Positions 1 to 64,000 of a stretch of 64,000 nt of DNA are shown one piece after another (position 1 is the stretch's first letter; the number at the start of each line of letters is the position of its first letter). The notes under the pieces were generated by a model, which worked only from the letters and a program-made list of their open reading frames with translations, did not search any database and was not told where the DNA came from. The stretch comes from Lacticaseibacillus rhamnosus (lineage in GTDB: Bacteria; Bacillota; Bacilli; Lactobacillales; Lactobacillaceae), in contig NZ_LR134331.1 of the NCBI RefSeq assembly GCF_900636965.1, positions 1,488,001 through 1,552,000 of the forward strand, in the 5' to 3' direction. A program made the translations under genes and the position numbers.

Positions 1-17
1 AAAATAACGGCCACCGA

Positions 18-1469
18 TTAACGATGCAAAAGCTGACGGGAGCGGTGGAACAATTCTTGATAAAGTGCTGACCAGCTCTCGAACCGATCACTTGCCAAAT
101 AAAAAACAGGCGTGTCTGGTACAATCGGTTCCTCACCGGGAGCCAGCGCCTGAGCAGAAATCACGAGGTCCGGGTGTTGGGCAACAGTTACCAGTCGAAT
201 ATAGGCGGGATGCATCAGATTAAGACGGACTGTTTCGTACAAAGGTTGTGGCATCATGGGATCAAGTGCCACTTTGAGTTTATCTGAAACGGCACTGTCG
301 GTCATGAATGGCCAAAGTAATTGATAGAATCCGTCAACGATTTCAGGCCGGGATTTTTCGGTCGGCAGTTCCCGGGCAAAAAAGGCCTTAATAGCTGTCT
401 CCAGACGCGGATAAAACGCGCGCATGGGACTGGCGGTTTTGGTTAAATCAATGTAAGCGCCGCCTGGGAAGATGCGTTCGCTAATTAAAATTTTTAGCAA
501 GTTACCTGCCAAGGCGAGATCATTGGTCACGGATGGTGAAATTCCGACGAGTCGTGTGCTGAGTTCGGTGCGAATCTTAGCGACCGTTTGCCATGCTGGC
601 GTCTCGTTAGCGGCATGATAGCCGACCAAGGTGGCAGCATCAAATTGTTGTTCCGTATGAAAGCGTGGAATCCGCCATTGTCCGAGATAAAGATAGAGCA
701 TCTCGGCTTCAGCAGTGGCTCGTGGCAAGTTTGCTAAAGGTGCAGGTATTTTTTTAGGTAATGATGGCTGCGGTTTGAGCGCAGAAAAGTTCAAAGTACC
801 GGCAATTGAGTGGTGGGCCTTAAGGCGATGCAAATTAATATTGGCTGAAAATAGCAACTGGGCGACCGAGAAATCGCGTTGTACCATGCCGGCCGCTTGC
901 AACGCTTTGATGAGTTGGCGTGATTCGGGCAAAATATCGGCGAACAACGGATTCCCGATATCGACCAGTTGCCACAATAATTGGCGATAGATTTGGCGAA
1001 TTCGCGGTTCAGAACCGATCAGCGATAACGGGGTCAAATTAATCGAAACTTCAGCTCGGCGCAAATAGAGTCGTAATGCGGAAATTCGGCGAAAAAAAGC
1101 AGCGCGGGAAAACCCGGTTTCAGTCAATAGATCTGAAAGCGTTGACGTGGGCGCCATCAAAGTTTTGACAAGTAGTTTCCCCGGCAGTGACCGCCGATAT
1201 AAAAATATGCGATAACGAACGCGACTGATGGCAGGCGGTGCCGTCATGTTGCTATCACCGCGGTGCAATAACGGTGGTGCAGCAGGATCAATTTCATGCA
1301 AATCAGCGGCTACCTTCTCCATGAGCCGGCGAAGTTGCCGATAACTTTCACCACGCGCCATTGAGGTAGTCACAATGTTAAGCTGGTGGTTGGGTGCGTC
1401 GCGTAAAGTGCCGTAAATCGCTAACCGGTCTCGTTCTTCGCGGTCTAGAAAAATTTCTTCAAACGCCAT
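18..1469 (-). CDS. Mga-like helix-turn-helix transcriptional regulator
   Basis: The 483-residue protein has the layout of Mga/AtxA-type regulators: an N-terminal winged-helix part, then a long helical body. The segment LLTETGFSRAAFFRRISALR (about residues 114-133) is a clear helix-turn-helix of the Mga type, followed by a stretch (about 143-175) typical of the second Mga HTH/PRD-like part. No membrane segment is visible. ATG at 1469 is preceded by a weak purine-rich AAGG site. The stop is at 18-20, so the gene is complete, but what lies downstream is outside the window. It is separated from nrdH by about 350 bp. The target genes cannot be told from sequence; PRD-like domains often answer to sugar phosphotransferase signals, which is only a family-level inference here. 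Confidence 0.75.
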   Translation of the reverse strand: MAFEEIFLDREERDRLAIYGTLRDAPNHQLNIVTTSMARGESYRQLRRLMEKVAADLHEIDPAAPPLLHRGDSNMTAPPAISRVRYRIFLYRRSLPGKLLVKTLMAPTSTLSDLLTETGFSRAAFFRRISALRLYLRRAEVSINLTPLSLIGSEPRIRQIYRQLLWQLVDIGNPLFADILPESRQLIKALQAAGMVQRDFSVAQLLFSANINLHRLKAHHSIAGTLNFSALKPQPSLPKKIPAPLANLPRATAEAEMLYLYLGQWRIPRFHTEQQFDAATLVGYHAANETPAWQTVAKIRTELSTRLVGISPSVTNDLALAGNLLKILISERIFPGGAYIDLTKTASPMRAFYPRLETAIKAFFARELPTEKSRPEIVDGFYQLLWPFMTDSAVSDKLKVALDPMMPQPLYETVRLNLMHPAYIRLVTVAQHPDLVISAQALAPGEEPIVPDTPVFYLASDRFESWSALYQELFHRSRQLLHR

Positions 1470-1711
1470 GGTGCCGCCTTCTTTTTCAAACTTTGCTATA
1501 GTATAGCAAATGGCGATTGTAAACTAGCTAAATAATGCCTGCTTGAGGCCACCCCTATTTTGAATCATTTTTGCCGCTCATTCAAAGTCTTCAAAGTAGC
1601 GACCACGTTGACGTGATGGTCATTGACAATATTTAACGCGTCCTTTTGCCGGTTGCCACTGGCGTTTACTATGCAATCTTGGTATACTAAAAGTAAGCAG
1701 AAATCGGATCG

Positions 1712-1760
1712 ACACCATATGCTCGGGGGTATCAAAAAAATTAACCCCAAGATATGGTGT
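1712..1760. promoter_or_regulatory. NrdR-type operator pair upstream of nrdHEF
   Basis: Two 16-bp sites (1712-1727 and 1745-1760) form one mirror-image pair. The outer halves ACACCATAT and ATATGGTGT match the outer halves of NrdR boxes, while the inner halves (CGGGG/CCCCA side) are divergent. Start-to-start spacing is 33 bp, about three helical turns, as in known NrdR box pairs. They end 7 bp before the -35 of the nrdH promoter. NrdR is the ATP/dATP-sensing repressor of ribonucleotide reductase genes; its gene is not in this window. Confidence 0.6.
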
Positions 1761-1766
1761 TTTTCA

Positions 1767-1795
1767 TTGACAGGCACCCCAATATTGAGTATTCT
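1767..1795 (+). promoter_or_regulatory. Promoter of nrdHEF
   Basis: TTGACA (1767-1772), a 17-bp spacer and TATTCT (1790-1795) make a good vegetative promoter about 35 bp before the nrdH start, directly after the NrdR-like palindrome. Confidence 0.7.
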
Positions 1796-1829
1796 AAAAG
1801 ACATAAGATAACAAGAAAGGATGATACCT

Positions 1830-2060
1830 ATGCGTAACATCACACTGTTTACGCGCAATGGCTGTCCGCAATGCCGGATGACAAAGCGCTACCTCGATAC
1901 CCATAACATTTCATTTACCGAACACAATATCAACGAAGAACCTGAATACATCGACTACTTGAAGAAAAAGGGATTCCAGCAGGTTCCCGTTCTCGAAGCA
2001 GATGGGCTTGATTCATTCTCCGGGTTCCGACCGGATGCCTTGAAGCAACTGGCTGTTTGA
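1830..2060 (+). CDS. nrdH: Glutaredoxin-like protein NrdH
   Basis: A 76-residue thioredoxin-fold electron donor for class Ib ribonucleotide reductase. The redox motif CPQC sits at residues 12-15 right after the first beta strand (ITLFTRNGCPQC), and the conserved QVPV cis-proline segment and SGF are present near residues 54-70. ATG at 1830 is chosen over the in-frame ATG at 1821 because the AAAGGA ribosome site at about 1814 is then at normal distance; the upstream ATG would start one base after it. First gene of nrdH-nrdE-nrdF. The stop codon lies inside a terminator-like hairpin, which may limit readthrough into nrdE. Confidence 0.93.
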   Translation: MRNITLFTRNGCPQCRMTKRYLDTHNISFTEHNINEEPEYIDYLKKKGFQQVPVLEADGLDSFSGFRPDALKQLAV

Positions 2061-2076
2061 TCAGCCAGTTTTTTTA
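2047..2076 (+). terminator. Hairpin with T-run between nrdH and nrdE
   Basis: AACTGGCTG and CAGCCAGTT (2047-2055 and 2062-2070) pair around a 6-base loop, followed by six T. The hairpin includes the nrdH stop codon, so ribosomes finishing nrdH could influence it. It probably sets unequal levels of nrdH and nrdE. Confidence 0.7.
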
Positions 2077-2127
2077 TCGCATCGAAACTAGCAAGGAAGA
2101 TTAAATGCAGCGAAAGCAGGGATTAGC

Positions 2128-4299
2128 ATGTCACTAAAAACCATTAGTCCGGATGAGGTTACTTATTACGCACTTAACAACGAGATTAACATTCCCGTTA
2201 ACGACCAAATTCCGCTTAACAAAGATAAAGAAGCATTGCAGGCCTTTTTGACCGAAAATGTTGCACCCAATACCATGAAATTTGCTTCATTACAGGAGCG
2301 CTTAAAGTATCTGGTTGAACATCACTATTATGAAGCAGACTTTTTAAAGAAATATCAACCGGCCTTTTTGGAGAAGTTGAATCAGTTTCTCACCGCGCAG
2401 CATTTCCAATTTAAGTCGTTCATGGCTGCGTATAAATATTATGCTCAGTACGCGTTAAAAACCGATGACGGGACGCAATATCTTGAAGATTACAAAGATC
2501 GCGTTTTCGCTAATGCCCTTTTCTTTGCGGATGGTAACGAAGATTTGGCCGTTGACTTAGCCGATGAGATGATTCATCAGCGCTATCAACCGGCTACCCC
2601 ATCCTTCCTGAATGCAGGTCGGGCGCGGCGTGGTGAACTGGTCTCTTGTTTCCTGCTGCAAATCACCGATGACATGAATTCAATTGGTCGGGCAATCAAC
2701 TCGGCTTTGGAACTTTCCCGTATCGGCGGCGGTGTCGGCTTGACGCTGTCGAACCTGCGTGAAGCCGGTGCACCGATCAAGGGCATTGACGGTGCTGCCA
2801 GTGGTGTCTTGCCAGTCATGAAGTTGCTGGAAGATTCATTCTCCTACAGTAACCAGCTGGGTCAGCGCCAAGGTGCCGGGGTGGTTTATTTGAACGTCTT
2901 CCATCCGGATATCATCAGCTTCCTAGGCGCTAAGAAGGAAAATGCCGATGAAAAGTATCGGGTGAAAACGTTGAGCCTTGGTGTGATTGTGCCAGACAAA
3001 TACTACGAACTCATCAAGGCTAACGCTGACATGTACCTCTTCTCCCCTTATTCAGTCGAACGCGCGTATGGCAAGCCATTTTCTTACGTGGATATCACGA
3101 AGGAATACGACAAGATGGTAGCCAATCCTGATATTAAGAAATACAAGATCAAAGCGCGCGACTTGGAAAACGAGATCTCCAAGTTGCAGCAAGAATCCGG
3201 CTATCCGTACATCATTAATATCGATACGACTAATCGCGCCAATCCGATCGAAGGTAGGATTATCATGAGTAACCTGTGCTCTGAAATTATGCAGGTGCAG
3301 GTTCCGTCTAAGCTCAATAATCGTCAGGAGTACGAGGTCTTAGGGACAGATGTTTCTTGCAACTTGGGGAGTACGAATATTCCTAACTTGATGCACAGCC
3401 GTGATTTTGGTCATAGCGTCGAAGCCATGGTACGCGCGCTCACCTATGTCACGGATCACAGCAACATTGACGTTGTGCCATCCGTGCAGCATGGCAATCA
3501 CCTTGCCCACAGTATTGGCCTTGGTGCGATGGGCCTGCACACCTATTTTGCCAAGAACCACATGTACTACGGTTCACCGGAAAGCCTTGATTTCACTAAC
3601 ATCTACTTCCTGCTGCTTAATTATTACACGCTCAAAGCTTCCAATAAGATCGCTAAGGAACGCGGCGAATCCTTCCACAACTTTGAAAATAGCAAGTACG
3701 CAGATGGCAGTTATTTTGACAAGTATCTCAATCAAACCTGGGCGCCGAAGTATGATAAGGTTCGCGACTTGTTCAAAAACATTCACATTCCAACGCAGGC
3801 TGACTGGCAGGCACTCAAAGAAGATGTGATGAAAAACGGTTTGTACCATCAAAATCGGATGGCAGTTGCACCTAATGGCTCAATTAGCTATATCAACGAC
3901 ACCAGCGCTTCATTACAGCCAATTGTCAACCGGATTGAGGATCGTCAGGAAAAGAAAATCGGTACCATTTATTATCCGGCACCAGGGCTTTCCAACGACA
4001 CGATGCCTTACTATCAAAGCGCCTATGACATTGATATGCGCAAAGTCATTGATGTCTACGCAGCAGCCCAGCAACATGTTGACCAGGGGATGGCGATGAC
4101 GTTGTTTATGCGTAGTACCATCCCAGCTGGCCTTTATCCGTGGAAAGATGGTCGTACTGATAAAATGACCACCCGGGACTTGAATATCTTGCGGAATTAC
4201 GCCCACTATAAAGGCATTAAGTCCATTTACTACATCCGGACTTATACCGATGACCAAGAAGAAATCGGCAGCAACGCTTGTGAAAGTTGCTCAATTTGA
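2128..4299 (+). CDS. nrdE: Class Ib ribonucleoside-diphosphate reductase, large subunit
   Basis: The 723-residue catalytic subunit reduces NDPs to dNDPs. Seen: the first active-site cysteine C174 in ELVSCFLL, the N382/C384/E386 triad in SNLCSEI, the loop segment VAPNGSISYINDTSASLQPI, and the C-terminal redox pair C718/C721 in NACESCSI, which receives electrons from NrdH. Length fits class Ib (about 700-725), and there is no N-terminal ATP-cone extension, so dATP activity control is expected to be absent or weak. The start at 2128 follows a GCAGGGA site. It lies 67 bp after nrdH and 51 bp before nrdF, with terminator-like hairpins in both gaps. Confidence 0.97.
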   Translation: MSLKTISPDEVTYYALNNEINIPVNDQIPLNKDKEALQAFLTENVAPNTMKFASLQERLKYLVEHHYYEADFLKKYQPAFLEKLNQFLTAQHFQFKSFMAAYKYYAQYALKTDDGTQYLEDYKDRVFANALFFADGNEDLAVDLADEMIHQRYQPATPSFLNAGRARRGELVSCFLLQITDDMNSIGRAINSALELSRIGGGVGLTLSNLREAGAPIKGIDGAASGVLPVMKLLEDSFSYSNQLGQRQGAGVVYLNVFHPDIISFLGAKKENADEKYRVKTLSLGVIVPDKYYELIKANADMYLFSPYSVERAYGKPFSYVDITKEYDKMVANPDIKKYKIKARDLENEISKLQQESGYPYIINIDTTNRANPIEGRIIMSNLCSEIMQVQVPSKLNNRQEYEVLGTDVSCNLGSTNIPNLMHSRDFGHSVEAMVRALTYVTDHSNIDVVPSVQHGNHLAHSIGLGAMGLHTYFAKNHMYYGSPESLDFTNIYFLLLNYYTLKASNKIAKERGESFHNFENSKYADGSYFDKYLNQTWAPKYDKVRDLFKNIHIPTQADWQALKEDVMKNGLYHQNRMAVAPNGSISYINDTSASLQPIVNRIEDRQEKKIGTIYYPAPGLSNDTMPYYQSAYDIDMRKVIDVYAAAQQHVDQGMAMTLFMRSTIPAGLYPWKDGRTDKMTTRDLNILRNYAHYKGIKSIYYIRTYTDDQEEIGSNACESCSI

Positions 4300-4307
4300 T
4301 AATCTTT

Positions 4308-4332
4308 TAACAGGGGGATCTCCCCTGTTTTT
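4308..4332 (+). terminator. Hairpin with T-run between nrdE and nrdF
   Basis: AACAGGGGG and TCCCCTGTT pair around a short loop and run into five T. It is the second such hairpin inside the nrd operon and points to graded expression of the three genes. Confidence 0.65.
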
Positions 4333-4350
4333 ACATAAGGAGCGAAGAAA

Positions 4351-5331
4351 ATGGTAAAACAGTATATTGCGATTAACTGGAATGCAATTGAAGATGAAGT
4401 AGATAAAGCCACTTGGGAAAAATTAACCGAACAGTTTTGGCTCGACACCCGAATCCCCTTGTCCAACGATTTGGACGATTGGCGTTCATTGAGTCCGGAT
4501 GAACAATGGGTCGTTGGCCACGTTTTCGGCGGGTTGACTTTACTGGATACCCTGCAAAGTCAAGACGGTATGGCAAGTTTACGCCAAAACATCCGGACCC
4601 AACAGGAAACCGCGGTGCTTAATAATATTCAGTTTATGGAAAGTGTCCATGCGAAGAGTTATTCATCAATTTTCTCGACGCTGAACACGCCTGCCGAGAT
4701 CGATGAAATCTTTGACTGGACCAATCACAATGAGCATTTGCAGTACAAGGCCAACAAAATCAATGACATCTATCACAACGGCTCGGCACTACAAAAGAAA
4801 ATTGCCAGTGTTTTCCTGGAAACGTTCCTGTTTTATTCAGGCTTCTTTACCCCGCTTTATTACCTGGGCAACAACAAGCTGACGAATGTGGCCGAAATTA
4901 TCAAGCTGATTATTCGGGATGAGAGTGTTCACGGAACCTATATCGGCTATAAATTCCAGTTAGGCTTCAATGAATTACCGGAAGCAGAGCAACAACAACT
5001 GCAGGATTGGATGTACGATCTGTTATACGACCTCTATGAAAACGAAGAAAAGTATACGAACGATCTCTACGCTAAAACCAAATGGACCGATGAAGTTTTG
5101 ACTTTCCTGCGTTATAACGCCAATAAGGCCCTGATGAATCTGGGACAGGAAACCGCCTTTCCGGATACCGCCGATGACGTTAATCCGATTGTAATGAACG
5201 GCATTTCAACATCAACGGCTAACCATGATTTCTTCTCACAGGTCGGTAATGGTTACCGGCTCGGTCAGGTCGAAGCAATGGAAGATGATGATTATTCATT
5301 CTCGACTGAAGATAAAGGGCACAAGGATTAA
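4351..5331 (+). CDS. nrdF: Class Ib ribonucleoside-diphosphate reductase, small subunit
   Basis: The 326-residue radical-bearing subunit carries the dinuclear metal site (Mn or Fe) and tyrosyl radical needed by NrdE. Metal-site helices are visible: the E..H pattern in QFMESVHAKSYS, WTNHNEHLQYKANKI, and the later IIRDESVHGTYIGYKFQLG with its EXXH. Start ATG 4351 has an AAGGAG site 8 bases upstream. The small C-terminal acidic tail (MEDDDYSFSTEDKGHKD) ends in a region typical for docking to NrdE. The flavodoxin activator gene nrdI, usually needed to charge a manganese cofactor, is not next to it and not elsewhere in the window. Confidence 0.97.
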   Translation: MVKQYIAINWNAIEDEVDKATWEKLTEQFWLDTRIPLSNDLDDWRSLSPDEQWVVGHVFGGLTLLDTLQSQDGMASLRQNIRTQQETAVLNNIQFMESVHAKSYSSIFSTLNTPAEIDEIFDWTNHNEHLQYKANKINDIYHNGSALQKKIASVFLETFLFYSGFFTPLYYLGNNKLTNVAEIIKLIIRDESVHGTYIGYKFQLGFNELPEAEQQQLQDWMYDLLYDLYENEEKYTNDLYAKTKWTDEVLTFLRYNANKALMNLGQETAFPDTADDVNPIVMNGISTSTANHDFFSQVGNGYRLGQVEAMEDDDYSFSTEDKGHKD

Positions 5332-5352
5332 AATGACCTTGCTCATGACAGT

Positions 5353-5398
5353 AAAACAGCCTTTGCAGACAATTATTTTTGTCTCAAAGGCTGTTTTT
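5353..5398 (+). terminator. Terminator after nrdF
   Basis: AAACAGCCTTTG with AGAC pairs with GTCT plus CAAAGGCTGTTT, then a T-run. It closes the nrd operon about 20 bp after the nrdF stop. Confidence 0.85.
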
Positions 5399-5489
5399 GT
5401 TTGCCTGAAATCGTATAAATACTGGGGCCAATTCTGATAAATGACGCGTAGAATGGTGACCGGCTTTCGCTTATAACCTGACCACGAGA

Positions 5490-6380
5490 TTACGATTCGG
5501 TTTTATCAGACGCAATCTTCTCGTGGACAAGTTCCAAAAAGTGTTGCGCGATACGCGAAAGCTCCCGATCCCGTTTCCAGACCAACGCAACCGGATCGGC
5601 TAGTGCAGGTGCTAACGGACGAAAAGTCAAGGAAGTATTAGACGTTTGGGTAGCCAGGTATTCCAGGCACAATGCCCGCCCCAAACCGACTGCTGTCATG
5701 CCTAATGCATCAGCAGTTAAGTCATAAGTTCCGACAATATAGGCTGGATCCAATCCCTGGCCAAGCCAATGTTCAAAACTATTGCGGATGTGCGTTGCTC
5801 GTGGCAGGATCAGTTCACTGTCACTGATATCATTTGGCGTAATTAACAGATTATCAGTCAGGGGATCCTCGGTGTCCATCAAGATTCCCCACGCATCACG
5901 CATGGGTAACAACAACCGTTCATATTGCGTGTGCTCTTTACCCGGACGCAGAATAAAGTCATACATGCCGGCTTCCAGGTTAGCTACCAGACTTTCATCT
6001 GATCCATACGTCACGTGGACATGTAAGCTGGGGTACTGAAGCCGCAAAGATTGCGCTAACTGGAGCATGAGTCGTTTGCCGCTAGTTTCGCCTGCACCGA
6101 TATAGAGATCACCGCCCAAGGCATGTTTGCCTTGTAAATTGTTTTTGGTCCGTTCGGCAATGGCGGTCAATTCGCGTGCTCGATTTAGTAGATAGGTACC
6201 ATCTTCGGTCAAGGTGACGCGGCGATTACCCCGAATGAGCAACTTGACGCCCAGCTCTTTTTCCAGATCCTTGAGCTGGCGCGATAGCCCTGGCTGAGAT
6301 ATACCTAATGTTCTGGCTGCAGCGGTAATACTGCCATGATCTGCAATTTCAATGAAGTTGCGCAACGTCTGCAGTTCCAT
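5490..6380 (-). CDS. LysR-family transcriptional regulator
   Basis: A 296-residue LysR-type protein. The N-terminal winged helix-turn-helix is textbook (MELQTLRNFIEIADHGSITA, then AARTLGISQPGLSRQLKDLE, residues about 1-40), followed by a linker helix and a substrate-binding-like effector domain (about 90-290). This type normally forms tetramers and answers to a small molecule. The gene lies downstream of pepO in the same direction but behind a terminator, so it is probably transcribed on its own. No adjacent divergent target gene is seen, so its regulon is unknown. It resembles the CynR/CbbR-like branch in general form only. Confidence 0.88.
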   Translation of the reverse strand: MELQTLRNFIEIADHGSITAAARTLGISQPGLSRQLKDLEKELGVKLLIRGNRRVTLTEDGTYLLNRARELTAIAERTKNNLQGKHALGGDLYIGAGETSGKRLMLQLAQSLRLQYPSLHVHVTYGSDESLVANLEAGMYDFILRPGKEHTQYERLLLPMRDAWGILMDTEDPLTDNLLITPNDISDSELILPRATHIRNSFEHWLGQGLDPAYIVGTYDLTADALGMTAVGLGRALCLEYLATQTSNTSLTFRPLAPALADPVALVWKRDRELSRIAQHFLELVHEKIASDKTES

Positions 6381-6557
6381 GTTCTCCCCTACTTCCTATC
6401 AGTCCTAATTATCACAAGTGCTTTCCTATAACAATTATAGCCCATTAGCGGCACTTTGTATTCCCTTTCACACATCATCCTTTATCTTGGCAAGTGTTCG
6501 CTGGCAAAGGTGTTCGCTCACCTAATCCGCTTGACCGTGAAAATGATAGTTTGATTC

Positions 6558-6587
6558 AAAAAAGCATCGGCTCAAGTGAGCCGATGC
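6558..6587 (-). terminator. Terminator of pepO
   Basis: On the minus strand GCATCGGCTC and GAGCCGATGC pair around a 4-base loop and run into TTTTTT; the hairpin starts 8 bases after the pepO stop. Confidence 0.88.
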
Positions 6588-6595
6588 GGATGGTG

Positions 6596-8500
6596 CTACC
6601 AGATTTGAACGCGCTTTTCCGGCGGTAAGTACATGCCATCGCCTGGTTGAACATCAAAAGTTGTATACCAATCATCTAAATTGCGCGGTTGGATGTTGGC
6701 CCGTAATTCATGGGGTGCGTGGACATCGACTGCTAACAACATCTTGGCGCGCTCTAAACGCGATTTTGAACGCCAAATGCGCGCCCAATTGATGAAGAAT
6801 GCGCGTAAATCAGCATCCTTTTCCCGTTTAGCCGTATCCAACGCCGCTGCTAATCCGCCGGCATCGGCAATATTTTCCGAAACCACTAATTTGCCGTTTA
6901 CTTTGCCGGCTGCCGTTTCCAGACCGTCAAATTCGTCAATCATGGCTTGGGTCAATTCATGGAAATGATCAAAATCGGCTTTTTGCCACCAGTTGGCCAT
7001 GTTGCCGTACTCATCGAACTGGGCACCATTGTTGTCGAATCCATGAGAAATTTCGTGCGCAATGACCGCGCCAATCCCGCCAAGATTTTCCGAAGCGGTT
7101 TGCTTTAAGGAATAAAATGGTGCCTGTAGAATGGCGGCTGGGAAAGTAATGTCGTTTTTGGACGGATCATAGCTGGCATTCACCAAGTGTCCGGGCATGT
7201 TCCATACCGTGCGATCAACGGGTTTCGTCAGTTTATCAAAGTTATACTGTACTTGCACCTTGCGCATGGCAAATAAGTTTTCTAGCAATGAGCGATTGGG
7301 ATCAACATGGAGCAGATCGTAAATGGCTTCAGGATGATCCGGATACCCCATTTTTAATACCATCTTATTTAACTTAAGAATGGCTTTGTCTTTCGTTGGC
7401 TGAGATAGCCAGTCAGAGTTAGCTAAGCGCTGTTTGTAAGTTGCAATCATCTTTTCAACTAGCTGGGTGACATCGGCTTTTGCTTTTTCCCCGAAGTAGG
7501 TCCGCCCATAATAAATGCCAATTGGTTCACTGAAGTACCGGTTGGCGACCCGATAAGCATGCTTAAGCTGATCAGGCGATTTCGGTGCACCAGATAATGC
7601 GCGGTTATATGTACCGCTCAATTGCCGCAGTGGTTCGCTCAAGAAGCCGGCCACGTCACCTAGCGTCATGACATAAAGCCAGTCGCGATAAAGCTTGAAG
7701 TTGGCTTCATTAAATAGCTGGTCAAATTCATTCAAAAAGCGCGGATCCGCAACCACAATTGTTTCCGGCACATTCTTGAAAATGGTCTTTAAGAGGTCTT
7801 CAAAATTAAACGGCTTGAGCTTCTCAATGACCGTGCTAGTTGGCGTTGGATTATAGGCCTTAGGATAATCAGCCCATTCTTCAGAACTCTTGACGTGCTT
7901 GGCAATTTCGGCATCAAACGCCAACGCGCCTTCCAAAGTGGCCTTTTGTGCGGCTTCGTCCAAATCAGTGTACGCCAACAGTTGCTGCATCATGTCTTTG
8001 AAAATGCCAAGCAATTGCGCGCCATTTTGATTGTCCTTAGCGTAATAGGACGTATCCGGCAAAATCGTTTTTGGCCCCATCAGATTAATCACATTTTTGC
8101 TGGTATCTTTCATGTCGACATCAACAAAAAAGTTGAATGGCGGATCGATTAAATGCTCCTGAAGCAAATTAGCAGCGCGTTGGTTGTAATCCGCCAGGTC
8201 TTTAATGCCCTTCACCAGATTTAAGCGTGGTTCAGCCGGGGCAAATCCAGCCGCGTCCCGCGTTTTAAAGTCCTTAGCCTGTTGATACAGCGTTACTGCC
8301 TGGGCAAAATACTTGTCAGGTGCCTGCTTTTTGCCAGCTGAAACGGCGGCAAAATCAGCCATCATCTTCTCCTCGACTTCATCGGCAAGATCCTGAAACC
8401 CGCCGGTACTGCTTTTGTCGTCAGGAATAACTGCTTGTTTCATCCAAGCACCGTTCACTGCTTGATATAAATCGTCTTGATAGCGTACTTCACTTGTCAT
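6596..8500 (-). CDS. pepO: M13-family zinc endopeptidase PepO (neprilysin-like)
   Basis: A 634-residue metallo-oligopeptidase of family M13. The zinc motif HEISHGF (HEXXH) is near residue 480 and the third ligand motif ENIADAGG is near residue 543. The substrate-binding NASYDP (the NAXY motif of the family) comes before it, and the C-terminus ends in VQIW, close to the family's CxxW ending. There is no signal peptide or membrane anchor, as in other lactic acid bacterial PepO enzymes, so it works in the cytoplasm on peptides imported from milk or host protein breakdown. ATG at 8500 is preceded by AAAGGAGC. Single-gene unit with its own terminator. Confidence 0.95.
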   Translation of the reverse strand: MTSEVRYQDDLYQAVNGAWMKQAVIPDDKSSTGGFQDLADEVEEKMMADFAAVSAGKKQAPDKYFAQAVTLYQQAKDFKTRDAAGFAPAEPRLNLVKGIKDLADYNQRAANLLQEHLIDPPFNFFVDVDMKDTSKNVINLMGPKTILPDTSYYAKDNQNGAQLLGIFKDMMQQLLAYTDLDEAAQKATLEGALAFDAEIAKHVKSSEEWADYPKAYNPTPTSTVIEKLKPFNFEDLLKTIFKNVPETIVVADPRFLNEFDQLFNEANFKLYRDWLYVMTLGDVAGFLSEPLRQLSGTYNRALSGAPKSPDQLKHAYRVANRYFSEPIGIYYGRTYFGEKAKADVTQLVEKMIATYKQRLANSDWLSQPTKDKAILKLNKMVLKMGYPDHPEAIYDLLHVDPNRSLLENLFAMRKVQVQYNFDKLTKPVDRTVWNMPGHLVNASYDPSKNDITFPAAILQAPFYSLKQTASENLGGIGAVIAHEISHGFDNNGAQFDEYGNMANWWQKADFDHFHELTQAMIDEFDGLETAAGKVNGKLVVSENIADAGGLAAALDTAKREKDADLRAFFINWARIWRSKSRLERAKMLLAVDVHAPHELRANIQPRNLDDWYTTFDVQPGDGMYLPPEKRVQIW

Positions 8501-8866
8501 TAAAAAGCTCCTTTCACCATGAAACGTTATGTCATAATCTTAACGCACTTCTCATTTTCTTGCACGACTGATTCACGTTTCAGTGCAATAGGACGCAATA
8601 AATTCTAATTTGGCCTTAGGTTTTTCTCTTTTAATGAAAGCGTGCCAAGTATTAAAGTCGGCGGGACAAAATTGGATCGCACAGCGAGTTAGATTGGCAA
8701 AATAGATTGTTGTCAATCGAAATCGCTTTCTTTTTGGCGCATAACTCGTTAAAATAGGCCATGTACTAAGTCAACGATCGACTAATCGTGTCAGTCGTTA
8801 CTGGATAACGCATTTGCTGGCAGCTGCTGAAGCTGTCAGCCGATGCTCATAGGAGGATGTGCAAGG
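8501..8866. other. Intergenic region between divergent pepO and lplA
   Basis: About 365 bp without a supported gene. It must hold promoters for pepO (-) and lplA (+), but no canonical -35/-10 pair stands out. A strong hairpin, GCTGGCAGCT with AGCTGTCAGC (8816-8840), lies about 10 bp before the lplA ribosome binding site AGGAGG (8851-8856). It has no T-run, so it is more likely to affect translation or mRNA stability than termination. Confidence 0.5.
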
Positions 8867-9880
8867 ATGTATTATGTCATTATGAAGTCTCACGATATTC
8901 GTGAAAACTTGGCGACTGAGCAATATCTGATGAATGCCAAGCAGTTTGATGAACCACTGCTGCTTTTTTATTATGAAAAGCCAAGCGTGATTGTCGGCCG
9001 TAACCAGAACACGCTGGAAGAGTTGAATCAAAAGTATGTTGAAGATCACAATATCGTTGTGACACGTCGGCTTTCCGGCGGTGGTGCAGTGTATCACGAT
9101 TTGGGTAATTTATGTTTTTCATTTGTGGTCGATAGTGACTCCGAAGAATTTGGTGATTTTAAGTCCTTCACGCAGCCGATTGTTGATGCGATTCACACGC
9201 TGGGTGCGACAAGTGCCGAAGTTTCAGGTCGCAATGACATGCTGGTTGACGGGAAGAAGTTTTCCGGCAGCGCAATGTACACCCGCAACGGTAAGACATT
9301 TTCGCATGGCACTTTGATGCTGGATGTCGATATGAGCGTCATCCCTAATGTGCTCAACGTTCCTGAAGATAAAATCAAGAGTAAAGGAATTAAATCCGTT
9401 AAGAGTCGGGTTACAAACTTGCGGCCTTATCTGGATAAAAAATATCAGAATCTGACGGTGCCGGAATTCCGGGATATTTTATTGACCCGTCTGTTCGGTG
9501 TTGACGATGTGGCCGCCATTAAAGATAAGGAATACCACGTGACGCCAGAAGATGAAGTTGAGATTAAAAAGATTTATGACGATGTTTATAATAACTGGGA
9601 TTGGGTTTACGGTCATAGCCCAGAGTTCACCACTAAGAAACGTAAGCACTTTGATTATGGGACGATCGATGCGCGGTTTGACGTGAAAGATGGCAAAATT
9701 GCCAACGTTAAATTTTACGGTGATTTCTTCGGCCCACAGGATGTTAGTGATGTTGCAGCAGCTTTAAAAGACAAGCCGTACACATCTGAAGCGGTTAAGA
9801 AAACTTTAGATGCAATTGATACAAACGCTTATTTCACCAACATCCCTAAAGAAGACGTCATTAATTTATTAGTTCCTTAA
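8867..9880 (+). CDS. lplA: Lipoate-protein ligase A
   Basis: A 337-residue ligase that joins lipoate to the lipoyl domains of 2-oxoacid dehydrogenases or GcvH using ATP. Family signatures: RLSGGGAVYHDLGNLCFSF (about residues 68-86) binds lipoyl-AMP, and VDGKKFSGSAMYTRNGKTF holds the catalytic lysine region. There is a separate C-terminal accessory domain (about 250-337), as in full-length LplA. The start at 8867 is chosen because AGGAGG (8851-8856) sits 10 bases before it; an upstream in-frame ATG at 8843 precedes that site. Monocistronic, ending at a bidirectional terminator. No lipoyl-enzyme genes are in the window. Confidence 0.95.
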   Translation: MYYVIMKSHDIRENLATEQYLMNAKQFDEPLLLFYYEKPSVIVGRNQNTLEELNQKYVEDHNIVVTRRLSGGGAVYHDLGNLCFSFVVDSDSEEFGDFKSFTQPIVDAIHTLGATSAEVSGRNDMLVDGKKFSGSAMYTRNGKTFSHGTLMLDVDMSVIPNVLNVPEDKIKSKGIKSVKSRVTNLRPYLDKKYQNLTVPEFRDILLTRLFGVDDVAAIKDKEYHVTPEDEVEIKKIYDDVYNNWDWVYGHSPEFTTKKRKHFDYGTIDARFDVKDGKIANVKFYGDFFGPQDVSDVAAALKDKPYTSEAVKKTLDAIDTNAYFTNIPKEDVINLLVP

Positions 9881-9902
9881 GCATTCAGACTTACTTTTCT
9901 AT

Positions 9903-9937
9903 AAAAAGGGGCAGCCATTTGTCGGCTGCCCCTTTTT
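9903..9937. terminator. Bidirectional terminator between lplA and the 75-residue gene
   Basis: AAAAAGGGGCAGCC pairs with GGCTGCCCCTTTTT around a 7-base loop. A-run and T-run flank both sides, so it can serve lplA (+) and the convergent small gene (-). Confidence 0.9.
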
Positions 9938-9955
9938 GATCATTCTTGCAAACAA

Positions 9956-10183
9956 TCAATTATATTTAACCTGGCTAATTGCATATGCCTGGATTCGTTT
10001 GGCTCCCCGCCCAGTTTCAACGGTAATGACGCCGCGTTCGTTATAAGGCTTAACGGTTGCAGCCTCGATATCAATGACGCGACCCTTTAAGCGATGGCGA
10101 TCAATTGTATTGATTGCCACCTCCTGTTGCGTGTGCAAAGCATCTTGAAGCAAGTTGGTAATTTCTTCTGGGCGTTGTGCCAT
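9956..10183 (-). CDS. Small protein with Hfq/Sm-like pattern (function unproven)
   Basis: A 75-residue basic protein with no exact family I can name. Its pattern resembles Hfq: an N-terminal helix with LLQDAL, then beta strands around EVAINTIDRHRLKGRVIDIE, which parallels the Sm1 region (V.......L.G.I...), and the ending RIQAYAISQVKYN, which parallels the Sm2 YKHAIS..  motif with AIS kept but the K-H pair replaced by A-Y. Length and strand order fit a single Sm fold. The gene has a good start: ATG 10183 with GGAGGAA upstream. It is single and ends in the shared terminator at 9903-9937. It could instead be an unrelated small beta-barrel protein. RNA binding is inference only. Confidence 0.6.
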   Translation of the reverse strand: MAQRPEEITNLLQDALHTQQEVAINTIDRHRLKGRVIDIEAATVKPYNERGVITVETGRGAKRIQAYAISQVKYN

Positions 10184-10398
10184 AAGAATTCCTCCTTCAT
10201 CTTAATGGTTAGCATGCGTCCATCCAGCTAACAGCACGGATCAAGGAAAGTTGCGCTGCGAATTTCCTTGAAACTGGCTCTTGCTGACAGACGTATTCGG
10301 TTGGGGATACTGTCGCAATCTGATTTGCAATCGGCGTCACTTAAAACGCGCGATTGAAAACGATTACGGTTCCAGTATAACGATTCTGCGGAAAAATT
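10184..10398. other. Intergenic region with hairpin
   Basis: About 215 bp upstream of the 75-residue gene. TCAAGGAAA (10241-10249) and TTTCCTTGA (10263-10271) are exact inverted repeats around 13 bases, with no T-run. It may be an operator or an mRNA structure; nothing else was recognised. Confidence 0.4.
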
Positions 10399-11334
10399 TC
10401 AGTATCCGCGGCTAAGATCAACTTGGTGACTGGCTAACTGACCGCTTGCTATCAAGGATTGGAGGTTATCATTAAAAATTTTAAAAACCTGATCACGCAG
10501 ATGTGGTACGGTGCCGGAAATGTGCGGCGTCAATAAGACATTGCCCATGTCCCAAAGTGGCGAATCTTGCGGTAACGGTTCAGGATCAACGACATCCAAG
10601 GCTGCGGCTCGTAACTGCTGGGTCTGAAGTGCCTGAACCAACGCCGGTGTATCGACCGAAGCGCCGCGGCCAATATTAATAAACAGCGGCTGATTTTGAA
10701 GCCCGGAAAAGAATTCTGAATTATAAAAATGCTTGGTGGCAGAAGTTAATGGCAATGCATTAATAAGGATATCGGCGTTTTGAGCGGCTGTGTGTGCGTT
10801 AGCGTCTGTAACGACTTCCTCAAACCCTGCAGCGGGACGGCCGTGTGCACTCACGCCAAGCGTATGCAGGCCCAGTGCATGTAATTTTGTCGCAATCGTT
10901 GAGCCGATATGGCCAGTGCCAAAAATGACCGCGGTTTGGCCTTTTAACAACGTCATTGGCGGCCGTTGCTGACGGAAAGTCCACATCTGACGACCGGCGC
11001 GAACCGGTGGTAGAATGCCGCGGCTGATCGTAAATAACACGCCAAGGACATATTCAGCAATCGGTTCGGCATGAATACCACTCGTGTTTGCCAATAATAC
11101 CTGATGTTTAGCAAAGTCAGCCAGCGGTAGATAGTCGACTCCGGCAGAAATAGCCTGAACAAAGCGCAGGTGATCGAAATTCACTTGCGCAGATTGATCG
11201 TGCCACCCATAAACAACGTCAATTTGCTGGGCGGTTGCTTGATCTAATTGATTATCGTCAATCACCACGTGCCCTGCTTTTTCTAAGGCTTGTCGTTGCT
11301 CAGGTTTGAGATTAAAACTATTTAAAATTTTCAA
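10399..11334 (-). CDS. D-isomer specific 2-hydroxyacid dehydrogenase
   Basis: A 311-residue NAD(P)-dependent oxidoreductase. The nucleotide-binding motif VIFGTGHIGSTIA (GXGXXG) is near residues 135-147, the catalytic Arg region INIGRGASVDTPAL near 220-232, Glu in DVVDPEPLP, and the catalytic His in LTPHISG near residue 273. The sequence family includes glyoxylate/hydroxypyruvate reductases and D-hydroxyisocaproate dehydrogenases; the substrate cannot be set from sequence. It starts 11 bp after the rRNA methyltransferase gene stop, with AGGAGG before ATG 11334, so the two form an operon although their functions seem unrelated. Confidence 0.9.
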   Translation of the reverse strand: MKILNSFNLKPEQRQALEKAGHVVIDDNQLDQATAQQIDVVYGWHDQSAQVNFDHLRFVQAISAGVDYLPLADFAKHQVLLANTSGIHAEPIAEYVLGVLFTISRGILPPVRAGRQMWTFRQQRPPMTLLKGQTAVIFGTGHIGSTIATKLHALGLHTLGVSAHGRPAAGFEEVVTDANAHTAAQNADILINALPLTSATKHFYNSEFFSGLQNQPLFINIGRGASVDTPALVQALQTQQLRAAALDVVDPEPLPQDSPLWDMGNVLLTPHISGTVPHLRDQVFKIFNDNLQSLIASGQLASHQVDLSRGY

Positions 11335-11345
11335 GGTGTGCCTCC

Positions 11346-12485
11346 TTACTTGTTATGATGCCAGTTAGGCTTACCCCAGTATTGGAAAAGATCGGTTCGA
11401 ATGGTGCCATTGTACAACTTTCGCCGTTTGGTTGCTTGACTGCCATATGCTTTTTCAAATCCCATATCACTGGTCAAAATGTACTTGCTCCAAGTCGTCA
11501 ACGGCGCAAAGGCTTGGCCCATTTCCTTGTAAAGTTGGCGCACCATGGCCTGATCGCTAAGTCGCTTCCCATATGGCGGGTTGGCAACAATGACCCCGTT
11601 TTCCTTGGTGGTGCTAAAATCCTTGACTGCTAATTGCTTAAAGCGAATGCTATGCAGTAAGCCCGCTTGTTGCGCATTCAGCTTAGCCATATCAATCATA
11701 TCGCCATTAATGTCACTAGCCTGAATATCCAGCTCACGGTCAAAATCGGCGGCGTCCATCGCCTGATCCTTGGTGGTTTGCAAGACGGATTGATCAAAAA
11801 AGCCGAAATCTTCAAACGCAAAGTGTCGTTGTAATCCCGGTGCCAGATGATGGCCAATCAAAGCGGCTTCAATTGCAATCGTGCCAGATCCGGTCGTGGG
11901 ATCGACAAACGGCATATCAGGATGCCAGTTCGTCAATAAGACAAGCGCTGCAGCAAAGTTTTCCTTCAGTGGCGCCTCGCCTTTTGCAATGCGGTAACCA
12001 CGTTTGAACAAACTAGGTCCGGTTGTATCTAGCGTCAGGGTCGCAACGTCTTTTAGAATGGAGACTTCCAGTGGATAAGTAGCGCCGGTTTCGGGCAATC
12101 GCGTGGTTCGATGATAGACTGCGGACATCTTTTCGACAATTGCCTTTTTGGTGATGGCTTGAACATCGGGCTCAGAATGCAGTTGGGAACGAACAGCTCG
12201 CCCTGCAACCGGGAACGCAGCGTCTAACGGCAAAAAGTGATCCCACGGTAATGCCTTAACGCCTTCAAATAAATCGTCGAAGGTGCGCGCTTTAAACTGA
12301 CCGATGACAATTTTGATCCGATCAGCGCTGCGCAACCAGACATTGGTCAACGCAATCGTTTGGTCATTACCCTCAAAATAGACTTTGCCATTTTCGGTGC
12401 GGGTTTGAATACCCAATGCCTTCAGTTCTTTCGTGGTAACCGACTCAAGGCCAGCCGCCATTGTTGCGACAAGTTGATAGTTCAT
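11346..12485 (-). CDS. THUMP-domain class I 23S rRNA (guanine-N2) methyltransferase (RlmL N-half/YpsC type)
   Basis: A 379-residue SAM-dependent RNA methyltransferase. There is an N-terminal ferredoxin-like plus THUMP RNA-binding domain (about 1-160, with YQLVATMAAGLESVTTKELK), then a Rossmann methyltransferase with FVDPTTGSGTIAIEAAL (SAM motif I) and the catalytic VANPPYGKRL (NPPY, N2-guanine type). It matches the single-domain Firmicutes YpsC group rather than the two-domain E. coli RlmL. The start at ATG 12485 has GAAAGGA 9 bases upstream; a TTG at 12503 is in frame but lies on the ribosome site itself. In Bacillus ypsC is also close to gpsB-rnpB and ypsA, as here. Confidence 0.93.
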   Translation of the reverse strand: MNYQLVATMAAGLESVTTKELKALGIQTRTENGKVYFEGNDQTIALTNVWLRSADRIKIVIGQFKARTFDDLFEGVKALPWDHFLPLDAAFPVAGRAVRSQLHSEPDVQAITKKAIVEKMSAVYHRTTRLPETGATYPLEVSILKDVATLTLDTTGPSLFKRGYRIAKGEAPLKENFAAALVLLTNWHPDMPFVDPTTGSGTIAIEAALIGHHLAPGLQRHFAFEDFGFFDQSVLQTTKDQAMDAADFDRELDIQASDINGDMIDMAKLNAQQAGLLHSIRFKQLAVKDFSTTKENGVIVANPPYGKRLSDQAMVRQLYKEMGQAFAPLTTWSKYILTSDMGFEKAYGSQATKRRKLYNGTIRTDLFQYWGKPNWHHNK

Positions 12486-12672
12486 AGCATGAGTTCCTTT
12501 CAAAATTGTGAGACGAGATTAGTCATTCAAGGTTAGTTTAACTTTTTATGTACGTTATGGCGATTGTTGAGGGGCATAACTTTATCGTTGCGGTTGAGGT
12601 TGAGTTTGGATGGTGGTTTAGGCGTGGATGGTCAGAAAGTGTTCGGGCTTTGGCTAGTGGAAGTGACTGTTG

Positions 12673-12907
12673 GCCGATGCTGCTCATAAACGCGCTCACA
12701 GGCCCAGAAACCTGCACCTAAGGAAAATGGCCAAAGAAGGTTTGGGCATTGGACAGTGAAATAGAAGTTGGCCGATGCTGCTCATAAACGCGCTCCCCAG
12801 CGCAGAAGTCTGCGTGTAAGGACCTTGAGACTAAATGGCCAAAGACCAGCCATTTAGTCTCAAGGCCACTTACACTCCGACTTCTAACCGCGCTGGCTCG
12901 CGCTCTC
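12673..12907. repeat. Long-palindrome repeat family, cluster A (one half copy, one full copy)
   Basis: The full copy (12784-12907) folds end to end: CGCGCTCCCCAGCGC pairs with GCGCTGGCTCGCG, AGAAGT..TGTAAGG with CACTTACA..ACTTCT, and the core CTTGAGACTAAATGGC with GCCATTTAGTCTCAAG exactly. The half copy (from 12673) has only the first arm up to about 12730, and the shared lead-in GGCCGATGCTGCTCATAAAC recurs 98 bp later. The full copy begins directly after the T-run of the rnpB terminator when read on the minus strand. Orientation is the reverse of clusters C, D and E. Confidence 0.85.
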
Positions 12908-12937
12908 AAAAAAACAGCCCGGGTTTCCCCGGGCTGT
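12908..12937 (-). terminator. rnpB terminator
   Basis: On the minus strand ACAGCCCGGG pairs with CCCGGGCTGT around a 4-base loop, followed by seven T. Confidence 0.92.
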
Positions 12938-12942
12938 GCCTG

Positions 12943-13322
12943 CATGTAGATCCCTATAAGCCATGTTTTGTTCCAGAACCTGTTCAGGCGCGGGTTCCTT
13001 CAGTCATCATCTATCTCAGCGTTGCCGCTGTATTGCCGTTGCTTCAGTTTGCTTGGCAAAACGCCCCTACCAAAAGTTTGGGTTACTCGCTCGCGGGGTT
13101 TACCCGTTCCACCGTTCAGGTTTCCCTGAACGTTTCGTCACTGTGGCACTTTTCAGACCTACTGACGCATAACCGAAGTCTTAGCGTGGTTGGCCGCCGT
13201 AACCGTTCTCACGGTCCCTAAGCTTATTGGGCTTAGCACGAACACTACAAGCATCGCAGCTTGTGCGGGCATGGACTTTCCTCAGCCTGCAGATGCAGAC
13301 CGCGATCACTCAGGATCTACAT
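12943..13322 (-). ncRNA. rnpB: RNase P RNA (class B, Firmicutes)
   Basis: The catalytic RNA of RNase P, which trims 5' ends of pre-tRNAs. On the minus strand the hallmark GAGGAAAGTCCATGC lies about 50 bases from the 5' end. The ends pair as P1 (TGTAGATCC with GGGATCTACA), which sets the boundaries to within a few bases. The distal conserved block near the 3' end and the AGGAACCCGC-like segment are also present. It is about 380 nt. It starts 8 bp after the gpsB stop, the same neighbour as in Bacillus, and ends at a strong terminator. Confidence 0.96.
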
Positions 13323-13329
13323 GTGATCA

Positions 13330-13728
13330 TTAATACTGGTCAACGTCGGAATGGTTGCTGTCGTCGCGGTTATCAACACTGCCGCTATCTGACAGTTTTG
13401 AACCGAAAACATGCCGTTCCAAATTACTCAGACGTTTAAGAATATCATAATTTGTTGCCGCAGCATTGGTTTGCGGTGTTTGTGCGCTGACATTCTTGGA
13501 AACACTCAGCTGTTTGGTCAGCTCATCGACCCGGCTAAACAGCTTTGCATTTTCTTCTTTCAACCGATCAATTTCATTGGTGAAAGCCTCATAGTCACGA
13601 ATGATGCCGTCTAAGAATTCATCGACTTCATCCGGATCATAACCACGAACCTTGTTTTTGAACTTCTTGTCCAAAATATCTTTAGGCCCGTACTGGATAC
13701 TAAATTTTGTTTCTTTGTTACTATCCAT
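13330..13728 (-). CDS. gpsB: Cell division regulator GpsB
   Basis: A 132-residue DivIVA-like protein that links penicillin-binding proteins to the divisome. The N-terminal lipid/PBP-binding domain shows DILDKKFKNKVRGYDPDEVD (about residues 15-34) with the conserved turn and the tyrosine/aspartate positions that hold PBP peptides. A coiled coil follows (about 40-75, FLDGIIRDYEAFTNEIDRLK), then a Ser/Asn linker and a short helical C-terminal trimer domain (YDILKRLSNLERHVF). ATG 13728 follows a GAGGTG site; upstream in-frame ATGs lack one. It sits next to rnpB and near the class A PBP gene, which is its likely partner. Confidence 0.95.
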   Translation of the reverse strand: MDSNKETKFSIQYGPKDILDKKFKNKVRGYDPDEVDEFLDGIIRDYEAFTNEIDRLKEENAKLFSRVDELTKQLSVSKNVSAQTPQTNAAATNYDILKRLSNLERHVFGSKLSDSGSVDNRDDSNHSDVDQY

Positions 13729-13783
13729 TCCGACACACCTCATTGTTTTCATGGAACCAGACTACTAATTAGCTTACCATATC

Positions 13784-14359
13784 TCAATCATTTTGAAAAT
13801 GCTCATTTTCAGCTTCTGCCAATTCTTCGGATGTTTCTTGTAAATCATCCATCGTAATCAGTGTTACCGGATAATCACGTCGATTAGCCATGTCTTCGGC
13901 GGCACGGTAATCCCACTGCGGTTTTCCGGGAAATTCCGGATCATAGACAATCACTGCCGCATCTGTGTGTGCCGTCATAAACCGCGTATAACCTTGAAGT
14001 TGGGCGGGCTTTTGATAAGGTGCTTGTGAGACTGCATCAGAGAAATCAACTTGCTGGCGTAATGCAGCCAGTTGGGCCTTATTGTTGTCATTCCACTGAC
14101 TACCAAAGTCGGTAAATGGCAACATCATCGCAATCTTAAACTCAGGATAGAGCGGTTTAAGTGTTAAGGCAACTTCGATGGACCACTGTTCAACCCCCAG
14201 TTGACCGCCTGTAATCAGCCAGTTGAGCCCTTCATCAAGAAACTGGGTCAGCGTGTTTTTTAATGAAGTTTTAAGGACTTTCAGTTTTGGATCCTGAGCC
14301 CCAAAAACATTGAGCTCATAGGCACGGTAACCGGTTATCCATAACCTTTTTCCTGCCAT
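13784..14359 (-). CDS. ypsA: SLOG-fold protein YpsA (DUF1273)
   Basis: A 191-residue member of the YpsA/DUF1273 family with a SLOG nucleotide/ligand-binding Rossmann fold. Seen: WITGYRAYELNVFG at the start, LITGGQLGVEQWSIEVA (glycine-rich ligand loop, about 47-63) and TDAAVIVYDPEFPGKP (about 127-142). In Bacillus and Staphylococcus YpsA affects cell division, which fits the gpsB neighbour. ATG 14359 is preceded by GGAGGGA. It is divergent from recU with only 66 bp between, so the two share a promoter region. Confidence 0.92.
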   Translation of the reverse strand: MAGKRLWITGYRAYELNVFGAQDPKLKVLKTSLKNTLTQFLDEGLNWLITGGQLGVEQWSIEVALTLKPLYPEFKIAMMLPFTDFGSQWNDNNKAQLAALRQQVDFSDAVSQAPYQKPAQLQGYTRFMTAHTDAAVIVYDPEFPGKPQWDYRAAEDMANRRDYPVTLITMDDLQETSEELAEAENEHFQND

Positions 14360-14425
14360 GATTTCCCTCCAATCATTAGGCCAACGCGCTTGATATTGGT
14401 ATAATAGCGCCAGGAGTGTGATCGC

Positions 14426-15052
14426 ATGACCATCCGTTATCCCAATGGTAATCCATACAAAGATGGGACGCAATTTTCACCAGACGCAGTGTCGCGCCCT
14501 ACCATTTATGGCGGACGCGGGATGACTTTAGAAGAAGAACTTAACCTCAGCAATCAGTATTACCGTAGTATCGACAAGGCCGTTGTCTATAAGAAGCCGA
14601 CGCCAGTGCAGATTGTGAAGGTTGACTATCCTCGCCGAAGTCAGGCAGTTATCCGTGAAGCCTATTTTAAGACGCCTTCCACAACTGATTATAATGGTGT
14701 GTATCGCGGGTATTATCTTGACTTTGAAGCCAAAGAAACCAAAAATAAGACCAGTTTTCCGTTAAAAAATTTCCACCAGCATCAGATTGATCATTTTCGG
14801 CGTTGCTTAAAACAAAACGGTATCTGTTTTGTTGTGATTCGGTTTGCAACGATTAGGCGGCTGTTTGTTTTCCCGGCAGGACGGCTCATTACCTGCTGGG
14901 ATCAGCAAAGTACAGGCGGTCGTAAATCGATTCCTTTAACCAAGATCATTCAACACGGATTTGAACTTCATCCGCAATTGCAGCCAGTTGTCCCATTCCT
15001 TGATGGCGTTGACTGGCTGATAGAAACGAAAGTAGGTAATGTACGTGGCTAA
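14426..15052 (+). CDS. recU: Holliday junction resolvase RecU
   Basis: A 208-residue resolvase that cuts Holliday junctions during recombination repair. Visible: the N-terminal flexible part with GGRGMTLEEELNLSNQYY, the nuclease core TTDYNGVYRGYYLDFEAKET (the D and E-A-K residues of the metal site, about 90-110), and KNFHQHQIDHFR. Length is typical. ATG 14426 has an AGGAG site. The 3' end overlaps the start region of the PBP gene, a pairing conserved across Bacilli. Confidence 0.96.
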   Translation: MTIRYPNGNPYKDGTQFSPDAVSRPTIYGGRGMTLEEELNLSNQYYRSIDKAVVYKKPTPVQIVKVDYPRRSQAVIREAYFKTPSTTDYNGVYRGYYLDFEAKETKNKTSFPLKNFHQHQIDHFRRCLKQNGICFVVIRFATIRRLFVFPAGRLITCWDQQSTGGRKSIPLTKIIQHGFELHPQLQPVVPFLDGVDWLIETKVGNVRG

Positions 15053-17354
15053 TAACCAAAACATGTCGCGAATGGCACGACGCCGCGAAGGTAAACAGTC
15101 AAAAAGCCCTAAACCCCCCAAGAAATTATGGCGGCGGATTTTAAAATGGACCTTGCTCGGCTTGCTTCTCATTTTCATTGCCGGTGTCGGGTTATTCTCC
15201 TGGTATGCAAAAGATGCACCTGAAGTCACCCAAGCAAAACTCGAATCTGGCGGATCCAGTACGATTTATGATCGTAGCGGTAATGAGATTACAACGCTTG
15301 GACTGGAAAATCGCGACTATGTCAAAGCTTCCGAGATTCCGCAACAACTTAAAGATGCGGTTGTTTCAATCGAGGACCGCCGCTTTTACGATGAGAAATT
15401 GGGCATTGATCCTGTCCGTATTCTCGGTGCTGCTTTTAACAACATGACCGGAACCGGTGATGGCTTGCAAGGTGGCTCGACGTTGACACAACAGCTCATT
15501 AAACTATCTGTTTTCAGCACAAAATCGTCTGATCAAACATTACGCCGAAAAGCTCAGGAAGCCTGGCTAGCCATGCAGGTTCAACAAAAGTACAGTAAAG
15601 ATCAGATTCTTGAATATTATATTAATAAAGTGTTCATGAATTATGGTCAGTACGGGATGAGCACTGGGGCTAAGTTTTATTTTAATAAATCGCTCAAAGA
15701 TCTGAGTCTTGCACAAACGGCTTTCATCGCCGGCCTGCCGCAAAGTCCGGCTGGCTACGACCCTTATGAGTACCCGCAAAAAGCGACTCAGCGGCGTAAT
15801 GCAGTCATTGATGCCATGTTACGCGATAAGAAAATTACGGCCGCTGCCGCCAAGCAAGCTAAAGCCACACCGATTACTGATGGTTTACAGCCAAAACAAC
15901 AACAGACAAACACAACCACCAATGATAAAGTGATTGATTCCTACTTGACGCAGGTGATTGCAGAAGTTAAGAAAAAAACCGGCTTGAATCCTTACACGGA
16001 CAATCTGGATATTTACACCAATATTGACATGAGTGCCCAAAAACGGCTCTACGATATCGTCAATACCGATGATTATGTCAGTTTCCCGGATGATGCCTTC
16101 CAGACCGGCGTCACGATGACAGATCCGGATAACGGACAGGTCTTGGCGCAAATTGGCGGCCGTAAAACCGGCGATGTGCGGTTGGCATACAACCGGGCAG
16201 CGCAAAATACCCGTAGTAATGGATCGACAATGAAACCACTCATGGATTATGGTCCTGCTATTGAATATCTTAACTATTCGACTTATGAACAAATGACGGA
16301 TGAACCATACAAGTATCCTGGGACCACGATTTCGTTATATGACTGGGACAAGAAGTATCAAGGTCGGATTTCCATGCGGACGGCGCTTGAACAGTCCCGC
16401 AACATTCCAGCCGTCAAAACCTTGAGTGCAGTCGGTATGACGAATGCCGTGAAGTTCTTAAAGGGACTGGGTATCGACTTACCTGCCTCAGAACAATATC
16501 TTTCCAGTGCGATCGGGGCCTCGGTCAACACGGTTGAAGAAGCCGGAGCGTATGGGGCCTTTGCCAATGGCGGCACTTATTACAAGCCTTATTACGTCAA
16601 TAAAGTCGTTAGCGCCGATGGCAACACCCAAACATTTAACAGTCAAGGAACCCGGGCGATGAAGTCCAGTACCGCCTATATGATCACGGATATGCTAAAA
16701 GGCGTGTTGACAAAAGGGACAGGAACCTCGGCGGCTATTTCCGGCCTTTACCAAGCTGGTAAGACTGGGACGACCGATTATAGCGATGAAGAGCTCAAGC
16801 AGAATCCGGCCCTAAACGCTACAGGCATTGCCAAGGACGCATGGTTTACGGGCTATACCCGCAATCGGGTCATTTCAGTCTGGACCGGTTATGATAAGCC
16901 GACTTCTCATGGGATCAGTTATGCTGAGCAAACCATTTCCCAGAAGATCTATAAGGCACTGATGAGTTATACCTCCCAGAACCTTGATAATAAGGATTGG
17001 ACAAAGCCGGATACAGTTGAGTCTTACAATATTCTAAAAGGCAGCAATCCCGGCACAGCGATTACGAGTGGCTCAGCCAACACCACGAAGGAGTTGTACG
17101 TTCGTGGTCATGGGCCAAGTAGTCATAAAGCAGTGGCCGAATCATCATCCTCTTCCAGTGCCAGCTCTGAATCCAGTTCCTCAAAAGAATCCAGCTCAGA
17201 AAGTTCCAATGCTGTTTCCGCTAGCGTTGCGTCATCTGCTTCATCCTCCAATGTTTCTTCTGCTGCCCCTAGTTCTGCAACACCTTCAAAAGAAGAACCG
17301 AGCGCCAGCAGTGAACCTGCTTCATCTGCTGGCGGTCCTGGTGGTAATCAATAA
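15045..17354 (+). CDS. pbp1A: Class A penicillin-binding protein 1A (glycosyltransferase/transpeptidase)
   Basis: A 769-residue bifunctional peptidoglycan synthase. There is a basic cytoplasmic tail (RRREGKQSK), one membrane helix near residues 33-54, a GT51 domain (EDRRFYD with catalytic Glu, GGSTLTQQL, then YYINKVFMNYGQYG) and a transpeptidase domain with S394-TMK, S451-RN and K573-TGT. The last 70 residues are almost only Ser, Ala and Glu, a low-complexity exposed tail. GTG at 15045 is chosen because AGG lies 8 bases upstream; ATG at 15039 is too close to it. It overlaps recU by 8 bp, so translation is coupled. GpsB, encoded nearby, probably binds its cytoplasmic tail. Confidence 0.94.
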   Translation: MANNQNMSRMARRREGKQSKSPKPPKKLWRRILKWTLLGLLLIFIAGVGLFSWYAKDAPEVTQAKLESGGSSTIYDRSGNEITTLGLENRDYVKASEIPQQLKDAVVSIEDRRFYDEKLGIDPVRILGAAFNNMTGTGDGLQGGSTLTQQLIKLSVFSTKSSDQTLRRKAQEAWLAMQVQQKYSKDQILEYYINKVFMNYGQYGMSTGAKFYFNKSLKDLSLAQTAFIAGLPQSPAGYDPYEYPQKATQRRNAVIDAMLRDKKITAAAAKQAKATPITDGLQPKQQQTNTTTNDKVIDSYLTQVIAEVKKKTGLNPYTDNLDIYTNIDMSAQKRLYDIVNTDDYVSFPDDAFQTGVTMTDPDNGQVLAQIGGRKTGDVRLAYNRAAQNTRSNGSTMKPLMDYGPAIEYLNYSTYEQMTDEPYKYPGTTISLYDWDKKYQGRISMRTALEQSRNIPAVKTLSAVGMTNAVKFLKGLGIDLPASEQYLSSAIGASVNTVEEAGAYGAFANGGTYYKPYYVNKVVSADGNTQTFNSQGTRAMKSSTAYMITDMLKGVLTKGTGTSAAISGLYQAGKTGTTDYSDEELKQNPALNATGIAKDAWFTGYTRNRVISVWTGYDKPTSHGISYAEQTISQKIYKALMSYTSQNLDNKDWTKPDTVESYNILKGSNPGTAITSGSANTTKELYVRGHGPSSHKAVAESSSSSSASSESSSSKESSSESSNAVSASVASSASSSNVSSAAPSSATPSKEEPSASSEPASSAGGPGGNQ

Positions 17355-17416
17355 GATTTTTTCACGTGATTTGACCATCAAGAGTTTTCCCTGATGAGGA
17401 TTGCCGGACATCATTA

Positions 17417-17464
17417 AAAAAGCACCGCTACTGATTTGAGATGGTCAGTAGCGGTGCTTTTTAT
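17417..17464. terminator. Bidirectional terminator between pbp1A and dCMP deaminase gene
   Basis: AAAAAGCACCGCTACTGA pairs with TCAGTAGCGGTGCTTTTT around about 10 bases, with A/T runs on both sides, serving the two convergent units. Confidence 0.92.
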
Positions 17465-17472
17465 ATGTGAAA

Positions 17473-17937
17473 CTAAGCTTGCTGTTCTAGATGAACCACG
17501 GCCACATGGTGCTGTGCCAATAACGTTTCGCCATACGGATCATTGCGATAGTCATGCGCATACACGACACGCTTAATTCCAGCCTGGATCAAGGCCTTCG
17601 TACAATTCAGACATGGGAAAAAGTTAACGTAGACGGTTGCGCCATGGGTACTGACCCCATTAGCCGCACATTGAATGATGGCATTCATTTCGGCATGTAT
17701 GGTCCGAATGCAATGACCATCGCGCATTAAATGACCGGCCTCATCACAATGCGGATCACCACTAATCGCGCCGTTATAACCCGTCGCAATGATCCGATGT
17801 TCCTGAACCAAAACCGCCCCCACCGTTGCGCGCTCACAAGTTGAACGTTCTGAAACCTTTTTGGCGAGTTCAAGAAAATAATGATCCCAGCTTTCACGGT
17901 GAACCGTACGCTTGGATGGCATAATGGTATCTGTCAA
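17473..17937 (-). CDS. comEB: Deoxycytidylate deaminase (ComEB-type)
   Basis: A 154-residue zinc deaminase converting dCMP to dUMP for dTTP synthesis. Zinc ligands and catalytic Glu are clear: H81-A-E83 in TIHAEMNA and C109/C112 in FPCLNC. The family's GYNGAISGDPHC is also present. TTG at 17937 is chosen: it overlaps the nth stop by 4 bp and follows an AGGGGGAA site at 7 bases, the same style as the GTG start of nth. ATG at 17922 is the alternative but has no ribosome site. Unlike the comE locus name, no comEA or comEC lies next to it. Last gene of the dnaD-nth-comEB run. Confidence 0.9.
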   Translation of the reverse strand: MTDTIMPSKRTVHRESWDHYFLELAKKVSERSTCERATVGAVLVQEHRIIATGYNGAISGDPHCDEAGHLMRDGHCIRTIHAEMNAIIQCAANGVSTHGATVYVNFFPCLNCTKALIQAGIKRVVYAHDYRNDPYGETLLAQHHVAVVHLEQQA

Positions 17938-18584
17938 TGTTCTTCCCCCTTTAATGGCGCGTAATGGGTAGCCAGAAACGTCCATTCCGGTCCGGATGGT
18001 GGCTGTGGGTCACGCGCGCGTAAATGTTCACGGCCGAATCGAATCAAACTGCGGTGAAGTTTGATCCAGGTCGATTTTGGCATCAAAGTTTCAAGTCGGC
18101 TTTGGATTTGAACCGGTGTTGCTTTAGGTGAAACCAGGCCCAATCCTTTCACAATGCGACTGACATGGGTATCAACCGCCACGCCCGGTATGCCAAAAGC
18201 ATCGCTGAGGACCACAGTGGCGGTTTTCTTACCAACCCCTGGCAATTTGACCAAGTCAGCTGCATTGGCTGGCACCTGACCATCATATTTTTCAACTAAA
18301 ATAGCACTCAACGCTTTTAAATGCGCCGCTTTAGTTCGATATAAACCAAGACGACTGATTTTTTTGGAAATATCAGTGACTGAAGCAGCAGCCATTGCCG
18401 CGGGCGTTGGATACGCGGCAAATAGTTCGGGCGTAACCGCATTAACGGCTACATCCGTTGTTTGCGCCGAAAGCATCACTGCCACTAGAATCTGAAAAGG
18501 ATTTTGCGCTTGTAATGTCGGCTGTGGGTCAGGATACAACGCCATAATTTGCTCGAACAATTGCCGGGCTTCTGAATCAGTCAC
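17934..18584 (-). CDS. nth: Endonuclease III, lacking the iron-sulfur cluster
   Basis: A 216-residue DNA glycosylase/AP lyase for oxidised pyrimidines. The helix-hairpin-helix LVKLPGVGKKTATVVL (about 111-126) holds the catalytic lysine K120, and the catalytic aspartate is D138 in AVDTHVSRIVKGLG. The C-terminal C-X6-C-X2-C-X5-C loop that binds the 4Fe-4S cluster in most Nth proteins is absent: the region reads RFGREHLRARDPQPPSGPEW and the whole protein has no cysteine. GTG start at 18584 with AAAAGGGGG upstream. It is next to dnaD as in Bacillus. The function should be kept, as cluster-free glycosylases of this superfamily are known in lactobacilli. Confidence 0.92.
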   Translation of the reverse strand: MTDSEARQLFEQIMALYPDPQPTLQAQNPFQILVAVMLSAQTTDVAVNAVTPELFAAYPTPAAMAAASVTDISKKISRLGLYRTKAAHLKALSAILVEKYDGQVPANAADLVKLPGVGKKTATVVLSDAFGIPGVAVDTHVSRIVKGLGLVSPKATPVQIQSRLETLMPKSTWIKLHRSLIRFGREHLRARDPQPPSGPEWTFLATHYAPLKGEEH

Positions 18585-18638
18585 ACAGGTTCCCCCTTTT
18601 AAAATCGGCTTGATTGTGATTCCGGTACTGCCTAATAG

Positions 18639-19259
18639 CTAAAGTTCTTGATGGCGCTTGAGTTCGGCTTGAACCTGTTGCGCGGTTTTAAGATGCCGCC
18701 GTTCCCAATTCAGCAAAATGCGATCCATGTACTTCAGTGAATACGCGGCATTCAAAACGGCTTCGCGCAACGCCAATAAGATCACTTCTGGCAAGTAGTG
18801 ATCCGTCGTCAGCCAGTCGCGAATTGTTTCCTGTTCAATTGGTGAAAGTGGTCGGCCAAATTCAATTTCAATTTGATTAAAGACATTCGTTTGCGCATCG
18901 GCATTTGGTTGGGACATCACACTGCTATGGGCTTTTTGGTTTGCTGGGAGTTTCGCCAGCAACGGCGCGAGATCATAATGGTCGCGCATTTTACCCTGAC
19001 CATCCGGAATGCTTTCAAGAACAATCGCCTGTTTTTGAATCAACGTTTCAATTGCTGTATAGATTGCATTGGGTGCGACGTTCATGCGCGCTGCCAATGC
19101 CTTAAGATCAGGGGCTTGATGATGCTTGGATTGCCACTGATCAATGAACAGATACGTTATAAACTCGGTTTGGGTCAGTCCTAACGTAGGATAGTTATCA
19201 AACAGCAGATTAGAGACATTAAACTGCCCCGCTTCGATATACCGTTTTAAATCAGTCAT
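18639..19259 (-). CDS. dnaD: Primosomal protein DnaD
   Basis: A 206-residue replication-initiation protein that, with DnaB and DnaI, loads the helicase in low-GC Gram-positives. The N-terminal winged-helix oligomerisation domain (about 1-100, FNVSNLLFDNYPTLGLTQTE) is followed by the DnaB_2/DnaD C-terminal DNA-binding domain (about 130-200), with the YXXXI-like YMDRILLNWER near its end. ATG 19259 is preceded by GGAGG. It is separated from asnS by a terminator-like hairpin and followed by nth after 54 bp. Confidence 0.95.
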   Translation of the reverse strand: MTDLKRYIEAGQFNVSNLLFDNYPTLGLTQTEFITYLFIDQWQSKHHQAPDLKALAARMNVAPNAIYTAIETLIQKQAIVLESIPDGQGKMRDHYDLAPLLAKLPANQKAHSSVMSQPNADAQTNVFNQIEIEFGRPLSPIEQETIRDWLTTDHYLPEVILLALREAVLNAAYSLKYMDRILLNWERRHLKTAQQVQAELKRHQEL

Positions 19260-19273
19260 GATAGGGATCCTCC

Positions 19274-19304
19274 AAAAAAAGCCGGCGCGTTGGCGTCCGA
19301 CTTT
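19274..19304 (-). terminator. Hairpin with T-run between asnS and dnaD
   Basis: On the minus strand AAAGTCGG-A-CGC pairs with GCG-CCGGCTTT (one bulged A) and runs into TTTTTTT. It may partly separate asnS from dnaD. Confidence 0.7.
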
Positions 19305-19313
19305 TGGTTGCCA

Positions 19314-20612
19314 TTACGGCTTTAGGCGATTGATCATTCGTGGGAATGGAATGGCTTCGCGCAGATGATCCAGCTTGCAGATCCAGGTAATGGCGCGTTC
19401 AAGGCCCAAACCAAATCCGGAATGCGGTACTGAACCGTACTTGCGTAAATCCAGATACCATTCGTATTCATCTAAATCAAGGCCGGCCTTTTCAATGGCA
19501 GCTTTGAGCTTGTCATAATCGGTTTCACGTTCCGAACCGCCGATGATTTCGCCGTAACCTTCTGGTGCTAGCATATCGGCGCAGACATATTGCTGCTCAT
19601 CTTCCGGGTCCGTTAGCATGTAGAACGGTTTGATGGCTTTAGGATAATTCAACACAAAGACTGGTTGATCAAATTGATCTGACAGATACGTTTCTTCCGG
19701 CGAGCCAAAATCATCACCGTATTTGACGTCCATCCCTGCTGCCTGCAACATTTCGATTGCTTTTTTGTAGCTGATGCGTGGATATGGCAGCTTCGTATAC
19801 TGTTTGAGCACTTCCGGATCGCGGCCTAGCAAATGTAACGGATAGGCGCAGTTATCCAATACCGCCTGCACCATATAGGCAACATAACGCTCCTGAACCT
19901 TTAAACTCTCTTCCTGATGACAAAACGCCATTTCCGGTTCGATCATCCAAAACTCGGTCAAATGCCGGCGGGTCTTACTTTTTTCTGCGCGAAATACCGG
20001 CCCGCACGTGAAGACTTTACCATAGGCCATTGCCCCTGCTTCAGCATACAACTGACCGGATTGGCTAAGATAAGCTTTCTTATCAAAATAGTCAGTTTCA
20101 AAAAGTTCAGTTGTGCCTTCAGGTGCCGAATCGGTCAAAATCGGCGGGTCCATCTTGATAAAGCCTTCATTGTTAAAGAATTCAAACGTGGCGCGAATCA
20201 TTTCGTTACGAATTTGTTGAATCGCAAATTGGCGCTTTGATCGTAACCAAAGATGGCGGTGATCGAGCAGGAACTCAATGCCATGCTCTTTAGGCGTAAT
20301 CGGATAGTCGTGTGAATCCCCGACAAGCTCAATGTTGCGGACTTCGATTTCGTAGCCAAAATGACTGCGGCTATCTTGGTGAATGACGCCGGTGATCCAC
20401 ATGCTGGACTCTTGACGTAATTCCTTTGCCAGCTGAAAGACCTCATCTGGCACGTCGGCTTTAGAAACGACGCCTTGGAAATACGCGGAACCATCGCGTA
20501 ATTGTAGAAAGGCAATCTTTCCGGAGCTGCGTTTATCGGTTAACCACGCCCCAATTGTTACTTCCTCGTTCACATGTTCTTTTGCATCAATAATGCGAAT
20601 CTTTTCCGTCAT
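19314..20612 (-). CDS. asnS: Asparaginyl-tRNA synthetase
   Basis: A 432-residue class IIb synthetase charging tRNA-Asn. An N-terminal OB-fold anticodon domain (about 1-105) with [20 protein letters not shown] is followed by the class II core: motif 2 [20 protein letters not shown] and motif 3 [13 protein letters not shown] near the C-terminus. The Asn rather than Asp type is supported by length (Asp enzymes of bacteria are near 590) and by the [15 protein letters not shown] form. ATG 20612 with GGGGAG upstream. Located after aspB as in Bacillus. No T-box leader is seen in front. Confidence 0.96.
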
Positions 20613-20635
20613 GCGTTAACTCCCCACTTCAATAA

Positions 20636-21811
20636 TTATTTACCAACAAACTCCCGGATACGCCGGGCGGCCTCTTTCAGACTGGCCAAATCTTTACAAT
20701 AACTAATCCGCGCATGGTCCGGCATGCCAAACGCCCGTCCAGGAACAATGGCAACCCCGGTTTCAGTCAACAGTGCACTGATAAAGTCATCAACCGTACC
20801 ATAATGACTCAATTGAGCGGCACGCTTAATATTCGGGAAAAGGTAGAAGGCGCCTTGCGGTTTATCTCCCATATCGAAACCGGGAATATCTGCCAGAAGA
20901 TCATAGAAAAGATTCAGCCGTTCTTCAAAGGCACGGCGCATCTTTTCAACAACCTGCTGATCGCCAGTTAAAGCTGCCACCGCGGCGTATTCGGAAACTG
21001 CTGCCGGATTAGAGGTCGTGTGGCTAATAAAGGTCGCCATGGCCTGAATCAGCTTTTCCGGACCGGCCGCATAACCAATCCGCCAACCCGTCATCGCATA
21101 TGACTTGGAGACGCCGGAAATTAAAACAGTATTCGCTGCGATATCGGGATCGATACTAATCATTGAGGTGTAAGTCGTACCGTTATAAATCAGATCCCGG
21201 TAAATATCGTCAGTCACTACCAAAATATGATGCTTCAGCGCCCAATTGCCAATTAAGGTCAGTTCCGTGCGATCATAGACAACGCCGCTTGGATTTTGTG
21301 GCGAATTGATAATCAATGCCCGGGTTTTATCGGTCCGAGCCGCTTCAAGATCATCGACACTGACTTTATGTCCGACTGCTGGCATGACCAGATGTGGCAC
21401 GCCACTCGCCAATTTAATCTGTTCCTCGTAGGAAACCCAGTATGGGACAGGAATCAGCACCTCATCTCCCGGGTTTAAGAAAACCTGAAATAAGGCATAC
21501 AAAGCAAACTTAGCGCCGGTGGTTGCAACGATTTGACGATGATCATAACGAATACCGTCTTGGGCAAATATCCGGTCACTAATCGCCTGCTTTAATTCCG
21601 GAATACCGGTTGCTGCCGTATAGAAACTGGCATTACCAGCCTGAATCGCCGCAATAGCTGCGTCATCAATCGCCTTAGGGGTTGAAAAATCTGGTTGGCC
21701 AATAGACAAATCAATGACATCGGCACCTTTTGCCTTTAAGTCTTTCGTCTGATTACTTAAGGCCAATGTCGCTGACGGTGCGACGTTGAGGATTCTTTTT
21801 GCTAAATGCAC
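20636..21811 (-). CDS. aspB: Pyridoxal phosphate aspartate aminotransferase
   Basis: A 391-residue class I aminotransferase (subgroup I-gamma), making aspartate from oxaloacetate and glutamate. The PLP lysine is in SGVSKSYAMTGWRIGYAAGP (K near residue 235); NSPQNPSGVVY gives the conserved N-P-S/T-G, and the C-terminal Arg binding the substrate carboxylate is in DHARISYC. GTG start at 21811 with GGAGG 7 bases upstream. It lies 23 bp before asnS, so aspartate synthesis and Asn-tRNA charging are co-expressed. Confidence 0.94.
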   Translation of the reverse strand: MHLAKRILNVAPSATLALSNQTKDLKAKGADVIDLSIGQPDFSTPKAIDDAAIAAIQAGNASFYTAATGIPELKQAISDRIFAQDGIRYDHRQIVATTGAKFALYALFQVFLNPGDEVLIPVPYWVSYEEQIKLASGVPHLVMPAVGHKVSVDDLEAARTDKTRALIINSPQNPSGVVYDRTELTLIGNWALKHHILVVTDDIYRDLIYNGTTYTSMISIDPDIAANTVLISGVSKSYAMTGWRIGYAAGPEKLIQAMATFISHTTSNPAAVSEYAAVAALTGDQQVVEKMRRAFEERLNLFYDLLADIPGFDMGDKPQGAFYLFPNIKRAAQLSHYGTVDDFISALLTETGVAIVPGRAFGMPDHARISYCKDLASLKEAARRIREFVGK

Positions 21812-21863
21812 GACTGCGCCTCCTACAGCTTCGGCACCATTGCGGCTACCGAATCATTTTTAA

Positions 21864-22355
21864 TTATAAATTTTTGATCGCGTTCAATTGTTCGCCGCTG
21901 CGAAAACTGTACGTCACGTAGTTCAGTTTACCAGACTTTGACAGATAGCCAATATCCCAGACAAATTCCGATCCTCTTTTACCCAGTGATGCATTCAGAA
22001 TTTTCTTGGGAGCGCTGGTTTGGGTCACCTGTTGAATGGCTTTTTGCCGGGTAATTCCGGACTTTTGGTTTAAAATCGTTACCTTACCTGTCTTTTTCTG
22101 AATCACAACGTAAACTGACTGATTCTTCTTGGTTTGACCGGCAACGGTGAGATAACTCTTATCACGGTTGTACCACCAGAAGCCGTTCACGGTTTTTAAA
22201 TCAGCCCGATTGGTAGCAATTTTTTCCGCTTGGTCGCGCAATTGTTGGTAAGGTGACAGACTCTTGGCATAAATTCCGATGGCAGCGATGATGAGAACAA
22301 TCAGGCCACCGATAAATAAGAATTTGACCCAGTCGAATCGACGATGATGACGCAT
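21864..22355 (-). CDS. ypmB: Membrane-anchored YpmB-like protein
   Basis: A 163-residue protein with an N-terminal membrane helix (FLFIGGLIVLIIAAIGIYA, about 12-30) and an extracellular part with two small alpha/beta repeats (about 35-163) of the YpmB/DUF5590 type, related to PepSY folds. The position between dinG and aspB is conserved with Bacillus ypmB. ATG 22355 has AAAGGAGG upstream. The role is unknown. It is separated from dinG by the repeat cluster B, so it may now have its own promoter. Confidence 0.85.
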   Translation of the reverse strand: MRHHRRFDWVKFLFIGGLIVLIIAAIGIYAKSLSPYQQLRDQAEKIATNRADLKTVNGFWWYNRDKSYLTVAGQTKKNQSVYVVIQKKTGKVTILNQKSGITRQKAIQQVTQTSAPKKILNASLGKRGSEFVWDIGYLSKSGKLNYVTYSFRSGEQLNAIKNL

Positions 22356-22410
22356 CTGTGCTCCCCTCCTTTTGTTGGGTATGGTTGGTTGAGAATTAGG
22401 TGATGATTAA

Positions 22411-22779
22411 GCCAATGCTGTTCGTAAGCGCGCTCACAGGCCTAGAAACCTGCGCGTAAGGACCTTGATTCCAAATGGCCAAGGTGTAGTTAGCTCGTGC
22501 AACTTTTTGGTTAATGAAATAGTGTTGGCCGAAGCTGTTCGTAAACGCGCTCACAGGCCCAGAAACCTGCGCATAAGGACCTCAAACCCAAATGGCCAAG
22601 GTGTGGTCAGCTCGGCAACTTTTTGGTTAGTGAAATGGTGTTGGCCGATACCTTTCGTAAACGCGCTCACAGGCCCAGAAACCTGCACATAAGGACCTTG
22701 ATTCCAAATGGCCAAAGCCCGGCCATTTGGAATCAAGGCCACTTATGTTCCGGTTTCTAAACGGGCCTGTTCGCGCTCT
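22411..22779. repeat. Long-palindrome repeat family, cluster B (two half copies, one full copy)
   Basis: Three units begin at 22411, 22528 and 22644 (period 116-117 bp). Each opens with a GCC-A/G-ATGCTG-like lead, then CGCGCTCACAGGCC-AGAAACCTGC and TAAGGACC. Only the third (about 22656-22779) has its second arm: CTTGATTCCAAATGGC pairs exactly with GCCATTTGGAATCAAG. The first two stop after the first arm and share a spacer with AACTTTTTGGTTA-TGAAAT. The last arm runs into the 3' end of dinG. Confidence 0.85.
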
Positions 22780-25558
22780 TGTTTCTTAACCACATTCTAA
22801 TGTAACCCGGAATATCGGTGAGTGGCAATGTCATTGGTTTAATATTTGGTAAGGATTTTTGCATTTTCTTACCATACGCGGTGGTGATGAAGCGTGGATC
22901 GAGGATGATGAAGGCGCCGCGGTCGGTTTCGGTGCGGATGAGGCGGCCGAAGCTTTGACGCAGCCGCAAGATCGCACGCGGTAGGGCATCTTCTGTGAAC
23001 GGATCGCCGCCGCTTAATTGAATCTGACGGTATCGGGCTTTGGTGATCGGCGCTTCAGGCGCATCAAAGGGCAACCGCGTTAGAATGACGATTTCAAGCA
23101 GTCGATCGGGATAATCAATGCCTTCAAAAAAGCTTGCTGCCCCTAATAGTAAACTCTGGTCGCCAACTGCAAACCGTTTGGCAATTTTTTCCGCTGAACC
23201 GGTGACCCCTTGAGCCAATAGCTCTTTATGCCCGGCAATTGGTCGATGGATCAAACGTTGGTAGACGGCCTCAATGACGGATAAAGAATTAAATAAGACA
23301 ATCGTTTGATATTGATTATCCGCCAGTTGTTCAATGGCCATCGCTAAATAATCAGCGTAGGCATCATCCGAGACGTCTGCGGCATGAGGAGCATCTGTTG
23401 CCACTAAAACCTTGGCCTGATCGCGATAATGAAATGGACTGCGGAGTTTTAAGAAGCTGGATTCCGGTAATTTGTGATAGCCTAATTGGGCAGTTAGAAA
23501 ATCAAATGAACGCTCAGCCGTCAAGGTGGCACCGACGAATACTGGCGCTTCAAAATGATGAATCAGTTGCTGAACGGCAGATCCGACTTGGAAAACATCC
23601 CAACTTAATTCCAGACTCGCCACATCGGTAATCTGGCGTAAATTAACGGACATCATCACCGCCTGCCCGGCAATTAAATCCGGCAACCGGCTTAGTAACT
23701 CTTGAAGAAGCCGGCGATGATCTGCCAAGGCGATTCGCAGCGCTGCTAACGCTTGAAACTGCTGACCATCGCTTTTTAAGAAGAAATGCGGTCGGCGGTT
23801 AAAATCAGCAATTAATTTGTCAGTTGTGACCGTCAACCGCCCGAGAACCTTAATGAGCGATTTGATGGTGGTCGTTTGTGTCTGTTCGAGCCACTTGGCC
23901 GCTGCTGAATCCAAACTTAAGTTCACAAAACCTGAAGCTGCAGTTGTTTTGCCAAAAAAGAAGTGGCGATGGATCTGACGCTGCAAGGTATTCACAGCCG
24001 TCTCGGCAGTGGCTGCCTGTTGATTCAGTTGCTGTAACACCGTTAGCATGGCAGGTTCACTTTGATAAATCGCAGTCAAAGAATGCCGTTCGTCTGGTTC
24101 ACTCAATTGCCATACACGATGCAAATGATGATTTAAGTGGTCAAGCGCCACCCGCCGTGCAAACGCGGCAGCAGTATTGTCGGCAAAGTGCTGCGCCTCA
24201 TCGACCACTAGAAATGGCCGTTTAAATGGTAACGTGTCTGCATGCCGTGAAAGAAACGCGTGGTTTGTTACCACCACCACTGCGTCAGCCAATTTAGCCT
24301 GCAGCCGCCGATAAAAATCGAACGTATAAAAAGGATTGATAAATGGCGTGCCAACATCACCGGTATGCCGGATTTCAGCAAACAACGGCGCGCGATAAGT
24401 GGTTAAATGCAGCTCATCTAAATCTCCTGTCGTTGTTTGAGTCAGCCATACCAGTAATTTCATTTGCAACAGTTGGGTTTGGCGAGTCGGTCCTTCTTGG
24501 TGAAGACTAGCGGCAAATTTATTGAGATCAAGATAATGCTGGGGACTTTTCAGCTCAACCGTGGGTAACGTGCGCCCAAGCAAGGCATCAAGTGCGGGAA
24601 TGGCTTGCGTTATCAGCTGCGTTTGCAAAACCAGGGTTGACGTTGCCACAACCAACTTGTGCTCAGGTGTGGCAAGGTAAGCATAAGGCAGTAAATAGCC
24701 CAACGTCTTTCCCAAGCCAGTCCCTGCTTCGATGAATAATGGTATTTCGGTTTTTTGCGCATGCGTGAAAATGGCATCCATCATCTTGGCCTGTGCTTTA
24801 CGAAAGCGATAGCGCGGCTGTAGCAGATGTTTTTTGGCTAGTTCGGTTGCTGGATAAGCGCCAGCCGCTGCCAAATCGGTTGGTGTAGTCATCGGCCGAC
24901 GTAACACCAATGGCCCGACCTGAACAAATTCTTTTTTTAACGGTCTGGGAGGTGACGCGATCATTTTCAGATAATCACCGGTTTCGCGAATAAAGCCATC
25001 GTGACGCTGAATCAAGGCCTGTTGCGTTGGTGTCGGTAAGGCCTGAAAGCGCGCCTTTAGTTGCAACAGTAGTTTCGCGGTACTGGTAGCGTCACTATCG
25101 GCTTGATGCGGGTTGTCATGTTGGATCGCAAAATGAGTCGTCAAATCACTGAGTCGAAAACTGCTGATTTCTGGAAGTAACACCTGTGCCAACTCAACAG
25201 TATCAATCGCCTCAAGCTGTAATTTTGGTAAACCGATACGCTCAAACTCTGCATTTAGAAACGGATAATCAAAATTAACATTGTGCGCCACAAAGACCGT
25301 CTTAGTTAGCACTTGGTGAAGCGCGGGCGCTACCTCATCAAAATATGGCGCCGCGACTAACCGTTCAGGGCTGATTCCGGTCAACCGCTGGATCGTCTGC
25401 GGGACTGACCGATCCGGGTTGATCATTTGTGAAATTGTTTGAATGATCTTGCCATGGCGCACCAAAGCACAACCGAATTGAATCATACGGTCGCCGTCTT
25501 TGACACTGGTTCCGGTTGTTTCCAAATCAACCACAGCAAAAGTGGTGTCAGCATTCAT
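22757..25558 (-). CDS. dinG: DinG-family 3'-5' exonuclease/helicase-like protein
   Basis: A 933-residue protein with an N-terminal DEDD exonuclease domain (FAVVDLETTGTS with D11/E13, HNVNFDYPFL, HQADSDATST; about 1-170) joined to an XPD/DinG-like superfamily 2 helicase domain: Walker A EAGTGLGKT near residue 275, VVDEAQHFAD near 451, and motif VI RLRQSFGRLIRTETDRG near 870. The iron-sulfur cysteines of E. coli DinG are absent, as in the Bacillus/Staphylococcus type, where the exonuclease part is the active one. The last seven codons (KSANRPV) and stop lie within the arm of repeat cluster B, so the C-terminal tail was changed by that element. Start ATG 25558. Confidence 0.94.
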   Translation of the reverse strand: MNADTTFAVVDLETTGTSVKDGDRMIQFGCALVRHGKIIQTISQMINPDRSVPQTIQRLTGISPERLVAAPYFDEVAPALHQVLTKTVFVAHNVNFDYPFLNAEFERIGLPKLQLEAIDTVELAQVLLPEISSFRLSDLTTHFAIQHDNPHQADSDATSTAKLLLQLKARFQALPTPTQQALIQRHDGFIRETGDYLKMIASPPRPLKKEFVQVGPLVLRRPMTTPTDLAAAGAYPATELAKKHLLQPRYRFRKAQAKMMDAIFTHAQKTEIPLFIEAGTGLGKTLGYLLPYAYLATPEHKLVVATSTLVLQTQLITQAIPALDALLGRTLPTVELKSPQHYLDLNKFAASLHQEGPTRQTQLLQMKLLVWLTQTTTGDLDELHLTTYRAPLFAEIRHTGDVGTPFINPFYTFDFYRRLQAKLADAVVVVTNHAFLSRHADTLPFKRPFLVVDEAQHFADNTAAAFARRVALDHLNHHLHRVWQLSEPDERHSLTAIYQSEPAMLTVLQQLNQQAATAETAVNTLQRQIHRHFFFGKTTAASGFVNLSLDSAAAKWLEQTQTTTIKSLIKVLGRLTVTTDKLIADFNRRPHFFLKSDGQQFQALAALRIALADHRRLLQELLSRLPDLIAGQAVMMSVNLRQITDVASLELSWDVFQVGSAVQQLIHHFEAPVFVGATLTAERSFDFLTAQLGYHKLPESSFLKLRSPFHYRDQAKVLVATDAPHAADVSDDAYADYLAMAIEQLADNQYQTIVLFNSLSVIEAVYQRLIHRPIAGHKELLAQGVTGSAEKIAKRFAVGDQSLLLGAASFFEGIDYPDRLLEIVILTRLPFDAPEAPITKARYRQIQLSGGDPFTEDALPRAILRLRQSFGRLIRTETDRGAFIILDPRFITTAYGKKMQKSLPNIKPMTLPLTDIPGYIRMWLRNKSANRPV

Positions 25559-25601
25559 GAACTTTTAACCATTCCTGTCTAAACATACTGCATCTATCAT
25601 A

Positions 25602-28600
25602 CTATTTCCCTGTTGACTCTGCTACTAAATCCACAATCGTTCCTGTCCGTAACAAGACCAGATAACGATGGGTAACCGGCTCGGGTTGAAGTTGCGCCAG
25701 GGCCTGAGCGTATAAGTTCAGTTGGCCACGATAACGCGCGACTAACTTTGCCGGATCGGGCTCGTGATCGGTTTTGTAGTCAAACAACGTGACACCATCG
25801 GCCTCAGTCACATAACCGTCCATAATCCCGTGAACCAAAACATCCTCGCCGGGGTCATTTTGTAAAATCTCAAACAACTGATTGGCAGGCAACAACATGG
25901 AAAACGGCACTTCCCGTTGCACCTGTTGCGGCTTAGCTTGCAATAACTGCCCTAGATCGGTTGCAAAAAAGCGCACCAAAGCAGTTAGGTCAATCCGCTT
26001 GGCAACCTCTGCCGGCATGACCCCGGTGGTTATCAAGTGGTGGCGCAAGGCTTCTAGACTGTTCAGCGTAATCGGTTTGGTCAGGTCAACCAATTGGAGC
26101 AATAAATGCGTCGCCGTTCCAATCGCAGCGGCATTCCCACCACCGGAAGTTTCGGTCAAAAATGCTGGGGCACTTAAATCGTGTAGCGGCGGTTTTTGCC
26201 CTAAAAATCGGTCGGCACTTACAAGTTCCATCGTATCCGGATCGTCAAAAGCCCGCTTGATTTCCGAAACACTTTGAAAGCCTGCCGTTGTCGTGGCAGC
26301 TTGGAATGGATACTGTTTGGCAAACCATCCTGTCAGATCAATCGCAGGTGCATCTGTTTTGGCTGGCGTTTTGGTCGCCACTCCGACTTTAATTTGCGGA
26401 TGAGTCTCGATTGCAATGGAAAACTCGGTTGGATCAGCTATCAAGGCCGGTTTGACGGTGGTTTCAGTCAGTCCTTTGACTTGCGGATGACGAATGAGGG
26501 CCGGTCCGATCCAATCCAGATAATTCGTTGCCGCCCCGCGAATTTGCGGTGCAAGTGTGAGCTGTTCACCTTCCGCGGCTTTGGCCCACTTGGCGACCGT
26601 TTTGTCAGCCGAAGTTAATTGCTGCCCGCTCATGGTTGCGCCAACAACATAGAGGCGTTGCTGGGCACGCGTCAACGCCACATACAAAAGACGCATTTCT
26701 TCAGCCAATGTTTGATTTTGTCGAGCGGCTTTGGCGGCTTGGTATTGCGGTAACTCATATTCCACCCGGGTTTGCGGGTCGAGCCACTTAATACCGATCC
26801 CATTTTTAGTTAAAATTGCCGGTCCGCTTTGATCGCGACGGTTAAAGTGTTTGTTCGTTTGTAAGACAAAAACAACGGGGAACTCAAGCCCTTTACTCTT
26901 GTGAATCGTCATCAATTTGACGGCATCATTATCCGGATCAACCTGAGCCGGTGTGGCAAGGTCCTGATCCTGCTTTTGCATCAAGGTAATGAAATGAATG
27001 AAGGCAAACAAACCTTTAAAGCCGCCAGATTCATAAGTCCGAGCACGATCAACCAAGGCAAGTAAATTTGCCTGGCGTTGACTGCCGCCAGGGGTGCCGC
27101 CAACATAATCGAGAAAGCCGGTTTCCTGATAAATGGCCCACAGTAATGTCACTAGATCATTTTCCCGGGCCAGATCGCGAAAATGATTGAGTTGGTCCAA
27201 GAACGCGGCCAAAGTAGCGTGGGTGCGTTTAGCCAGCGGCGTTGTCGGTGTTCCGGTGAGAAAAGCGGTCACCGCGTCATAATAAGGTACTTGTTTGGCT
27301 GCCAATCGAATCAAGGCTAACTGATCAGCTGAGAGGCCGACAATCGGCGAGCGCAAAACCGCAACTAACGGAATATCTTGCTTAGGATTATCGATGATTT
27401 TGAGGAGTGCCAGCATCACCATCAATTCCGTCGTCTTGAAGAAATTCTTGGTATCAGCCACGAATAATGGTACGCCGGCTGCAGCAAATTGGGTTTGAAT
27501 GAGGCTGTTTTGGGTGGTTTGGCGTGTTAAAAGCGTAATATCACGATACCGGATACGCCGATATTGCTGGTTGGCGCGATCCCATAATTGTGCATGGGGG
27601 TCCGAAACTAACCGCTGGATCTCGGCAATGACCATTTGCGTTTGACCGGTCGCAACATCCAGCGGCTCGTCATCTTCATCGGTTGCAGACCAGTCCGAAG
27701 TCGCGTCGGTTTCGTCATCATCGTCCGAAGTCGCTTTGCTATACAGCATGACTTTGACCGCTGGGTGGCAATCGCCATAATCAAGCGCACCATACTTTAA
27801 CGCAGCATTGTCGTCATAAGCCAAATCGCCGACTTCAGGATCCATAATCTGGCTAAAAATAAGATTGGTGAACGCCAAAACATTTTTAGTCGAGCGAAAA
27901 TTTTCTGCCAAAATAATCCGTTCAGGTGCGGTGGGTGTTTCCGGATGATTGGCAAACGCCTGATATTTTTGAATGAATAACTGCGGGTCAGCTAAGCGAA
28001 ATCCATAGATACTTTGCTTCACATCCCCGACCATAAAGCGATCGCCGGGGTCGGTTGTGCTGACGGCTGCCAGTAACGCTTCTTGTAAGGGGCTAATGTC
28101 TTGATACTCGTCGACCATCACCTCATCGAAACTGGCGCGATAATTGTCAGCAATCGGTGCGCCGGTTTGGGGATCTTTTTGCTGCAGGATTCGCAGTGCG
28201 TTATGCGCAATATCGCTATAGTCTTGCACATGCCGAACCGCCTTTTCTGCGGTCAGCGCATCTAAAAAGGTTAAGGCCACCTCCGTCAGCATGGTCATCA
28301 TCGGTTGCACCGTGCGCAGTAAGTCGGTGATTTGCTCACTCGTTAAGGCAAAATCCGGTGCCAACTGATCCTGCCATATTTTTTTAGCGGCATCCCGCAG
28401 TTGTTTAGCCTCATTTTTGAGTGCTTTGTCGTCGTCATCAAGACCTTTGCTGGCGCGAGACCACGCCAAGAAGTCATGCTGAACTAAGGCGTCGCGAACC
28501 GCTTCATAGCTCGGCTCAGGGTTGTCTAATAAACTTTGTAACGGGTTCAAATCGGCCGTGATTTGTTGATGCCAGACTGGATTTGGCAAGCGGTTGGCCA

Positions 28601-29312
28601 GCTCATCCGCTTGCGTCAGCGTGGTAAATACTTGCATGAGTTTGCGCTTGGTTCGCGGCCAAATCTGGTGCGTGAAGGTCGCCGCCCAAGCTTCTGGTGC
28701 ATAAGGCTTTGCCAGTTGTTGCAAGTAAGCTTTAGGATCGGTTGTGGCAGCAGCTTGGCGCATTAACTCGAACATTAAATCCTGAAGGCCACTATCATCC
28801 CGATCGCCGCTAAAGTTAGCGGTCAATTGCTCGAATTCCGCCGCTTCGTCACCAGCATAAAATTGTTCGCGCAAATCGTTCCAAACCTGTTCTTGTAACA
28901 TATAGCGCTCAGTTTCATCAGTCAGTAATCGAAAGCCTGGATCTAAATCGATAACATAGTAATAAGTTTGGACGATTTGCAAGCTAAACGCATCCAACGT
29001 ACTGATTTTGGCTGCATTCACCATGGCAATCTGGTTGGCCAGATGGCGCCGATCCTCAGCATTTAACTCATGTCGCTTGGCGGTCAGTGTTTGCTTCAAG
29101 GCAGTCTGAATCTTAGTCCGCATTTCCGAAGTTGCCGCTCGCGTAAAAGTCACGATCAACATTCTGGTAATATCGGCGTGTTGTTTGAGAATCTTTTGAA
29201 TAATGCGTTCAACTAATACAGTGGTCTTGCCGCTGCCAGCCGAGGCTGATACCAACATATCATGGCCGTGATGGCTAATGGCAGCTTGTTGCGATGGGGT
29301 AAATTGCGTCAT
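25602..29312 (-). CDS. addA: ATP-dependent helicase/nuclease subunit A (AddA/RexA)
   Basis: The 1236-residue UvrD-like motor and nuclease subunit of the RecBCD-equivalent complex, which resects double-strand breaks up to a Chi-like site. Walker A is SASAGSGKTTVL (22-33), Walker B is MVDEYQDISPLQ, motif III is GDVKQSIYGFR, motif VI is LYVALTRAQQRLYV, and the C-terminal RecB-type nuclease motif is TLFDYKTDH near residue 1185. In lactic acid bacteria the gene is called rexA. Overlaps addB by 4 bp (ATGA), so the two subunits are made together. Confidence 0.97.
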   Translation of the reverse strand: MTQFTPSQQAAISHHGHDMLVSASAGSGKTTVLVERIIQKILKQHADITRMLIVTFTRAATSEMRTKIQTALKQTLTAKRHELNAEDRRHLANQIAMVNAAKISTLDAFSLQIVQTYYYVIDLDPGFRLLTDETERYMLQEQVWNDLREQFYAGDEAAEFEQLTANFSGDRDDSGLQDLMFELMRQAAATTDPKAYLQQLAKPYAPEAWAATFTHQIWPRTKRKLMQVFTTLTQADELANRLPNPVWHQQITADLNPLQSLLDNPEPSYEAVRDALVQHDFLAWSRASKGLDDDDKALKNEAKQLRDAAKKIWQDQLAPDFALTSEQITDLLRTVQPMMTMLTEVALTFLDALTAEKAVRHVQDYSDIAHNALRILQQKDPQTGAPIADNYRASFDEVMVDEYQDISPLQEALLAAVSTTDPGDRFMVGDVKQSIYGFRLADPQLFIQKYQAFANHPETPTAPERIILAENFRSTKNVLAFTNLIFSQIMDPEVGDLAYDDNAALKYGALDYGDCHPAVKVMLYSKATSDDDDETDATSDWSATDEDDEPLDVATGQTQMVIAEIQRLVSDPHAQLWDRANQQYRRIRYRDITLLTRQTTQNSLIQTQFAAAGVPLFVADTKNFFKTTELMVMLALLKIIDNPKQDIPLVAVLRSPIVGLSADQLALIRLAAKQVPYYDAVTAFLTGTPTTPLAKRTHATLAAFLDQLNHFRDLARENDLVTLLWAIYQETGFLDYVGGTPGGSQRQANLLALVDRARTYESGGFKGLFAFIHFITLMQKQDQDLATPAQVDPDNDAVKLMTIHKSKGLEFPVVFVLQTNKHFNRRDQSGPAILTKNGIGIKWLDPQTRVEYELPQYQAAKAARQNQTLAEEMRLLYVALTRAQQRLYVVGATMSGQQLTSADKTVAKWAKAAEGEQLTLAPQIRGAATNYLDWIGPALIRHPQVKGLTETTVKPALIADPTEFSIAIETHPQIKVGVATKTPAKTDAPAIDLTGWFAKQYPFQAATTTAGFQSVSEIKRAFDDPDTMELVSADRFLGQKPPLHDLSAPAFLTETSGGGNAAAIGTATHLLLQLVDLTKPITLNSLEALRHHLITTGVMPAEVAKRIDLTALVRFFATDLGQLLQAKPQQVQREVPFSMLLPANQLFEILQNDPGEDVLVHGIMDGYVTEADGVTLFDYKTDHEPDPAKLVARYRGQLNLYAQALAQLQPEPVTHRYLVLLRTGTIVDLVAESTGK

Positions 29313-32300
29313 GACTGTGGATGCTCCTTTTCAGAATGCGGTATTTGTGTCGGGTCAGCGGTAAGGCGTCCGATCACGTCTTTACGCTTTAACTTAGGGA
29401 CGTGATGGTAATGATCAAAACCGGTTGCAGGGTCAAACAGCATAATACTTTGATAGTCGCTGCGACTGACAATCGTGGAAGACTGGCCATATTGGAAAGG
29501 CTCAAGTGCAATATCCCCAGCGAGAATTTGCGTGGCTGCATCGATAATCAGCGCCTGATTGTGAGCCAAATAAGCCCGCAACGCCTCGGGAGTCAGGACG
29601 TTTGACTGATTTTGATTGAAACTGCCATCTTTTTTAAAGCCAAGCGGTGCAATCTCACTACGACCGCCACTTTCCGGTGAAATGGTACGATCCACGGCCG
29701 CCAGCTCATCTCCGTGTTCGGCGACTAAGAACCCCAGATACTTGAAGGCTTTGAGTCGCTCAAGTGCCGGTTCCAATTCAGGCGTGTATTTGAGTTTAGG
29801 ATCCTGCAAGTGAAAATACAGCGCCCCCGCCGGAACAAACGGTGGCTCTGCTGTCACGTTGGTCATTGCTTCAATGTAAGTCAGCATTTGCAAGGCAATG
29901 CCATAATAAGCGTCACTATCATCGAAGCGGCGTTGCCCACTTTTATAATCGACAATAATAAAACGCCGGGCATCAGGTTCGCGATAAATATCAAGCCGAT
30001 CGATTTTACCGTGAACATTGACGCGACCCCCATGCGGCAACGGCCATGATAAGCCTGGCAGTCCCTTGGTATCGCCAATCCGGCCAAACTGCAGCTCGGT
30101 GCGCACCGGGCGGAAGCCGCTGCGTTGCTGTTGCTGGCGCATGTTGAGCAAAACCTGAATGAGCAGTCGACTTAAGCGCTTGGTCAAATAAGTCATGCGA
30201 TACGTACTGCCGAGGATTTCATACCCCGGCTGTTTGGCAATCTCGGCAACCATTGGCGGTACGGCAGCCATGATCGCCGCGGGTTCAACATCGGCCAAGT
30301 TTTGTTGTTGATCACGCAATTGCGTTAAATACCGATCAAGTACAGCATGAAAAAGACTACCGGTGTCGGCTGGTGAAAGCTCAAATTCCGGTCGCGGTTG
30401 GAGCAGCAAACCATATTTAAGGAAATATTCGAAATGATTAAGATAATACGTCTCCAATCGCGACACGGAAACATTCATATCGCGGCCATAGAGTTGCACC
30501 GCCAGCTGTGGATCAAGGCGGCCAGGATCATTTTGATACGTCAAACTTCCGGCAAGGCGTTGGGCCAGGTTGGCTAAATCGGTTTGTTTCAATGCGCTTA
30601 ACACACTTTGCCAAGCCAGACTCAGGGGTTGTTTTTGCTGTTGGGCATCACCGGCAGCCCGAATGAAGTCGCTTAACATTGCCCGCGGGCTGCCAAGGAC
30701 AGATTTGACCGTTGTCGCGAGTGTTACCGGCGCCCAGGTTTCGGGCACGAGATGAAGCGCCCGTTTCAGTTGCTGAAAATAAGGTGACGCCTGATTTTCA
30801 CTATTTTCTTGCGGGTTTTGCATGGGGTAACTTAGCGTCAACGTCTCGCTGGCGGCCATGAAGCCCAAATAGTTGATAAACGGATCACCTAAAGTTGTTG
30901 TTGGACCTTGCTCGGGTAAAAAGCGGTCATCCGGCAACTGTGCAGCTAATAATTGGCGCTCTTCACTGTTTAAAACGCCGTCATCATTGGGAACATCCGG
31001 CATGGCGGTGCTGGTGGCCCCGATAACAAAAACATGTTTTGCTTTGGCTAATCGGACTAACCCGGTTTCTGAAATCACAACCGCGTCAAGTGTGGCCGGA
31101 ATCTGTGTGTAAGTCGCACTGGCAAAGCCGGCAGCAAGCAACTCATGAAATTGCTCGCGATTAAACTTAGCGTTGCCCAAAATGGTAACGTAATCATCCA
31201 GCAAAGCGGTAAATGTGGTCCATGCTTGTTCGTGCGCTCGACTGCGAGCAAGCTCACCGGCTGCACTTGCTGCTTCTCGCCACGCGTTCAACTGGTCCAC
31301 TACCCCAATTTTCGTTAACCAGTGGTACAAACTTCGCGCAGCCTCAAGTCCGGTTTTAGCTGCCTGCCATTGTTTGAGTAAGGCCGGCACAGTTTGAGCC
31401 ACCAGCGTTTTTATGGCATTGATTTGAGCGGTTTTATCGGCTTCAGGATCCATTTCTGTCTCATCAGCAGCGGGATTACGCTGAAAATACCGCCATGGTT
31501 CTGTCTGTGTCCAGCGTCTTTTACCTGCAATCCCTGTTCGAACCAAATGATTGTCGAGGGTATCGACGGCATCACGAAAATCTGCCACCGCCATCCCCTG
31601 AGGCAACAAAAGCTCAGTATGCAACAAGCGCATGATGTCTTGATACTGATAGTCATGATCCTGGATGGCAAATAGGCTTTCGATTAACACCACCAAGGGA
31701 TGATCCTTCATCGGCCGCTGCAAGTCGGTAAATTGTGGAATCTGAAATTCAGCAAAAATAGCCGGAATGATCGTTGCGTACGGATCTAATCGCCGAGCAA
31801 TAATCACAAAATCCCGATAACGTGCTCCGTTGCGAACCGCTTGATAGATAGATTGGGCCACATGCCGCAATTCCTGATAGGGATCAGTCGCAGTGGCTAA
31901 ATGCACATGATCGGCAACATTTGCGGTTGGCGCCGGCTGCGGTTCGATATTGGTATTAGCCTGCCACCAACTCGCCACCTGTCGCATGCCCAAGCTTAAG
32001 TGCCGTGGCTGAGCAAACCGATCCAACCGAATTGGAATTCGCATCGTTTTGGCTTTTTGATACAAACGATGATAAAGCCGACCAGCAGGTAAAAAGAGAT
32101 TAGGAGCCACAGGCGGTGCAGTTGGATAAGGCCGATCCAACACGAGGCCGATCGTCACTTCTGCGGCGGTTTCCAGCATCGTTTCCACCAGTGCTGACTC
32201 TGAAGCAGAAAATACGTTAAAATGGTTGAGATAGATAAACGTGTGGGTGAGATCATGGGTACGCATGGCTTGCTGCAGCCCACTTAGCAGACTGGCGGTT

Positions 32301-32848
32301 GTCGCATAAGGACCGATTTCTGCTTCATATTGATCAAGAATAATGCCTAAATCACGCAACTTAGCCCGGTGCCGATCGCCTGGTGTCAGAGCCGCAACGG
32401 TATTGGCTAAGTCTTCGGCGGTAATCCGGCCAATCATGAGTTCACTCAATTGGCCAGCAAGCTGTGTGACAAACCCAGTGTGCTGAGCTTCTCCGGCATA
32501 AATGGTTAAGTCCGCTTGCCGTTCTGCAAGAATTTTGGCAACCAGCATCGTATTGCTAGCTTGATCCAGCCGTGGTTGCTGATAAAGCGGCGTGTTCTTC
32601 AAATAAAACCAGGCCAGCCGGGAAAAGGATAAGACCTGAACGCGACTTTGCACGTAAGTCTCCGAGTTCCCCTGTTGCAATTGGCGCAAGCGTTTGAGAA
32701 GATCAATTTCTGCTTCAAATTTAATATGGTTCGGTACCAGTAAAAAAATCCGGTTTTGGGAATCAGCGGTAAGCTTTTCATGAATCATAGCCGCCATGGT
32801 TTGGGTATGATCCGTCGTTGCATCACCGAGAATAAACTGCAACCCCAT
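29309..32848 (-). CDS. addB: ATP-dependent helicase/nuclease subunit B (AddB/RexB)
   Basis: The 1179-residue partner of AddA. It has an inactive helicase-like N-terminal region and a C-terminal RecB nuclease (FIIVDYKSGQRRF near residue 1000). Start: ATG 32848 with TAGGAGG 8 bases upstream; the reading frame stays open to 33076 through repeat cluster C, but those codons are repeat sequence and lack a ribosome site. The four cysteines that hold the 4Fe-4S cluster in Bacillus AddB are missing: the upstream site reads SVSRLETYYLNHFEYFL and the C-terminal site STIVSRSDYQSIMLFDP, and I find no cysteine in the protein. Cluster loss is therefore complete rather than partial. Confidence 0.95.
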   Translation of the reverse strand: MGLQFILGDATTDHTQTMAAMIHEKLTADSQNRIFLLVPNHIKFEAEIDLLKRLRQLQQGNSETYVQSRVQVLSFSRLAWFYLKNTPLYQQPRLDQASNTMLVAKILAERQADLTIYAGEAQHTGFVTQLAGQLSELMIGRITAEDLANTVAALTPGDRHRAKLRDLGIILDQYEAEIGPYATTASLLSGLQQAMRTHDLTHTFIYLNHFNVFSASESALVETMLETAAEVTIGLVLDRPYPTAPPVAPNLFLPAGRLYHRLYQKAKTMRIPIRLDRFAQPRHLSLGMRQVASWWQANTNIEPQPAPTANVADHVHLATATDPYQELRHVAQSIYQAVRNGARYRDFVIIARRLDPYATIIPAIFAEFQIPQFTDLQRPMKDHPLVVLIESLFAIQDHDYQYQDIMRLLHTELLLPQGMAVADFRDAVDTLDNHLVRTGIAGKRRWTQTEPWRYFQRNPAADETEMDPEADKTAQINAIKTLVAQTVPALLKQWQAAKTGLEAARSLYHWLTKIGVVDQLNAWREAASAAGELARSRAHEQAWTTFTALLDDYVTILGNAKFNREQFHELLAAGFASATYTQIPATLDAVVISETGLVRLAKAKHVFVIGATSTAMPDVPNDDGVLNSEERQLLAAQLPDDRFLPEQGPTTTLGDPFINYLGFMAASETLTLSYPMQNPQENSENQASPYFQQLKRALHLVPETWAPVTLATTVKSVLGSPRAMLSDFIRAAGDAQQQKQPLSLAWQSVLSALKQTDLANLAQRLAGSLTYQNDPGRLDPQLAVQLYGRDMNVSVSRLETYYLNHFEYFLKYGLLLQPRPEFELSPADTGSLFHAVLDRYLTQLRDQQQNLADVEPAAIMAAVPPMVAEIAKQPGYEILGSTYRMTYLTKRLSRLLIQVLLNMRQQQQRSGFRPVRTELQFGRIGDTKGLPGLSWPLPHGGRVNVHGKIDRLDIYREPDARRFIIVDYKSGQRRFDDSDAYYGIALQMLTYIEAMTNVTAEPPFVPAGALYFHLQDPKLKYTPELEPALERLKAFKYLGFLVAEHGDELAAVDRTISPESGGRSEIAPLGFKKDGSFNQNQSNVLTPEALRAYLAHNQALIIDAATQILAGDIALEPFQYGQSSTIVSRSDYQSIMLFDPATGFDHYHHVPKLKRKDVIGRLTADPTQIPHSEKEHPQS

Positions 32849-32870
32849 GTGAAAACCTCCTAAGGAAAGT

Positions 32871-33142
32871 GAGCGTGAGCCGGCGCGGTTAGAAGTCGGA
32901 GTGTAAGCGGCCTCAGACGTGATGGCCCGGATTTGGCCATTGCGGCTGAGGTCCTTACACGCAGACTTCTGCGCCGGGGAGCGCGTTATAGAAAAGTGAG
33001 CGCGAGCCGGCGCGGTTAGGGATCGGAGTATAAGCGGCCTTGGGCGTGATGGCCGGGCTTTGGCCATTGCGACCAAGGTCCTTGTACGCAGATCCCTGCG
33101 CTGGGGAACGCGTTATAGAGTGAGCGCGAACCAGCCCGGTTA
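32871..33142. repeat. Long-palindrome repeat family, cluster C (two full copies, one partial)
   Basis: Full copies at 32871-32989 and 32998-33116 and an outer-arm fragment at 33121-33142, head to tail. Arms pair as AGAAGTC with GACTTCT in copy 1 and as AGGGATC with GATCCCT in copy 2; inner arms are CTCAG with CTGAG and CTTGG with CCAAG. The cluster sits 22 bp in front of addB and about 250 bp before the divergent mvk. The remaining 33143-33389 must hold the mvk promoter; nothing else was recognised there. Confidence 0.88.
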
Positions 33143-33389
33143 AAACCTACCCCAACCCGCATGTTGCGATGTGAGAAAACCACTAGCACAGCAGCCCCAG
33201 TACAAAGACGACCTTAATTTTAATCGTCATTCTCTTAAACCGCCTACTTAAAGGCTACCGCACCAACAAAAACAGTCTCACTATTTAAATACGTGTGCCT
33301 GATGACTTATGCTTTAGTCTAGCATAACTAAGTAGTGTCCGATCAGGGTTTGCGCTATCATAAGTAAAGAATATTAACGAGGTGTTTAT

Positions 33390-34325
33390 ATGAAAATCGG
33401 GACGGGGAAAAGTTACGCAAAAATTATTCTCATTGGCGAGCACGCCGTTGTTTATGGGGAACCGGCCATCGCTTTGCCAGTCAAAAGTATTCGATTATTA
33501 GCTAAAGTCGAGCCAATACCTGATGGCCGGCAGGAAGTCACGTCCGCCTTTTTTACCGGCGATTTGAATGCGGGTCAGTTAACCAATTTTGCCGGCATTG
33601 CCATGCTCATTCGCCAGCTGCTCGTGTTCTTCAATGCTGCTGATCAAGGCTTTCATCTGACCATTACCAGTGCTTTGCCATCAGAACGGGGCATGGGATC
33701 ATCCGCAGCGACTGCAGTAGCCGTTGTGCGCGCCTTTTACGATGCGTTTCAAACGTCGCTCAGCCATTCGGTTTTGCTAAACTGGGCCGGGATCTCGGAA
33801 AAAGCTTTGCACGGCAACCCCAGCGGCTTGGATGCGGCTACGGCTAGCGCTGAAAAGCCGCAGTGGTTTGTCCGCGGCAAGTCGTTACGATCCATCATGA
33901 TGCCGCGCAATGGCGTTTTACTGATTGCCGACACTGGGATCGCCGGTCAGACGAAGATTGCGGTTGATCAAGTGGCTCAGAAATTAAAAAAGGACCCGAA
34001 AACGTATCAGCCACTGATCACCGACATTGGTGATGCGGTGCGTCAGGCGGCTTTGGCACTGGCACAAGATGACATTATCACCCTAGGACAACTCTTAAAT
34101 CGAGATCAAGCGGACTTGGCGGCTCTTGGCGTTAGCAGTCCCGAGCTTGATCGACTGATTAATGTTGCCCTTGATAACGGCGCATATGGGGCGAAACTGA
34201 CCGGTTCCGGCATGGGCGGCTGCATGATTGCCCTTGCCGCCGCGGATCAGGCGCCGACAATTATCCAGGCACTAAAGGCAGCCAATGCCGTTAAAGTCTG
34301 GGAATACCACTTTGAAACGAAATGA
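33390..34325 (+). CDS. mvk: Mevalonate kinase
   Basis: A 311-residue GHMP kinase that makes 5-phosphomevalonate in the isoprenoid pathway. The signatures are KIILIGEHAVVYGEPAIALP (residues 11-30), the ATP loop LPSERGMGSSAATAVAVVRA (about 95-114) and the C-terminal KLTGSGMGGCMIAL motif. Length is normal. ATG 33390 has a GAGGTG site. First gene of mvk-mvaD-fni. The mvaD start follows after 7 bp. Confidence 0.96.
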   Translation: MKIGTGKSYAKIILIGEHAVVYGEPAIALPVKSIRLLAKVEPIPDGRQEVTSAFFTGDLNAGQLTNFAGIAMLIRQLLVFFNAADQGFHLTITSALPSERGMGSSAATAVAVVRAFYDAFQTSLSHSVLLNWAGISEKALHGNPSGLDAATASAEKPQWFVRGKSLRSIMMPRNGVLLIADTGIAGQTKIAVDQVAQKLKKDPKTYQPLITDIGDAVRQAALALAQDDIITLGQLLNRDQADLAALGVSSPELDRLINVALDNGAYGAKLTGSGMGGCMIALAAADQAPTIIQALKAANAVKVWEYHFETK

Positions 34326-34332
34326 GGCTGCT

Positions 34333-35337
34333 ATGACAACTTATGCACGTGCGCACACTAACATTGCATTGATCAAATATTGGGGCAAAGCAAATAAGCA
34401 ACTGATGCTGCCGGCAACCAGCAGTATTTCGCTTACCTTGAATGACTTTTACACGGACACGGCGGTAACTTTTGACCCTGCACTCGATCAGGATCAATTC
34501 ACGTTAAATCACCAAATGCAGTCGCCTACTGCTGTCAGCCGCTTTTTGGATCATGTTCGGCACCTGGCCCAAATTGATACACGCGCTCGGGTCAACTCGT
34601 TGAATCATGTACCGACTGCTGCCGGTTTGGCCAGTTCGGCTTCTGCGTTTGCGGCACTGGCACTGGCTACAAGTCGCGCGGCTGGCCTAAATTTAACCCC
34701 TACCGCTTTGTCACGGTTGGCACGTCGCGGCTCAGGGTCGGCCACCCGTTCAATCTTTGGCGGAGCGGTAATTTGGCACCGTGGCAGCGATGATCAATCC
34801 TCGTTTGCCGAACCCTTAACCATTCAGCCAACTCTGCCGCTGCGGATGTTGGTCGTCACGGTTTCCGATCAGAAAAAGGCAGTCAGCTCCCGCACCGGCA
34901 TGGCCAACACGGTTGCGACCAGCCCTTATTACCAGGCATGGGTACAATCGAATGAAGCGTTAATTTCACCTATGATCACGGCATTGGCCGAAAATGATCT
35001 GACGACGATTGGTGCACTCACCGAATTATCGAGTATGCGCATGCACGCTGCCATTATGGCTGAGGAGCCGCCGTTCACCTACTTTTTGCCGGAAACTTTA
35101 CGCGCCTGGCAATTGGTGCAAGAACAACGGGCACTCGGCATTCCGGCGTTTGCCACGATGGATGCCGGACCCAACGTCAAGATCCTCACAACCGCACCGT
35201 ACGTGGATGTTCTCATGACCGCCTTGCAGCCTGTTTTTGGCGACCGGATTTTGAGCACCCGCCTCGGCCCGGACGCGCAAGTGATTACAAAGGAGCAATT
35301 TAATGACACAGAGTCAGCAATCACATCGCAAGGATGA
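34333..35337 (+). CDS. mvaD: Diphosphomevalonate decarboxylase
   Basis: A 334-residue GHMP-fold enzyme making isopentenyl diphosphate from mevalonate diphosphate. Seen: the N-terminal AHTNIALIKYWGKANKQLML, the phosphate loop AGLASSASAFAALALA (about 97-112), SRRGSGSATRS-like RRGSGSATRSIFGG with the serine/Arg binding residues, and FATMDAGPNVKIL with the catalytic aspartate near 275. ATG 34333 is used; an in-frame earlier start inside mvk is not needed. The last 11 or so codons overlap the start of fni by 35 bp, and the protein tail there (NDTESAITSQG) looks unlike a family end. Confidence 0.96.
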   Translation: MTTYARAHTNIALIKYWGKANKQLMLPATSSISLTLNDFYTDTAVTFDPALDQDQFTLNHQMQSPTAVSRFLDHVRHLAQIDTRARVNSLNHVPTAAGLASSASAFAALALATSRAAGLNLTPTALSRLARRGSGSATRSIFGGAVIWHRGSDDQSSFAEPLTIQPTLPLRMLVVTVSDQKKAVSSRTGMANTVATSPYYQAWVQSNEALISPMITALAENDLTTIGALTELSSMRMHAAIMAEEPPFTYFLPETLRAWQLVQEQRALGIPAFATMDAGPNVKILTTAPYVDVLMTALQPVFGDRILSTRLGPDAQVITKEQFNDTESAITSQG

Positions 35338-36337
35338 GCACGTCTTTTTAGCGGAAAAATATTTTCAGGCGACTGCGCATGCCGGCTTCGATCAAGTTCG
35401 GCTACTACACCGGGCACTTCCGGAATCCTCATTAGCAGATGTTGACTTGACGCCTCCCATTCCTTTTGGCTGGCGTTGGCCGATTTACATTAATGCGATG
35501 ACAGGAGGTTCCCCGCAAACCGGCAAGCTCAATGCTCAGCTAGGGCAATTAGCTCAGGCGCTTGATCTGGCAATTGCTAGCGGCTCTCAATCCGTGGCCT
35601 TACATGATCCCCAATTGGCCCCTACTTTTAAAACGCTGCGTGATCATAATCCGGATGGTTTTATTCTTGCCAATATCGGTGCCGGACACGATCAGCACGC
35701 AGCTGAAAAGGCAATTAGTATGTTAGACGCGGATGCACTTGAAATTCACGTCAATGCGGCACAAGAAGTGATCATGCCAGAAGGTGATCGCGACTTTTTG
35801 TGGCAGGAAAATATCCGTACCATTGCAGCAACTGCTTCGGTTCCGGTTGTGGTTAAGGAAGTAGGTAACGGCTTCATCCGCGAAGATCTGCAAACCTTGC
35901 AGCAACTAGGCATTCATTATGTCGATATCGGCGGGCGCGGCGGCACGAACTTTGCGGTCATCGAAAATGCTCGCCGCCCCCACCACGACTTTTCCTACCT
36001 GCAGGATTGGGGACAAACAACCGTTGAGTCACTGCTTGAAGCCCGCGGACTACCGTTAACAATCCTGGCAACCGGTGGCATTCGATCGCCGCTGGATGTC
36101 ATTAAGGCACAACGCTTGGGGGCGCATGCGGTGGGCATCAGTGGACTGGTGCTGCACCACTTGATTCAAACTGACTATGCGGCTACATTAGCCTACTTTC
36201 AGGAATTCCTGCAACAATTACGGCAACTGTATGCATTGCTAGGCGTGACCAACTGGCAAGCACTGCAAACGGCACCGGCTGTGCTCAGTCCTGAATTAGA
36301 ACATTATCGCCATGTCCGTCACTTGCCAGCAATTTGA
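35303..36337 (+). CDS. fni: Type 2 isopentenyl-diphosphate isomerase (FMN)
   Basis: A 344-residue FMN/NADPH-dependent isomerase, a TIM barrel related to lactate oxidases. Seen: RKDEHVFLAEKYF at the start, INAMTGGSPQTGKLN, IASGSQSVAL, HVNAAQEVIMPEGDRDF, VGNGFIREDL, the FMN phosphate loop DIGGRGGTNFAVIENARR and ATGGIRSPLDVIKAQRLGA. ATG 35303 follows an AAGGAG site and overlaps the mvaD end by 35 bp. In most lactobacilli I know, phosphomevalonate kinase lies between mvaD and fni; here there is no room for it. Confidence 0.96.
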   Translation: MTQSQQSHRKDEHVFLAEKYFQATAHAGFDQVRLLHRALPESSLADVDLTPPIPFGWRWPIYINAMTGGSPQTGKLNAQLGQLAQALDLAIASGSQSVALHDPQLAPTFKTLRDHNPDGFILANIGAGHDQHAAEKAISMLDADALEIHVNAAQEVIMPEGDRDFLWQENIRTIAATASVPVVVKEVGNGFIREDLQTLQQLGIHYVDIGGRGGTNFAVIENARRPHHDFSYLQDWGQTTVESLLEARGLPLTILATGGIRSPLDVIKAQRLGAHAVGISGLVLHHLIQTDYAATLAYFQEFLQQLRQLYALLGVTNWQALQTAPAVLSPELEHYRHVRHLPAI

Positions 36338-36352
36338 TTTTAGGTCAATAAC

Positions 36353-36404
36353 AAAAGGATGCTAGTAAACAGACAATACCTAGCCTGTCACTAACATCCT
36401 TTTT
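36353..36404. terminator. Bidirectional terminator between fni and the RNA methyltransferase gene
   Basis: AAAAGGATGCTAGT and ACTAACATCCTTTTT pair, with a second helix inside (ACAG with CTGT). A and T runs on both sides serve the convergent genes. Confidence 0.88.
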
Positions 36405-36443
36405 GATTACTTTTTAAGATGCTGATACTAAATTGCAAGCCAA

Positions 36444-37775
36444 CTAAACTCGCAGCCCTTTTGGATAGAAATTCTTAACCGTTCCATTGACTAACTTGCC
36501 GATTGCAAACGGCTTATGTTCAAACGTGAGTAAGACGAATCGTTTCCCTGACAGCGAGGTCGTGAGCGTTTCGCCATGACGGTAGCGCGCATAACCATCG
36601 GCATCCACCTCAATCACGGTTTGAAAATCAGCCGGATCCAGCGCAGTTGCGATACTGTGGCTGGGTTCAAACCTGTTTTTACGGAAACTCCCAAGTTCAA
36701 GCCCCGCGCGAACCACCTTCACTCGGTCAAACGGAATCATGGTTTTCGGGAGTAACGACAGGAAGTCCCCGTGGCGGTAAAATTGTCCGGTCAACGGCTT
36801 ATGCAAGCTGGTCGAGAAAAAAGTGGTCACTTCATCCCGCGCGGCTTTCACTAAAGGTTTTATCTTTAGCGGTTTTACTGGTTCGTTCGGCAATTCACCC
36901 GCAAGTCGCAGTTTGGCAACGAAATGGCCTTCACCGCGTACGAGATGTGGAAACAGCCGCACTGTTTTTGCCAATTCAGGATTGCCATCTGCCCATTCCG
37001 GTCGACCAGCAACCATTCCTGGAGACTTTTTAATGGGTTCGAGCGTCAAATCGTAGTGAGCAAGCAGCCAAGCAATGATTTGTTCGTCTTCTTCCGGACT
37101 GAACGTGCAGGTTGAATAAATCAAACTTCCGCCTGGCCGCAGCATTTTAATCGCCGCTTGCAGAATGACTTTTTGTCTTGCCGCACATTCTGCTGGGTAG
37201 TCGCGGTGCCAATACTGAATTGCATCTGGATCTTTGCGAAACATCCCCTCACCGGAGCAAGGCGCATCGACCAAAATCCGATCGAATGTCTGCGGCCAGG
37301 CTGCGGCTAACGTATCCGGATCATTATTGGTCACTAAAATATTCCGACTCCCCCAACGTTCGAGATTACCGGAAAGGACCTTCGACCGCGGCCCGTTTAT
37401 TTCATTGCTGACCAGTAACCCGGTTTCACCAAGATAACTAGCCAATTGCGTGGATTTACCACCAGGAGCGGCACATAAATCCAACACGCGCTCCCCTTTT
37501 TGCGGTGCCGCGACTGTCCCGACAAATTGCGCACTGGGTTCTTGGCTATAAACCAGCCCGGAAACGTGATCAATTCCGTTTCCGGCAACTTTGCCATAAT
37601 ACCCCCAAGGACTCCAAGGAATGGGATCCGTGGTCTTTTCGTCTAATGGCCAAGGTTTAGCCGGATCGCGCCGGAATCCCGCCATTGGTTCGTCATCAAA
37701 ACTAGCCAAAAAAGCCGAGGCGTCCGCTCCTAATAACTGGGTATATTTTTCTTTAAACGCTTCAGGAAGTTGCAC
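36444..37775 (-). CDS. RsmF/NSUN-type RNA cytosine-5 methyltransferase
   Basis: A 443-residue NOL1/NOP2/sun family enzyme methylating C5 of cytosine in rRNA or tRNA. It shows VLDLCAAPGGKSTQLA (SAM motif I, about 107-122), the VDAPCSGEGMFRKDP motif IV with one active cysteine, and IYSTCTFSPEEDEQI motif VI with the catalytic cysteine. A C-terminal RsmF-like and PUA-type part follows (about 290-443). The start is a GTG at 37775, with AAAGGA 9 bases before it, inside the 3' end of the membrane protein gene (14-bp overlap), so it is translated as part of that unit. Confidence 0.9.
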   Translation of the reverse strand: MQLPEAFKEKYTQLLGADASAFLASFDDEPMAGFRRDPAKPWPLDEKTTDPIPWSPWGYYGKVAGNGIDHVSGLVYSQEPSAQFVGTVAAPQKGERVLDLCAAPGGKSTQLASYLGETGLLVSNEINGPRSKVLSGNLERWGSRNILVTNNDPDTLAAAWPQTFDRILVDAPCSGEGMFRKDPDAIQYWHRDYPAECAARQKVILQAAIKMLRPGGSLIYSTCTFSPEEDEQIIAWLLAHYDLTLEPIKKSPGMVAGRPEWADGNPELAKTVRLFPHLVRGEGHFVAKLRLAGELPNEPVKPLKIKPLVKAARDEVTTFFSTSLHKPLTGQFYRHGDFLSLLPKTMIPFDRVKVVRAGLELGSFRKNRFEPSHSIATALDPADFQTVIEVDADGYARYRHGETLTTSLSGKRFVLLTFEHKPFAIGKLVNGTVKNFYPKGLRV

Positions 37776-38718
37776 TTGTTCGATCCTTTCTCCGAATCAA
37801 ATATCGCAGGAAAACAACGGTCGCAATCGTTAAAATAATTAAGAAACCCCAGATGCTGGCGCGGGTCGTATAGTAAAACCACCAATTGGCAAACAAACCG
37901 CCAAGCAGCAAACTGATGCCGACGTGGCTGGCACAGCTCGACAAGACGCCGCGCAAATACCGCGCACGCATGTTGATTTCTAGTCCCGATGTCTGCAAGG
38001 GTCCGATGAGCACCACCATTAGGACGCTCAGCAAACCTGCCCCTAACAATAAAAGCACACAGAATAAAGCTGTCTGGCCGTATGCGCGCCACCAGGTTGC
38101 GGCATTGCTATCACTGAAATGAACCCGATGAACTTTATTGGCGCGCAGAATGCTTTTAAGCGCTTTTCCATGCTGATTTGCACCGTCTACATAGACTTTT
38201 ACCTGCTTGAGGCGTAATCCACCGTTTGCGGTATTGGGTGACGCATTAAGAAATACCGCCTTGTTCAGCGGACTACCCTTACGCGTGCCCACAGTTCCCA
38301 ACACTGGAACATATTGATCATTCACGCTCAAATAACGCTGATTATTGCTGCCAGTGTAGAGTTTATCCGCTAAGTCGTGACCGACAACCGTAACCGGTAA
38401 ACTTGATTCAAAATCGCCATTCGAAAACCATTGACCAGTTTCAACCGGCAAGCTCGCAACCGTTCCACGCTGATACACGTAGACCACTTGCTTACTCACA
38501 AACTGCACCTGATACCCCGAAAAGTCAGTCTTTGCCAGCTCCGCAACCGCAGTCGTCACCCGCCGCTGACTCTTCGTCACATATTCCTGGGCAGTCTCAG
38601 ACATACCAAGATGATCCAGCTGACTGGCATATTCATTTTGATCATGCTGCGACCACACCAAACCAGCCAAAATTGCCAAGCCGATCCATAGTAAGTCGAT
38701 TAAGAATAGTTTCTTCAC
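37762..38718 (-). CDS. FtsX/MacB-like membrane protein, no ATPase partner
   Basis: A 318-residue membrane protein. One helix at the N-terminus (about 5-23) is followed by a roughly 190-residue extracytoplasmic domain and three helices near the C-terminus (about 213-237, 256-277, 284-303). This is the topology of MacB/FtsX permeases. The outer domain carries segments typical of MacB core domains (PVETGQWFSNGDFESSLPVT and VPVLGTVGTRKGSPLN). No ABC ATPase gene is adjacent; the next gene, translated in overlap, is an RNA methyltransferase. The start at 38718 has AGGAGG upstream and follows repeat cluster D by about 20 bp. The transported substrate, if any, is unknown. Confidence 0.7.
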   Translation of the reverse strand: MKKLFLIDLLWIGLAILAGLVWSQHDQNEYASQLDHLGMSETAQEYVTKSQRRVTTAVAELAKTDFSGYQVQFVSKQVVYVYQRGTVASLPVETGQWFSNGDFESSLPVTVVGHDLADKLYTGSNNQRYLSVNDQYVPVLGTVGTRKGSPLNKAVFLNASPNTANGGLRLKQVKVYVDGANQHGKALKSILRANKVHRVHFSDSNAATWWRAYGQTALFCVLLLLGAGLLSVLMVVLIGPLQTSGLEINMRARYLRGVLSSCASHVGISLLLGGLFANWWFYYTTRASIWGFLIILTIATVVFLRYLIRRKDRTSATS

Positions 38719-38739
38719 AGTGGCCTCCTTAGGAAAAGT

Positions 38740-38884
38740 GAGCGCGAGCCGGCGCGGTTAGAAGTCGGAGTGTAAGTGGCCACAGACGTGATGGCTGGTC
38801 TTTGGCCATTGCGGCTGTGGTCCTTACACGCAGACTTCTGCGCCGGGGAGCGCGTTATGGTGAGCGCGAGCCGGCGCGTTATAG
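38740..38884. repeat. Long-palindrome repeat family, cluster D (one full copy, one collapsed copy)
   Basis: The full copy (38740-38858) has AGAAGTC with GACTTCT and the inner arm CACAG with CTGTG, a third version of the inner pair. A collapsed copy (38861-38884) keeps only GAGCGCGAGCCGGCGCGTTAT, that is the two outer ends joined with the middle deleted. It lies between two minus-strand genes. Confidence 0.87.
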
Positions 38885-38920
38885 AAAAGTGAGCCCACAC
38901 ACTAAAGCCAACTCCGCCCA

Positions 38921-39664
38921 TCACTGCAACCGATACACCCGTTCATGAATTGCATCAAAATGACCCAATGCGCGATTCAATGCAAAGATTCGGCGATCAG
39001 GTACCATCATCGCCTCCTGCCAAAATAACCGGCTATTGGTCGCACCATAGCGCTCGCCAATCACAAACAATTGCTTATCAGGAAAGTATCGTTGCATGAT
39101 ATGTAAAAACCGCACATCATTGGGGTCTTTATCTGGGCTCCATGCCATGACCACCGCATCAACTTGTGCCGCATATAAAAATAAAGCTGCATTGGCGGTA
39201 GCGGTTTTCACTGGCACTAATGGTTGGCGGCCGGTGACATTTTCCGCAACCCATGTATGAGCATCGGTGGTAATAGTCGGATTTCCTTGATCACGTAATC
39301 CTGCACTGACATAGCCATTGCCCGCTGCGACTTCCAGATAACGTTGACGGCCATACAACTGTTGCCACGTCGCGAAAAAATCTTTATGCACAAACGACCA
39401 CATACCATCATGAAACGCAATGTACCGCCTAAAATTGTGAAGCAGATGATCCAACGCCATCAAATCGGCCAATTTGGCTCCCGGCAGTAACAATGCCTGT
39501 TCAATTTGAGGGGTGGTTAACCCCAGCCACGGCAAGGCATGTTGCGGTAATTGCTGGTTGGCAAGCGCAAGCCGCCACGCTGTCATGGCTGCGATTTGTT
39601 TTTTTAACGGTGAAATTGCCTGATATTTTTCAGCCAGTTGTAAGAGTCGTGTCCAGTAAGCCAT
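38921..39664 (-). CDS. SAM-dependent methyltransferase-like protein
   Basis: A 247-residue soluble protein I cannot name. An N-terminal helical part (about 1-100) is followed by RYLEVAAGNGYVSAGLRDQG (about 129-148), which resembles the SAM-binding motif I, then ITTDAHTW where the acidic residue that binds ribose would be, and VDAVVMAWSPDKDPNDVRF as a motif IV-like strand. This suggests a Rossmann methyltransferase-like fold in which the last part (VIGERYGATNSRLFWQEAM) covers the active site. Substrate unknown; it may also have lost activity. Start ATG 39664. Single gene between a terminator and repeat cluster D. Confidence 0.6.
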   Translation of the reverse strand: MAYWTRLLQLAEKYQAISPLKKQIAAMTAWRLALANQQLPQHALPWLGLTTPQIEQALLLPGAKLADLMALDHLLHNFRRYIAFHDGMWSFVHKDFFATWQQLYGRQRYLEVAAGNGYVSAGLRDQGNPTITTDAHTWVAENVTGRQPLVPVKTATANAALFLYAAQVDAVVMAWSPDKDPNDVRFLHIMQRYFPDKQLFVIGERYGATNSRLFWQEAMMVPDRRIFALNRALGHFDAIHERVYRLQ

Positions 39665-39730
39665 CCTAACCTCATATTCTAAATACTGGCAGCTACTTAG
39701 CTAACCCTTTTTTCGCGCAAAAGAACAGGC

Positions 39731-39756
39731 AAAAGCCGCCATGAACGGCGGCTTTT
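39731..39756. terminator. Bidirectional hairpin terminator
   Basis: AAAAGCCGCC and GGCGGCTTTT pair around ATGAAC. It lies 24 bp after the SufT-like gene and ends that unit on the minus strand. Confidence 0.85.
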
Positions 39757-39779
39757 GCAACAGGGGCAACAACCTCGTA

Positions 39780-40130
39780 CTAATGAATGCCCAGTGCCAT
39801 CTTAGCATACCGACTAAGACGTTCCGGGCCCCACGCTGGGTACCAGACAAGGTGAATCTCAACGCTTTGGATCCCGTCAATCGCCGTTAACGCCTGCTTG
39901 ATATCGGCATCAAGCATATCGGTCAACGGGCAACCCATGGTGGTAAGGGTCATTTCAACCGTACATTTACCATTTTCATCCAAGTCCACCCCATAGATGA
40001 GGCCAAGGTTAATCAGATCGATCCCCAACTCCGGATCAATCACGGTTTCCAATGCATCCAGGATCTGCTGTTTCATTTTATCAAAATAGGCCTGGTCTTG
40101 GGTGGCGGCTTGATCATGCGTATTTGCCAT
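39780..40130 (-). CDS. sufT: SufT/MIP18-like (DUF59) metal-sulfur cluster assembly factor
   Basis: A 116-residue DUF59 protein. The signature is VIDPELGIDLINLGLIYGVD (about 26-45), then VEMTLTTMGCPLTDML with the conserved reactive cysteine (about residue 70), and VEIHLVWYPAWGPERLS near the end. In Firmicutes the family (SufT) helps mature iron-sulfur proteins under high demand. No suf genes are in the window. ATG 40130 has GGAAGGGA upstream. It follows the tautomerase gene by about 33 bp and probably shares its transcript. Confidence 0.85.
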   Translation of the reverse strand: MANTHDQAATQDQAYFDKMKQQILDALETVIDPELGIDLINLGLIYGVDLDENGKCTVEMTLTTMGCPLTDMLDADIKQALTAIDGIQSVEIHLVWYPAWGPERLSRYAKMALGIH

Positions 40131-40163
40131 CAGCAGTCCCTTCCTTTCTGAACATCTTCAGGA

Positions 40164-40352
40164 TTATTTCTTGTCTTCTTCAAGCACACCGGCAACTGAA
40201 TAATGGTTCTTGGCCATTTCATTCAGGACAATATGGACATGCTCAGCCGGCGCTCCGGTGTCCTTAACAATGGCGGCGGTAACATCTTTGACCAGTGCTT
40301 TAAGCTGCTCCGGCGACCGGCCTTCAATCAAATCAATATGGACTAGTGGCAT
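40164..40352 (-). CDS. 4-oxalocrotonate tautomerase-like protein
   Basis: A 62-residue member of the tautomerase superfamily, the standard length for a 4-OT subunit. The start is set at ATG 40352 because it places the catalytic proline directly after Met (MPLVHIDLIEGRSPEQLKAL); the ATG one codon earlier would block it. The ribosome site AGGAGT fits. The conserved Arg near 11-13 is seen as GRS and the C-terminal half has the usual HIVLNEMAKNHYSVAG. Forms hexamers in the family; no aromatic degradation genes are nearby, so the natural substrate is unknown. Confidence 0.9.
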   Translation of the reverse strand: MPLVHIDLIEGRSPEQLKALVKDVTAAIVKDTGAPAEHVHIVLNEMAKNHYSVAGVLEEDKK

Positions 40353-40444
40353 CATGCTCCACTCCTTCAACTGAGAATAAGGTGCGTGTTAATCTGCTTT
40401 ATTTTAGCATGTGAAACACGTTTACGCACGTATGATCAAAAAGT

Positions 40445-40765
40445 AAGCGCGAGCCGGCGCGGTTAGAAGTCGGAGTGTAAGTGGCCTCAGGTGTGATGGC
40501 CCGGTTCTGGCCATTGCGCCTGAGGTCCTTACACGTAGACTTCTGCGCCGGGGAGCGCGTTATGGGCGTAAAGTCAAACTAGTGGCCTTGGACGTGATGG
40601 CCGGGCTTTGGCCATTGCGCCCAAGGTCCTTATACGTAGATCTCTGCGCCGGGGAGCGCGTTATGGGCGTAAAGGAGAAATAGTGGCCTCAGACGTGATG
40701 GCCCGGTTCTGGCCATTGTGTCTTAGGTCCTTACACGCAGACTTCTGCGCCGGGGAGCGCGTTAT
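40445..40765. repeat. Long-palindrome repeat family, cluster E (one full, two arm-deleted tandem copies)
   Basis: The full copy is 40445-40563. Copies at 40582-40664 and 40683-40765 lack the first outer arm and start at GTGGCC; they repeat with a 101-bp period and share the joint GCGTTATGGGCGTAAAG. Inner arms are CTCAGG with CCTGAG, CTTGG with CCAAG, and CTCAGAC with the weaker GTCTTAG. The cluster lies between the ABC exporter genes and the tautomerase gene. The rest up to 40910 is AT-richer and holds nothing recognised. Confidence 0.87.
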
Positions 40766-40910
40766 GGGCGTAAAGGCGAGCGAAAACAAAATCAATTAAC
40801 AGTCAAGGTGCATAATTTCAAGCGTGATAGTCCGTATTTAGCCACTGCAAATAAGATCGCACAATCAATCCCCTTCTCTAAACTCAAGATTCTTCCCTTT
40901 CTTTAAAGTC

Positions 40911-42416
40911 TCACACAGTAAACAAATTAGTCGCCTGCTGCTTCACCCACTGTTGATCAGCAGTGAGAACGATGGTGTATCCATGTGCCTTTAACCATGC
41001 TAGGATAGCCTGTCCGCGCGCCATGTCAACCACATCGAATGGGCGGTCAAGAATCAGCAGCTGGCTGCTAAGTGCGGCCCGTGCCAACGCAATTCGTTGC
41101 TTTTCGCCAGTCGAAATTGTTGAAGCATTGATTTGGGTGTCAGTGTGGAAGCGCGCGGAAATGCCAAGGATGTCCAGTAAGTCTTTTTCTACTGAACGCG
41201 ATTTGGCAGCTGGTGTTGTCCCGACTGCAAACCCGGGGAATAGATGGATGTTATTCGCCAAAGACTCATGGAAGACAGCTGGATTTTCAGGAAGATAACC
41301 TACCGCAAAGTCGGGCAATTTAAAATTGGCAGCCGACAAATTCAGATATTTGGCAGGTTCATTTGCCAGTTCGCGAAGTAATCGGCTTTTGCCACTGCCA
41401 TTTTGTCCTTCTATACAGAGAATATCCCCACCACGTAAAACGACCGAGCTATTCTTAAATTGCTTTTTGAGCCGGTCACGAGTCTGGTTATACCCAGCAT
41501 CATCCCGCCCTTTACGCGGGAAAAATTGCGCGATTTTAGCTTCAACAAAGCGGATGCGCTGAAGCAACTCAAGGGTTTGATTTGAGATCGTCACAAAGTC
41601 AAATCCTGGCGCGATATAAGTTAGGAATAAGGCAATGGTTCCCGGAGAAATCTCCTTAGTCTGATTCGCAATCAATAGCGTGAATGCAATCGCCAGCATA
41701 TTGATAAAAGCAATCATATTGGTCAAAAATGCCGCATATGTCGCCTGCTTCAGACCACTGACGAGTTGTTGCTTATTCTTGCGATCCAGCTCGGCTTCAG
41801 GGTGAAGTACCCCCAAGAAGCGCATATACCGGTTGTTGGAAATAAGATCAAACATGAAATTAAAATAGTTAAGTGAAGCCTTTCTAGCACGCCCATACAG
41901 GACGCCATTGTATTTTTGCGCAACTAAAATAACGGTTTGTACAACTATGAGTGGGATGATGACCGCAACCGTCAACGTTTGACTGTATGAAAACAGAATG
42001 ACTAAAGAACCCACCAAGAAGACAAACTTCACGCACAAGTCGGTGATGGTCAAGGCAACAAAGTCAATTGACGGCAAATCAACATTCACGACATTCAGAA
42101 GGTCGGCGGCATGCTTCGACCCAAAATCAGGCAGTTTTGCAAATAATTTATTGATAAAGGTTTTATCGGTATTAAACGTGATTCGTGCGTCAAGCATGCC
42201 ATAGCGTTGGCGCGACAGGTTGATCAGGATGACAACCCCAATGAACACCAGAATCGTCAGCCAGAATAGCGACCCGTGATGTTTTGCCAAAGCATCAAAG
42301 GCCCGCTTTTGAATCAGGCCAATGACTAACGGTGCACATTCCTGTATCAACGAAAATAGGATCAAGGCGGCAATCAGCTTTTTATTGTCGAAAAATAGAT
42401 CACGAATTTTTAACAT
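40911..42416 (-). CDS. ABC exporter half-transporter with degenerate ATP site
   Basis: A 501-residue membrane plus nucleotide-binding fusion: an ABC type-1 membrane domain (about 1-300, several hydrophobic helices such as FVFLVGSLVILFSY and VAVIIPLIVVQTVILVA) and an ATPase domain with Walker A IEGQNGSGKSRLL. Its other motifs are altered: the Q-loop reads YLPENPAVF (Q to E), the signature ISTGEKQ, Walker B LLILDRPFD (catalytic Glu replaced by Arg), and the switch VLTADQQ without histidine. So its own site probably hydrolyses ATP poorly. It overlaps the preceding partner gene by 17 bp, and the two should form a heterodimer. The substrate is unknown. Confidence 0.88.
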   Translation of the reverse strand: MLKIRDLFFDNKKLIAALILFSLIQECAPLVIGLIQKRAFDALAKHHGSLFWLTILVFIGVVILINLSRQRYGMLDARITFNTDKTFINKLFAKLPDFGSKHAADLLNVVNVDLPSIDFVALTITDLCVKFVFLVGSLVILFSYSQTLTVAVIIPLIVVQTVILVAQKYNGVLYGRARKASLNYFNFMFDLISNNRYMRFLGVLHPEAELDRKNKQQLVSGLKQATYAAFLTNMIAFINMLAIAFTLLIANQTKEISPGTIALFLTYIAPGFDFVTISNQTLELLQRIRFVEAKIAQFFPRKGRDDAGYNQTRDRLKKQFKNSSVVLRGGDILCIEGQNGSGKSRLLRELANEPAKYLNLSAANFKLPDFAVGYLPENPAVFHESLANNIHLFPGFAVGTTPAAKSRSVEKDLLDILGISARFHTDTQINASTISTGEKQRIALARAALSSQLLILDRPFDVVDMARGQAILAWLKAHGYTIVLTADQQWVKQQATNLFTV

Positions 42417-44112
42417 TTTGTTCGTCCTCGTAGGTTGATGCCCAATCTGCTAGTTTCGAGAAGTAGACGCATTCACCCTTTGTGATGCCATAAACATGAT
42501 CGGCAAAATGTAGCCGGTTGGTTTTATGCGAAATCAGGATCATTTTAATCTTGAAAGTGTCCACGTAATGCCGCAGCAAACGGGAAACCTCGGCAAATCG
42601 AGCGGTATCAAGTGAGCTCAGGGTTTCATCAAGGATAATCAAGTCCTTTTCTTGCAAAAGCGCTCTTAATATCAGTAACAGTTGGCGATCACCATCCGCC
42701 AGCTTGTCAATGTTCGCACCGTCTTCACCCACCTGAGCTGATAAGGTTGTGCGCAAATAATCTAACCTAGCTTTCGACACACCAAGTTGTTCGAGGCGTT
42801 GCCAGACATTTTGCGTGGCATTATTTACCGAAAAACCTTGTAAGCTCTTCTCAATTGAAACGTGGAAAAGCGATTGGTCAACAGAGACGTAAGCAACGTT
42901 TGCTCCCATTTCAGAAGCTGATATTTTTGAAATCGGCGTCTTTGAATAGTCAATTTGCCCCTCGTACTGGTGCTGCAGGCCAACGATCGCCTTTGCAAGG
43001 GTGCTTTTCCCCGAACCGGACACACCGGACAACCCGATGATTTGTCCCGGTGCAATGGCCATATCGACTTTCTTTAGTACCTGGTGATCAAAATTTCTCA
43101 AGTTTGAAATATGGAGCCGAATAGTAGGTTTAGTAGGATAGGGACTGTTTCCTGATTGCATCACAAATTTGCGCTCCAATTCAGCAAGGTTGGCAAATGC
43201 ACCTTTGAGATATTGCACATTATTCGCGTGAAACTGCATGCTTTCCAAGGGTGCTTGAATTCTGGTAGCGTAATCGATCATCATATACACCGTCCCCAAC
43301 CCGATCACGCCGCGTAGGAAACTGTACCCGCCCAGTGCTAACGAGGTAACTTCCAAAAAGGCAATCAGCACCAGTGCGGCGATCCACGAACGATAAATAA
43401 AGCTCTGAGCATGTAATTCCAAAGGCAGCAGCTTATCGTACTGTTTATTAAACCAAGCAATGACGCGACTCGAAGCCTGCATCGGGGCCACGTCATTGTT
43501 ATTAACAAAAACATCTTGCAGAAAATCAGCCGTCTTTGCTTCCCTTTTTCGCAACTTAGGGATCACATCGTTGCCACTGGTATTAACGTGCCTTAAAACG
43601 AGAATCGAGAGAAGCAGATAACCAGTAAAAGCTGCCCCGATCAAAACTGACTGAAAAAACAAGACGCAAATAATCGTGATCACCTGAATCACATCTGACC
43701 ACACTGGAATTAAGGTTTGCTGGCAAAAAAGTCGGCACTGATCAATGTCCTTAGTCAGGCGGTCATTTAAGTCGCCGGTTTGAAAGGATTCAGAATCGCG
43801 AATTTCATCACCAAAGGAAATTAAGTTGAGGTATCCTTTTCGTACCCGGTGCGTCATTTTCAAAAAAACCACATACGAAAAAGCGCTGAAGACTGTGCGA
43901 CCGGCTAACAATATCAACCCTAGTGCTAGATAAATATAAAAATTGTGAAGAACGTTTGCGCTGCCGGGAACTGTCACGCCGTTGATCATGCGCTGAACAA
44001 AGACTTCAGCGTATACTGCACTGGCACTCAACGCCAAAGATATTAATAAGACCAGTCCTAATGTCAGCTTACCGCGGCTTGAAGCAATTTCGGATTTAAG
44101 TATTTTAGGCAT
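42400..44112 (-). CDS. ABC exporter half-transporter with intact Walker B
   Basis: The 570-residue partner. The membrane domain is about residues 1-320. The ATPase has Walker A GLSGVSGSGKSTLAKAI, an unusual signature KLADGDRQ in place of LSGGQ, Walker B LIILDETLSSLD with the catalytic Glu, and the switch histidine in ILISHKTNRL. There is no C39 peptidase domain, so it does not itself trim double-glycine leaders. ATG 44112 is preceded by AAGGAAG. A 17-codon ORF ends 16 bp upstream. Together with the 501-residue protein it forms a heterodimeric exporter of the general drug/peptide class. Confidence 0.9.
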   Translation of the reverse strand: MPKILKSEIASSRGKLTLGLVLLISLALSASAVYAEVFVQRMINGVTVPGSANVLHNFYIYLALGLILLAGRTVFSAFSYVVFLKMTHRVRKGYLNLISFGDEIRDSESFQTGDLNDRLTKDIDQCRLFCQQTLIPVWSDVIQVITIICVLFFQSVLIGAAFTGYLLLSILVLRHVNTSGNDVIPKLRKREAKTADFLQDVFVNNNDVAPMQASSRVIAWFNKQYDKLLPLELHAQSFIYRSWIAALVLIAFLEVTSLALGGYSFLRGVIGLGTVYMMIDYATRIQAPLESMQFHANNVQYLKGAFANLAELERKFVMQSGNSPYPTKPTIRLHISNLRNFDHQVLKKVDMAIAPGQIIGLSGVSGSGKSTLAKAIVGLQHQYEGQIDYSKTPISKISASEMGANVAYVSVDQSLFHVSIEKSLQGFSVNNATQNVWQRLEQLGVSKARLDYLRTTLSAQVGEDGANIDKLADGDRQLLLILRALLQEKDLIILDETLSSLDTARFAEVSRLLRHYVDTFKIKMILISHKTNRLHFADHVYGITKGECVYFSKLADWASTYEDEQNVKNS

Positions 44113-44128
44113 AAGCGCTTCCTTGTTA

Positions 44129-44182
44129 TTAGTATGAAATCTTAACTATCGGCGAGCCGTTAAACCGGATGGTATCCTTCAT
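44129..44182 (-). CDS. Possible 17-residue peptide gene upstream of the exporter
   Basis: A short ORF, MKDTIRFNGSPIVKISY, stops 16 bp before the exporter start codon, the spacing of an operon neighbour. Its own ribosome site is weak, the frame opens only a few codons upstream, and there are no cysteines or a double-glycine leader. It may be a leader peptide, an exported peptide, or chance. Only its position supports it. Confidence 0.25.
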   Translation of the reverse strand: MKDTIRFNGSPIVKISY

Positions 44183-44487
44183 TCTTAATGGCTTTTAATA
44201 TTAACAACCATCCATTGCGTATGTAGGATAGCAGTCGCCTGATAATCTCATTTTATTATCATCAGGCTATCATTATATTGTGAAACGGTCAACTAATGAT
44301 CTAATAAGTCGTGAATTATTTTTTGACTTCATCACCGGATCACGGCTTTACAGGTTTGATTTTCACGACAACAAAATAGAGCCGTCCAACCAATTGAACT
44401 TATCAACACCGCATCTGCTTAGGGTACGCGGAATTAATAGGTCAGTCGATAATTAGACGACTCTCTTAACTATAAAAATGTTAGCTG
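44183..44487. other. Intergenic region with a strong inverted repeat
   Basis: About 305 bp between nif3 (stop at 44488) and the exporter unit. GCCTGATAAT (44237-44246) and ATTATCATCAGGC (44255-44267) form a hairpin with one bulge and no T-run, about 125-155 bp before the exporter start. It could be an operator for an unlinked regulator or an mRNA leader. No terminator for nif3 was found with confidence. Confidence 0.45.
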
Positions 44488-45282
44488 TTACATAAACGTA
44501 AACGGATCGGTCGACAATTTCGATGGAATTGCCTTGACGTCCCAACCTTCAGCAACCGCCCATTCGTTGATCAACCCGGCAACTTTTCCTTTCATGATCG
44601 CTTCGATGTGATGGCCCGGATCAATCACAGGTAAATCCGCCGCCAGCATATCGTGAGCCGTATGATAGTAAACATCGCCGGTAATGAAGACATCGGCACC
44701 AGCCGCTTTGGCATCGTTGAAGGCATCGCCGCCATCGCCACCAAGAATGGCAACTTTTCGAACCGGCCGCTCCAAGTCACGAGCAACAACGCGTAAGCCT
44801 TTGACGTGATACGCTGCTTTGACTTGTTCAATAAAGGCCTCAAGCCGGATCGATTCAGGCAACAAACCGATTCGGCCCATATTCGCACCTTCACCTTCGT
44901 TAATAAACGGCACGACTTGAGTCAAACCCAGCGCATCGGCCAGCCAATCATTCATGCCTTCCTGAACCCGATCCAAATTGGTATGGGCGCTATAAACTAA
45001 CAGGTCATCTTTTAAAATCTGCGCGTACATCGCATTTTGCGGAACCCGTAAGTCCAGATTGTGAACCGAATGAAACATTGCCGGGTGATGGGAAAAGATC
45101 ATGTCAGCATGAACCGTTTCAGCTTCGGCCACCACCTCAGGACGAACGTCTAAGGTCACCAACACGGTTTTAACGGGACGATCAGGGTTGCCTAATTGTA
45201 AGCCACTGGGATCGCGCTCCATAGCAAGGCTTAAAGGCGCATAGTCTTCAAAACGATTGATAATATCTTTACCGGTTGTCAT
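44488..45282 (-). CDS. Nif3-like dinuclear metal protein (GTP cyclohydrolase I type 2 family)
   Basis: A 264-residue Nif3/YqfO-type protein forming hexameric rings with two metal ions per subunit. Metal ligands: HH in MIFSHHPAMFHSV (about 64-76), D in SAHTNLD (near 103), and H/E at the C-terminal part in DPGHHIEAIMKG. The long insert domain of Bacillus YqfO is missing, giving the short form. ATG 45282 matches family starts (TTGKDIINRF); a GTG at 45288 lies nearer the AGGAGG site and is possible. Overlaps trmK by 14 bp, as the pair does in many Firmicutes. The biochemical role is still unclear. Confidence 0.88.
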   Translation of the reverse strand: MTTGKDIINRFEDYAPLSLAMERDPSGLQLGNPDRPVKTVLVTLDVRPEVVAEAETVHADMIFSHHPAMFHSVHNLDLRVPQNAMYAQILKDDLLVYSAHTNLDRVQEGMNDWLADALGLTQVVPFINEGEGANMGRIGLLPESIRLEAFIEQVKAAYHVKGLRVVARDLERPVRKVAILGGDGGDAFNDAKAAGADVFITGDVYYHTAHDMLAADLPVIDPGHHIEAIMKGKVAGLINEWAVAEGWDVKAIPSKLSTDPFTFM

Positions 45283-45979
45283 GTGCACTTAATTCCTCCT
45301 TAATTAATGCCAGCAGGTGCTCCTGTTCACGAATTTTGGCCAATGGTACCATTTTTGCATCGGCTAATCCTTCAAGTACCGCTTCAGTTTTTTCGGCTTC
45401 ACGGTGCATCTTTTTCATGAAAGTCGGGCTTTTTTGACGGCGCAGAATCGGACCAAAGCGCAGGTCTGCTTCTGAGTAGGGTACATCGGGTCTGGTTTTG
45501 CCTGCTGCCATCATTTCGTAAATATGGCCTTCATCTTCTATAATTTGTTCACCGATAATGCCATAACCGTGTTTATCTAGCCATAGTCGAACATCGTACT
45601 GGTGACGATTAGGTGCCAGTACCAGCGTCTCGGTGCCATCCAACTGCGGCTGACCGGCCTCGAGGATGTTCGTAATGAGCTGGCCACCCATTCCGGCAAT
45701 CACAATCGTTGAAATGGCATCAGCAGGGTGAATGCCGGCTAACCCATCTGCTTGGCGGACGCTGATTTGGTCTGTCAAACCAGCGTCCGCGACATTTTGC
45801 TTGGCAATTGCAACGGGTCCGGCGCCAATGTCACTGGCAACGGCGAATTTAATGATGCCGCGTTGCACGAGGTCAATCGGCAAGAAAGCATGATCCGTGC
45901 CAATGTCGGCTAGGCGCTCGTTTGGTTCGATAAACGCGCGAATCGCCTGTAGCCGTTTTGATAAATGTATATGATCCAT
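45269..45979 (-). CDS. trmK: tRNA (adenine22-N1)-methyltransferase TrmK
   Basis: A 236-residue Rossmann methyltransferase making m1A22 in tRNA. Visible: RLADIGTDHAFLPIDLVQRG (about 22-41, SAM motif I), ASDIGAGPVAIAKQN, VIAGMGGQLITNILEAG (about 88-104) and LVLAPNRHQYDVRLWL. A coiled-coil-like C-terminal segment (about 165-236) is typical for TrmK. ATG 45979. It follows rpoD by 190 bp with a terminator between, and is translationally coupled to nif3. Confidence 0.93.
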   Translation of the reverse strand: MDHIHLSKRLQAIRAFIEPNERLADIGTDHAFLPIDLVQRGIIKFAVASDIGAGPVAIAKQNVADAGLTDQISVRQADGLAGIHPADAISTIVIAGMGGQLITNILEAGQPQLDGTETLVLAPNRHQYDVRLWLDKHGYGIIGEQIIEDEGHIYEMMAAGKTRPDVPYSEADLRFGPILRRQKSPTFMKKMHREAEKTEAVLEGLADAKMVPLAKIREQEHLLALIKEELSAHDNR

Positions 45980-46124
45980 GAATTTACTGTCCCCTCATCT
46001 GATTAACAGCTTTTATTATAACAAACTGATGTCACGGTGCTGGTATTGTCGCTAAAAAGGTTCAGATTCTTATTGTGTGGCGGTTGTGTTTCAAAATAGC
46101 ATCTGACCGGCCGCGCCAAGTCGC

Positions 46125-46159
46125 AAAAAGCCGCCATCTCAAATGAGACAGCGGCTTTG
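46125..46159 (-). terminator. Terminator of the dnaG-rpoD operon
   Basis: AAAGCCGC and GCGGCTTT pair, with TCTCA and TGAGA as the inner helix; on the minus strand it runs into a T-run, 9 bp after the rpoD stop. Confidence 0.85.
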
Positions 46160-46167
46160 TCAGTTGC

Positions 46168-47418
46168 TTATTCAAGAAAATCCTTAAGCTGCTTGGAACG
46201 GCTCGGGTGGCGGAGTTTCCGCAATGCCTTGGCTTCAATCTGACGAATGCGTTCACGGGTCACGCCAAAGACTTTGCCGACTTCTTCCAGCGTGCGGGTC
46301 CGGCCATCGTCAAGTCCAAAGCGCAGCCGCAAAACATTTTCTTCGCGGTCAGTCAAAGTGTCAAGCACGCTCTCCAACTGTTCCTTGAGCAATTCGTAGG
46401 AAGCGTGATCTTCTGGACTGGTAGCGTCTTGGTCTTCAATGAAGTCGCCGAGGTGTGAATCGTCCTCTTCACCGATTGGCGTTTCCAAGGACACTGGCTC
46501 TTGGGCGATCTTCAAAATTTCGCGGACTTTTTCGGTTGGCATATCCATCTCGGCACCGATTTCTTCAGGAGTTGGTTCGCGGCCAAGATCCTGAAGCAGT
46601 TGACGCTGAATCCGAATCAGTTTATTAATGGTTTCAACCATATGAACAGGAATTCGAATCGTCCGGGCTTGGTCAGCAATCGCGCGGGTGATCGCCTGCC
46701 GAATCCACCAGGTGGCGTAGGTGGAGAACTTGAAGCCTTTGCGGTAATCAAACTTCTCGACCGCCTTCATCAAGCCCATGTTACCTTCCTGAATCAAATC
46801 CAGAAACTGCATGCCACGACCAACGTAGCGCTTAGCAATAGAAACCACCAGTCGTAAGTTAGCTTCGGCCAGTCGTTGCTTGGCTTCTTGATCACCTTGT
46901 TCGATCTTCAAAGCAAGGGCAACTTCTTCATCAGCGGTCAGCAATGAAACCCGGCCGATTTCCTTAAGATACATCCGCACTGGGTCGTTAATCTTAACCC
47001 CGGATGGCGCGGACATATCGCTCATTTCCTTCTTGGAAACCTTTTTTTGCTTCTTGAGGCTGATCGTGGCCGGTTCGCCGTTTTCGTCAACAATCGCGAT
47101 CCCGTTGTCTTCGATTTTCTGCATTAAATCATCGATGGCGGTACTCTTTAGCTCAAATGGCTTGATCAGTTTAGAGGTTAAATCGTCTTCGGTGATCTGC
47201 TTTTTCTTCTTATAATCTTTGATGACAGCTTTGACGGCATCATCATAAGCCTTAGTCGTTGTGTGACTCTTGCTAGCGGTAGTCTTCTTGGCCGTTGTTT
47301 TCTTGGTTGCGGTCTTCTTGGTCGCAGCCTTTGATTCGGTTGCTGCTTTGGTTGAAGCTGCAGCCGTTGTCTTCTTTGTGGTCTTGCTTACTTCAGTTGC
47401 TGTTTTTTTATCAGCCAT
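46168..47418 (-). CDS. rpoD: Primary RNA polymerase sigma factor (SigA/RpoD)
   Basis: A 416-residue housekeeping sigma-70 factor. Regions: 1.2 with [20 protein letters not shown] (about 147-166), 2.1-2.4 with [20 protein letters not shown] through [20 protein letters not shown], region 3, and 4.2 with [20 protein letters not shown] near the C-terminus. The first about 60 residues are an extension almost wholly of Thr, Lys and Ala, longer than the Bacillus form, and coded by nearly repeated codons. ATG 47418 has GGGGAGG upstream, 14 bp after dnaG. The dnaG-rpoD pair is the conserved macromolecular synthesis operon. Confidence 0.97.
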
Positions 47419-47431
47419 TAAAGTTCCTCCC

Positions 47432-49201
47432 CTAGCCTTGTTGTTGCTTCAAAAGTTTCATGAGATTCACATATTGCACCGTTAATTCGCCTTGTTTCTG
47501 TTTGTCACCCAATCGCTGTGCCTCGGTAATGGCTTGTTTAATCGCCTGCAGCCGCGAAACAGTTGACGCCGACGTGATCGTCTGGATTAACTCGTCAATC
47601 GTGGCCTCGCTTGCTTCCGGCAGTGACTGCATCGCGACATCAGCCGCCACCCCGCTGAGTTCAGGATCAACCCGATCTAAAAATCCTGCAAGCTCACCAT
47701 CCGGCTGTTCATGCAAAAAGCGCAACCAGCCAGTGAAAAGTGTTTGAAAATACGGCGTTGGAAATACAAAAGTCGCATTTTTCAAGCGTTGCATCACAAG
47801 GTCATCGTGCCAGACATAGTACAATAACTGGCGCTGAGCCGCGGTGTAGCGATCCAGCGGGCGAACGGGTTGATCGGCAATCGGTGGCTGAGCTGCGGCC
47901 GGTCGCCTGGTTTGCGGACTCGGCAGGCTTTGATTGAGCGCGGCAATGGGCACCTCGGTCGTCTCTGCCAGCTGTTTGACGTAAACCGCCCGAGCAACCG
48001 GATCACTGATTTTGCCAATGATGCGTAAGGCCGCATTCAGATAAGTCAACTTGGCCTGATCGTTGTGCATGTCCACACCACGGGCCAGAAATTGTAACAT
48101 AAAAGCAGTTGGTGTCAAAACCGACTTGACTTGTGCTTGAAAGGCTTCTGCTCCCCGTGCGCGAATGTACTCATCCGGATCCATGCCATCCGGTAAAACG
48201 ACCACATCCGTTTGCAGGCGAGGATGATCAGCCAGCATGGTGACAGCCCGTTCAATCGCTTTTTGACCCGGTTCATCACCATCGTAGCAAACGGTTAACC
48301 GTTTGCTCAAATGACTGATGATATCGACTTGTTCCGTGGTCAAACTGGTTCCCATTGAGGCGATCCCGGTTTTAACGCCAGCTTGATACGCCGCAATCAC
48401 ATCCATATACCCTTCAAAAAGGATCGGGCCACCATCACGCCCAAACTCGGCTTTGGCGCGATGAAGGTTAAATAAAATATCCCGCTTGTTGAAAAGCTTG
48501 GTTTCCGGACTGTTTAAATACTTAGCCTGGGACTTATCTGACTGTAAAATCCGCCCGGAAAAGCCGACCACCTTGCCATTAGCATCCGTTAACGGAAACA
48601 TCACCCGATCATTGAAACGATCAAACAACTTACCGGCCTGATCTTCAACAAATAGGCCACTGGCGCGCTGATCCTGATATTCAACATGGCGATTATTAAG
48701 AAATGCTACCAATAGATTACGTTCTTCAGGCGCATAACCCAGTTTGAATTCTTCAATCGTTTCGTCGGTTAACCCGCGTTTATGCAGGTAAGCCAGTGCA
48801 GCTTCACCTTTTTCCGTGTTTACCAAAATATGGTGATAAAGATCAGCAGTATCCTGAAGAATGTGTTGCTGCTTGGCAACTTCAGGATCAACCGGCGCTG
48901 CCTGACCCACTTGGACGTCAAGCGGAATACCAGCAAAATCGGCTACCTTTTTAACTGCCTCAGGAAAGGTCGCGTTGTCATAATCCATGACAAACTTGAA
49001 AACATTACCGCCACGTCCGCATGAAAAACAATGAAAAATCTGTTTGGATTCATTAACGGAAAAAGACGGTGTGTGCTCTTCGTGAAAAGGACAAAGGCCA
49101 AAAAGATTTTGTCCGGTCTTTCGTAGTTGCACATACTGCCCAATGTAATCGGCAATATTGACCGCTTTTAAGACTTGATCGACTGTGGCCTCGGGAATCA
49201 T
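47432..49201 (-). CDS. dnaG: DNA primase
   Basis: A 589-residue primase making RNA primers at replication forks. It has an N-terminal CHC2 zinc finger ([20 protein letters not shown] then HCFSCGRGG, about 38-66), the RNA polymerase core with Toprim motifs ([15 protein letters not shown] near 260 and [15 protein letters not shown] near 310), and a C-terminal helicase-binding domain (about 445-589). ATG 49201; the ribosome site is weak. The gene lies 14 bp before rpoD. Upstream comes the glyS terminator, so the operon probably starts between. Confidence 0.96.
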
Positions 49202-49288
49202 TCCGGCGATATCAGCTCACTCCCTTCCCATGGCGAATGGCATTGCAAGCATTGCGCCACCACGACTTGAACCGATTGAAATAGCGGT

Positions 49289-49325
49289 AAAAAGTCGCAC
49301 TTCTGACGTGAAATGCGACTTTTAT
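49289..49325 (-). terminator. Terminator of glyQS
   Basis: AAAAAGTCGCA pairs with TGCGACTTTTA around a loop that can also pair in part. It lies about 60 bp after the glyS stop. Confidence 0.82.
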
Positions 49326-49386
49326 ATAGTCTATCGGCATAATAATACAAGATATAGTATAGCCTGATGAATCAAGAAAAGCAAGT

Positions 49387-51456
49387 CTATTTGACAATCA
49401 CTTGGCTAACGTCACCAAATTGGCGGATTAACTGGGCAAGCTGCTGCAAGGTAGCAAGGCGATTTTCGCGAACAGCCTTATCATCTGCCATCACCATCGT
49501 CGCATCAAAATAGGCATCAATCGGCTTAGCCAAGGCTTTTAATGCTTGATAATCCGCTTCAGTCGGTTCAGCAGCAAATGTTTTGGCAGTTGTTGTCACT
49601 GCATCATGTAGTTGACCTTCAGTCGGATTTTCAAACTTAGTCGGATCAACCGCTGTGGTTACCGTTTGCTTACCGGTAATCCGCAAGACCCGCCCCAAGG
49701 CTCCCATCACCGGCTTGAAATCAGAATCGGCAGCATGCTGGGTCAGTAGCTTAGCAGCATCCAAAATACCGGCAATATCGGCATCGCTGCGAACGGTGAC
49801 GGCATCAACGATATCGTGCCGAATTTTTTGACCTTGCAACAACTGCTTGGCCCGATCAATCATGAAATCGTTAAGTTCTTGTTGGTGCGCGGCAAAATCA
49901 AGTCCGTTCGTTTGATCAGCTTCAGCCAAGGCTTTAGCAATGGTCGGCTGTAGGCTAGCCAGCGCAAACGGCCAGTCATGTTCGGCAATCATGCGCACAA
50001 TACCGTATGCCTGACGCCGCAACGCATAAGGATCGTTGGAACCACTTGGAATTAAGTCAACGGCAAAGAAGCTCATCAGCGAATCTAGCTTATCCGCAAT
50101 TGCCAGCACCGTGCCGACTAGACTTTGCGGTAAGGCGCCATCTGCCGCGATTGGTTCGTAGTGTTCCGCAATTGCCTGAGCGACGGCAGGTTTTTCGCCG
50201 GCAAGCTGGGCATAATGTTCGCCCATAATCCCTTGTAATTCAGGAAATTCGCCGACCATTGACGTGACAAGATCGAATTTGTAGATCGAAGCGGCGCGAT
50301 CTAGATCAGCTTTTTCGTCCGCGGTCAAGCCGAATTGATCAGCAAGTAACGCGGCAATGACTTTGGTGCGCGCCATTTTGTCGTACATTGAGCTGATTTT
50401 GTCATGGAAACTAACCGCTTTAAGGCGCTCAACGTCTTCAGCAATGCTGCGTTTCTGGTCTTCGGCATAGAAGAACGCTGCATCTTCCAAGCGCGCCGTT
50501 AGCACTTTTTCGTTGCCCGCAATCACATTGTTCAAATGATCGTGGTTGCCATTACGCACGCCAATAAACGCATTGACCATTTTGCCTGCCTGATCACGAG
50601 CATAGAAGTAACGCTGGTTATCTTTCATTGAAGTAATCAGCACTGCTTCCGGAATTGCCAGATATTTCGGATCAAACGTACCGGCAAAAGCTGTCGGCCA
50701 TTCGACTAAATTGTTAACTTCTTCCAATAAGTCACTATCGAGTTCGATCTGCCATTGATGATCAGTGGCAATTTGCTCGATTTGTTCCCGAATCAACTGT
50801 TTGCGTGCAGCCGGTTCTACAATCACAAACTGGTCTTTCAACGCCGCAACATAAGCATCGGCATTAGGCAGCGTCACTGGCTTACCGAGGAATCGGTGCC
50901 CTTGGGTGACCCGCCCTGCTTCAACATCCAATAACTTCATCGGCACAACGGTATCATCTAGCAGACTCACTAACCAATGAATCGGACGAATGTACTCAAA
51001 ATCATATGCTCCCCATTTCATTCGCGTCGGGAACGTCAGGCCTTTAATGACATCAAGCATGCCAGGCAAAATCTCGGCAGCTTCCTTACCTTTAATCGCC
51101 TTATGCAGATAAACATAATCAACGCCTTTAATCGTCTTAAACACGATGTCATCCGGCGTCATCCCTTGACTGCGGGAAAATCCGATGGCAGCTTTGGTCC
51201 AATTACCATCCGCATCTTGAGCGATTTTCTTGGCCGGACCTTTAACATCGGTTTCAACGTCTGCCTGTTTAGCGGCTAAATCGTGAACCAGCAGCGCAAG
51301 CCGACGCGGGGTCGCGTACCGGTCAATTTGGCCATGCTCAAGGTGATTGGCTTTCAAAAAGGCAACGGTTTTGTCGTGAAATTGGTTAATACTTGGCGTG
51401 ACAACATGGGCCGGCATGTCTTCAAGGCCAATTTCAATCAGATAGTCATGCGTCAT
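49387..51456 (-). CDS. glyS: Glycyl-tRNA synthetase beta subunit
   Basis: The 689-residue beta chain of the alpha2beta2 bacterial glycyl-tRNA synthetase. It opens with the family start THDYLIEIGLEDMPAHVV, has the tRNA-binding and HD-like parts (ITSMKDNQRYFYARDQAGKM near 275, LRRQAYGIVRMI near 505), and ends in an ArgRS-like anticodon domain (about 570-689). ATG 51456 has GGAGGTGC upstream and follows the glyQ stop by one base; a longer frame to 51531 runs into glyQ and has no support. Its expression is set by the T-box in front of glyQ. Confidence 0.96.
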   Translation of the reverse strand: MTHDYLIEIGLEDMPAHVVTPSINQFHDKTVAFLKANHLEHGQIDRYATPRRLALLVHDLAAKQADVETDVKGPAKKIAQDADGNWTKAAIGFSRSQGMTPDDIVFKTIKGVDYVYLHKAIKGKEAAEILPGMLDVIKGLTFPTRMKWGAYDFEYIRPIHWLVSLLDDTVVPMKLLDVEAGRVTQGHRFLGKPVTLPNADAYVAALKDQFVIVEPAARKQLIREQIEQIATDHQWQIELDSDLLEEVNNLVEWPTAFAGTFDPKYLAIPEAVLITSMKDNQRYFYARDQAGKMVNAFIGVRNGNHDHLNNVIAGNEKVLTARLEDAAFFYAEDQKRSIAEDVERLKAVSFHDKISSMYDKMARTKVIAALLADQFGLTADEKADLDRAASIYKFDLVTSMVGEFPELQGIMGEHYAQLAGEKPAVAQAIAEHYEPIAADGALPQSLVGTVLAIADKLDSLMSFFAVDLIPSGSNDPYALRRQAYGIVRMIAEHDWPFALASLQPTIAKALAEADQTNGLDFAAHQQELNDFMIDRAKQLLQGQKIRHDIVDAVTVRSDADIAGILDAAKLLTQHAADSDFKPVMGALGRVLRITGKQTVTTAVDPTKFENPTEGQLHDAVTTTAKTFAAEPTEADYQALKALAKPIDAYFDATMVMADDKAVRENRLATLQQLAQLIRQFGDVSQVIVK

Positions 51457-51457
51457 G

Positions 51458-52354
51458 TTATTGCACCTCCGTTTTGTGCTGCAGCAATGGGAAACCAAGC
51501 TTCTTACGTTCCGCAACGAAAGCGCGCGCAACTTTATGCGCCATTTTGCGGATGCGACTCATATAACCGGCACGTTCAGTCACCGAAACCGCACCGCGCG
51601 CATCCAGCAGGTTAAACGTATGGCTGCATTTAAGAATGTAATCATAAGCCGGGTGAACCAACCCTAGATCCATCAAGCGCCATGCTTCTTTTTCATAAGC
51701 GTCAAAAAACTTCAGCAGCATAGCTTGATCGCTGACTTCAAACGCGTATTTACTGTGTTCGTATTCAGGTTCTTTGAAAATATCGCCGTATAAAACGCCA
51801 TCGCCCCATTCAAGATCAAAGACACTGTTCACGTCTTGGATATAGGAAGCTAACCGTTCAACGCCATAGGTAATTTCGCTGGTCACCGGCGAAACTTCAA
51901 GACCGCCAACAACTTGAAAATACGTGAATTGACTGACTTCCATGCCATCGAGCCAAACTTCCCAGCCAACCCCGGCACAGCCCATGGACGGATTTTCCCA
52001 GTTATCTTCAACAAAGCGGATATCGTGTTCCAATGGGTTAATGCCAAGTGCCGCCAGTGAATCCAAATAGTAATCCTGGATGTTTTCCGGTGATGGCTTC
52101 ATGACAACCTGGAACTGATGGTGCTGGAAAAGTCGGTTCGGGTTCTCGCCATAACGACCGTCAGCTGGGCGGCGTGACGGCTCAACGTAAGCAGCATTCC
52201 AAGGCTCCGGTCCGATTGCCCGCAAAAAAGTATACGGACTCATGGTACCGGCTCCTTTTTCAACATCATAAGCTTGCATCAACATACAACCCTTATCGCC
52301 CCAGAATTTTTGAAGCGTCTGGATCATCGTTTGGATGTCCATTTTTGTCGTCAT
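51458..52354 (-). CDS. glyQ: Glycyl-tRNA synthetase alpha subunit
   Basis: The 298-residue catalytic alpha chain that forms glycyl-adenylate. Family hallmarks are [20 protein letters not shown] (about 11-30), [40 protein letters not shown] and [23 protein letters not shown] [22 protein letters not shown] 52354 has AAAGAGGTAA upstream. It sits about 60 bp behind the terminator of a glycine T-box leader and is co-transcribed with glyS. Confidence 0.97.
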
Positions 52355-52415
52355 GATTACCTCTTTCCCGGTGAATCAAAGTCTGGCGTGGGTAGCATAA
52401 ATGTCCATATACATG

Positions 52416-52618
52416 AAAACGTCCCTACGCCAAGATATGGCGTAGGGACGCTTCTGCGCGGTTCCACCCTACTTCAGATAGACCGAATCTACCTGCAGCT
52501 TTGTCATTTGGTTCGAAAACGCCAATCACATTCACCACCATCAGGCTTACACTATCCCTGACTCGCTTGGGTTTGGTACAAATGCGACCCTTTTTCTCAT
52601 CACCGATTCAATTTCCTT
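52416..52618 (-). promoter_or_regulatory. Glycine T-box riboswitch of glyQS
   Basis: The leader binds uncharged tRNA-Gly. On the minus strand: GATGAGAAAAAGGGTCGC opens stem I, whose lower helix pairs CATTTG (5') with CAAATG (3'). A GGC specifier (plus strand 52521-52523) lies just before that 3' strand. The T-box AGGGTGGAACCGCG (plus 52458-52471) has UGGA to pair with the UCCA end of tRNA-Gly. The terminator CGTCCCTACGCC with GGCGTAGGGACG (52420-52450) is followed by TTTT. With uncharged tRNA bound, the antiterminator forms and glyQS is read. Confidence 0.93.
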
Positions 52619-52621
52619 ATT

Positions 52622-52649
52622 AGTATAGCATCGCGGCTAGGGGTGTCAA
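52622..52649 (-). promoter_or_regulatory. Promoter of glyQS
   Basis: On the minus strand TTGACA (52649-52644), a 16-bp spacer and TATACT (52627-52622) lie just before the T-box leader. Confidence 0.85.
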
Positions 52650-52733
52650 GCGGGGTTTCTGAAAAGGACCACGGCTTTTCCATCAAAACGATATAAAATA
52701 CCCTGAAGTAACGTCTAATCACGTTCTCGCTAA

Positions 52734-53261
52734 TCACAAGTCATCTCGTGTCATTGACCAGATTGCTAAATCAACTTGCCGACCATGAAAACAATATGAC
52801 TTTCGAAGCGTTCCTTCTATCTTCATACCTATTCTTGCCATGAGATTCATCGATTTTAGATTGTCAAATGTATGTCTCGCATACAAGCGCTCACCTTCAA
52901 GTTCATTAAAGAAGATGTCACGTAATTTGATTGCAGCTTCAGTTGCATATCCATGCCCTTCGAATTTTTTGTTGAGTACATAACTTAACTCTGCGGATTT
53001 GTTACGATCGTCTAAGTTTAAGAAATAGATTGTACCAATCAATTTTTCATTCAAAAAAATGCCATATTTGCCAAGCCCATTCTCTATAAATATTTTTTGA
53101 ATGATGTCTTTTGTATCTCCCAAAGTTTTATTGGTTTCAAACACATAATAGGCATTCTCCGGATTACTTGCATACTCAAACATGTCAGGCGCATCGTCAA
53201 TCGTAACCGGTGCCAACACAAGCCTTTCTGTTTGATAAGCATGTTTTAATTTTTCGCGCAT
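52734..53261 (-). CDS. GNAT-family N-acetyltransferase (RimJ/RimL-like)
   Basis: A 175-residue acetyl-CoA transferase of the RimJ/RimL/SpeG-like branch. Typical parts: YQTERLVLAPVTIDDAPDMF at the start, IGTIYFLNLDDRNKSAELSY, and the acetyl-CoA loop NKKFEGHGYATEAAIKLRDI (about 92-111), followed by NLKSMNLMARIGMKIEGTLR, the N-x-x-S motif shared by this branch. ATG 53261 has GAAAGAGG upstream. AT-rich codon use compared with the housekeeping genes on either side suggests it belongs to an acquired segment. The substrate (a ribosomal protein, amine or drug) is unknown. Confidence 0.88.
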   Translation of the reverse strand: MREKLKHAYQTERLVLAPVTIDDAPDMFEYASNPENAYYVFETNKTLGDTKDIIQKIFIENGLGKYGIFLNEKLIGTIYFLNLDDRNKSAELSYVLNKKFEGHGYATEAAIKLRDIFFNELEGERLYARHTFDNLKSMNLMARIGMKIEGTLRKSYCFHGRQVDLAIWSMTRDDL

Positions 53262-53356
53262 TGGCTTACCTCTTTCCTATCCACATAAAAAATTAAAAGA
53301 CATAAATATACCCCGCTCTCGATGTAAATCAGACCGTTCTGAAAAGACGGTTTGGT

Positions 53357-53986
53357 TTAGCGATAACGATAAAGCAATACTGAAAAGAAATATGAAATCA
53401 CATATAAACAGGCAACTGCAGCAACGGCGACAAGAAACAATGAAGCTTTGTTTTGGCTCATCAAGAAAGCCTGTAGTTTCGCGGACCGGATCCGCGGTAG
53501 GATTGCCATAAGAAGAAGGATAATGATGAAAATAAACATCAGGCCGCTTTGTGAAAAAGCGTACATAGCCGGAAGTAAGATAATGCCAAAAACAGAACAT
53601 ACAACAAAAATGATCGCGGTTATCCCAAATAACTGCATCGGTGACGTTTTCGGTACGATAATCTCAATGATAAGGCTCATCACAAAGGCAAGAAATGATG
53701 TTGCAAAACAAGCGATTGCATAGAATACGTACCTAGAACCAACAATCTTGAATGGATTCAGGTGATAAGGCACTAAAAAATCTTTCCAGTGACTTTGATT
53801 ATCAAGCTGAAAAAGCGTTTCAAGCGCAACAATGGCAAGCGCAGAAGAACTGAACACAAATAACTCGGCAATGTCTTTGTTAACGAAAACTGCAACCAGA
53901 AAAGCGCCAAACAAAGAAATCAAGACGGGGAGTTTAAGGATTCGTTTCTTGACAATTATAAAGTCTTTAATAAGAAAGCCTGTCAT
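53357..53986 (-). CDS. ABC-2 type transporter membrane subunit
   Basis: A 209-residue protein with about six membrane helices (for example LPVLISLFGAFLVAVFV, FYAIACFATSFLAFVMSLII, LFGITAIIFVVCSVFGIILL, GLMFIFIIILLLMAILP and LFLVAVAAVACLYVISYFF). It overlaps the ATPase gene's 3' end by 20 bp, so it is the partner permease of that ABC system. With the ATPase gene split by the IS, it is probably idle now, and its transcript from the native promoter would be interrupted. AT-rich. Substrate unknown. Confidence 0.78.
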   Translation of the reverse strand: MTGFLIKDFIIVKKRILKLPVLISLFGAFLVAVFVNKDIAELFVFSSSALAIVALETLFQLDNQSHWKDFLVPYHLNPFKIVGSRYVFYAIACFATSFLAFVMSLIIEIIVPKTSPMQLFGITAIIFVVCSVFGIILLPAMYAFSQSGLMFIFIIILLLMAILPRIRSAKLQAFLMSQNKASLFLVAVAAVACLYVISYFFSVLLYRYR

Positions 53987-54317
53987 TTAGTATCCCCCAC
54001 TTCTTCGCAACCAAAAGTGACTTAAGAACAGCCTCGTCTGTTTCTGGGGTTAAACTGAAGTCTGTTGTGATGCTGCCATTTGTTAGAACCACAAACCGAT
54101 TACACAGCTGGATGACATCATCTAAAATATGCGTTACGAGAATAATGCTGGCACCGGTTTGATTTTGATAAGCTTTTATTTCATTCAGTATTTCAATCCG
54201 GGTCAGTGGATCGATCCCGCTGGTAATTTCATCAAGAATCACCAAATCGCCGTTCATCGATAAACAAACTGCTAAGCCAAGTTTGGTTTTTGTACCTTTA
54301 GAGAGATCAATAAAATT
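53967..54317 (-). pseudogene. ABC transporter ATPase, 3' fragment (split by IS30-family element)
   Basis: This is the distal part of an ABC ATPase gene. It continues FIDLSKGTKTKLGLAV (signature motif LSKGTKTK), Walker B LVILDEITSGID and the switch histidine in ILVTHILDD. The 54304-54317 part is the target duplication. Joining 55881-55496 with 54303-53967 restores a 240-residue open frame without loss, so the gene was intact until the insertion. As it stands this fragment has no Walker A and no own start. Confidence 0.92.
54304..54317. repeat. Target site duplication, left copy
   Basis: AGATCAATAAAATT directly abuts the left inverted repeat of the IS; an exact copy abuts the right end at 55496-55509. 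Confidence 0.9.
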
Positions 54318-55495
54318 CCCCAGTTTACAATTCAAGTGCAACACCCTGACGACTAGACCATAAAGGCCATGAAGACCTATTCTTGTTAGTGCTAGCTAAA
54401 CAAGAAAGCAGGAATCTTCATGACCCACTCTCAGACTAACACCCACAAGCATTACCAACAACTCAGTTTTAGCGACCGTGCTACAATTCAGGCCCTTCAG
54501 GCTGCTGGTGACACCGCGACCGTGATTGCACAGAAGCTTCATCGCAGTAAAGCGACAATCTCACGAGAAATCACGCGTGGATCTGTAACTCAGCTCGACT
54601 CGAAGCGTCACTCGCATCAAGTCTATCTTGCGGAAACTGCCCAAGCCATGCACGACCGTAAACGCGATAGAACCGGTCACTACGCCTTTCTTAAGACCGG
54701 CCGTGCGTTCTTCAAGGCTCTCGCCAGGGAGCTTACTCGTAAGCCGCGCGTACACAGCGTTGATAGCTTCGTACACTTCTATCGCGACCAGGGCAAGGCT
54801 TGCCCTTCAACGACAACTGTGTATCGCTACATCGACGCCGGGCTGCTTGAGCTAGACAACATGACACTTCCCAAGAAGCTCCGACGCCGCATCAAAGGCT
54901 ATAAGAACGCCCACAAGCGCAAGAATAAGAAGATATACGGCGACTCAATCGAGTTGCGTCCTGCGGCCGTGAATGACCGCACAGGCGTGGGACATTGGGA
55001 AGGCGACTTGGTCAAAGGTATTCGCTTAGCTGATGAGCCAGCATTAATGACGCTCACAGAACGGTACAGCCGGACTGAGATCATCGTCAAGATTCCTGAC
55101 TATCATGCGGGCACCTGCCTTAAAGCCTTGCAGGACACGATCGACGACTACGGGGCCAAGGAATTTGAGAGTATCACTTTTGACAATGGTTCCGAGTTTG
55201 CCAAGTTATCAGAGATTGTTGGAACCCAGATTTACTTCGCACATCCGTACTCGCCTTGGGAGCGTGGCACAAACGAGAACGCCAATGGACTGCTTAGGGA
55301 ATTCTTCCCGAAAGGGAAGTCTCTCAGAGCAGTTACCCTGGTTGAAATTCAAGCAGTCCAATCCGCACTGAACCATCGTCCCAGACGTATTCTGAACTAT
55401 CTTCGCCCATGCGATTACTACCGATGCATGGCGTAACAGCCTAGACCACTATCAAGAATTCGTTATCATCGTTGCACTTGACTTGAAAATTGAGG
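54318..55495 (+). mobile_element. IS30-family insertion sequence (1178 bp)
   Basis: The ends are 25-bp imperfect inverted repeats (CCCCAGTTTACAATTCAAGT on the left against CCTCAATTTTCAAGTCAAGT on the right, reverse strand), agreeing at 21 of 25 positions including the shared GCAAC. One transposase gene fills the element. The 14-bp direct duplication on both sides is exact, which points to a recent insertion. It lies in the ATPase gene of an ABC transporter, in the opposite direction. Confidence 0.93.
54420..55436 (+). CDS. IS30-family transposase
   Basis: A 338-residue DDE transposase. The N-terminal helix-turn-helix (YQQLSFSDRATIQALQ, then IAQKLHRSKATISREITRGS, about 12-55) binds the IS ends. 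The catalytic residues are likely D196 in GHWEGDLVKG, D255 in SITFDNGSEF and E286 in SPWERGTNENANGLLREFF, followed by the family's FFPKGKSL. The frame is intact, so the element may be active. ATG 54420 follows AGGAATC. Confidence 0.95.
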   Translation: MTHSQTNTHKHYQQLSFSDRATIQALQAAGDTATVIAQKLHRSKATISREITRGSVTQLDSKRHSHQVYLAETAQAMHDRKRDRTGHYAFLKTGRAFFKALARELTRKPRVHSVDSFVHFYRDQGKACPSTTTVYRYIDAGLLELDNMTLPKKLRRRIKGYKNAHKRKNKKIYGDSIELRPAAVNDRTGVGHWEGDLVKGIRLADEPALMTLTERYSRTEIIVKIPDYHAGTCLKALQDTIDDYGAKEFESITFDNGSEFAKLSEIVGTQIYFAHPYSPWERGTNENANGLLREFFPKGKSLRAVTLVEIQAVQSALNHRPRRILNYLRPCDYYRCMA

Positions 55496-55509
55496 AGATC
55501 AATAAAATT
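55496..55509. repeat. Target site duplication, right copy
   Basis: AGATCAATAAAATT, identical to 54304-54317, directly after the right inverted repeat. Confidence 0.9.
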
Positions 55510-55881
55510 AGTTTGCTTGGGGATTTTTAGTTTATCGATATATTGTCTATATTTTTCACGATCCCAGCGTTTAAAGATTTTGGGAAAAATATAGTCAATG
55601 TCTTTAGCTGACAAGCTTTCCGGAATGTAACCATCATCAAATGCCATAGAAATCGCAGTGCCTTTTTTAATGAAGACCGTTCCCGAAGTTGGCTTGAGAA
55701 TACCGATAATCGTTTTTAATAGCGTTGTTTTCCCAGCACCATTACTACCGATCACGCCTAGAACATCACCAGCGTTAATGCTTAAGTTAACATCTTTAAG
55801 CGAAAAATGGCCAATCTCAACCGAAAGTGCCTTTAGCATCAGAATATGATTAGCATGCTGTTTCCCTTTGCTGCTGTTCAT
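55496..55881 (-). pseudogene. ABC transporter ATPase, 5' fragment (split by IS30-family element)
   Basis: The proximal part of the ATPase, with Walker A GVIGSNGAGKTTLLKTIIG (about residues 37-55). ATG 55881 has AAGAGG 8 bases before it; an earlier in-frame ATG at 55902 overlaps the small gene upstream. The frame runs into the IS and stops at 55441, giving a protein that lacks the signature, Walker B and switch histidine, so it should be inactive. The family resembles BcrA/YtrB-type exporters with a separate small permease. Confidence 0.92.
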
Positions 55882-55885
55882 AGAT

Positions 55886-56041
55886 CTAGCCTCTTCTGTC
55901 ATAGAAATTGGCGATGAAAAGAATAGCCAGTGTTACAGTCATTGTTCCAAGCGTCGCAGTACTGCCAAATCCCGTCTTTGCGATGACAAAGATGTCTACA
56001 ATGATACTAATAGCTATGATTATCTTAAAGAAGGTTTTCAA
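55886..56041 (-). CDS. Small membrane protein (51 residues) of the ABC unit
   Basis: A 51-codon frame starting with TTG at 56041, with AGAGG 8 bases upstream. It ends 4 bp before the ATPase start. The protein is very hydrophobic (FFKIIIAISIIVDIFVIA and VTLAILFIANFY), predicting two membrane helices, with a short basic end (DRRG). It is probably an accessory subunit of the ABC system. No homologue is recognised, and the non-ATG start lowers confidence. Confidence 0.55.
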   Translation of the reverse strand: MKTFFKIIIAISIIVDIFVIAKTGFGSTATLGTMTVTLAILFIANFYDRRG

Positions 56042-56319
56042 AGTAAAAAGCCTCTTTTCACACGTGGATGATGGTCCAGTAAGCCTCTAATAATAGAAAT
56101 TTTTCGGTGGAGTTTGTATCTTTTAAAGATGCGTGTTCCGGCTTGACATGAACCTTATTTCGTTTTTATTGACGTACATTTAATTGCTAGCATGATAGGA
56201 ATAGTTTTATCTTATCACTGCTGTGTAAAATAAATGTATACAGTCGGTTAAATTTTTAGCGCGATCATTTACACGCTAGAATTGACTTAAATCAAGCACG
56301 CGACTGGCTCCTAAACATA
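56042..56319. other. AT-rich intergenic region
   Basis: About 280 bp between the small membrane gene and the orphan T-box. GTGTAAAATAAATG (56223-56236) and CATTTACAC (56266-56274) are imperfect inverted repeats that could be an operator. The unit's promoter should lie here but no clear -35/-10 pair is seen. Confidence 0.35.
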
Positions 56320-56500
56320 AATGCGACCGTTCACCACTCCTTGGCGTACGGTCGCTTCTGTGCGGCTCCATTTATTTAGGAAGCTCGAATTCTCCATCGC
56401 TTGGTCATTCGTTCCAAAACCATTTCCATCAAGCTCAAACTTTTCCTGACTTGCCGGAGTTTGGAACGAATGTGACCCTTTTCTCATCACCAATTTAATT
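56320..56500 (-). promoter_or_regulatory. Orphan, partly degraded T-box-like leader
   Basis: On the minus strand it follows the glyQS T-box in order: GATGAGAAAAGGGTCACATT, stem I arms CATTCGTTCC and GGAACGAATG (exact pairing), a TGGAGCCGC element in place of TGGAACCGC, and a GCGACCGT/ACGGTCGC hairpin at the terminator place. The run after the hairpin is only ATTTATGTTTAG, a weak T-run. TGGA fits a tRNA with U73, such as tRNA-Gly; the specifier reads as GGT if aligned on this basis. No synthetase gene follows; the next gene is the small membrane protein of the ABC unit about 280 bp away. Confidence 0.75.
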
Positions 56501-56533
56501 TTCTTTGCTAGATTGGTCTTAAGGTTGCTTGTA

Positions 56534-56845
56534 TCAATTCACACCCGACACTAAGTCGATACGTTCCTTACTGTTATTCCAAAGTTCTTGTGGCGTATAG
56601 CTATCCTTTTCAAATAGAATGACGGAACCATCCTTTTCGATGCGGGCATTTGAACCGAGCCACTGCCATGTCGGAGGCAAAATCAAGTTAACCCGTTTGC
56701 CTTTACCTTTTTTAAGTGACCAAGCCGAAATATAATCCTTAATATTATGTGATCGCAGGTATCTGGTTTGCCCATTATCAAACTCGATTGCTAATATATT
56801 TGCCGCCATCCAAACTTTGACTGCTTTTGGTAGTGATTCACCCAT
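56534..56845 (-). CDS. Hypothetical protein, 103 residues
   Basis: A soluble basic protein I do not recognise. It has strand-like segments (VKVWMAANILAIEFDNGQTR and VNLILPPTWQWLGSNARIEK) that suggest a small beta domain; the N-terminal part with FDNGQTRYL recalls DUF2442-like proteins, a weak likeness. ATG 56845 has GAGGGGAA upstream. It lies between recO and the orphan T-box, within the accessory segment. Confidence 0.6.
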   Translation of the reverse strand: MGESLPKAVKVWMAANILAIEFDNGQTRYLRSHNIKDYISAWSLKKGKGKRVNLILPPTWQWLGSNARIEKDGSVILFEKDSYTPQELWNNSKERIDLVSGVN

Positions 56846-56994
56846 TATTAAAATTCCCCTCTCACAAAATTGATTAAGTGATTATTGTCTTCGGTTAAAG
56901 TTGTCACTATTTCCGCAAGAGGCATCACCTCAAATCTGTAACCGCTTACTTATAACTTAGCACAACGAGGAATAAAAACAATCAGTTGAATCAA

Positions 56995-57810
56995 TTAAAT
57001 ATGCGGACGATCATTATTGGACGAATCTTCTGACTTTGTACGATCCGGCAACCGATCCTGCCACTGATTCATTTGATCGATAAACCGCTTAGCTTTTGGC
57101 GTCACCCCGACCATATCTGCGTAAATAACATCAAGAATTCGCTTGAGTTCGGCTTTGGTCGCGGGCTTCACATCAATTCGCTTGACCTGACTCAAATCAA
57201 GCGTACTGAACCGTCGCAGATAAAAAATGGCGCGCGGACTGGCGTGGAGTCGATGCGGGTCCTTGTCCCAATGTTGCTGACACAATAAGCCACCATAGCT
57301 TTCTGAAAAATCCAGTGGCAAATCAGTGCGGCCGTCGATGACACAGCCGCGCCAATTGGGTTCAACACCGTAAGCTTTAAGCATTTGCACTTCAACCACA
57401 TTGGCGATAATTTGCGGGTCAAGGCCGGTGTCAATCAAATGCAAGGCTTGTTTGACTTGTTTGAACCAAAAGCCGACTGGCCGCCCGTCTGGAAAGGCTA
57501 AATCGAGCAAGCCGAAGATATAGGCTGCATAGGCGTTCAAGGTAATATCATTGGAGATTTGTCGATACTGCGTCGGGCTCTTTATAGCGGACAAGTAGGA
57601 CAGTCCAGAATCGCGGACCTCACCAATATAATCCGCATGCGTAAAGGGCAAAATGCCAGCAGCTAAAGTAAAACCGGGCTTGCGGGCCCGGTTTACCAGA
57701 AACATTTTTTTACCGAACTGATCCGTCAAAATTTTGACCAGCATATCGGATTCACGATAATTTTGACGGGACATCACCAGCCCCTCAAAGGTTTGTGTTT
57801 GTTTGACCAT
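56995..57810 (-). CDS. recO: DNA repair protein RecO
   Basis: A 271-residue recombination mediator that loads RecA on SSB-coated DNA with RecR. It has an N-terminal OB fold (about 1-80, TFEGLVMSRQNYRESDMLVK and LTDQFGKKMFLVNRARKPG) and a helical C-terminal domain. The zinc-finger cysteines of many RecO proteins are reduced: WRGCVIDGRTDLPLDF and GGLLCQQHW keep only single cysteines. ATG 57810 overlaps the era stop by one base (TAATG), so the two are coupled. The C-terminal tail (RTKSEDSSNNDRPHI) is polar. Confidence 0.93.
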   Translation of the reverse strand: MVKQTQTFEGLVMSRQNYRESDMLVKILTDQFGKKMFLVNRARKPGFTLAAGILPFTHADYIGEVRDSGLSYLSAIKSPTQYRQISNDITLNAYAAYIFGLLDLAFPDGRPVGFWFKQVKQALHLIDTGLDPQIIANVVEVQMLKAYGVEPNWRGCVIDGRTDLPLDFSESYGGLLCQQHWDKDPHRLHASPRAIFYLRRFSTLDLSQVKRIDVKPATKAELKRILDVIYADMVGVTPKAKRFIDQMNQWQDRLPDRTKSEDSSNNDRPHI

Positions 57811-58712
57811 TAACGCAGATCCTTCATGTTATAACCTAATGATTTAAGATAAGCATTGTTGTCGCGCCAGTTCTTTTGAACCCGGACCCATAGTTTTAAG
57901 TTAACTTTATCGCCAAGCAGGTTTTCGATATCGCGACGGGCGCGGATACCGATTTGTTTGAGCATTTGTCCGCCGCGGCCGATGATAATGCCTTTTTGAC
58001 TATCACGTTCAACGATAATGTACGCTTCAATTTGCAGTTTGCCGCCTTCACGGTCCTTCATGCGCTCTACCTGCACCGCGACTGCATGCGGCACCTCATC
58101 ACGGGTTAATTCAAGGATTTTTTCCCGGATCAGCTCACCGACAACGAAATATTCAGGATGGTCTGTGAGCTGATCTTCCGGATAATACTGCGGTCCCTCT
58201 GGTAATGTGCCCGTCAGCGAATTCAGCAACTCGTCCACACTATTCCCCATCGTGGCACTAATCGGGAAGACTTGTGCAAAATGATAATCATGCTGATAGC
58301 TTTCAATCAGCGGCAATAAATCATCCGGTTTAACCAAGTCGATTTTATTTAATATCAAATAAACCGGCTTCTTCACTTCAGCAAGCTGGCGCAGAATATA
58401 CGCATCCCCTGCCCCTTTTTGCTCATCCGCTGCGACCATGAACAAAATAGCATCGACTTGATTAAGCGTCGATAACGCGGCCTTATCCATGTAATCATCC
58501 AGCTCGTTTTTAGGTTTGTGAATGCCCGGCGTATCCACAAAAACGATTTGGGCGTCAGGGGTAGTGTAAATCCCGTTAATTTTGTTGCGGGTTGTCTGCG
58601 CTTTAGGCGACATGATGGCAATCTTTTCCCCTAAAATACGGTTCATGAAGGTTGATTTGCCGACGTTTGGCCGCCCGATGATCGCGACAAAACCAGAATG
58701 GTGTTCACTCAA
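57810..58712 (-). CDS. era: GTPase Era
   Basis: A 300-residue ribosome-assembly GTPase that binds the 3' end of 16S rRNA. G1 is GRPNVGKST (13-21), the G2 threonine region [12 protein letters not shown]3 DTPG, G4 NKID and the KH RNA-binding domain (about 205-300) with [20 protein letters not shown]. Start 58712 overlaps the cdd stop by 4 bp. The order ybeY-dgkA-cdd-era-recO is conserved in Firmicutes. Confidence 0.97.
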
Positions 58713-59101
58713 GCCTGTAAGTCTCCTTTCGAAAAAGCGCCTGGCAACAATGCCTGCGGGGTCGTTTGAACCGTTTCGCCGCGCACATTGGTCAAGGTAA
58801 TAACCGCATCGGCCGCAAAAAATTCACTGATAACTTGCCGACACGCCCCACAAGGCGCTACCGGTCCTTTTGTATCGGCAATGACCAACAACTCATCCAA
58901 CTGGGTGTACCCGGCGCTCACAGCTGCAAAAATCGCACTCCGCTCGGCACAATTGCTCAGCCCGTAACTGGCATTTTCGATATTTGCCCCGGAAAAAATC
59001 CGCTCACCCACGCGAACAGCTGCACCCACGGCAAAGTGCGAATAAGGAACATAGGCATTCTCACGTGCGGCTAAGGCTGCGGTACGTAAAACTGACAACA
59101 T
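58709..59101 (-). CDS. cdd: Cytidine deaminase
   Basis: A 130-residue zinc enzyme of pyrimidine salvage turning cytidine and deoxycytidine into uridines. The zinc site is C-A-E in [10 protein letters not shown] (about 50-59) and PCGACRQ (about 84-90), with the substrate loop [10 protein letters not shown]. The start at 59101 directly follows the dgkA stop. Overlap with era is 4 bp. Confidence 0.96.
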
Positions 59102-59500
59102 TCACCAACTCCTCAAAAGCGCTAGCAGCGGCGGTCCAAAAACATAAATGCCGGCAACTACCGCAATCAGAGAAACGATCAACACGGCACCAGCGCTCAT
59201 GTCTTTAATTTTCTTTGCCCGCAGATCGTAATGCTCGCCAATAATGAAATCGACCATATTCTCAACAATCGTATTCAGCAGTTCGCCTAAAAATACCAAC
59301 AAAATCGCCAAAATCAAAACGAACCACGAAAATGGCGGCACTTTTAACCAGATCCCGGCAATTATCACCAATGTTGCACTAACAAATTCGCGTTTGAAAT
59401 TGTTCTCATCGACAAAAAAGACGCGCAGCCCATCGAGCGCGTGGCGGGCGCTTTGAATAAAATGCTTGTTTTTGCCGATTTGCTTATCGGGTAAGGCCAT
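59102..59500 (-). CDS. dgkA: Diacylglycerol/undecaprenol kinase
   Basis: A 132-residue integral membrane kinase of the DgkA family. In Gram-positives this type mainly phosphorylates undecaprenol, feeding the carrier lipid for cell wall synthesis. It has three membrane helices (for example VSATLVIIAGIWLKV, WFVLILAILLVFLGELLN, and AVLIVSLIAVVAGIYVFG) and the active-site ELLNTIVENMVDF (Glu, Asn, Glu, Asp). Overlaps ybeY by 17 bp. Confidence 0.94.
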   Translation of the reverse strand: MALPDKQIGKNKHFIQSARHALDGLRVFFVDENNFKREFVSATLVIIAGIWLKVPPFSWFVLILAILLVFLGELLNTIVENMVDFIIGEHYDLRAKKIKDMSAGAVLIVSLIAVVAGIYVFGPPLLALLRSW

Positions 59501-59942
59501 AAGCAGTCAGAATTTTCTTTTGCAGCGGAATCATCTCGGCTTCATCTTCCGGTTTAATATGATCATACCCGTTTAGATGCAAGAAACCGTGAACCACCGT
59601 ATACCCCAGCTCGCGCTCAAAGCTGTGGCCGTATTCTTTGGCATGGCGCCGAACAGTCAAGGGATCAATGAATAAGTCGCCAATATTTTTTGCCATGCCA
59701 GGCATCAGGGGCAAGTCATCCTCGCCATCTTCAATTGCAAAACTAATCACATCAGTCGCGCGATCAGTATCGCGATATTCCCGGTTAATCTTTTGAATCG
59801 CATCATCCCCAACAATGGTAATCGACATTTCGGTATCATTAGGTAACGCCAACTGTTGCCCACAAAAAGCAACCAACTTCTGGATCAGCTCATGATGCTG
59901 GTCATCCAGCAAGTGATCATCATCGTAAAATTCTAAATCCAT
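59484..59942 (-). CDS. ybeY: Endoribonuclease YbeY (rRNA maturation factor)
   Basis: A 152-residue metal-dependent RNase for 16S rRNA 3'-end processing and 70S quality control. The zinc motif HGFLHLNGYDH is at about residues 117-127 (H3XH5XH type), with the conserved NREYRDTDRATDVISFA upstream. The start at 59942 lies 3 bp after the phoH stop. It is in the same unit as era, another 16S rRNA maturation factor. Confidence 0.97.
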   Translation of the reverse strand: MDLEFYDDDHLLDDQHHELIQKLVAFCGQQLALPNDTEMSITIVGDDAIQKINREYRDTDRATDVISFAIEDGEDDLPLMPGMAKNIGDLFIDPLTVRRHAKEYGHSFERELGYTVVHGFLHLNGYDHIKPEDEAEMIPLQKKILTAYGLTR

Positions 59943-59945
59943 TGT

Positions 59946-60950
59946 TTACTCCTTCGTTTGCTTTTGCAGCTGTAAATCATGTTTGCCATAAGCTTCAATA
60001 ATCTTGGCGACAACTGGGTGGCGCACAACATCCTGTGCGGAAAATTGCGTGAAGGCAATATGACTAATCCCTTTTAATAACTGTTCCGCTTGCAATAAGC
60101 CACTTTTGGCATTATGCGGCAAGTCAATTTGCGTCACATCACCATTGACAATCATTTTCGAGCCAAAGCCCAGGCGCGTCAGAAACATTTTCATCTGGGC
60201 CTGAGTCGTATTCTGGGCTTCATCCAAAATCGCAAACGCATTGTCCAACGTACGACCACGCATATACGCTAATGGCGCAATTTCGATGACGCCGCGATCC
60301 ATTAGGCGATCGGTGTGTTCTTTCCCCAAAACTGCATATAAAGCGTCATAAACCGGACGCAAATAAGGATCAACCTTTTCCTTGAGATCACCAGGGAGAA
60401 AGCCAAGACTTTCGCCTGCTTCCACGGCCGGACGCGTCAAAATAATCCGCTCGACTTGGCCGGCCTTCATGGCTGCAACTGCCATCACCACGGCGAGAAA
60501 AGTTTTCCCGGTACCGGCTGGGCCAATGCCAAAAGTAATGTCGTTATGTTTGATGGCATCAACATATTGACGCTGGCCAAAATTCTTAATCCGAATCGGT
60601 TGCCCCTTGGCGTCGCGTAACAAGGTCTCACTATACATATCCGCAAAATATTCGAGCGTGCCCCGTTTTGCCATTGCAACCGCACTAGCAATATCCTGAG
60701 GTGACAGTTTGATGCCTTGTGCCAATAACTTAGTTGCCGCCTCAAGCAGCTGTAGTGTCAAGCTGACCGCTTCGGCTTCACCGCTGATGCGTAATTCGTC
60801 CCCAAACGGCGAAATCCGGACGTTCAAGCCTTCTTCAATTAACGTTAAATTCGCGTCATTAATCCCAACTAGGTTAATTGCCATATCAGGATTACTAAAC
60901 CGAAAAATTTTCTCTGAGGTCTCCTGTGCCAAATATTGGCCCCCTAACAA
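59946..60950 (-). CDS. phoH: PhoH-like ATPase
   Basis: A 334-residue cytoplasmic P-loop protein of the PhoH family, probably an RNA helicase or nucleotidase. An N-terminal KH-like part (about 20-95) precedes Walker A IGPAGTGKTFLAVVM (about 141-155), RPAVEAGESLGFLPGDLKEK, and Walker B FAILDEAQNTTQAQMKMFLT. It is usually found with ybeY, as here, and is thought to act in RNA handling. ATG 60950. First gene of the phoH-ybeY-dgkA-cdd-era-recO unit. Confidence 0.94.
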   Translation of the reverse strand: MLGGQYLAQETSEKIFRFSNPDMAINLVGINDANLTLIEEGLNVRISPFGDELRISGEAEAVSLTLQLLEAATKLLAQGIKLSPQDIASAVAMAKRGTLEYFADMYSETLLRDAKGQPIRIKNFGQRQYVDAIKHNDITFGIGPAGTGKTFLAVVMAVAAMKAGQVERIILTRPAVEAGESLGFLPGDLKEKVDPYLRPVYDALYAVLGKEHTDRLMDRGVIEIAPLAYMRGRTLDNAFAILDEAQNTTQAQMKMFLTRLGFGSKMIVNGDVTQIDLPHNAKSGLLQAEQLLKGISHIAFTQFSAQDVVRHPVVAKIIEAYGKHDLQLQKQTKE

Positions 60951-61478
60951 ATAATTTAAGCATTGAATGATGGTCTTAGTTTAGCATATTTTTAAAGTAG
61001 CGTCAGAATCGTTTAAACGGACGTAAGTGTCAACTTTTTCTCGGTTCTACTCTAATTAAGTGATTTCCGTTACTCCGAGCTGGCTCCGCGGTGACTGGGC
61101 TGGAACGTGGTGGGCACGACTTCGAACCCGCAAAGACCGCGGTTTCGAAGCTCGGCCTTGGTCTAAAGCGGAGAAGCCCACTCCGCTTAAGACCAATTTC
61201 ACCACTGAGCCCGCCACCACTCCGCCAGCTCTTGCTTTCTATCTTAGTAATCGAACAAGGTGACTCATGATGCTTCAACACCATCAACATCAAGCTGCAT
61301 TTAAAATTGTTAAATCTGTTTGTTTAGGTTGAAACTGGCGTCAAACTGCTTGGCAATTTTACTAACGACAACCATTCATGCTTTAAACAACAGGGTTCAA
61401 ATTGCCTCAAATGCCTAAACTTCAAAAGTTGATCTGCACGCCGGACTCTCGACAGAATTGCCTATGGTTACACAATAA
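60951..61478. other. Intergenic region upstream of phoH
   Basis: About 530 bp without a supported gene. It contains the three-arm palindrome at 61077-61231. The phoH promoter must lie near 60955-61070 (A/T-rich TAGCATATTTTTAAAG on the plus strand at about 60980), but no sure -35/-10 pair was identified. 61232-61478 holds nothing I recognise. Confidence 0.5.
61077..61231. repeat. Three-arm palindromic element
   Basis: Ends GAGCTGGC and GCCAGCTC pair; inside them GTGGTGGGC pairs with GCCCGCCACCAC (one bulge). The centre has two hairpins: CTTCGAACCCGC with GCGGTTTCGAAG, and TTGGTCTAAAGCGGAG with CTCCGCTTAAGACCAA. This is a 155-bp cruciform or structured RNA shape. Its sequence differs from the long-palindrome family of clusters A-E. 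It is not tmRNA, SRP RNA or tRNA. Confidence 0.75.
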
Positions 61479-61503
61479 AAAAGCCGGTGCTAACACCGGC
61501 TTT
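61479..61503 (-). terminator. Terminator of yqeY
   Basis: AAAGCCGGTGTTAGCACCGG (minus strand) forms a tight hairpin running into a T-run, just after the yqeY stop. Confidence 0.88.
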
Positions 61504-61507
61504 GTCG

Positions 61508-61951
61508 TTAACTAAGTTTTTCTTTAACCACGCTGCTGACAAGTGCACCATCAGCTTGGCCCTTGACCTTGGGCATCAGCGTCTTCATAACCTTACCAAA
61601 GTCTTGCTTGCCAGTTGCACCGACTTCTTTGATGGTTGCATCAACGATATCGGCTACCTGATCTTTGCTCAACTGGGCTGGTAGAAAACGTTCCACAACC
61701 TTGATTTCAGCTTCGGTTGCCTCAACAAGATCAGAACGACCGCCTTTTTTAAATTCAGAAACGCTTTCCTTGCGCTGCTTTAGTTCAGTTGCAAGAACGC
61801 TTTTTTCTTCATCTTCCGAAAGGTCGTGGCCGAGTTTGATCTTCTCATTGACCAAGGCTGTCTTCAACATCCGGACAACGCTCAACGTCACTTTGTCCTT
61901 GGCTAACATGCTTTGCTTCATCTGAGCATTAAGCTCATCCATTAAAGCCAC
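61508..61951 (-). CDS. yqeY: GatB/YqeY domain protein
   Basis: A 147-residue helical protein of the YqeY family, similar to the tRNA-binding tail of GatB. The full domain is present: MKQSMLAKDKVTLSVVRMLK at the start, LKQRKESVSEFKKGGRSDLV in the middle, and GKQDFGKVMKTLMPKVKGQA near the end. The 18-bp spacing after rpsU and shared direction mark the conserved rpsU-yqeY pair. Its exact role is not known; a link to tRNA is inferred from the family. Confidence 0.94.
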   Translation of the reverse strand: MALMDELNAQMKQSMLAKDKVTLSVVRMLKTALVNEKIKLGHDLSEDEEKSVLATELKQRKESVSEFKKGGRSDLVEATEAEIKVVERFLPAQLSKDQVADIVDATIKEVGATGKQDFGKVMKTLMPKVKGQADGALVSSVVKEKLS

Positions 61952-61969
61952 TATTCACCAAGTCCTTTA

Positions 61970-62146
61970 TTAATACTTCTTGCGTTTACGCGCTGCTTCT
62001 GACTTCAGCTTGCGGCGTACGCTAGGCTTCTCGTAGAATTCACGCTTGCGGTATTCAGCGAGTGTACCCGACTTGGATACAGTGCGCTTAAAGCGCCGAA
62101 GAGCGTCATCGAGAGATTCGTTTTTCTTAACAACTGTCTTAGCCAT
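61970..62146 (-). CDS. rpsU: 30S ribosomal protein S21
   Basis: A 58-residue basic ribosomal protein near the 16S rRNA 3' end. The start is ATG 62146 ([20 protein letters not shown]) with GGAGGGA upstream; a longer frame to 62221 lacks family sequence. The C-terminus is typical, with [20 protein letters not shown]. First gene of rpsU-yqeY, divergent from ppsR. Confidence 0.97.
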
Positions 62147-62381
62147 GTGATATCCCTCCCTCCGACACTTGTGTAACCACTGACGGATATCATAGCCAAT
62201 AGTTCGTTTATTAGTATACAAAACTGTTAACCACGCGTCAATAAGCGATTTCAGATTTTTATATAAACAACCAATGTTATTGCTTAAGTTTCGCCGGTGA
62301 GCCGTCTTTTTCGATAAAATGGCACCGAAGCGTTTATGCCCTTACCTAATAGGCTTAGCTACACGTTCGCAAATAAATTAT

Positions 62382-62392
62382 GCTATGATAGC
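62382..62392 (+). promoter_or_regulatory. Probable extended -10 of ppsR
   Basis: TGCTATGAT (TG-n-TATGAT) lies about 30 bp before the ppsR start, inside the small palindrome GCTATGATAGC. No good -35 is present at 17 bp. Confidence 0.45.
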
Positions 62393-62418
62393 GTTATCTA
62401 AGGTAGCGAGGTGGCATT

Positions 62419-63249
62419 ATGACCCAAGAACTGAATTTATATATTATGTCAGATTCGGTTGGTGAAACCGGATTGCGACTTGCCCAAGCCGTTGCAGCCC
62501 AGTTTCCCGAATTTGAAGCACATTATGTCCGTTTTCCTTTTATCCACACCAAAGAGAAAATTTATAGCGCCATTGATGAGGCCAAGAAGGAAAACGCACT
62601 GGCAATCATGACGTTTGTTACGGACGGTTTTGCCCAACTAGCAACGCATTATGCTAAAGATCAAGGGGTCATTGCGATTGACGTAATGTCACCGATTTTG
62701 AGCGGCATTAAGTCGATTACGCATGAAGAACCTAACCATGTTCCCGGCGCCGTCCATGATCTTAATGAACGTTATTTCGATCGTATATCGGCGATGGAAT
62801 TTGCCGTTTTGTATGATGATGGTAAAGATCCCAAGGGTTTTCTGGAAGCCGATATTGTATTGCTGGGGGTTTCGCGGACAAGCAAAACCCCGCTTTCCTT
62901 ATTCTTGGCCAATCGTAACTTGAAAGTCGCCAATTTGCCCTTGGTTCCCAATGCCCACATTCCCGAAGAAATCTGGCAGGTTGATCCGAAAAAAATTGTC
63001 GGGTTAACTACTGATGCATCGGTCCTAATGGAATTTCGGCGGCAGCGGATGATTCAATATGGTTTGAATCCGGACACAGCCTATTCAGCCCGCGATCAGG
63101 TTAATCAGGAACTTAAATTTGCTGAAGATCTATACAAAAAAATCGGCTGCATGGTGATTAACACCGCACACCGATCAATTGAAGAGACAGCAACCTTGAT
63201 TTTGGAGCATATGGGTCTTGATGAATTCGACAATACCGAGACGCATTAA
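62419..63249 (+). CDS. ppsR: Pyruvate,phosphate dikinase/PEP synthase regulatory protein (DUF299)
   Basis: A 276-residue bifunctional kinase/phosphorylase of the PDRP family (YqfL), which switches PpdK or PEP synthase off and on by phosphorylating a threonine. The start [20 protein letters not shown] and the P-loop [20 protein letters not shown] (about 150-169) are the family marks. ATG 62419 has a GAGGTGG site. It converges on nfo with a 4-bp overlap of the stop codons. The regulated enzyme is not in the window. Confidence 0.93.
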
Positions 63250-64000
63250 GCCATCAATTTGCGTAATTCTTCTGGTTGGAAATGACTCGTTTTAAGCCAT
63301 TTAATTTCTGCCCCGTATGGTGGAACCTGATGTTTTTTATCAGGGCCGACATACGGGGTTTCGAGTATCTTGGGTAGCTTTTCAAGTGCTGGATGGTGGG
63401 CAATTCGATTTAAGGCCTCAAAGCCAATGGTGCCAAAGCCAATATTTGCATGGCGATCTTTATGGCTGCCTTGCGGGTTCTTGGAGTCATTAACATGAAT
63501 GACGCTAAGCCGATCAATGCCGATGATGTGATCAAATTCATTCAACACGCCATCAAAATCGTCCTTTACGTCATAGCCGGCATCGTTCGTGTGACAGGTG
63601 TCAAAAGTGACCCGGAGCTTTTCATTATAAGTCACACCATCGATAATCGCCGCCAGTTCTTCAAATGAACGGCCAATTTCAGTGCCTTTTCCCGCCATGG
63701 TTTCAAGCGCAATCGTGACATGTTGGTTAGGATCAATAATGCGATTTAAACCCTTAATAATTTGAGCAATTGCCGCTTCAGGACCGGCACCAACATGCGC
63801 GCCGGGGTGAAACGGCATCGTATACGCATGTAGTGCATCAGCCCGGGCAACTTCTTCTTGCATGAATTGAACGGCAAATTCAAAGTTGGCCGGTTTTTTT
63901 GTGTTCCCAAGATTCACAATATAAGGGGCATGGATGACTGGGTGACTGATATCATCTTTAGCCATCGCTGCCAAGCCTTCAGGAATTCTCATCTCGCTAG
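63246..64000 (-). CDS. nfo: Endonuclease IV (5' end beyond the window)
   Basis: An AP endonuclease with a TIM barrel and three zinc ions. The visible 251 or so codons cover the C-terminal part of the family: [30 protein letters not shown] (zinc His), [74 protein letters not shown] and ILETPYVG. The reading frame stays open through 64000 (codons S-E before MRIPEGL), so the start and about 45 N-terminal residues lie outside. The Met at 63992 is internal. Confidence 0.95.

What the first reader, a model, noticed from the sequence alone, without database searches (positions are those of the whole stretch)
12673..40765. Family of long palindromic intergenic repeats with compensating changes in the arms
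Five clusters (12673-12907, 22411-22779, 32871-33142, 38740-38884, 40445-40765) hold six full copies of about 120 bp and at least seven partial ones. Each full copy folds into one long hairpin. Inner arm pairs differ between copies but match within each: CTCAG/CTGAG, CTTGG/CCAAG, CACAG/CTGTG; in clusters A and B, GAGACTA/TAGTCTC against GATTCCA/TGGAATC; in the outer part AGAAGTC/GACTTCT against AGGGATC/GATCCCT. Such covariation means that the fold is kept by selection or by a copying process that repairs one arm from the other. It is denser here (about one copy per 5 kb) than an incidental repeat would be. It may be a REP/MITE-like element moved by a transposase elsewhere, or a structured RNA/DNA element.
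Basis: seen in the sequence. Interest (0 to 1): 0.75.

Follow-up and report, generated by a model that had tools for sequence, protein, structure and literature searches.

The report
Order-wide family of polar hairpin repeats
The window holds members of a family of about 120-letter DNA hairpins found in many lactic acid bacteria, whose two arms keep matching although their letters change, and which often sit in one-directional arrays flush against the edges of genes; how they spread is not known.

Summary
Six full copies and seven partial ones lie at the stated places; each full copy folds into one hairpin. The family is not confined to the window: at least 150 full-length matches in this 2.99 Mb genome (cap reached), 27 of 30 genomes of the genus, 22 of 74 sampled genera of the order. 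No Rfam family matches. Covariation is strong: 26 of 33 pairs show double changes in 19 copies from this and other genera. Arrays are polar: the first unit is on average the most intact, and its outer end often lies flush against a terminator, Shine-Dalgarno site or stop codon, the far end rarely. Unit content differs as a block at unchanged sites. No Y1 transposase or reverse transcriptase was found in this genome and no target duplication signal. Best reading: a REP/BOX-like hairpin repeat that spreads as a folded single strand, new units being laid at one end, kept palindromic by a DNA-level constraint or copying. What moves it is unidentified.

The parts
12785..12909 (-). full copy, site A; left end directly after the rnpB terminator T-run
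   Evidence: rnpB by Rfam
12687..12736 (-). partial copy of site A (inner part and 3' outer arm)
12910..12938 (-). rnpB terminator-like hairpin and T-run that the site A array abuts
   Evidence: read from sequence
22658..22780 (-). full copy, site B, inner stem of the longer GATTCCA type
22542..22614 (-). partial copy, site B
22426..22485 (-). partial copy, site B
32867..32991 (+). full copy 1, site C, directly upstream of the addB Shine-Dalgarno-like site
32993..33118 (+). full copy 2, site C, AGGGATC/GATCCCT arms
33119..33145 (+). fragment of a third unit, site C
   Evidence: family D4
32856..32861 (-). Shine-Dalgarno-like AGGAGG before the addB start codon (32846-32848)
   Evidence: read from sequence; the protein read from 32848 matches AddB (TIGR02773) from residue 1, below that model's curated cut-off
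38735..38860 (+). full copy, site D, CACAG/CTGTG arms
38859..38885 (+). fragment of a second unit, site D
   Evidence: family D4
38724..38729 (-). Shine-Dalgarno-like AGGAGG of the opposite-strand gene 37762-38718, abutted by site D
   Evidence: read from sequence; ORF
40440..40565 (+). full copy, site E
40581..40666 (+). 5'-truncated unit 2, site E (starts at model position 42)
40674..40767 (+). 5'-truncated unit 3, site E (starts at model position 34)

Best explanation
A family of non-coding mobile hairpin repeats. Each unit (about 120 nt) folds into a fixed shape: a 4-bp base, a 3x3 loop, 7 bp, a 4-nt bulge on the 5' side, 7 bp, a 3x3 loop, 7 bp, then a long inner hairpin. Shown: the shape is conserved while most stem letters change; near-identical units occur at different sites with unlike flanks; arrays are polar, with the most intact unit first on average and often flush against a gene boundary; sites are filled in some species and empty in others; some losses leave slippage-like footprints. 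Inferred: the unit spreads as a folded single strand handled by a structure-recognising enzyme that acts in trans and is not identified; new units are laid at the left end beside the old ones; selection on gene edges sets how far left an array can reach; pairing is required in the copies that spread (or restored by arm-to-arm copying), after which older units drift and collapse.
For: Arms of one helix share far more information than chance (helix H3: 2.10 bits against 0.63 shuffled, 0 of 2000 shuffles), with a larger excess than between neighbouring helices, though those are also linked (z up to 8.7). 26 of 33 pairs have double changes in 19 copies, 9 from the genus and 10 from other genera (the copies had been found with a structure model, which favours paired ones). 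Pair integrity along arrays: 0.978, 0.944, 0.899 for units 1 (n 96), 2 (47) and 3 or later (13); in 47 arrays with two or more full units the first was better than the last in 27, equal in 12, worse in 8 (sign test p 0.002). Left ends: T-run 37 of 97 against 6 of 97 right ends and 5.9% of 3987 random intergenic points; anti-Shine-Dalgarno motif 34 against 3 of 97 (random 7.1%). In 59 copies from other genomes a stop codon closing an open frame lies within 15 bp of the left end in 19, of the unit's right end in 2, and of 141 of 3540 random points anywhere in the same loci. One unit is identical at two loci, the identity ending near the unit ends; 16 of 12090 pairs reach 97%. The lev operon unit differs at many places between plasmids whose flanks are about 98% identical. 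Site C is empty in three relatives and holds units in the opposite orientation in a fourth.
Against: No mobiliser: PF01797 and PF00078 absent from the own genome. No target duplication signal in 46 arrays. No replichore strand bias in 150 copies (p 0.33; origin position assumed), which single-strand transposons often show (recalled). A G-T over A-C excess in first units (55 to 18) that would point to one folded strand rests on a few positions; by position it is 18 to 7, p 0.043, and it is about even in the outer helices. Gene conversion without any mobile enzyme could explain the block replacement. Linkers within an array are alike (8 of 17 first and second linkers identical), which suggests tandem duplication or in-place rewriting; one array holds two near-identical neighbours. 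The gained-at-the-left-end step was seen directly in one plasmid pair only, where loss from the other plasmid is as possible. A sizeable minority of left ends show none of the tested features.
Confidence: 0.48

Rival explanations
1. No mobile enzyme: long palindromes are cut or stall replication, and repair copies another unit from elsewhere in the genome. Ectopic conversion reshuffles units in place, and arm-to-arm template switching keeps arms matched.
For: Units within an array are no more alike (0.827, 72 pairs) than units of different arrays (0.821, 4967 sampled pairs), while linkers stay array-specific. Orthologous-site units are hardly more alike than others: 0.764 (24 pairs) against 0.732 (165), or 0.744 against 0.728 without the G005/G028 pairs. 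Block difference in the lev operon. No Y1 transposase, reverse transcriptase or target duplication found. G-T and A-C mismatches about equally rare in outer helices.
Against: Does not by itself fill empty sites, yet sites C, D and one near 8.8 kb are filled in some species and empty in others. Does not explain flush left ends. Arm copying should at times erase the unpaired loops, but these are kept across genera.
Confidence: 0.26
2. A host-functional structured RNA or mRNA element (terminator back-up, 5' leader hairpin, RNase III site) kept by selection on the first unit, later units being redundant.
For: First units are on average the most intact and many lie next to terminators or Shine-Dalgarno sites. 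Site A beside rnpB and site B are occupied in all five genomes compared.
Against: In 60 of 94 arrays the left gene is on the opposite strand, so the element strand is antisense to it; the three nearly fixed G-T pairs stay G-T on the element strand there too, and G-T against A-C counts do not flip between the classes (Fisher p 0.37). Orthologous sites are often empty, and site C holds either orientation. G-T is not in excess in the outer helices.
Confidence: 0.15
3. An ordinary DDE-type MITE whose partner insertion sequence is elsewhere or lost.
For: Dispersed, intergenic, inverted-repeat, small, present on plasmids of three genera.
Against: No target duplication signal; compensated stems with conserved internal loops and polar arrays are not typical (recalled); no listed gene lay under any of the 19 plasmid matches, though that gene table is incomplete.
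Confidence: 0.11

Closest known systems
REP / REPIN with TnpA-REP (RAYT) Y1 transposase
   Same: High-copy extragenic imperfect palindromes with conserved mismatches or bulges; REP is recognised as a folded single strand (PMC8266576, passages).
   Different: Units about 120 nt, not 20-40 (REP size: start of the abstract of PMC3733652 in the listing); no conserved GTAG at the left end; no PF01797 match in the genome.
BOX elements of Streptococcus pneumoniae
   Same: Modular intergenic repeats with variable numbers of internal modules; hairpin-forming (PMC3049150, passages). Streptococcus belongs to the same order (recalled).
   Different: BOX is reported with target duplications; here no signal. 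Module plan differs: full unit first, then full or 5'-truncated units. Sequences were not compared.
ERIC sequences (enterobacteria)
   Same: Imperfect palindromes of similar length (about 127 bp, recalled) in intergenic regions; reported copy numbers 30 to 711 (PMC10969869, passages).
   Different: Different taxa; no sequence comparison with ERIC was run. I know of no polar flush arrays for ERIC (recalled).
Integron attC sites
   Same: Strand-specific imperfect palindromes with unpaired bases, varied stems, and arrays that grow at one end (recalled).
   Different: No gene cassettes between units. The attC core motif and an integrase were not tested.
Palindromic hairpin repeats of organelle genomes
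   Same: Hairpin repeats described as selfish or invading (PMC2670323 and PMC2800124, search listing only).
   Different: Unrelated genomes; not compared.

Membership tests
REP/RAYT (REPtron) | Y1 transposase (PF01797) in the genome | tested here: not met
   0 matches in own genome; the same search rang in 5 of 14 control genomes
REP/RAYT (REPtron) | GTAG tetranucleotide beside the palindrome | tested here: not met
   before GAGCG/AAGCG the left end reads G in 72 and T in 87 of 96 arrays at the last two places, preceded by variable A/T-rich flank
REP/RAYT (REPtron) | strand-specific recognition as single-stranded DNA | not testable with these tools
   only indirect: weak G-T excess in first units
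DDE MITE | fixed-length target-site duplication | tested here: inconclusive
   no signal in 46 arrays, 17 of them single; plasmid 'empty' sites are deletion footprints, so no clean empty site of a close relative was at hand
DDE MITE | terminal inverted repeats shared with an insertion sequence | not tested
   no insertion-sequence library was searched
BOX | boxA-boxB(n)-boxC module plan with target duplication | tested here: inconclusive
   plan read here is full unit first, then full or 5'-truncated units; no duplication signal; no sequence comparison with BOX was run
Group II intron or other retroelement derivative | reverse transcriptase in the genomes rich in copies | tested here: not met
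   PF00078 absent in G000, G005 and G017; one match each in the copy-rich G006 and G028, and matches also in the copy-poor G008, G010 and G012
Known Rfam RNA family | match at gathering score | tested here: not met
   only RNase P in the window; at site E two microRNA matches far below their gathering scores
ERIC | sequence similarity to the enterobacterial consensus | not tested
   consensus not fetched
Integron attC | attC core motif and integron integrase | not tested
   neither was searched

The most novel reading that the evidence does not exclude
A hairpin DNA family spread across the order Lactobacillales that needs no transposase (or uses an unknown enzyme), adds units at one polar end flush against gene boundaries, and keeps its arms matched by a DNA-level process rather than by RNA function: a mode of repeat growth that I know from no REP, ERIC, BOX or MITE description (recalled; searches).
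Probability: 0.3. Interest if true: 0.8.

Novelty: new variant of a known kind. Interest (0 to 1): 0.62.

Why it matters
How ERIC- and BOX-like intergenic palindromes spread is, as far as I know, unsettled (recalled). This family offers over a hundred copies in the richest genomes, plasmid pairs with replaced, extra and collapsed units, and a clear polarity. That makes two questions testable in food bacteria: what moves such palindromes, and how their arms stay matched. It may also serve as a source of typing markers.

Tried and rejected
Rfam membership: none. REP-type transposase: none in the own genome. Reverse transcriptase: absent from three of the five copy-rich genomes, present once each in the other two, so retro-copying was dropped as a present-day cause. 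A mobiliser gene flanked by arrays: the genes at four loci looked ordinary by eye; no family search was run on them and other close pairs were not read. Target duplication: no signal. Lagging-strand insertion: no strand bias. Tandem duplication as the main source of arrays: not borne out by unit content, but linkers keep a trace of it. RNA-level selection through neighbouring transcripts: weakened. I first took the 55 to 18 G-T over A-C excess as strong evidence for one folded strand; the per-position check reduced it to a weak hint. Phage records: none by blastn; viral contigs: none by one exact 25-base pattern. An exact 37-base pattern found nothing in genome contigs, where records very near this genome may be left out. 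Literature: nine searches; none of the papers listed was, by its title or abstract start, on this family. Three of them listed only part of their hits (15 of 717, 15 of 17, 8 of 32), and most subscription journals are not held, so an earlier description cannot be excluded. Rows dropped: 30 of 119 clusters were not fetched; of 224 hits 156 were full units; 2 of 98 arrays had no left anchor, 4 of 98 no gene context, 1 of 98 no flank. The seed alignment of the profile came mostly from the best matches to one unit, which are mostly first units; this can favour first units in the score and loop measures, less so in pairing. The 59 copies from other genomes are one per fetched locus among 72 matches, picked among each genome's best matches; several of them (for example L136, L141, L165, L183) visibly follow another unit and so are not first, and the right end there is that of the unit, not of the array.
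Full report
Check of the observation. A profile built from family members finds six full and five partial copies in the window; two shorter fragments bring the partial ones to seven. The six full copies each fold into a single hairpin of about -75 to -83 kcal/mol, 0 of 200 shuffles as good in each case; two 5'-truncated copies folded with them gave z -2.4 and -0.7. The only hit in Rfam at gathering scores for the whole window is RNase P at 12952-13317.

Range. In the window's own genome (2.99 Mb, one contig) 150 of the 150 candidates that were scored, out of 1620 of the first look, matched the full length of the covariance model R1, so 150 is a floor; they form 119 clusters. In the family, 54 of 251 genomes and 18 of 40 genera matched R1 at E 1e-7. 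In the order, 36 of 295 genomes and 22 of 74 genera matched R2 at E 1e-6. The last two searches used stricter filters, and most genomes had no match. Copies or pieces also sit on 19 plasmid records of Lacticaseibacillus, Pediococcus and Lactiplantibacillus, with no listed gene under them. None was found in 50,697 phage records.

Shape. Copies from the genus and other genera keep one plan: a 4-bp base, 3x3 loop, 7 bp, a 4-nt bulge on the 5' side, 7 bp, 3x3 loop, 7 bp, and a long inner hairpin, with small departures. Of 33 consensus pairs in 19 such copies (9 from the genus, 10 from other genera), 26 show changes on both sides that keep the pair; the copies had been found with a structure model, which favours paired ones. 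In the own genome the third helix occurs as AGAAGTC/GACTTCT 54 times, AGAAACC/GGTTTCT 29, AGGGATC/GATCCCT 19 and in several rarer matched forms among 156 full units. Each arm predicts its partner arm far better than chance, and with a larger excess than it predicts neighbouring helices, which are also linked. So the covariation is not just whole copies inherited together. Three G-T pairs are nearly fixed (149, 139 and 136 of about 156). Apart from these, the units hold 6009 Watson-Crick, 129 G-T, 96 A-C and 109 other cells. In later units G-T and A-C are even (68 and 73); in first units they are 55 and 18, but by position only 18 against 7 (p 0.043), and about even (15 and 14, my sum) in the three outer helices. 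I read this as a constraint or copying at the DNA level, with at most a hint of one preferred strand.

Arrays and polarity. From loci that cover 89 of the 119 clusters, and the window, I recovered 98 arrays with 224 hits; 96 of 98 arrays begin with a full unit, followed in most by full or 5'-truncated ones. Pair integrity falls from 0.978 (first, n 96) to 0.944 (second, n 47) and 0.899 (third or later, n 13); among 47 arrays with two or more full units the first was better than the last in 27, equal in 12 and worse in 8. Units of one array are as different from each other (0.827, 72 pairs) as units of different arrays (0.821), yet the short linkers within an array are alike, 8 of 17 identical.

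Flush left ends. Seen along the unit, the left end lies next to a T-run in 37 of 97 arrays (right end 6 of 97; random intergenic points 5.9% of 3987) and next to an anti-Shine-Dalgarno motif in 34 of 97 (right 3; random 7.1%). The start codon of an opposite-strand frame with a Shine-Dalgarno-like site lies 6-26 bp away in 32 of 94 left ends and 1 of 94 right ends. Some of the remaining left ends seem to stop just upstream of a promoter; that is my reading of the flanks, not a tested count. In 59 copies from other genomes, a stop codon closing an open frame lies within 15 bp of the left end in 19, of the unit's right end in 2, and of 141 of 3540 random points anywhere in the same loci; T-runs and Shine-Dalgarno sites were fewer there (7 and 6 left, 4 and 0 right). 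Several of those 59 are not the first of their array, and their right end is often another unit, so this control is softer than the one in the own genome. My reading is that the flanks share being the last needed base of a gene's edge, not one sequence motif.

Turnover. Units at the same site in different species are hardly more alike than unrelated ones: 0.764 (24 pairs) against 0.732 (165), or 0.744 against 0.728 leaving out the two closest species. On plasmids the lev operon carries one of two very different units between flanks about 98% identical; one man-operon plasmid has an extra full unit at the left end compared with another; the close relatives of these sites that look empty are footprints of deletion inside the hairpin. 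Two chromosomal loci share an identical unit whose identity ends near the unit ends.

Mechanism. What is shown: near-identical units at unlike sites, polar decay, presence or absence at orthologous sites, structural constraint across an order. What is inferred: spread through a folded single strand, arrival at the left end, an unidentified enzyme or host repair activity. The own genome has no PF01797 match and no PF00078 match (none in G005 and G017 either, one each in G006 and G028). No target duplication signal was found. Ectopic conversion without any mobile enzyme is the strongest rival and may act alongside. On rereading the calls I lowered the main reading slightly (0.50 to 0.48) because the left-end gain was seen directly in one plasmid pair only.

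Known families. By behaviour it is closest to REP, BOX and ERIC elements. It fails the two REP features that could be tested; BOX and MITE tests were inconclusive, ERIC and attC were not tested (see membership table). I take BOX, MITE and REP facts from passages of PMC3049150, PMC10969869 and PMC8266576. I file it as a new variant of the known kind 'dispersed intergenic palindromic repeats', not as a member of any named family.

Noticed in passing
window 29312-33118: Site C lies directly upstream of addAB, the genes of a double-strand-break repair helicase-nuclease; one relative has units there in the opposite orientation and three relatives have none.
   Followed up: partly
window 40911-44489: A segment with an ABC-transporter-like gene next to site E did not align in place in the four relatives compared, which continue from about 40431 to 44489; only a 67% similar piece turned up elsewhere in the fetched stretch of one of them.
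   Followed up: no
L115, L117-L121: Collapsed hairpins on plasmids, in some cases between short direct repeats inside the palindrome, look like natural footprints of palindrome loss.
   Followed up: partly
L018, L024, L089, L092 and other own-genome loci: The 5'-truncated units share a GGGCGTAA-like linker in place of the lost outer arm at many loci, so the truncated unit looks like a module of its own.
   Followed up: partly
G370:C1:36788-36914 (L185): A single strong match (3e-21) in a genome of another family of the order, on a contig of 104,612 bases, may be a recent transfer.
   Followed up: no
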